From assembly GCA_002104905.1 (NCBI GenBank), contig MCFE01000904.1:1-27409 (forward strand): a DNA stretch of 27,409 bases, read 5' to 3'. The notes under the pieces are model-generated. The model had not been told where the DNA came from. It saw only the letters and a program-made list of their open reading frames with translations, and made no database searches. Every line of letters begins with the position of its first letter. The first letter of the stretch is position 1. Below, one piece after another: positions 1 to 27,409 of the stretch. The stretch is from Basidiobolus meristosporus CBS 931.73 (Eukaryota; Basidiobolomycota; Basidiobolomycetes; Basidiobolales; Basidiobolaceae). Made by a program: the position numbers and the translations under genes.

Positions 1-1
1 G

Positions 2-280
2 CTTGACACTGTTATGCAAACCATGGTGCAAGCCCAGGTCCATATCTATAGAGAAAGAGCCATGCTGCTTCTGCGCGTGGTGTGCGAGGTATTCTCAGCA
101 ACACATGGGCTGCAGGAGCTAACGATGGAGAATGGCGAAGTAGTAGCAAAGTTTAAAGGGAAGCCAGCTATGCGTAGGAATATAGACGAGCCTCTGGAGA
201 CTTCGCCTGCTTGTGAAGCCTTGACAGCCATTGTGTTTGAACCTAAAGCTAGCACATCCCAAGCTGGTTTGGGCCAATGA
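2..280 (+). CDS. 3' end of an unrecognised gene, cut by the window edge
   Basis: The frame is open from the left edge of the window to a TGA at 278-280, about 92 codons. The first ATG is at 14, but the frame continues upstream of it, so the true start is probably outside the window or upstream of an intron. The stop codon runs straight into an AATAAA signal (280-285), which supports this being a real gene end. The protein has mixed composition, with no signal peptide, low-complexity repeat or motif that I recognise. It lacks the Gly/Tyr-rich domain of the cluster to its right and is not repeated elsewhere in the window. An antisense open frame (46-255) overlaps it and looks like a shadow. A chance open frame is possible. 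Confidence 0.35.
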   Translation, partial: LDTVMQTMVQAQVHIYRERAMLLLRVVCEVFSATHGLQELTMENGEVVAKFKGKPAMRRNIDEPLETSPACEALTAIVFEPKASTSQAGLGQ

Positions 281-285
281 ATAAA
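280..285 (+). terminator. Poly(A) signal AATAAA overlapping the stop codon
   Basis: AATAAA begins on the last base of the TGA stop of the left-edge reading frame. If it is used, the 3' UTR would be only a few tens of bases long. Confidence 0.35.
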
Positions 286-1146
286 TATCCTGTTGCAGAA
301 GGAACAGCGTTGTGTTTTTTAGAATTCACAAAGTGCTATAAAGGTGCGTGCCCAGCGAGGTATAAGGCATTCTCAGGTTGCTTAATCTGTAATACGTATA
401 GATAGTGTGTACGCAGTGTGTATAGATAGATGCACCACGTGACCGGTGTAACTTAAGTATCACAATATAGTGATTAAATAGTATGACGACTCAGCCACAA
501 TTGATTCAACATATTTATACCATAATATTGTATTCACTCCGAATATAAGCATTGGTGAGCGCGATCTAGGCGTAAATAAAGTGTCGTAGTTTCTGTTACA
601 CTGAGGCTATTAGTATTAAGTGCATACATAGTTTGTTCGGGGTATAAGGGTGGATGACAATATTGAGCGGTTACATAAGTATTGCCCATGTGTTCATCCC
701 TTGGTGGTATTGAAAGAATACGATAACCAGTATGTGATTGATAACGTAAAGATACACAAGAGGCATCTTTTGGTTGAGCGGCTAATCTAATATATCATGC
801 TGTTAAGCTTACTATTAATACTGCCATCATCTAAATTATGCAAGATAAAGGCCAATTTTTGAGGCGCTCTTTTGAGGCTCTCGCTGCATTTCTACCCATT
901 TCCGTTTACTAGAGAAATACTAGCCACTTTCTTATAACATAGTATAGGAATCTCTCTACCACGATTAGCATTGCTGTTGACAGAAATCACGTGTTTGTAC
1001 TTATATCATTTATATATATAAGAATCTCTCTGCTATGGCTAGTTTAGTCGCTTATTGCTGTGGAAGACAGAAGGAAAAACGGTTGTATGCTAGCTGCGGC
1101 GCTTATAAATATACTACATTACTCGACTGAGACCCATCAATTTCGT
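286..1146. other. Gene-free spacer; from 541 a copy of 8375-9010
   Basis: I see no credible gene. From 541 the sequence matches 8375 onward: both carry the GCGATCTAGGCGTAAATAAAG segment, the GATAACGTAAA segment (741; 8587) and a shared stretch near 840-900 and 8890-8960. The copy here lacks the segment that carries the decayed gene at 8640, so that relic was deleted or never present here. Confidence 0.6.
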
Positions 1147-1210
1147 GAAGCTTCCTAGATACGATGTTTGTTAACCTTCATCTTGGCCGAAAACTGGTTT
1201 TGTATATAAA
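1147..1210 (+). promoter_or_regulatory. Type 1 promoter: GAAGCTTC element and TATA box
   Basis: GAAGCTTC (1147-1154), followed by CTAGAT, lies upstream of a TATATAAA box (1203-1210). The box starts exactly 47 nt before the ATG at 1250, the same spacing as at 9191 and 14303. The GAAnnTTC core resembles two inverted heat-shock-element pentamers; that reading is inference. The promoter looks intact although the gene is frameshifted. Confidence 0.65.
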
Positions 1211-1249
1211 TGCTGGTGCTGAGCATTCTTCAAGTAATCAACATTCACA

Positions 1250-1670
1250 ATGTACAAACAACTTACCGCAGCTTGTGCTCTACTAATGGCCGTCAGTGCC
1301 TTTGGAAGTCCCGTGGATGTGTCAAGCACAAATCTCCGATAGGGATCCACAAAGCGGCCAAGTGGTGAAGAAGTTCTCGTCCAACAGGGAAGAGGATGCG
1401 CAGAATATTCGACACTACATCGATGGCATTCTCGGCCAGATGTCAAGGAATACGTTCGATCAGACACTCTCGGATAAGCAAGGAGTCGAGGAAGAGGAGG
1501 GCAATCCTGAAGAGGCCGAGCTATGGGGGAGATCCGGCGGATATGGGCGGCGAAGGGGCAGATACTGGGGACGAGGACGTTACGGTCGTTACGGTGGTTA
1601 TGGAGGTCGGTGGGGATATGGACGCTACGGGGGATATGGAGGGTATGGTGGATGCGACTGGGGTTGCTGA
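1250..1670 (+). pseudogene. Frameshifted type 1 GYG-rich secreted peptide gene
   Basis: The ATG at 1250 opens the usual type 1 signal peptide (MYKQLTAACALL...). A 17-nt deletion after codon 28, relative to the intact copy at 9191, shifts the frame and gives a TAG at 1340-1342, a 30-residue product. The remaining coding sequence stays open in the other frame down to the TGA at 1668-1670 and still encodes the acidic stretch, the Gly/Tyr/Arg domain and the C-D-W-G-C end. There is also an in-frame 12-nt loss between CAAGG repeats before the acidic region. Both losses are shared with the broken copy at 19298. An internal ATG at 1296 could give a signal-less protein, but I think the gene is dead. 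Confidence 0.8.
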
Positions 1671-1738
1671 GTAAACTCCTTAATAACAAGAATCAAGGCT
1701 TTCATTCACTCCAACAACACCACTTGTCTGTGTGCTTG

Positions 1739-1744
1739 AATAAA
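1739..1744 (+). terminator. Poly(A) signal of the type 1 copy at 1250
   Basis: AATAAA lies about 70 nt after the stop, within the conserved GTGTGCTTGAATAAAGTA context seen after most type 1 copies. Confidence 0.6.
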
Positions 1745-1761
1745 GTACCGTTGCATTTTAT

Positions 1762-2180
1762 CTATTGATAGTGAATGGCCATGTGATTATGACTCTTATT
1801 GAGAATGCTAGTTGGCAGAGACTTTCACTGCTTCAACGGTCACTTCTTTTCCGTTGCTTCGAGGTAGTCGCAGCAAACCTGAACCTTTTCCTGTTGCAAT
1901 CTTGCAGAGAAAGGTACAGGATTGCTTTGGCGGAGGGGCTGGGTGGTCCGGGAGTGATGCTTGCGGTATCTACCGTTCCGCAGGTCACGTGCTGGCAAGA
2001 GCTGATATAGATATTCGGGTCAGCAGTGCCACGGTTAAGGAGCAGAGAACGGTATTGAATCGCATTGTGTGTGTTTCAGCATTGAATTGAATACTGAAGA
2101 GGACTGTATAGAGCTATAAGGGGATAGGAACGGTAGGCAAGGAGAGATAGGTAGAGTTATCATAACAATGAAGGGGAATA
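1762..2180. repeat. Conserved block downstream of type 1 genes, copy 1
   Basis: This block of about 400 bp starts at a CTATCGATAG-like palindrome (here CTATTGATAG, 1762-1771) and contains an E-box-like CACGTG (1986-1991). It recurs after 3421, 6941, 9640, 11511 and 14752, and once without a gene before it (from 7573). This copy shares a 23-nt deletion near 1850-1870 with the copies at 3482, 11603 and 14835, relative to those at 7033, 7660 and 9723. I found no convincing plus-strand gene. Confidence 0.7.
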
Positions 2181-2269
2181 TTTGATCACTCCTGGGTGTA
2201 TCACCCTTACTTCAGTTTCTAGCCAAGCGAGTCCGTTCCTTGCTACTAAAATCACAAAAAGACTTGAAT

Positions 2270-2500
2270 TACGTGAAGTACGGGTGCTACAACTTTATAG
2301 TATGAGTGGCTTGTTATAGTGTATGTGACTTGGGTTTCTATTTGCTGTAAGTGTAAAACCGGATTGAATGCATGCATATATATTCGTAGAGCGAAATAAC
2401 TCACTGGCTCGTGGTAAAATTTATTCAAAACACAAATCTTTATAGCCTTTCCATTACTGATAGTGGTGGTGAAAGACACGCCCGGTTGGTGCGTAGATAA
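2270..2500. repeat. Spacer block X, copy 1, with a single decayed minisatellite unit
   Basis: The block carries the GGCTTGGGTTTC-like, GAATGCATGCATAT and GATAGTGGTGGTGAAAGA segments that recur near 4000-4230, 12120-12300, 15235-15625 and 17110-17500, with a diverged version near 19800-19990. At the site where other copies carry the 11-bp minisatellite, this one has a single degenerate unit (about 2478-2489). Confidence 0.65.
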
Positions 2501-2681
2501 GGTGAAAGGCTTTACCAGCTTAGGTATTTATCCCAAGTGACATGTAAGTATTACTGCTTAGTGAAAGGTTGCACGAGGTCGGGCTAGAGACGTGGGGACG
2601 AAACTGGAGAGATACGCGATAAGAGACGGGGATTAAGCCCTATTGAACCGCCATCTCTCCCTACAATGGCTGTCCCTCACC
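2501..2681. other. About 180 bp present only in this copy of the spacer
   Basis: In sister copies GCGTAGATAAG is followed directly by CCTTTCATACGAGGATTC. Here the two parts are separated by about 180 bp that is richer in G and C than its surroundings. I recognise no tRNA, mobile-element ends or reading frame in it. It is either an insertion here or a segment lost from the other copies. Confidence 0.5.
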
Positions 2682-3151
2682 GCCTTCCATACGAGGATTC
2701 TGATTTAACCTCTCGTCTGCCCTACAACACGGATAAGATCTTGTGATCATCTGATCTTTGTGGAGAATATCTTATGAGCGCTTGCTTAATAACCATGATG
2801 GATATGGTAGATAAATGCACTCATGTTGGAGTATCTATCACATGAAGCTGGCAGCATTCTACTTGTCAAGTTATTACTGACTGATACTTATAAGGTTCAT
2901 TGCAGTCACACTCAAAAATTATTATCAGCACCTACGATGAACTTACTTACAAGCAAGCTATATGCACTGTCAGATAAGTACAGAAGTATACTAATTTCTA
3001 TATTATAGCATCCTAACTTTAAGCTTATTTATTCCTCGTTCAGCTGACCTATACTTGAGGATGTATTGCGTAACTGACTAAGAATAAACACTGGAGTTGG
3101 ATGTAGATAGATCGGATCAAGAGATGTTTTAATCAACCGTGCCACTCTTTA
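2682..3151. other. Gene-free spacer homologous to parts of 10050-11259
   Basis: From about 2830 this matches 10056 onward, starting with the AGCTGGCAGCATTCTACTTG segment, and later matches 11025-11250. Several hundred bases present in the 10050-11025 copy are missing here. No gene is seen. Confidence 0.55.
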
Positions 3152-3421
3152 ATGTATATGAGTTGTGGCAGCAACGGAAGGGGATACGGTGATAGGATAC
3201 ATTGGTACATGGAGATGGCGAATGCCGACCAAGGAGTCGAGGAAGAGGAGGGCAATCCTGAAGAGGCCCAGCTATGGGGGAGATACGGCGGGTATGGGCG
3301 GTGGAGGGGCAGATACTGGGGACGAGGACGTTACGGTCGCTACGGTGGTTATGGAGGTCGGTGGGGATATGGACGCTACGGGAGATATGGAGGGTATGGT
3401 GGATGCGACTGGGGTTGCTGA
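3152..3421 (+). pseudogene. Chimeric GYG-domain reading frame without signal peptide, copy 1
   Basis: This open frame of 89 codons fuses about 26 codons of formerly non-coding spacer, the sequence normally upstream of type 2 genes (compare 5118-5175), to the acidic stretch and the complete Gly/Tyr/Arg domain of a type 1 gene, ending in C-D-W-G-C. It has no signal peptide and no TATA box at the usual distance. The sister at 11260 has the same junction, so the fusion predates the 7-kb duplication. Differences between the two are mostly amino-acid changing (for example Tyr/Asn, Gln/Glu, Arg/Pro, Arg/Leu, Gly/Glu plus an in-frame deletion), which suggests no selection on the protein. An intracellular protein is possible but not supported. 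Confidence 0.65.
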
Positions 3422-3458
3422 ATAATAAGAGTCAAGGCTTTCATTCACTCCAGCAACG

Positions 3459-3464
3459 AATAAA
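3459..3464 (+). terminator. Poly(A) signal after the chimera at 3152
   Basis: AATAAA lies in the type 1 3' UTR context. About 20 bases preceding it in other copies are deleted here. Confidence 0.5.
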
Positions 3465-3481
3465 GTACTGTCGCATTTTAT

Positions 3482-3880
3482 CTATCGATAGTGAATGGTC
3501 ATATGTATAACTCTTATTGTAAATGCTACTTGGCGGAGACGCCTACTTCTTTTCCGTTATTTGGAAGCAGTCGCAACAATCCTGTTCCTTTTCCTGTTGC
3601 AGTCTTACAGAGAAGGGTACATGATTGCTTTGGCGGAGGTGCTGGATGGTCCAAAAGTGATGCTTGCGGTATCTACCGGTCACGTGTTAGCATGAGCCGA
3701 GGTTGATACGCGGGTTAGCAATGCCACGGTTAAGGAGCAGAGAACGGTATTGAATCGCACTGTGTGTGTTTTACCGTCAAATCGAATATTAAATACGATT
3801 GTATAGAGCTATAAGGGGATAAGCCCGGTTGGCAAGGAGAGACAGGCAGTGAAGGGGAATATTCTATTAGAGTACTTTTT
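3482..3880. repeat. Conserved downstream block, copy 2
   Basis: It begins with the perfect palindrome CTATCGATAG (3482-3491), contains CACGTG (near 3680) and carries the shared 23-nt deletion. It is collinear with the block after 1744. Confidence 0.65.
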
Positions 3881-4175
3881 TCAGTCTTGGGAGTGCGCAT
3901 ATGATGCTAATCCATCATTCTTACTTCAGTTTCTAGCCAAGAGAGCCCATTTCTTGCTACTAGTAACATAAAAAGACTTGAATCACTACAATTTTATCGT
4001 GTGTATGACTTGATATAGTGTGTGTGGCTTGGGTTTCTATACGTAAACAAATGACATAGTTGCTACAAGTGCAAAAGCTGATTAAATGCATGCATATATT
4101 CGTAGAGTGAAATAACTCATTGGAATCTCTATAGTCTTACCGTTAGGCATATGACTGATAGTGGTGGTGAAAGAT

Positions 4176-4219
4176 GATGCCCAGTTGATGCCCCGTTGAT
4201 GCCCCGTTGATGCCCCGTT
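4176..4219. repeat. 11-bp minisatellite, 4 units
   Basis: There are four head-to-tail units of GATGCCCCGTT, the first with a C-to-A variant (GATGCCCAGTT). They lie between GTGGTGGTGAAA and GATGCGTAGATAAG, at the same position in spacer block X as the longer arrays. Confidence 0.9.
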
Positions 4220-5397
4220 GATGCGTAGATAAGCCTTTCATACGAGGATTCTGATTCAAAACACGGATTTTTGAGATTTTTCAGCTTTGTGGAGTGTATC
4301 TTTTGAGCGTTTGTTCAATAACCATGATGGCTATGGTAGATAAATACACTCATGTTAGAGTATCTACCGCATCAAGCTACTAGTCAAGTTATTACTTACA
4401 CTCTGATCACTGACTGACACTTAGACCATCATATCTGTGGTGTATAGAAGACCATAAGGTTCATTGTAGTCATTCTCAGCAGAAATACTCTGACCTCAGC
4501 ACTCACTGCTATGAACAGTTCTTCCTTCACTAAAGTCTCAATAGACTGTGATATTGACATGCTGGTATAGGTGATGCATGCTTTGTACAGTTCTCCATGG
4601 TTAAGTGCGGTAGGCCTCTACTTTCTTCATTTTAGACCCCACCAGAACCTTGGCTCGCTTCTAAATCAGTGTCGTACTAGTAGCATTCAGGTGCCATATC
4701 AATTATCGTATATTCTCCACAATATCCCGATATTTGAAGAGCTCATTTGAGATATTCACAAATAAGAATGAAAATGTGATCCTTGAGGCAATAAATGGTT
4801 GTCATTTAGTAACAATGACAGTACTTGAACCGCAACCCCTTCCAATATCAGCTAGCATGAACTTACAACAAGCTGTATGCACTGAGAATATATTAGATAA
4901 GTACACTAATTATTATATTGTCGCAGCCTAACTTGGAGCTTACTGAACCACCGTTAAGCTGAGCTATACACCAAATAAGTATATACTTCAGGATGTACTG
5001 CGGCAGGTTGACTGTATGCATAACCGACTATGATTAAATAATGGAGTTGGCTCAAGAGATGTCATCAACCATGCCGTTCTTTAGTAAATAGGACGATGTA
5101 AGGGGAGTTATGACATCAAAGGAAGGGGATAACGACGCTACAGTGACAGGATATATTGGTACATGGAGATGGCTGCAACTGGAGGTACAGACTCGTCAAC
5201 ACTCGGTTCACACAATCAATATCAACATATCTGCTAAACAAATGATCTTTTTAAGCTTTGAGTTGTGTTATGCGTGTTTGATTGAATGAAGAGCCACTAA
5301 ACAGCTTCTATTGAACGACCATATGGATCACCCGCAGCGCTTCCCACTGAAGGCAGAGGTGAAGTTGAGTGTCTTTAATCAGCTTCTGCTGTGCGGG
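4220..5397. other. Gene-free upstream region of the type 2 gene
   Basis: This matches 12292-13383 in order and includes the GGAAGGGGATAACGACGCTAC segment (about 5120), whose relative became the 5' part of the chimeras. The short frame at 4734-4931 has no recognisable feature. The last 100 bases before the TATA box (ATCACCCGCAGCGCTTC onward) are well conserved with 13300 and are probably promoter. Confidence 0.6.
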
Positions 5398-5406
5398 TAT
5401 ATATAT
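5398..5406 (+). promoter_or_regulatory. TATA box of the type 2 gene at 5442
   Basis: TATATATAT begins 44 nt before the ATG, within the conserved TGCGGGTATATATA context shared with 13384. It implies a 5' UTR of only about 15-20 nt if transcription starts about 30 nt downstream. Confidence 0.65.
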
Positions 5407-5441
5407 TCATAATCGGCTCGAGTGCTTCATTCAGATTCACA

Positions 5442-5861
5442 ATGTACAAACACTTCTCCATCACCTTTGCTCTCCTAATTGCCTCATGTGCAGTGGCAAT
5501 TCCTGTGCAGCCAGAAGTAACCAATGTAGCAAGTGCTTCCATCTCCATCCGGGACCCACAAAGCGGAAAAATGATAACACAATTCCAATCCACAAAAGAC
5601 GAAGATGCTCGTGCCCTTCTTGACGACATATTCGGTCAAATTTCAGGCGGTGGGTTGGCAAATGAACAAGTATCTCCTACAAGTGAAGACAATGACTCTG
5701 AAGAGGCCGAGCTTTGGGGCAGATATGGTGGCTATGGAAGGTGGGGGAGCAGATACTGGGGACGGGGACGTTACGGTCGCTATGGTGGCTACGGAGGCCG
5801 ATGGGGATATGGGCGCTACGGGGGATATGGTGGCTATGGTGGATGCGACTGGGGTTGCTAA
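5442..5861 (+). CDS. Type 2 secreted Gly/Tyr/Arg-rich peptide precursor (139 aa)
   Basis: The protein has a signal peptide (residues 1-19, with a likely A-V-A cleavage site before IPVQPE), a pro-region (20-79) with the family motif TNVASASISxRDPQSG (27-42), an acidic stretch (80-90) and a cationic Gly/Tyr/Arg/Trp domain (91-139) made of GRYGGYG-like repeats. The only cysteines after the signal peptide are C135 and C139 in the terminal C-D-W-G-C. The ATG was chosen because it opens the signal peptide, sits 44 nt after a TATA box and matches every other copy. It has no intron. From RYW onward the last 36 residues equal those of the type 1 gene at 6492 despite ten synonymous DNA differences, so the protein is under selection. 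It is probably exported. An antimicrobial, cell-wall or adhesive role would fit, but is inference. Confidence 0.85.
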   Translation: MYKHFSITFALLIASCAVAIPVQPEVTNVASASISIRDPQSGKMITQFQSTKDEDARALLDDIFGQISGGGLANEQVSPTSEDNDSEEAELWGRYGGYGRWGSRYWGRGRYGRYGGYGGRWGYGRYGGYGGYGGCDWGC

Positions 5862-5881
5862 TACACTACATCCTTACGTTA

Positions 5882-5887
5882 AATAAA
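5882..5887 (+). terminator. Poly(A) signal of the type 2 gene at 5442
   Basis: AATAAA lies about 20 nt after the TAA stop, in the CCTTACGTTAAATAAA context that recurs (with TTTAATAAA) at 13859. Confidence 0.6.
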
Positions 5888-6056
5888 CATCATAATGTCA
5901 ATGCTTCAATCTAAACCTCATCGCAATTAATAGAAGCCGCTCAGTGATGCTTACCAAGCTGCGGTAGGGAGAGAAAGTCAGATATGTGTATAGATAAGGT
6001 GGATGTCTAGGCAAAGATAAGTCTTATTGCAGTTTGGCAGTCGATTATCTTCCTAA

Positions 6057-6123
6057 ATGGTGCCAATCTTTACCTTCAAATGCTGACAATTTTTATCTTC
6101 AATGCTGTCAATCTTTACTTTTC
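6057..6123. repeat. Three degenerate 22-23 bp tandem repeats
   Basis: Units resembling AATGCTGTCAATCTTTAC start at 6057, 6079 and 6101. A matching array lies at 14011-14078, downstream of the other intact type 2 gene. Confidence 0.7.
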
Positions 6124-6418
6124 AATGGTGTGCTGTTAGTAAAGTGATTTTTTTCGCTTCATATTTGCCTAATCTTCCATGAATGCCGTCTATAGCTTTC
6201 TTATATTCATGTGGTGCTGTCGACCTGGACTGTACGAACCATTTTACTTTACGTTCTGCTTTCTAGAGTATCTAATGGTCTGACTACTACTAATATGACG
6301 ATTAATTAGTATATACTCATGGTGACACTATTCTAGAGGCTCTTATTGTATCTTCCTAATGCCTGTAGAATAGATGCAAAATATAATATATCGTTCGTCC
6401 GAAACCCATCAATTTCGC

Positions 6419-6446
6419 GAAGCTTCCTAGATGTGATGTCTATAAA
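6419..6446 (+). promoter_or_regulatory. Altered type 1 promoter: GAAGCTTC element and relocated TATAAA
   Basis: GAAGCTTC (6419-6426) is present, but the segment holding the usual TATATAAA (47 nt before the ATG in three other copies) is deleted here. A TATAAA at 6441-6446, where sister copies read ATCAATCAACC-like sequence, now lies 51 nt before the ATG at 6492 and could replace it. Confidence 0.55.
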
Positions 6447-6491
6447 CCTCCATCTTGGCCAAAAGCTGTATTGAAGTATTCAACATTCACA

Positions 6492-6941
6492 ATGTACAAA
6501 CAACTTACCGCAGCCTGTGCTCTACTAATGGTCGTCAGTGCCTTTGGAGCTCCCGTGGATGTGTCAAACACAAATGTAGCGAGCGCATCCATCTCTGATA
6601 GGGACCCACAAAGCGGCCAAGTGGTGAAGAAGTTCTCGTCCAACAGGGAGGAGGATGCGCAGAATATTCGACACTACATCGATGGCATTCTCGGCCAGAT
6701 GTCAAGGAATACGTTTGATCAGACTCTCTCGAGCAAGCAAGGCGCCGATCAAGGAGTTGAGGAAGAGGAGGGCAATCCAGAAGAGGCCGAGCTATGGGGT
6801 AGATACGGCGGATATGGGCGTCGGAGGGGCAGATACTGGGGACGAGGACGTTACGGTCGCTACGGTGGTTATGGAGGTCGGTGGGGGTATGGACGCTACG
6901 GGGGATATGGAGGGTATGGTGGATGCGACTGGGGTTGCTGA
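6492..6941 (+). CDS. Type 1 secreted Gly/Tyr/Arg-rich peptide precursor (149 aa)
   Basis: The protein has a signal peptide (1-19, likely A-F-G cleavage before APVDVS), a pro-region (20-85) containing TNVASASISDRDPQSG (27-42) and a conserved HYIDGILGQMSRNTFDQ segment (61-77), an acidic stretch (86-100, four Glu in a row) and a 48-residue domain (102-149) with ten Arg and repeated GRYGGYG. It ends in C145-D-W-G-C149, the only cysteines outside the signal peptide. The start is fixed by homology and by the signal peptide; an in-frame ATG 21 nt upstream has no homologous support. It has no intron. The layout of signal, acidic pro-part and cationic glycine-rich tail resembles glycine-rich host-defence peptide precursors such as nematode YGGYG peptides, but this is analogy, not demonstrated homology. 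Its promoter has lost the standard TATA box. Confidence 0.85.
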   Translation: MYKQLTAACALLMVVSAFGAPVDVSNTNVASASISDRDPQSGQVVKKFSSNREEDAQNIRHYIDGILGQMSRNTFDQTLSSKQGADQGVEEEEGNPEEAELWGRYGGYGRRRGRYWGRGRYGRYGGYGGRWGYGRYGGYGGYGGCDWGC

Positions 6942-7009
6942 GTAAACTCCTTAATAACAAGAATCAAGGCTTTCATTCACTCCAACAACACCACTTGTCT
7001 GTGTGCTTG

Positions 7010-7015
7010 AATAAA
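7010..7015 (+). terminator. Poly(A) signal of the type 1 gene at 6492
   Basis: AATAAA lies about 68 nt after the TGA stop, in the GTGTGCTTGAATAAAGTACC context. Confidence 0.65.
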
Positions 7016-7032
7016 GTACCGTTGCATTGTAT

Positions 7033-7470
7033 CTATCGATAGTGAATGGCCATGTGATTATGACTCTTATTTAGAGTGATAGCTGGCAGAGACCCTCACT
7101 GCTCCAAAGGTCACTTCTTTTCCGTTCTTCGCGATGTGTGTCTCGGGTTGTTTGGAGGTAATCGTAGCAATCCTGTTCCTTTTCCTGTTGCAATCTTGCA
7201 GAGAAGGGTACGGGATCGCTTTGGCGGAGGTGCTGGGCGGTCCGGAAGTGATGCTTGCGGTATCTACCGGTCACGTGTTGGCATGAGCCGAGGCTGGTAT
7301 GCAGGTTAGCAGTGCCACGGTTAAGGAGCAGAGAACGGTTTTGTATCGCATTGTGTGTGTTTCACCGTTGAATCGAATACTGAAGAGGACTGTATAGAGC
7401 TATAAGGAGATAAGCACGGTTGGCAAGGAGAGACAGGCAGAGCTACCATAACAATGAAGGGGAGCATCAC
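7033..7470. repeat. Conserved downstream block, copy 3
   Basis: It begins with CTATCGATAG (7033-7042). It does not have the 23-nt deletion seen in four other copies. On the minus strand the frame matching that at 9769-9972 is open for about 65 codons here; its end has lost the usual TAG and runs a few codons further. Confidence 0.65.
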
Positions 7471-7572
7471 CCTTACTTCAGTTTCTAGCTAAGAGAGCCC
7501 GTTCCTTGCTACTAGTATCGCCACGGTGGATACACTCCATTCATCTTTTGCTCAGAATGATGTGTAGGCATA

Positions 7573-8215
7573 TTCTAGGCTTTCGTTCACTAGTCTGTTA
7601 CAGTTGCTCTTTCATTCTGGCTGTGTATATCTAATGGGATGCATTCTTTATCACTCCTGGCTAAACAATGCGGTTTATTGAGGATGCTAGCTGACAGATA
7701 CTCTTACTGCTCCAACAGTCACTTCTTTTCCGTTCTTCGCGATAGGCACCTCGAGTTGTTTGGATGTTATAGCAGCTATCCTGTTCCTGCGATTGTAACA
7801 ATCTTGCAGAGAAGGATACAGGACGGCTTGAGCAGAGGTACTGGGAGATTCAGGGGTGATGCTGGAGTAGGTCACACGTTGGCATGAGCCAGCCGAGAAT
7901 GGTAGTTGTTGTGCAGTATCTTCAGGAGTATTCACCAACTCTACATTGTAAGTATTTGGTTAGTAAGGCTCACTGGTTGCGGCTAGTTGGGTTATATACT
8001 GATACATACTTAGTAACGCACTAGAGGATTGTGCTGAAGTTGTCGTGCCGGCTAGTAGTGCCATGGTCAAGGAGCAGAAAACGGTACTGAATCGCATTGT
8101 GTGTGCCTCTGTGTGTATGCCTGATGAATAAGGTGAACATTACAAGCGATTTTATAGGAAATTAGCCCGGCTTGTAAGGAGAGACAGGCTGAGCTACCAT
8201 GATGAAGCGGAATAT
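7573..8215. repeat. Orphan downstream block, copy 4, without its gene
   Basis: AGGCTTTCGTTCAC (7577-7590) is a remnant of the type 1 3' UTR, and the conserved block follows from about 7683. The gene body and poly(A) signal are missing, so this marks a deleted family member. About 100 bp near 7930-8045 are not found in the other copies. Confidence 0.55.
7687..7938 (-). other. Conserved antisense reading frame in the downstream block (diverged copy)
   Basis: The frame is open from 7938 down to a TAG at 7687-7689 and has no ATG start. It ends in I-A-K-N-G-K-E-V-T-V-G-A-V-R-V-S, closely matching the frame at 9769-9972. In a hand alignment of 60 codons against 9769-9948, 23 of 43 differences fall in third codon positions of this strand, 8 in second and 12 in first. 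That suggests it was, or is, the 3' end of a convergent gene. I recognise no domain. It may be an inactive remnant. Confidence 0.3.
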
Positions 8216-8639
8216 TCTTTATTATTCACCAAATTCGCTTTGGGCTAAGCACTTTTTTTAAAGGAGAAACCATCGAACTCAAGTGATGATCCTTGTATTG
8301 TTCGATGACTAGTGTTAGCCTGCATATGTGGCATGGATGCGTTGCCTGCTCGCTTCCATTAGTATCGTAACGCCGAATATGGTGAGTGCGATCTAGGCGT
8401 AAATAAAGTGTTGTAGTTTCTGTTACACTGAGGCTTTAAATTTTGAGTGCATGCTTAGTATATAGGCATTGCCCATTTGTAGCCCACTCATTCATCTCCT
8501 GATGAAGGAATCAGATGGTGGTGATGACTTCTGGTGAAGAACGGCAAATGGTGGTGGTCAAAGAAAAAGATGACCAGTATGGGATTGATAACGTAAAATA
8601 TACACGAGGGGAGGCTCCGTTTATTCTTTGGTGTTCACC

Positions 8640-8822
8640 ATGCGCAAGTACTTTTCCATCGCTCTAATACTTTTTAATGTGACAAGTGTGTCCATCTCTT
8701 CTCCAAAGTCGGGAAACGGTGTGTAGGAAGAAGGTGCTCGCACCAGAGAGGGCAGGTGACGAGGTCGTTATGGTCACTTCGGGGACTATGATGGTCGCTG
8801 GGAACTTGGAGGGTTTGCTTGA
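8640..8822 (+). pseudogene. Old decayed GYG-family relic
   Basis: From the ATG at 8640 the frame reads a signal-peptide-like start (MRKYFSIALILF), then V-S-I-S-S-P-K-S-G, a worn form of the family motif SISxRDPQSG, then a TAG at 8724-8726. Beyond it the same frame holds an R-G-R-Y-G-H-F-G-D-Y stretch resembling the Gly/Tyr domain, a second stop (TGA, 8757-8759) and a final TGA at 8820-8822. Order and motifs match the family, but identity is low and the middle is largely missing. It is either a third, older subfamily or a heavily eroded copy. Confidence 0.5.
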
Positions 8823-9098
8823 GCTGCTAATTTAATACATCATGCTGTTAAGCTTACTACTAATATTGCGATCATCCACAACTCTAAATCATGCAAAATA
8901 AATGCCAATTTTTGAGGCTCTCTTTTGAGGCTCTCGCTGTTTATCTACCCATTTCCGTTTACGAGATAAACACTTGCCACTTTCATATAACATAGTATAG
9001 AAATCTCTATACCACGACTAGTGTTGTTGTTAACAGAAATCGAGTGTTTGTACTTTGGCTGCGGTGGTTGCCTCCGAAATATACTACATCATTTGACT

Positions 9099-9151
9099 GA
9101 AGCTTCCTAGATGCGATATCAATCAACCTCCATCTTGTATGTGTATATAAA
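9099..9151 (+). promoter_or_regulatory. Type 1 promoter: GAAGCTTC element and TATA box
   Basis: GAAGCTTC is at 9099-9106 and TATATAAA at 9144-9151, exactly 47 nt before the ATG at 9191. Confidence 0.7.
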
Positions 9152-9190
9152 GACTGGTGCTGAGCTTTATTTGAGTATTCAACATTCACA

Positions 9191-9640
9191 ATGTACAAAC
9201 AACTTACCGCAGCTTGTGCTCTACTAGTGGCCGTCAATGCCTTTGGAAGTCCCGTGGATGTGTCAAGCACAAATGTAGCGAGCGCATCCATCTCCGATAG
9301 GGATCCACAAAGTGGCCAAGTGGTGAAGAGGTTCTCGTCCAACAAGGAGGAGGATGCGCAGAATATTCGACACTACATCGATGGCATTCTCGGCCAGATG
9401 TCAAGAAATACGTTCGATCAGACCCTCTCGGATAAGCAAGACGCCGACCAAGATGTCGAGGAAGAGGAGGGCAATCCAGAAGAGGCCCAGCTATGGGGGA
9501 GATACGGTGGATATGGGCGGCGGAGGGGCAGATACTGGGGACGAGGACACTACGGTCGCTACGGTGGTTATGGAGGTCGATGGGGATATGGACGCTACGG
9601 GGGATATGGATGGTATGGTGGATGCGACTGGGGTTGCTAA
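9191..9640 (+). CDS. Type 1 secreted Gly/Tyr/Arg-rich peptide precursor (149 aa)
   Basis: It is intact and collinear with the type 1 gene at 6492: signal peptide 1-19 (A-F-G before SPVDVS), pro-region with TNVASASISDRDPQSG, acidic stretch and the 48-residue basic Gly/Tyr domain ending C-D-W-G-C. Differences within the domain are Arg to His (GRGHYG) and Gly to Trp (GYGWYGG), both keeping the aromatic/basic character. It stops with TAA (9638-9640) rather than TGA. The start is supported by the 47-nt TATA spacing and the CATTCACAATG context shared with all type 1 copies. It corresponds to the dead copy at 1250 in the first duplication unit, so at least one of each such pair has been lost. Confidence 0.85.
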   Translation: MYKQLTAACALLVAVNAFGSPVDVSSTNVASASISDRDPQSGQVVKRFSSNKEEDAQNIRHYIDGILGQMSRNTFDQTLSDKQDADQDVEEEEGNPEEAQLWGRYGGYGRRRGRYWGRGHYGRYGGYGGRWGYGRYGGYGWYGGCDWGC

Positions 9641-9699
9641 ATAATAAGAATCAAGGCTTTCATTCCACTCCAACAACACAGACTTGTCTAGTGTGCTTG

Positions 9700-9705
9700 A
9701 ATAAA
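9700..9705 (+). terminator. Poly(A) signal of the type 1 gene at 9191
   Basis: AATAAA lies about 60 nt after the TAA stop. Confidence 0.65.
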
Positions 9706-9722
9706 GTACCGTTGCATTGTAT

Positions 9723-10036
9723 CTATCGATAGTGAATGGCCATGTGATTATGACTCTTATTGAGAATGCTAGTTGGCAGAGACTCTCACTGCTCCAACGG
9801 TCACTTCTTTTCCGTACTTCGCGATGTGTATCTCGAATTGTTTAGAGGTAATTGTAGCAGTCCTGTTCCTTTTACAGTTGCAATCTTGCAGGGAAGGGTA
9901 CAGGATTACTTTGGCGGAGGTGCTGGGTGGACCGGAAGTGATGCTTGTGGTATCTACCGGTTTGCAGGTCACGTGTTGACATGAGCTGATGTTGACACGC
10001 TGGTTAGCAGTGCCACGGTTAAGGAGTAGAGAACGG
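9723..10036. repeat. Conserved downstream block, copy 5 (3' truncated)
   Basis: It begins with CTATCGATAG (9723-9732), lacks the 23-nt deletion, and stops abruptly after GAGTAGAGAACGG at about 10036. The sequence there joins spacer matching 2830 onward. Confidence 0.65.
9769..9972 (-). other. Conserved antisense reading frame in the downstream block
   Basis: The frame is open from about 9972 to a TAG at 9769-9771, with no ATG. It encodes S-T-S-A-K, Y-P-S-L-Q-D-C, T-S-K-Q and G-K-E-V-T-V-G-A-V-R-V-S segments shared with 7687-7938. The 23-nt deletion in the copies at 1762, 3482, 11603 and 14835 puts the two halves of this frame out of register there. Function unknown. The evidence is the pattern of substitutions only. 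Confidence 0.3.
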
Positions 10037-11259
10037 GGCTAGGGTTTATTTATCACATCAAGCTGGCAGCATTCTACTTGCCAAGTTATTACTGACTGAT
10101 ACTTATATAGACGATCATAAGGTTCATTGTAGTCATACCCAAAATATTATTATCTCTTCAGTATTCTCAACAGCAGTGCAGCGGCCTCAGCACTTGCTGT
10201 TATGAACAGTTTCCTTCACAGGTATGGCTAAAGTCTCAATATACTAAGACATTGGCATGCTGGCATAGGTGATGCAGGCTTTGTACGGCGCTCCAGCTGT
10301 CTTTCAGAGAGGCTCCTACTGCTTAGCTGATTACAGCACACTAGCATAAATAGGCCATGTTTAATCATTATTTCTTGGTACTCGTAGAAAATACCAACAC
10401 GTGACTTGCTTTGTACTCCCACTGCAGGTAGCTACCAGATATACAATTGTACTGCATAGGACTCTACTTCGTATAGTAATTTGGTGTTATTTTGAACACT
10501 GATAAGCAAGAGTAGGAACTCTCCATTGCTTTAAAGCTACTGGTAAAACATAAGCTCAGTAAACTTGTTCTAGGCAGCATTCCAACTCATATTTTCGCAA
10601 TAAATAACCTTGTAGCATATAGAATGGTGCTGATAGCTCCTTGATCCATACTGTTGGCTATTGGAGTGAGCAGACTTTGTAGTGGAGTTAGCCTGCAGTA
10701 GGGATTTTGAACTTACATTGACTCCTTGGTGAGCAGTTCTTTATGTAGTTGATGATTGAAAGTTACTTACAGGCTGCCCAGGTGCAATAGGCCTCTGCTT
10801 TCCTCATTTAAATATCACCAGAACCCTTGGTTTACTGGACACTTCTGAACCAGTATTGCACTATCAGCTTCAGGTACCATATCAAGTGCCAAACATTCTT
10901 CACAATGCTTTAATATTTGAGATATTTACAACAGGCACTATATAACTAAGAATGAAAAAGTAGTAGCCCGAATACTTGAGGCAGCTATCATTATTTGAGC
11001 CGCAATCCCTGCCAATATTACCTACAATGAACTTACTTACAAGCAAGCTATAAGCACTGTTAGATAAGTACAGAAGTATACTAATTTCTATATTATAGCA
11101 TCCTAACTTTAAGCTTATTTATTCCTCGTTCAGCTGACCTATACTTGAGGATGTATTGCGGCAGGTTGACTGTATGCGTAACCGACTAGGAATAAACACT
11201 GGAGTTGGATGTAGCTAGATCGGATCAAGAGATGTTTTAATCAACCGTGCCACTCTTTA
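10037..11259. other. Gene-free spacer upstream of the second chimera
   Basis: The 5' and 3' ends match 2830-2900 and 2925-3140. The middle (about 10150-11020) is related to the spacers near 4440-4860 and 15890-16400, with the GACTTGCTTTGTA and TATTTCTTGGTACTC segments. No credible reading frame; the antisense frame at 10228-10422 has no recognisable content. Confidence 0.55.
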
Positions 11260-11511
11260 ATGAATATGAGTTGTGGCAGCAACGGAAGGGGATACGGTGA
11301 TAGGATACATTGGTACATGGAGATGGCGAATGCCGACCAAGGAGTCGAGGAAGAGGAGGGCAATCCTGAAGAGGCCGAGCTATGGGGGAGATACGGCGGG
11401 TATGGGCCGTGGAGGGGCAGATACTGGGGACGAGGACGTTACGGTCGTTACGGTGGTTATGGAGGTCTGTGGGAATATGGAGGCTATGGTGGATGCGACT
11501 GGGGTTGCTGA
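11260..11511 (+). pseudogene. Chimeric GYG-domain reading frame without signal peptide, copy 2
   Basis: It has the same spacer-to-type-1 fusion as at 3152, and the frame stays open for 83 codons. The Gly/Tyr domain is shortened by an in-frame deletion and carries Arg to Pro, Arg to Leu and Gly to Glu changes that weaken the repeat. There is no signal peptide and no TATA box at the normal position. It keeps the acidic stretch and the C-D-W-G-C end. Probably non-functional. Confidence 0.65.
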
Positions 11512-11579
11512 ATAAACTCCTTACTAATAAGAGTCAAGGCTTTCGTTCACTCCAGCAACGCAGCTTTTCTGTGTGCTTG

Positions 11580-11585
11580 AATAAA
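11580..11585 (+). terminator. Poly(A) signal after the chimera at 11260
   Basis: AATAAA lies in the type 1 GTGTGCTTGAATAAAGTA context. Confidence 0.5.
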
Positions 11586-11602
11586 GTACTGTCGCATTTT
11601 GT

Positions 11603-12030
11603 CTATCGATAGTGAATGGCCCTGAGTATAATTCGATGGGATGTATTCTTTATAACTCTTGTCGTGAATGCTAGTTAGCAGAGACCCCTACTTCTTTTCG
11701 GTTATTTGGAGGTACTCGCAACAATCCTGTTCCTTTTCCTGTTGCAATCTTACAGAGAAGGGTACATTATTGCTTTGGCGGAGGTGCTGGATGGTCCGGA
11801 AGTGATGCTTGCGGTATCTACCGGTCTGCAGGTCACGTGTTGGCATGAGCCGAGTTTGATACGCGGGTTAGCAGTGCCACGGTTAAGGAGCAGAGAACGG
11901 TATTGAATCGCACTGTGTGTGTTTTACCGTTAAATCGAATATTAAATACGATTGTATAGAGCTATAAGGAGATAGGCACTGTTGGCAAGGAGAGACAGGC
12001 AGAATTACCATGACAATGAAGGGGAGTATT
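11603..12030. repeat. Conserved downstream block, copy 6
   Basis: It begins with CTATCGATAG (11603-11612), contains the CACGTG element (near 11835) and carries the shared 23-nt deletion. It matches the copy at 3482 most closely, as expected from the 7-kb duplication. Confidence 0.65.
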
Positions 12031-12258
12031 CTATTAGAGTACTTTTTTCAGTCTTGGGAGTACGCATATGATTACTTCAGTTTCTAGCCAAGAGAGCCCG
12101 TTCCTTGCTACTAGTAACATAGAAAGACTTCAAAACGTCATAGTTGCTATAAGCGCAAACCTGATTGAATGCATGCATATAATCGTAGAGTGAAATAACT
12201 CATTGAAATCTCTATAGTCTTACCGTTGGGCATATGACTGATAGTGGTGGTGAAAGAT

Positions 12259-12291
12259 GATGCCCAGTTGATGCCCCGTTGATGCCCCGTT
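12259..12291. repeat. 11-bp minisatellite, 3 units
   Basis: There are three GATGCCCCGTT units, the first with the same C-to-A variant as the first unit at 4176. That shared variant shows the two arrays are orthologous positions in the duplicated segments. Confidence 0.9.
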
Positions 12292-13383
12292 GATGCGTAG
12301 ATAAGCCTTTCATACGAGGATTCTGATTCAAATACGTCTGCCTCAAACACGGATTTTGACCAGGACAAGACCTTGTGACCATCTGAGCTTTGTGGAGTGT
12401 ATCTAACCATGACGGCTATGGTAGATAAATACACTCATGCTGGAGTATCTATCACATCAGTACTATCATTACTTACACTCTGATCACTGACTGACACCTA
12501 CACCATCATATCTTTGGTGTATAGAAGATCATAAGGTTTGTCGTAGTCATTTTCACAGAACCATTATCTCCTCAGTATTCTCAGCAGAAATACTCTGACC
12601 TCAGCACTCACTGCTATGAGCAGTTCTTCCTTCACTAAATATCAAGTACCCTATATTCTCCACAATATCAAGTACCCTATATTCTCCACAATATCCCAAT
12701 ATTTGAAGATATTTGCAACAGATACTGTACAACTAAGAATGAAAATGGAATGCTTGAGGCTATCAATGGTTGTCATTTAGTAATAATGATCGCAGCTAGT
12801 TCTCAGTGCTTGAACCGCAGCCCCTTCCAATATCAGCTAGCATGAACTTACAACAAGCTATATGCACTGAGAATCTATTCGATAAGTACACTAATTTTTA
12901 TATTATCGCAGCCTAACTTGGAGCTTACTAATTCCGCTTACCATACACCGACCAAGTATATTCTTCAGGATTTACTGCGGTAGGTTAACTGTATGTGTAA
13001 CCGACTGGGAAGAAATACTGGAGTTATCTCAAGAGATGTCATTAATCATGCCATTCTTTAGTAAATATGATGATATAAAGGGAGTTATGGCATCAACGGA
13101 AGGGGATAACGACGCTACAGTGACAGGATACATTGGTACATGGAGATGGCTGCAACTGGAAGTTCACACAATCAATATCAACATATGGCTAACCTGCAAC
13201 ATATCTGCTAAACAAATGATCTTGTGAAGCTTTTCGTTGTGTTATGCGTGTTTGATTGAATGAAGAGCCACTAAACAGTTTCTATTGAACGATCGTATGG
13301 ATCACCCGCAGCGCTTCTCACTGAAGGCAGAGGTAAAGTTGAGTGTCTTTAATAAGCTCCATCATCAGCTTCTGCTATGCGGG
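12292..13383. other. Gene-free upstream region of the second type 2 gene
   Basis: It is collinear with 4220-5397. No gene is seen; the frame at 13036-13227 overlaps the conserved spacer segment that gave rise to the chimeras and is not supported. Confidence 0.6.
12639..12690. repeat. 26-bp exact direct duplication
   Basis: ATATCAAGTACCCTATATTC plus TCCACA occurs twice head to tail (12639-12664 and 12665-12690). The corresponding place near 4695-4725 has a single, slightly different copy, so this duplication arose after the 7-kb event. Confidence 0.9.
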
Positions 13384-13391
13384 TATATATA
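13384..13391 (+). promoter_or_regulatory. TATA box of the type 2 gene at 13419
   Basis: TATATATA lies 35 nt before the ATG, nine nt closer than at 5442 because the CTCGAGTGC-like segment between them is missing here. Confidence 0.65.
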
Positions 13392-13418
13392 CTCATAATC
13401 AGCTCATTCAGATTCACA

Positions 13419-13838
13419 ATGTACAAGCACCTCTCCATCCCCTTTGCTCTCCTAATTGCCTCATATGCAGTGGCAACTCCTGTGCAGCCAGAAGCAACCA
13501 ATGTAGCAAGTGCTTCCATCTCCATCCGGGACCCACAAAGCGGCAAAATGATAACACAATTCCAATCCGCAAAAGACGAAGATGCTCGCGCCATTCTTGA
13601 CGACATATTCGGCCAAATGTCAGGCGGTGGGTTGGCAGATGAAGAAGTGTCTCCTACAAGTGAAGACACTGACTCTGAAGAGGCCGAGCTTTGGGGTAGA
13701 TATGGTGGCTATGGAAGGTGGGGGAGCAGATACTGGGGACGAGGACGTTACAGTCGCTATGGTGGCTACGGAGGCCGATGGGGATATGGGCGTTACGGGG
13801 GATATGGTGGCTATGGTGGATGCGACTGGGGTTGCTAA
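13419..13838 (+). CDS. Type 2 secreted Gly/Tyr/Arg-rich peptide precursor (139 aa)
   Basis: It is intact and the same length as the copy at 5442. It has a signal peptide 1-19 (A-V-A before TPVQPE), the TNVASASISIRDPQSG motif, an acidic segment rich in Glu and Asp (about 74-90) and the 48-residue Gly/Tyr/Arg/Trp domain ending C135-D-W-G-C139. The main change in the domain is GRYGRYGG to GRYSRYGG. The start is chosen by homology and by the signal peptide. It has its own TATA box and an AATAAA 20 nt after the stop. It lies about 460 nt upstream of a type 1 gene on the same strand, as does its partner at 5442 (about 630 nt), so each type 2 gene is followed by a type 1 gene. Confidence 0.85.
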   Translation: MYKHLSIPFALLIASYAVATPVQPEATNVASASISIRDPQSGKMITQFQSAKDEDARAILDDIFGQMSGGGLADEEVSPTSEDTDSEEAELWGRYGGYGRWGSRYWGRGRYSRYGGYGGRWGYGRYGGYGGYGGCDWGC

Positions 13839-13858
13839 TGCACTACATCCTTACGTTT

Positions 13859-13864
13859 AATAAA
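13859..13864 (+). terminator. Poly(A) signal of the type 2 gene at 13419
   Basis: AATAAA lies about 20 nt after the TAA stop. Confidence 0.6.
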
Positions 13865-14010
13865 TATCATAATGACAATGCTCATCGTAATTAATCAGTG
13901 ATGTTTACCAAGCTGCAGTATGGAGAGAAAGTCGGATATGTGTATGGATAAGGTGGATGTCTAGGCAAAGATAAGTCTTATTGCAGTTTGGCTGTCAATT
14001 ATCTTCATAA

Positions 14011-14078
14011 ATGGTGCCAATCTTTACCTTTAAATGCGGTCAATTTTTACCTTCAATGCTGTCAATTTTTACCTTTTA
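14011..14078. repeat. Three degenerate 22-23 bp tandem repeats
   Basis: Units resembling AATGCTGTCAATTTTTACC match those at 6057-6123, and a further worn unit precedes them near 13990. Confidence 0.65.
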
Positions 14079-14210
14079 ATGGTGTACTGTTAGTAGTCAT
14101 TTTTTTTCGCATGATAACACTACTCTAGAAGCTCTTATTGTATCTTCCTAATGCCTGTAGAATAGATGCAAAATATAATATATCGTTCGTCCGAAACCCA
14201 TCGATTCCGT

Positions 14211-14263
14211 GAAGCTTCCTAGATGCGATATCAATCAACCTCGATCTTGTATCTGTATATAAA
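14211..14263 (+). promoter_or_regulatory. Type 1 promoter: GAAGCTTC element and TATA box
   Basis: GAAGCTTC is at 14211-14218 and TATATAAA at 14256-14263, exactly 47 nt before the ATG at 14303. Confidence 0.7.
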
Positions 14264-14302
14264 GGCTGGTGCTGAGCTTTATTGGAGTATTCAACATTCA
14301 CA

Positions 14303-14752
14303 ATGTACAAACAACTTACCGCAGCTTGTGCTCTACTAATGGTCGTCAGTGCCTTTGGAAGTCCCGTAGATGTGTCAAGCACAAATGTAGCGAGCGCATC
14401 CATCTCCGATAAGAACCCGCAAAGCGGTCAAATGGTGAAGAAGTTCTCGTCCAACAAGGAAGAGGATGCGCAGAATATTCGACACTACATCGATGGCATT
14501 CTCGGCCAGATGTCGAGGAATACGTTTGATCAGACTATCTCGAGCAAGCAAGGCGCCGACCAAGGAGTCGAGGAAGAGGAGGGCAATCCTGAAGAGGCCC
14601 AGCTATGGGGGAGATACGGTGGATATGGGCGGCGAAGGGGCAGATACTGGGGACGAGGAGGTTACGGTCGCTACGGTGGTTATGGAGGTCGGTGGGGATA
14701 TGGACGCTACGGGGGATATGGAGGGTATGGTGGATGCGACTGGGGTTGCTGA
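14303..14752 (+). CDS. Type 1 secreted Gly/Tyr/Arg-rich peptide precursor (149 aa)
   Basis: It is intact and the same length as the copies at 6492 and 9191. It has a signal peptide 1-19 (A-F-G before SPVDVS), a pro-region in which DRDPQSG has become DKNPQSG, a four-Glu acidic stretch and a 48-residue domain with one Arg to Gly change (GRGGYG), still ending C-D-W-G-C. The start is set by homology, signal peptide and the 47-nt TATA spacing; an upstream in-frame ATG at 14282 is unlikely. No intron. A conserved downstream block follows, then a junction to spacer block X. Confidence 0.85.
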   Translation: MYKQLTAACALLMVVSAFGSPVDVSSTNVASASISDKNPQSGQMVKKFSSNKEEDAQNIRHYIDGILGQMSRNTFDQTISSKQGADQGVEEEEGNPEEAQLWGRYGGYGRRRGRYWGRGGYGRYGGYGGRWGYGRYGGYGGYGGCDWGC

Positions 14753-14811
14753 ATAATAACAAGGATCAAGGCTTTCATTCACTCCAACAACACAGCTTGT
14801 CTGTGTGCTTG

Positions 14812-14817
14812 AATAAA
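14812..14817 (+). terminator. Poly(A) signal of the type 1 gene at 14303
   Basis: AATAAA lies about 60 nt after the TGA stop. Confidence 0.65.
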
Positions 14818-14834
14818 GTATCGTTGCATTTTAT

Positions 14835-15235
14835 CTATCGATAGTGAATGGCCATGTGATTATGACTCCTATTGAGAATGCTAGTTAGCAGAGACTCTCA
14901 CTGCTCCAACGGTCACTTCTTTTCCGTAGTTTCGAGGTAATCGCAGCAAACCTGAACCTTTTCCTGTTGCAATCTTGCAGAGAAAGGTACAGGATTGCTT
15001 TGGCGGAGGTGCCGGGTGGTCCGGAAGTTATGCCTACGGTGTCCAATGGCCCGGCAGTCACGTGTTGCCATGAGCCAAGGTTGATACGCAGGTTGGCAGT
15101 ACCATGTTTAAGGAGGAGAGAACGGTATTGAGTCGTATTGTGAGTACTTCACCGTTGAATCGAATATTAAAGAAGATTGTGTAGAGCCATAAGGGGATAT
15201 GCAGAGTTACTAAGATAATGAAGGGGAATAATATA
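14835..15235. repeat. Conserved downstream block, copy 7
   Basis: It begins with CTATCGATAG (14835-14844) and carries the 23-nt deletion. Its last part (from 15137) is also the left end of the 1.88-kb tandem duplication. Confidence 0.65.
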
Positions 15236-15409
15236 CAACTTTATCGTGTGTATGACTTGTTATAGTGTGTGTGGCTTGGGTTTCGATACGTAAACAAATG
15301 GCATAGTTGCTTTGATTGAATGCATGCATATAATCGTAGAGTGAAATAACTCATTGAAATCTCTATAGTCTTACCGTTGGGCATATAACTGATAGTGGTG
15401 GTGAAAGAT

Positions 15410-15616
15410 GATGCCCCGTTGATGCCCCGTTGATGCCCCGTTGATGCCCCGTTGATGCCCCGTTGATGCCCCGTTGATGCCCGTTGATGCCCCGTTGATG
15501 CCCCGTTGATGCCCCGTTGATGCCCCGTTGATGCCCCGTTGATGCCCGTTGATGCCCCGTTGATGCCCCGTTGATGCCCCGTTGATGCCCCGTTGATGCC
15601 CCGTTGATGCCCCGTT
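15410..15616. repeat. 11-bp minisatellite, 19 units
   Basis: Seventeen units of GATGCCCCGTT and two of the 10-bp variant GATGCCCGTT (15476-15485, 15541-15550) are arranged head to tail. The reverse strand is open in several frames because the unit contains no stop; that coding appearance is a by-product of the repeat. Confidence 0.95.
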
Positions 15617-16842
15617 GATGCGTAGATAAGCCTTTCATACGAGGATTCTGATTCAAAATCGTCTGCCTCAAAACACGGATTTTGACCAGGACAAGATCTT
15701 GTGACCATCTGAGCTTTGTGGAGTGTATCTAACCATGACGGCTATGGTAGATAAATACACTCATGATGAAGTATCTATCACATCAAGCTACTAGTCAAGT
15801 TATTACTTACACTCTGATCACTGACTGACACTTACACCATCATATCTCTGGTGTATAGAAGACCATAAGGTTCATTGTAGTCATTCTCAGCAGAAATACT
15901 CACTTACTGCTATTCCCAACTCTTCCTTCACAGGTATGGCTGAAGTCTCAATATACTGAGAGATTGGCAGGCTTTGTACAGTACTCCAGCAGTCTTTCGG
16001 AGATGCTTTCACTATTCAGCTCACTACAGCACACTAAGCCTAAACATGACATCAGCCAAGCAACAAGCATTATTTCTTGGTACTCATAGTAAATTCCAAC
16101 ACATGACTTGCTTTGTATTCCCACTTCAGGTAGCTATAGGATATACATAAGACTCTGCTTCATACAGTATGTTGGTGCTATGTTGACTATTGCTAAGTGA
16201 ATATATGCTCTACTGGTAAAATATAAAGTCGGTAAACTTATTCCTGTCCGCACAATAGATACCTTTGTAGCCTAAAGCATGTTGGTGGACTTTGTGGTAT
16301 ATGTTTTCTACAATGTCCTAATATTTGAACACGCTTGCTACAACTCATTGGAGATATTCACAAATGAGACTATACAACTAAAAATGATCACTTAATAAAT
16401 GGACGTTGTTTGATAAGAATCCTTCAATACTTGAACCAGCTTATACGAATATCAAACGAACTATATGCACTACAAGGGAATATATTATACAAGTACAGAA
16501 GTACAATAATCGTTATATTTCGTATACCACCGTTCAGCTGAGCTATACACTGACTCCATATATACTTCAGGGCGTGCTGTGGCATGAGTAACCGGCTAGG
16601 AATAAATACTGGAGTTAGATGTAACTAGATAGGTTTATCAAGCTCCATCATCATTCCATTCCTGAAGACACCGACTCTGATGGCAGCAACGGAAGGAGAT
16701 TAGGACGCTACGTTTCTGGGGCACATTGGGACATGGAGATGGCTGCAACTGGAGTCAAAATATGGTCCACACAATCAATAGCGGTATCCTCAATATGTGG
16801 CTAATATGTACAATCCGCTCAACTCCTTCATTCAGATTCAAA

Positions 16843-17021
16843 ATGCACTAGCACTTCTTCATCACCATTACTCTCTTAATCGCTTCGTGTGCAGTGGCGA
16901 TTCCTGTGCAGCCAGAAGTGACCAATATAGCAAGTGCTTCCATCTCCATCCGGGACCCACAAAGCGGCAAAATGATATCACAATTTCAATCCACAAAAGA
17001 CGAGGATACTCGCGCCATTCT
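16843..17021 (+). pseudogene. Truncated type 2 gene at the tandem duplication junction
   Basis: It is the first 179 bp of a type 2 copy. The start reads ATG-CAC-TAG, so codon 3 is a stop where intact copies have AAA/AAG. The rest still resembles the signal peptide and the ISIRDPQSGK motif. It ends abruptly at CGCCATTCT where the next 1.88-kb copy begins. The acidic and Gly/Tyr parts are absent here but present in the sister at 18718. There is no clear TATA box at the usual distance. Confidence 0.85.
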
Positions 17022-18896
17022 ATTGTGAGTACTTCACCGTTGAATCGAATATTAAAGAAGATTGTGTAGAGCCATAAGGGGATATGCAGAGTTACTAAGA
17101 TAATGAAGGGGAATAATATACAACTTTATCGTGTGTATGACTTGTTATAGTGTGTGTGGCTTGGGTTTCGATACGTAAACAAATGGCATAGTTGCTTTGA
17201 TTGAATGCATGCATATAATCGTAGAGTGAAATAACTCATTGAAATCTCTATAGTCTTACCGTTGGGCATATAACTGATAGTGGTGGTGAAAGATGATGCC
17301 GTGATGCCCGTTGATGCCCGTTGATGCCCGTTGATGCCCCGTTGATGCCCCGTTGATTTGATGCCCCGTTGATGCCCCGTTGATGCCCCGTTGATGCCCC
17401 GTTGATGCCCCGTTGATGCCCCGTTGATGCCCCGTTGATGCCCCGTTGATGCCCCGTTGATGCCCCGTTGATGCCCCGTTGATGCCCCGTTGATGCGTAG
17501 ATAAGCCTTTCATACGAGGATTCTGATTCAAAATCGTCTGCCTCAAAACACGGATTTTGACCAGGACAAGATCTTGTGACCATCTGAGCTTTGTGGAGTG
17601 TATCTAACCATGACGGCTATGGTAGATAAATACACTCATGATGAAGTATCTATCACATCAAGCTACTAGTCAAGTTATTACTTACACTCTGATCACTGAC
17701 TGACACTTACACCATCATATCTCTGGTGTATAGAAGACCATAAGGTTCATTGTAGTCATTCTCAGCAGAAATACTCACTTACTGCTATTCCCAACTCTTC
17801 CTTCACAGGTATGGCTGAAGTCTCAATATACTGAGAGATTGGCAGGCTTTGTACAGTACTCCAGCAGTCTTTCGGAGATGCTTTCACTATTCAGCTCACT
17901 ACAGCACACTAAGCCTAAACATGACATCAGCCAAGCAACAAGCATTATTTCTTGGTACTCATAGTAAATTCCAACACATGACTTGCTTTGTATTCCCACT
18001 TCAGGTAGCTATAGGATATACATAAGACTCTGCTTCATACAGTATGTTGGTGCTATGTTGACTATTGCTAAGTGAATATATGCTCTACTGGTAAAATATA
18101 AAGTCGGTAAACTTATTCCTGTCCGCACAATAGATACCTTTGTAGCCTAAAGCATGTTGGTGGACTTTGTGGTATATGTTTTCTACAATGTCCTAATATT
18201 TGAACACGCTTGCTACAACTCATTGGAGATATTCACAAATGAGACTATACAACTAAAAATGATCACTTAATAAATGGACGTTGTTTGATAAGAATCCTTC
18301 AATACTTGAACCAGCTTATACGAATATCAAACGAACTATATGCACTACAAGGGAATATATTATACAAGTACAGAAGTACAATAATCGTTATATTTCGTAT
18401 ACCACCGTTCAGCTGAGCTATACACTGACTCCATATATACTTCAGGGCGTGCTGTGGCATGAGTAACCGGCTAGGAATAAATACTGGAGTTAGATGTAAC
18501 TAGATAGGTTTATCAAGCTCCATCATCATTCCATTCCTGAAGACACCGACTCTGATGGCAGCAACGGAAGGAGATTAGGACGCTACGTTTCTGGGGCACA
18601 TTGGGACATGGAGATGGCTGCAACTGGAGTCAAAATATGGTCCACACAATCAATAGCGGTATCCTCAATATGTGGCTAATATGTACAATCCGCTCAACTC
18701 CTTCATTCAGATTCAAAATGCACTAGCACTTCTTCATCACCATTACTCTCTTAATCGCTTCGTGTGCAGTGGCGATTCCTGTGCAGCCAGAAGTGACCAA
18801 TATAGCAAGTGCTTCCATCTCCATCCGGGACCCACAAAGCGGCAAAATGATATCACAATTTCAATCCACAAAAGACGAGGATACTCGCGCCATTCT
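17022..18896. repeat. 1.88-kb tandem duplication, copy 2 (1875 bp)
   Basis: It repeats 15137-17021 without an obvious difference outside the minisatellite and continues into the full-length type 2 pseudogene at 18718. The ORF-sized stretch at 18281-18466 encodes the same residues as 16406-16591. The gene-free spacer here is about 17500-18717. Confidence 0.9.
17295..17491. repeat. 11-bp minisatellite, about 19 units, rearranged 5' end
   Basis: There are fourteen 11-bp units, three consecutive 10-bp variants (17303-17332), one 8-bp and one 5-bp degenerate unit. All irregular units lie in the first third, while the 3' part is homogeneous. Confidence 0.95.
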
Positions 18897-19077
18897 TGAC
18901 GACATATTCGGCCAAATGTCAGGCGGTGGGTTGACAAATGAACAAGTGAAGACACTGACTCTGAAGAGGCCGAGCTTTGGGGTAGATATGGTGGCTATGG
19001 AATACAGGGGAGTAGATACTGGGGACGAGGACGTTACGGTCGTTATGGTGCTTACGGATTCAATTGAAGTGTTTCTT
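18718..19077 (+). pseudogene. Type 2 gene with early stop and frameshift
   Basis: It has the same ATG-CAC-TAG start as 16843 (stop at 18724-18726). Past the tandem duplication end it continues through DDIFGQMSGGG, then lacks 13 nt between two CAAGT repeats (junction at 18943-18947), which shifts the frame. In the shifted frame the Gly/Tyr domain reads to R-Y-G-A-Y-G-F-N and a TGA at 19075-19077, losing the second half of the domain and the C-D-W-G-C end. A frame from GTG/ATG-like codons near 18769 is open to 19170 but out of register with the family after 18947. Dead. Confidence 0.85.
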
Positions 19078-19231
19078 TTTCGCAGCATTTTTACCAGCCG
19101 CGTTAGTGGAAACACACATACTTACTTCATCAGTATGCTTGTCCCTATCTTACTAACAACAGTATACTAGAGCTAGCACAAAGCTTCCTAATGCTTGTAA
19201 CATAGATTCGACTGGAACCCATCAATTCTGC

Positions 19232-19277
19232 GAAGTGTCCTAGATGCAATGTCTATTAACCTGGTTTAGTATATAAA
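19232..19277 (+). promoter_or_regulatory. Decayed type 1 promoter
   Basis: The GAAGCTTC element is mutated to GAAGTGTC (19232-19239). TATATAAA (19270-19277) is present but only 28 nt before the ATG at 19298, 19 nt closer than normal, probably too close for a usual start site upstream of the ATG. Confidence 0.5.
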
Positions 19278-19297
19278 TCGAGTGTTCAACATTCACA

Positions 19298-19690
19298 ATG
19301 TACAAACAACTTACCGCAGCTTGTGCTCTACTAATGGTCGCCAGTGCCTTTGGAAGTCCCGTGGATGCGTCAAGCACAAATCTCCGATAGAAACCCACAA
19401 AGCGGCCTAGTGGTGAAGAAGTTCTCGTCCAACAGGGAAGAGGAAGCGCAGAATACTCGACACTACATCGATGTTATTCTCAGCCAGATGTCAAGGAATA
19501 CGCTCGATCAGACTCTCTGGAGCAATCAAGGAGTCGAGGAAGAGCAGGGTAATCCAGAAGAGGCCCAGCTAGGGGGGAGATACGGCGGAGGAGCAGATAC
19601 TGGGGACGAGAAGGTTATGGAGGGCGTTGGGGATATGGGCGTTACGGGGGATACGGAGGATGCAATATACTCCATTCAACTTCATCATGA
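19298..19690 (+). pseudogene. Frameshifted, truncated type 1 gene nearest the telomere
   Basis: The type 1 signal peptide is followed by the same 17-nt deletion as at 1250, giving a TAG at 19388-19390. It also shares the in-frame 12-nt loss before the acidic stretch. Further losses remove about half of the Gly/Tyr domain. In the family frame the 3' part reads R-Y-W-G-R-E-G-Y-G-G-R-W and ends G-G-C-N plus seven unrelated residues at a TGA (19688-19690), so the final D-W-G-C is gone. AATAAA follows at 19702-19707. Clearly non-functional. Confidence 0.85.
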
Positions 19691-19799
19691 ATATTCTTGA
19701 CAATAAAACCGATGAGTACGCATATTCGAGGCTTGCATTCCCTCTTATAAAACAACTGGCCTATGCCCATGAATAGATTTTTGCTACTTGGAGTGCAAT

Positions 19800-19990
19800 C
19801 TAACGCAATAGTGTGCGTGGCTTGGGCCTCTAAACGTAATTTAATGCCGTAGTGATTCTTTCTTCTTATCTGAATGAATGCATGCAGAGGTATATGAGTA
19901 AAGAGTAACAATGAGCTGGAACGAATTGTTCTTTCTACTTTTGACAAAATCACACGCCAACTCTTATAGCCGTATGAAGCAACCTTCAAT
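19800..19990. repeat. Diverged copy of spacer block X
   Basis: GTGTGCGTGGCTTGGGCCTC, ACGTAATTTAATG, GAATGAATGCATGCA and GAGTAACAATGAGC match the order of block X at 4020-4130, at clearly lower identity. This is the last recognisable piece of the cluster before the telomere side. Confidence 0.5.
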
Positions 19991-20044
19991 TAGGCACTTT
20001 ATCTGTTTTCTTATGCTACTCTATATAGATTACTATGGATAGCA

Positions 20045-20187
20045 TATATATAAACTTTATTCTTTGGTATTGCACATCCACAATGTGGTCATATGGGCAA
20101 GGAGCTTTTATCCTTCATATTTATATATGTTATTCTTATTGTATATATTATTGTTACCATCCTTGGAGTGTATCTATGCATGGTTGA
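20045..20187 (+). other. TATA box plus short 34-codon frame, possible cluster relic
   Basis: TATATATAAA (20045-20054) lies 38 nt before an ATG (20083) in a CATCCACAATG context resembling the family's ATTCACAATG. The TTTATTCTTTGGT segment just upstream of the ATG also precedes the relic at 8640. The frame encodes 34 residues rich in Tyr and Cys and stops at 20185-20187. It shows no family motif after the start, so it may be only a leftover promoter. Confidence 0.25.
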
Positions 20188-23100
20188 TCGATAGTTTTGA
20201 TGGTCAGAGTATACAAGTATTGTAGTTGTGCATAATGCCTCATTTTTTTTGCTCCATCGTATTAATCTGTTACTATTGTGCTAGCCGTCAACTTGCTGAT
20301 ACTTTTAGCCATCAATCAGCAACTCCTGTTCAAATCAGTCATGTCTACTGATGCATTGGGGCTCCAGATTATATTAAAAAAATTTGCCCCTTTAAAGACT
20401 TAGGTACCATGAAATCATCTAGTTCCGCTTTCAAAACTTTGCATAGGTAGTGTGCTACAGAAATATAGATTAATGCTTCTTTTAAAGCAGCAAAGGTATT
20501 GATTAGTCCTCCCCAAAGTCTCTGTGTAGATGTTGTAAAGACCAGAGTATTTTTGCTCTTCCTCTATGGCCAGTGAAGGCAGTATAAGTGCTGCTTGTGT
20601 TACATGACTTCCAACTTGCTTGTACCTGTTGATTTTGCTTGTTTTTAAGCCTCCTATATACTTGTGCTATTTTGCAACCCTCTGAGTTGTCAGAGTTGAT
20701 AAATGTTCACTAAAACACATGAGTGAGTACTTCTTCCACCATGAGCAATCTGAAACTTGCAACTCTTCTGATAATGTGTTGGTATTTGACTTTTATTCCA
20801 AGGGTATTTAACTGGCACTCAACTGGTGCTTTCCTTCTTATTTCTATTCAGAGATATTCATGAAAGTTTTGTGCAACTGATTGGCAAATTGATGTGTCTG
20901 TTGTTTGGTCTAGCCTCCTGTTAGTGTCTATTTGACTGGTCTGCTCAATAGCTAGGGCCAGAGATATTGATATTTATTAGCTCCATTAAGCACTGAGCTC
21001 AGTAAACATTACAATGGTATTTTGCTCATCTTTAACTACTTTTCTACTCAGCACAAGTTAGCTACTAGTGAAAGCTTAAAGAACTAAATACAAAAGGACA
21101 AAGGGACTCTATGCTAGCTGACTGTTAAACACAGGGTTACCAAGCCTGTGTGTAGAGACAACAATGATTCCCATTCAGCTTCTAAGCTGTGAATCTGGCA
21201 TATACAGACTGTCTATAAATCAATGTAATTATAACTATGAAGCGTACATAAGTCACTCTAAGTAGGTGGAAATATACATGTTGTCACAGTTCTCAGCTAA
21301 TAGGTTGCACACCAACTTAATCAGTGTATGCAAGGCAGCCACAGTGTAATTGTAGCAAGGCATTTCTTAGTAAAGTCCTGCAAGGTGATGCTATTTCTGG
21401 TAATCACTAGTACTAGATCAGCTGTTGTTGTATCCCTAGACCTGCACAAGTCCCCAACATCAGTTTCCTTGATTATGCAATCTGCTTGTCCTTTAGAAAT
21501 GCCCAAAATGCATTACACTAATCTGAAGCAGTGCTACACTGCAATGCTATGAATGAGTAGGTGATGTATATCTGTTCTGCCTTACTATTGCTGCAATGGA
21601 TGCTACTATGATGCACCCTTGTAAATTTAACCTCATTGAAATCTCAAAGTTGGAATAAATCTGATTTTCTGCTAGTACTCAGTTGGTATTCTGATGGGAT
21701 TTGAAGGTATTCAGCTGTTATTTTTTCTTCAAGTTGTTGGTTGCAATTTTTGTTTGAAGTAGTAAGCAGCTGTTAACCAAACCTGGTATGAATGCCAGTT
21801 GGCCTCTCCTCCTCATACAGAATACATGTGCTGGTCATTCCAACAGGTAGTGCCTGATATATAAAGAGGTGTATATATAGAAAACTTGAATTGAGCCAAC
21901 ATCATGGTGGTATTTTGCTGACCATTTCAAAGTCCTTTCTGTTTGGCAAGAGTGCTATGGTGCATATGTGGGGGACACAGGAGTGGCAGCTGATATTACT
22001 AATTCTAATATTTCTGAGCTTCACATATATATTTGCAATCTACTTTACTGCAGGTAGGTTGTAAACCTAGTATATCACATACTAGGCCACTTTACTGTAT
22101 TCAGCAAACTAACTTCAGCTGGGAGACAATAGGTGTGTATTTGTAGGCATATATATGATCATATATGTAGGGAAGCAGTGGGCCTTCTCTGTTCACTGAT
22201 GCATGGCAAACTGACTCTGCAGTACTTGAGGTCTACTTTTGAGTTGCATAGCTTCAATTGTTGCCTTGGACAAAACCAATGCAACTACATATTTCTATAG
22301 CTAACTTCCTTAGGAGTTGCAAACACAACTTACTGCATCTCCAATTGAATCCTTGCAGCAGACAGATACAATCATTGAGTGCTCAGCACAACTGATGATG
22401 GACTCTTTGGTTCAAGATATTCTGAGGCAACTTATTTAGGCACCAAGAGCTTCTTAAGTACCTCAATACAGTTATATAGCTCTTTGTTTGCTGTGCATAC
22501 TTAGGTGACAGTATTTTTTGTAGCACTCTCAGCTTTAATTCATTAGTTGGCTGACATCTCATCTTTTATACTGTGGGACAAATGGTGCTGATGAGATATT
22601 TAACAGTTATGGATCACTACACAATATGCATAATACTGAGCAGTAAGCTACCATGAACAAGATACAAGTGAGCTCAACAAAGGTGTCCAGGCACACATAG
22701 ATCATATGAAATATAGCTGCAGCTATGAGCTGGTGTGGAGTAATTCTACAACTTACTCAAGCCCTCACCAATTGATTTAACAGTGGCCAAAGAATAAGTT
22801 ATTCCTACATACTTCACCAAAGAAGAACATATTCAATTTCTCATAGCTCATGGTGATGGATATGCACAGTGGTAAATCTTTTCTAGCATGAAATATGTAT
22901 ACTCAGCCAATGCCAATAAAATAACAGACTCTGCAAATCTTTAAATATTTGAAATACAAGATCCTTCCATTGTTGTATAAGATAGTTTTAGCTACCTACA
23001 AACTTTCATAGCTCACCCAAATGCAATATACATATTTGAGGTGTTTGATTTTCCAGCGGTATATACGCCATGAAGTTGCAAATATGCTGTTAAGTTACTG

Positions 23101-24155
23101 AGCCAAGGCCAACCAAAGACCAATGTAAGTTTGATATGCCACTTTGCAGCACATTCCATCACCGCATGACATGAGGGGGCACTCTTTAGTATTTGGGCAT
23201 ATGTGATCATGGTCATAATAACTTGATTCTACGCATTGACTTTGAAGCATATGATGTGATTTATGTGACAACCCTTGTGGCAAAGCTGCTGTTAAGCACA
23301 GCAGAACTCTGACTTAGGTGCTAAAGCCCTAATCTCAGAGATGTAATGGTGAAAGTGTGACTTAATCTCAGCTACTAAGCAGCAAAGTTGGTATGATTTA
23401 CATCAAATCACTTGTTGTAAACTTCCAATTACACTAACATATTCATGTAACATAGTAACCTAGGCTAAAGACTTCAAGCTTTATCAATCTGCATTGATTC
23501 CTTGCCAGGACTAACTTTGAATTCATATACTCAGAGATCAGGATATTTAGAATATGAGAAGCCTCACACTTTGAATACACACTCTCAGGACCTTCCTAGG
23601 CATTCTCTAAAAGTCATCTCCTCAAAAAACGCATAAATATATGAGCAGTATATAATATTCAATGAATTATCAAGGTGAAAGCCACATGATAGGTTTTAAG
23701 AGTTTAGGAAATATTGGAAGTTAGTGGGAGAAGAAGTAGCTTATGTGGTTCTACATGATAAATTATTGAGTGTAATGGAGTATTATATTAGCATATAGAA
23801 AATGTTCAGGAAGGTCCCAAGAATATTTGTGCAAAGCTTGGGGTAGCTTGGTCAATTCTTAGAAATTACATGTGCTGCATACCCAATGTTTGGTGAAGAT
23901 ATTGCTGGTATATTCCAACATGGAGTTTAGTTAGAACTCTCAGTAACTTGTTGATTATGATTCAAGTGGTCAACTATGGTAGAGGTGTAGGTGGAGTTTG
24001 CAACATAATATATGTGTTTTCCCTGCCACTTTGGATATTTCCAAAGAACTCAGAGCATGATTTTAGCTTTGATTGCAAGGTTGACATTTAAACTCTTGGT
24101 TTTGCATAGTCACATTTCTTAAGTAAGCTATCAATGCAGCCATTGGTTCAAGTTG

Positions 24156-24620
24156 TCAAGAAAACTCAGAGTCTATGAGTTGCATATGTACAATTTTGAT
24201 ACAAGGAATGGAAACCTTTGCTTTTTGAATACAACTTGGACTTCTTACTCCCTCTGAAGGATCCTTGCAGATTTCAAAGCTTAAGTGGATTTCAAATATG
24301 GTTACAATGCTAAGTTCTTTGTGGTGCTTGCATATATTGAAGAAAATTCTATGACTTATGTAAGCTTGGATTGAAATAATCAGATCATTACCACTAAGTT
24401 TGCTCTGTGTATTGTGTGTCATGAAGACAACCTGGGTAAAGGAAGCCATGGCAAAGATGTACACAAGTAATGCAACTCTACCTAGCTCTGGGTCAGCTTC
24501 AGACCTGCTAAACAGCATTATAAGCATACCAATGGAGTAATCTTGGGGATAGTCCATAGTATTCCAATACCTTCTTGTAATGTAAAGGGCTTCAATGAAG
24601 GAACAACAAAGTCTGCACAT
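24156..24620 (-). CDS. Unrecognised 154-codon open frame in the CpG-free block
   Basis: It runs from an ATG at 24620-24618 to a stop at 24156-24158 on the minus strand. It is the longest open frame in the block and somewhat longer than expected by chance in such A+T-rich DNA, but not decisively. The middle is hydrophobic (an L-L-V-Y-I-F-A-M-A-S-F stretch), suggesting at most one membrane segment. I recognise no domain and no promoter. CpG loss across it as in the non-coding surroundings argues against recent coding selection. Confidence 0.15.
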   Translation of the reverse strand: MCRLCCSFIEALYITRRYWNTMDYPQDYSIGMLIMLFSRSEADPELGRVALLVYIFAMASFTQVVFMTHNTQSKLSGNDLIISIQAYISHRIFFNICKHHKELSIVTIFEIHLSFEICKDPSEGVRSPSCIQKAKVSIPCIKIVHMQLIDSEFS

Positions 24621-25351
24621 TGACTGTAAGTCTTATGGTAGAATAAGATGGCAGGAACAGCTGAAGGAGCAAATGTACTGCATAGCTGAAGAATGCTTAT
24701 TTTGCACTCACAGCTGTGGCATCTTTCTCAGATGAGCTGATTTAGCTAAGTATTATGCAGGCTTACCAATGAGGCTGAATTTATCAAGTAACTGAAGTGC
24801 TTCAGCCAGATATGTAATAATGTCAAAACACAGAGTGCAGCTTAGACTGATGGAAGATGGTTAGCATCTAAAATTGGGGCATTCCATTTAGCTTTTTTTA
24901 TAGGACTCATAGCAAGGGGTAGAGTGCTAGGTGTCCTTCAAGCTCCTTACAAGATTTTCCTAGTCAAATTAGCTGAATGTGGTTGTATACAATGTACTGT
25001 AACAAAGTAAGCTCTCTCTGACAACTAGGGCTGTCTAAAAGCAAAAGCTTATGAGGAGTGTTACCACAGTCAGAAATAGTACAAAACAAAGCATTTAAGA
25101 AAATTAATAAGAAAAAACTGGAAAATAAATACCATAGTGTCAGCTGAATTCCAAGTTTCTCAAAACTAAAAACCTGCAATGCATCAATTATTTTGCTGTC
25201 AGGCTAACCGGCAGACATATTTTCCAGCAGGAGACTAGGCTAATTAGCATTCACACCAAATTTGGTGATCAGCTAATCACTACTTCTACCAGAAGTTGCA
25301 ATTGAAAATCTGTGAGAGAACACCTACTGAACACCAGCCGAATACCATCAG

Positions 25352-25367
25352 AATATCAGCTGATATT
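25352..25367. repeat. Perfect 16-bp palindrome
   Basis: AATATCAGCTGATATT is its own reverse complement. Half-site-like GCTGATATT recurs at about 21988 and 25549, and AATATCAGC at about 25598. Confidence 0.7.
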
Positions 25368-26135
25368 TTGTTGTCACCTTGAGGAAAATATCTCATTTAT
25401 AAATCTCTGAGGTCAATGAGCTGATTGCCTGCATATTTCACCTGAGAATTGCTTAAAGATGCCTTCCAGTATGCATATGTTGGTGTAACCAAGAAGGCCA
25501 AGCATCAAATATTGGAAGTTGCAAATTTAAGAAATATTGAGCTTTGGCTGATATTATGCTAGTATTTATCAGGTTATAGTTGGTTATTTTCAGTAAAATA
25601 TCAGCCTACTTATCAAGTCTAGAAAAGTACACATTCTCTGGGAGGATTTCATCTATTCAAAGCTGCTATTGCATAAATACTATACTGCCAAGCAATTAAA
25701 TATCTATAGCCATAGTTATACTTGGTTAGGTAACAGCTATGTGGTCTACACCCTTGATGTGTACAAGAAGACTATGATCAGCCTGTGTAATAGGTGCAAC
25801 CTATTTCTCAATATATGGTATACTATGTACAAAATCCTTGGCCAAAAAGCCTTGAGATCACTTTACACCACTTTGTGGGCAAGATTAAAAATGACATATA
25901 AACCCAAAAAATGCAAGCCCAAAGGGTTCAATTATATTGACCCATTAATTTTTGAGCTTGCAAGCTGAGATGTGTTAATAATCAAGACTAGACTCCTACT
26001 GTACATAAAGAATATGCTGCATGATGAGTGAGGTGTGTAATTGAAATTAAAGGCTCTGATGAAAGAAATGATGACTTTTTACTGATAAGCAGATATGGCA
26101 ATATTCACAAATAACCTACAGTTGATTTGTCTTAG

Positions 26136-27210
26136 CGGATAAATAGAACAAGCATTATCATAGTGCACGTTGGAAGTATTGGTGTTTTACTGACACTGCA
26201 ATCCAAAATCAAGCATTATATGGTAACAAGTATGTAAATTAGGTTCGCTTGAAAAACTCCACTAACAATATCTAGTATTATTGCTCGATCCGAGAAATTG
26301 TATTGGAGTAGTGATCTGCAGCCTATGCGTGTTTCAGTTTGCTTAGATTGCTATGCATATCACCAGGGTTCAGGGTGATCGGAAGTAAACCGTATGTTAC
26401 TCCGTTTAATGCAACAGTGGTACTATGCATGGACTTGAGCTTTGCCTTTTCATAGAACCCCAATCAATGAAGCTCAAGATTGAAAACAACAGACGCTGCA
26501 AGTGTTGAAATGAGCTGAAGTAAATGGAAGGTTTTTGGCGAAAAATTGATGATAGTAGGATATAAGAAAATGGGGTTTTGCCGGAGGAAATTTTCATGCA
26601 GGTCTTCCCTGTCGTAAGGAGAAACAGTCTGCCCATCAGACAGTGCTTATATTCATGCTGTATAACGTCATACATTTATGTGTCAGTTATTGATTTACTA
26701 TCATATATTGGGATCGCTGTTAACCTGTGTAAGTCAGACATTGTAGTAACAGAAGTGGTGCCTCAATATCGATTTCCAGGTTATCGCAAGAATTGGTTTT
26801 ATGCAATTACTGCGTATGTGGTAAGGTGACTTTTGGCCTGGATGAATTCCTACAATAGGTGTGTTCTTGTTGCTGGGTTATGATAAGGGGCAATCCCCGT
26901 TATAAGGAGCTAGCTCTGATATGTTATATTATTGCTGTAAAAATCATTAGATGAAAGTCTGACCTGTACTGCAGGCGCATACATATACAAAGCGGAAGCT
27001 TCTGCAAATTGATATCAACAAAAAATTGTTTATTCTTCAGCACTATTGACTAGGCACTCCAATACAATGGAAGGAAATGACACAATAAGCCAGAAGAAAC
27101 TATAAAGCCCCCTTCTTCGCTGGGTGATATACATTGAAATTACTTTGGAGAAATTTGCACTAGTATTGTTGAAACACGTTGGCGTTTTAACCTTTATTAC
27201 ACCACTGCAC
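26136..27210. other. Telomere-adjacent gene-free sequence with ordinary CpG
   Basis: CpG frequency returns to normal at 26136. Short open frames on both strands (26406-26675 minus, 26578-26829 plus) have no recognisable content, and the plus frame starts at TTG. No family copies or repeats are seen here. Confidence 0.5.
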
Positions 27211-27409
27211 TTAGGGTTAGGGTTAGGGTTAGGGTTAGGGTTAGGGTTAGGGTTAGGGTTAGGGTTAGGGTTAGGGTTAGGGTTAGGGTTAGGGTTAGGT
27301 TAGGGTTAGGGTTAGGGTTAGGGTTAGGGTTAGGGTTAGGGTTAGGGTTAGGGTTAGGGTTAGGGTTAGGGTTAGGGTTAGGGTTAGGGTTAGGGTTAGG
27401 GTTAGGGTT
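27211..27409 (+). repeat. Telomere, TTAGGG repeats to the end of the window
   Basis: There are fourteen exact TTAGGG units, one 5-bp TTAGG variant (27295-27299), eighteen more exact units and two bases. The G-rich strand points to the right edge, as at a chromosome's right end. Sequence before the array (ending ACCACTGCAC) is not telomere-like, so the boundary is sharp. Confidence 0.98.

Follow-up and report, generated by a model that had tools for sequence, protein, structure and literature searches.

A telomere-ended contig carries five intact genes of two types

What do the repeated small genes lying beside a telomere of Basidiobolus meristosporus CBS 931.73 encode? The contig covered by the window (the whole stretch of DNA analysed, 27,409 nucleotides) is telomere-ended, and a sequence-only reading had proposed that it bears a two-type family of secreted peptide precursors, with five intact intronless genes and at least seven broken copies. 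The ORF list gave two intact intronless genes of type A and three of type B, and the expected telomere is indeed present (Table 1). In all five ORFs the N-terminus is hydrophobic, as judged by eye, an acidic stretch follows further on, and the tail of 48 residues ends in C-D-W-G-C, in agreement with the proposed plan; the SISxRDPQSG motif ascribed to the pro-region was found in four of them, while the gene at 14303 reads SISDKNPQSG. These ORFs are not chance products, since a full-length type B protein has a match in an open frame on a second contig of this genome (E 1.8e-95). The type B protein 6492..6941, used as a query, gave 149 whole and partial matches in its own genome. Part of the copy number in the window is due to a tandem segmental duplication of about 8 kb, detected as blastn pieces about 87% identical (e.g., 4696-6157 against 12665-14110 and 6318-7416 against 14110-15203). 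By tblastn without the low-complexity filter we located six clear broken loci (the first three spanning 1250-1667, 3215-3418 and 11323-11508 in the tblastn matches), and a seventh is reached only if one weak match is counted. The frame-shifting lesion of the first of them is common to four aligned copies on other contigs. There was no Rfam match within the window.

Table 1. Members, fragments and the telomere located in the window.
Feature	Position	Strand	Evidence
Broken type B copy, short pro-part deletion shifts frame	1250..1670	+	own-genome matches, alignment of copies
Tail-only fragment, without signal peptide	3215..3421	+	tblastn
Type A gene, intact, 139 aa; tail 5715-5858	5442..5861	+	ORF, own-genome matches, type A alignment
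Type B gene, intact, 149 aa; tail 6795-6938	6492..6941	+	ORF, own-genome search query
Weak 19-residue tail-like match, uncertain	8760..8816	+	tblastn, E about 2e-4
Type B gene, intact, 149 aa	9191..9640	+	ORF, own-genome matches, tblastn
Tail-only fragment, without signal peptide	11323..11511	+	tblastn
Type A gene, intact, 139 aa, second segmental copy	13419..13838	+	ORF, own-genome matches, tblastn
Type B gene, intact, 149 aa, second segmental copy	14303..14752	+	ORF, own-genome matches, tblastn
Type A copy, front fragment	16843..17022	+	tblastn
Broken type A copy with altered frame and missing 3' end	18718..19058	+	tblastn
Broken type B copy	19298..19660	+	tblastn
Telomere repeat TTAGGG, 33 copies	27211..27409	+	repeat count

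The two types belong to a wider superfamily

The idea of a two-type precursor family near chromosome ends was supported. Genome-wide, 39 intact A/B genes were counted on 13 contigs (the sequence set comprised 37 distinct sequences from 38 of these 39 places, C390:114970 being left out). These genes are part of a wider superfamily that includes internal tandem arrays in the same genome, the largest of which, C650, lies away from contig ends; the intact genes examined numbered 58 (39 A/B, 8 C, 7 D, 2 E and 2 P). A database search yielded four relatives in B. ranarum. Six B. meristosporus classes, together with P0020 and P0022 of B. ranarum, have a common plan with differing tail repeats: a hydrophobic start (signal peptides were called by eye only), a variable pro-part, an acidic stretch ending in EE[A/T]xL, and a tail of 33-80 residues composed of Arg, Gly and Trp/Tyr/Phe. 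The tail of P0022 is RGG-like, and P0021 and P0023 are without the EExxL junction. The CDWGC ending that was taken as a mark of the family is present in the A/B tails, but it does not define the family, as cysteines are missing from those relatives whose tails consist of (GRGRW)n or (RRYGPF)n; YGGYG, too, occurs in A and B tails and is absent from these two classes.

The database searches gave only three further matches, all of which look compositional and were discounted: P0015 and P0024 resemble kinase-type ATPases that have a Gly/Tyr/Arg end, and P0025 is annotated as a CpsD/CapB kinase (judged by name). No relatives of the superfamily were detected beyond Basidiobolus.

Acidic stretch and cationic tail are paired in charge

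Tails of 57 members contain 631 Arg and not a single Lys; the prepro parts of the same members have 373 Lys and 227 Arg. The tail arginines often adjoin Tyr, Trp or Phe, with Gly in between. An acidic segment directly before the basic tail had been noted from the letters, and computed charges agree with it: in nine representatives (P0021 values not counted among them) the tail bears +7 to +18 and the last 30 pro-part residues -7 to -15, and 52 of the 57 ORFs have -5 to -16 beside +7 to +18, the other five having damaged or shortened tails. Acidic-stretch and tail charges were correlated (r = -0.75, p = 0.012, n = 10 representatives, which are related sequences and thus not independent). The net charge of pro-part plus tail is between -5 and +5 in eight of the nine representatives and +15 in one class E gene, so charge masking is incomplete in some members.

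At the junction, EE and L were present in all 24 distinct windows, a count that is not independent because only windows fitting a regular expression were taken, in which L was obligatory and the two letters could only be E/D and E/T; Trp directly after the L and Arg two positions further on were likewise found in 24 of 24. There is no conserved dibasic site at the junction.

The tail is conserved rather than fast-evolving

The suggestion of a fast-evolving family was not supported. Tail dN/dS was 0.08 in A, 0.09 in B, 0.06 between A and B, 0.07 in C, 0.03 in D (five genes) and 0.06 in E, at dS of 0.08-1.0 across classes A-E, including the pair of class E genes, which lie on separate contigs. 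In classes A-D the lowest ratio is that of the tail, and the pro-part changes more; the statement is limited to these four because the class E acidic ratio was not computable, its dS being saturated. We thus rejected a fast-evolving effector family for A/B, in which the tail is the most conserved part. A codon-column test was significant in A, C, D (seven genes) and E, and not in B (p = 0.098) or P (p = 0.59; a two-gene count only, for which no dN/dS is claimed). Broken copies had five synonymous and three non-synonymous tail changes (five usable tails of seven), and 24 intact ones had 10 and 7; as the broken tails, few in number and in changes, have no excess of amino-acid change, gene conversion may explain part of the tail conservation.

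Tail and pro-part behave as modules

Judged by sequence comparison, tail and pro-part behave as modules. When the two A/B pairs in the window were compared as DNA in 20-base steps, the sequence between EEAEL and the stop codon was 70-100% identical; for the 40 bases preceding EEAEL and the roughly 130 that follow the stop, the values were 15-50%. One type A gene (C356:10514-10930) bears a B-type tail, with an identity of 0.979 to the nearest B and 0.868 to the nearest A. The A and B fronts are not wholly unrelated DNA, since a stretch of 47 bases at the SIS..PQSG motif is 81% identical between the two. In B. ranarum, P0021 (K7432_017454) has a similar prepro, followed by a cationic end that contains Cys and is unrelated. 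This end recurs, with 52 of 68 residues identical, in P0026, a protein that begins with a hydrophobic segment of its own. The gene model of P0021, on a contig of 2,093 bases, may be a fusion. The structural model of P0026, built from two sequences, had a mean pLDDT of 57 and no meaningful PDB match; no P0026 relatives were found in B. meristosporus in a search run without a positive control.

Proposed release of a cationic peptide, and its alternatives

We propose, at odds of roughly one in two, that these proteins are secreted precursors in which a cationic payload is masked by the acidic part and set free at the junction, and that this payload is most likely antimicrobial. The predicted signal peptide would direct the protein out of the cell, with the acidic end of the pro-part masking the Arg-only aromatic/Gly tail; a protease would then probably cut at or beside the Leu of the EE[A/T]xL-[W/Y/R] junction, freeing a polycation of 33-80 residues. 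The freed tail may bind anionic surfaces, such as bacterial envelopes, competing microbes or polyanions, and in the vertebrate gut and dung habitat it would most likely serve as an antimicrobial or competition peptide.

The main rival, possible but in our view rather doubtful, is a structural or adhesive protein whose Arg-aromatic-Gly tail condenses with polyanions or with its own acidic pro-part. It would involve cation-pi coacervation and cross-links through Cys or Tyr, for example in the adhesive drop of capilliconidia or in the spore wall. Arg, Gly and aromatics together are also the grammar of condensing and adhesive proteins (stickers and spacers), and the Lys-free tails, with Arg often beside an aromatic residue and Gly between, fit it. 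However, structural repeat proteins are usually much longer than 33-80 residues, and the charge-paired acidic stretch, the conserved junction and the swapped Cys-containing end agree better with a payload that is released. In favour of this rival, a Basidiobolaceae genus is described as bearing adhesive material on its capilliconidia (PMC13370150).

It is unlikely that the tail acts as a host- or competitor-directed effector binding nucleic acid or other polyanions in an RGG/RGY-like manner. The RGG-like tail of P0022 and the expansion near chromosome ends in a vertebrate-associated fungus would suit such a role, but we recognised no uptake motif, tail divergence is low, unlike in an arms race, and the large C650 array lies away from contig ends. 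Processing into several short repeats, as in a Kex2-processed repeat protein (KEP) or a RiPP precursor, seems very improbable. KEPs are also secreted, repeat-bearing precursors, and 43 are reported in this strain, the most among 1461 strains surveyed (PMC7329392); RR does recur every 6-8 residues in class E and P0020 tails. Against this, type A tails have no dibasic site, none of 57 members passes a simplified script of the KEP rule (at least three repeats of at least 8 aa between KR/KK/RK/RR sites), and the Basidiobolus KEP type S-3 is, by its description in that survey, Tyr- and Asp-rich, unlike this family (PMC7329392). Just as improbable, we think, is a functionless low-complexity by-product of chromosome ends, conserved through recent duplication and gene conversion: many copies are broken, one lesion is shared by several contigs and tail change shows no difference between broken and intact copies, but the low tail dN/dS in classes A-E, at the dS values given above, and the plan kept in a second species speak against it.

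The released-payload reading can be extended, tentatively, to a modular system of Basidiobolus's own. Here a prepro with the EExxL junction would carry cationic payloads that can be swapped for one another: Arg-only Gly/Tyr/Trp, (GRGRW)n, (RRYGPF)n and RGG-like tails and, in B. ranarum, the Cys-containing domain. The system would have diversified within tandem arrays and spread by copying from one chromosome end to another. In the vertebrate gut it would serve as an antimicrobial arsenal, its payloads being freed by a protease that is leucine-directed and not dibasic. If true, an early-diverging gut fungus would possess an unrecognised superfamily with payloads that, to our knowledge, are unlike known fungal peptides. 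It would be a source of Arg-aromatic peptides that come with an acidic mask of their own, would present a new junction whose protease could be sought, and would give an example of gene copies exchanging their payloads; it would also make testable how Basidiobolus keeps its place among gut bacteria.

Known families and peptide systems differ from these precursors

The view that no characterised family matches was supported: family proteins had no Pfam match above cut-off, none in NCBIfam (a bacterial and archaeal library, hence a weak test) and none among PDB sequences below E 0.19. The best Pfam match was that of Phosphodiest on a class D protein (E 7e-4; 19.7 bits, cut-off 23); it falls on the pro-part, which includes the charged stretch, and was discounted. 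The Gly-rich GRP family PF07172 was matched weakly by two of the type B sequences scanned (9191 and the broken 1317 copy), far below its cut-off of 30 bits (E 0.22 and 0.47; 12.6 and 11.6 bits). The AF2 model of a type B gene was of low confidence (mean pLDDT 49.7) and so uninformative, and a search for genes of the RiPP-modifying UstYa (DUF3328) family gave no match in the B. meristosporus genome and likewise none in any of 14 control genomes. We found no published work on the family among titles and abstract starts of open-licence papers.

Nematode neuropeptide-like peptides and caenacins are similar in being basic, Gly/aromatic-rich, multigene products with YGGYG and YGGWG motifs (PMC6780910). 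Nematode-named matches were none of 15 (E up to 1e-3) and none of 24 (E up to 10) in searches resting on shared 5-residue words (1778 and 6636 candidates), and the Basidiobolus proteins differ by their acidic stretch, EExxL junction, Arg-only charge and a CDWGC ending or none. Antimicrobial peptides are usually freed from an anionic propiece, and animal precursors of this kind have the same order of signal peptide, anionic pro-part and cationic mature part (PMC2866484). No homology to them was detected, and the Basidiobolus proteins, from an early-diverging fungus, differ in that the class A-D tail is more constrained than the prepro.

A shared charge plan with different tails

The putative secreted precursors of classes A to E and P share one order: a hydrophobic start (judged by eye), a pro-part that varies, an acidic stretch closed by the junction motif EE[A/T]xL, and a basic C-terminal tail. 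A similar motif, T[P/S]EE[A/G/S]Q[L/M]RR, occurs earlier in class D, in one of two class E genes and in four B. ranarum proteins. Net charge in nine representatives is -7 to -15 over the 30 residues preceding the tail, compared with +7 to +18 in the tail itself; pro-part and tail together sum to -5 to +5 in eight of them, a class E gene reaching +15. An acidic stretch of -5 to -16 stands beside a tail of +7 to +18 in 52 of 57 ORFs, the five exceptions having damaged or shortened tails; the two charges are correlated (r = -0.75, p = 0.012) among ten representatives, which are mutually related. The tails of 57 distinct members contain 631 Arg and no Lys (the Lys-rich end of B. ranarum P0021 excluded), as against 373 Lys and 227 Arg in their prepro parts. 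In a low-confidence structure model of a B gene, positions 52-80, within the pro-part, may form a helix.

Relatives sharing this plan but bearing different tails were traced from weak own-genome matches of a type B query. Genes of classes C and D are arrayed in tandem on C650 (spacing about 1.2 kb), and those of class C also on C184; their tails include (GRGRW)n. Class E, on C25 and C184, carries tails resembling (RRYGPF)n, and class P (protein P0014; C792, C34, C702) ends in CYDWDC. In one class P copy (L043, C34:16300-17500) the sole stop is a TAG replacing the junction Trp, the frame being otherwise open.

A profile of 11 superfamily proteins (A1) matched four B. ranarum proteins, P0020-P0023, and only three proteins outside the two Basidiobolus species, bacterial or unnamed, which look compositional. 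The full plan is present in P0020 and P0022; P0021 and P0023 have the front in common and lack the EExxL junction. A second profile, for which the 7999 candidates with most common words were scored, recovered P0021-P0023, and P0026 at E 7.8 only. As the profile searches rest on shared five-residue words, remote relatives elsewhere may escape them. The superfamily had no match above cut-off in Pfam or NCBIfam and none below E 0.19 among PDB sequences, and nothing on it appeared in the titles and abstract starts of papers listed by searches with Basidiobolus terms.

Tail similarity between classes A and B, and tail conservation

The window has two pairs of adjacent A and B genes. An ungapped comparison within these pairs, anchored at the tail, gave 70-100% DNA identity per 20 bases between the EEAEL junction and the stop codon, as against 15-50% in the stretches compared outside that interval; gapped blastn was concordant and added one patch, 47 bases long and 81% identical, at SIS..PQSG. 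Among the 10 A sequences, C356:10514-10930 stands out by a tail that resembles B (0.979) more than the nearest other A (0.868). In B. ranarum, P0021, whose contig measures 2,093 bases, combines a similar prepro with a cationic, Cys-containing domain. Compared directly after the E 7.8 profile match, this domain is identical to P0026 at 52 of 68 residues; P0021 may be a fused gene model. P0026 itself is a Lys-rich, Cys-containing, uncharacterised protein with a hydrophobic start. Neither protein had a match above the Pfam cut-off or in PDB, and a search of B. meristosporus, run without a positive control, found no relatives of P0026. Finally, a broken B allele with one common deletion recurs in five copies (window, C356, C640, C966, C1164), and this recurrence suggests copying between chromosome ends.

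Tail and pro-part dN/dS were 0.08 versus 0.60 in class A (10 sequences; tail dS is raised by inclusion of the chimeric gene on C356), 0.09 versus 0.21 in B (27), 0.07 versus 0.26 in C (8), 0.03 versus 0.17 in D (5) and 0.06 versus 0.23 in E (2); between A and B they were 0.06 versus 0.12, pro-part dS being saturated at 3.0. By codon-column counts, amino-acid-changing columns were relatively fewer in tails than in prepro parts in A (p = 0.0004), C (p = 0.0036), D (p = 0.012) and E (p = 0.046), without a significant difference in B (p = 0.098) or P (p = 0.59). Since amino-acid change was no greater in five broken tails than in intact tails, gene conversion may contribute to tail conservation.

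Possible roles of the tail

We propose that the acidic stretch would mask the basic tail along the secretory path, that a protease would cut the precursor at the junction, and that the freed tail would bind anionic surfaces. Because the tails are short, charges are paired and payloads are exchanged, and in view of the habitat (Basidiobolus is termed an amphibian gastrointestinal symbiont in the title of PMC7466969), we prefer an antimicrobial or competition role, with a probability of about 0.5. Its main rival is an adhesive or coacervating role, which the Arg-aromatic-Gly make-up without Lys brings into consideration and which we regard as less likely. An antimicrobial or competition role has parallels in type: antimicrobial peptides are reported to be released usually by removing an anionic propiece (PMC2866484), and nematode YGGYG/YGGWG peptides to be basic and rich in Gly and aromatic residues (PMC6780910). 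Homology searches based on five-residue words did not support membership of that nematode family, no hit being named as nematode. A survey of Kex2-processed repeat proteins (KEPs) ranks B. meristosporus CBS 931.73 as the richest strain, with 43 KEPs (PMC7329392); none of 57 members satisfies its rule as scripted here in simplified form.

Intact A/B genes near contig ends

In the 89-Mb genome of B. meristosporus (1311 contigs, the window being C1207), a type B protein query gave at least 149 matches; since 150 of 174 candidates were scored, family counts are lower bounds. These matches include at least 39 intact, i.e. full-length and stop-free, A/B genes (28 B, 11 A) on 13 contigs, sharing one strand on any given contig; 8 of the 11 A genes are followed, 0.9-1.1 kb downstream as measured between starts, by an intact B gene. 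On the six contigs above 50 kb (C356, C640, C390, C517, C881, C584) all 14 genes lie within 20 kb of the nearer end and point toward it; for five others of the 13, which measure less than 30 kb, closeness to an end carries little meaning. Three contigs carry TTAGGG arrays at an end: the window, C1281, and C136, where all copies are broken or partial. On these the family is shown to adjoin a telomere, in agreement with the sequence-only reading of the window, and such adjacency is likely on some further contigs. TTAGGG was not found at the facing ends of C1123, C1164 and C390 or at nine contig starts inspected; its absence from starts carries little information, because telomere patterns in the assembly are far commoner in forward than in reverse sense (6978 versus 73).

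Window positions 20001-23000 are a common block near chromosome ends, found at 87-92% identity whole on C1123, C1164, C966 and C1065 and by about half on C584; a shorter piece is also on C640. About 290 bases near 21639-21928 have at least 34 further matches (40 of 217 candidates scored). Between gene family and telomere lies a 154-codon ORF (24156-24620, minus strand), for which a Pfam scan gave no match.

Gene copies and duplications in the window

The five intact genes claimed from sequence alone are present as ORFs; of the at least seven broken copies claimed, six are clear, a further candidate being a weak 19-residue match. Self-comparison revealed two copies of a segment of about 8 kb, which match piecewise with about 87% identity, together with a 1.9-kb tandem duplication (15136-17021 and 17021-18896) that is 99.4% identical and apparently much younger. 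Gene number therefore stems partly from segmental duplication.

Features of the window and associated motifs
Feature	Position	Remark
Type A ORF	5442-5861	intact
Type A ORF	13419-13838	intact
Type B ORF	6492-6941	intact
Type B ORF	9191-9640	intact
Type B ORF	14303-14752	intact
Minisatellite TGATGCCCCGT	15409-15621, 17302-17496, 4175-4224, 12258-12296	
TATA[A/T]A	upstream of 5442, 13419, 6492, 9191	also one E gene and one P gene

TATA[A/T]A is absent upstream of two C genes and one D gene and, as a raw match count, stands 35-57 bases before the ATG in six of the nine upstream stretches inspected. The 11-bp minisatellite recurs in the duplicated segments with differing lengths.
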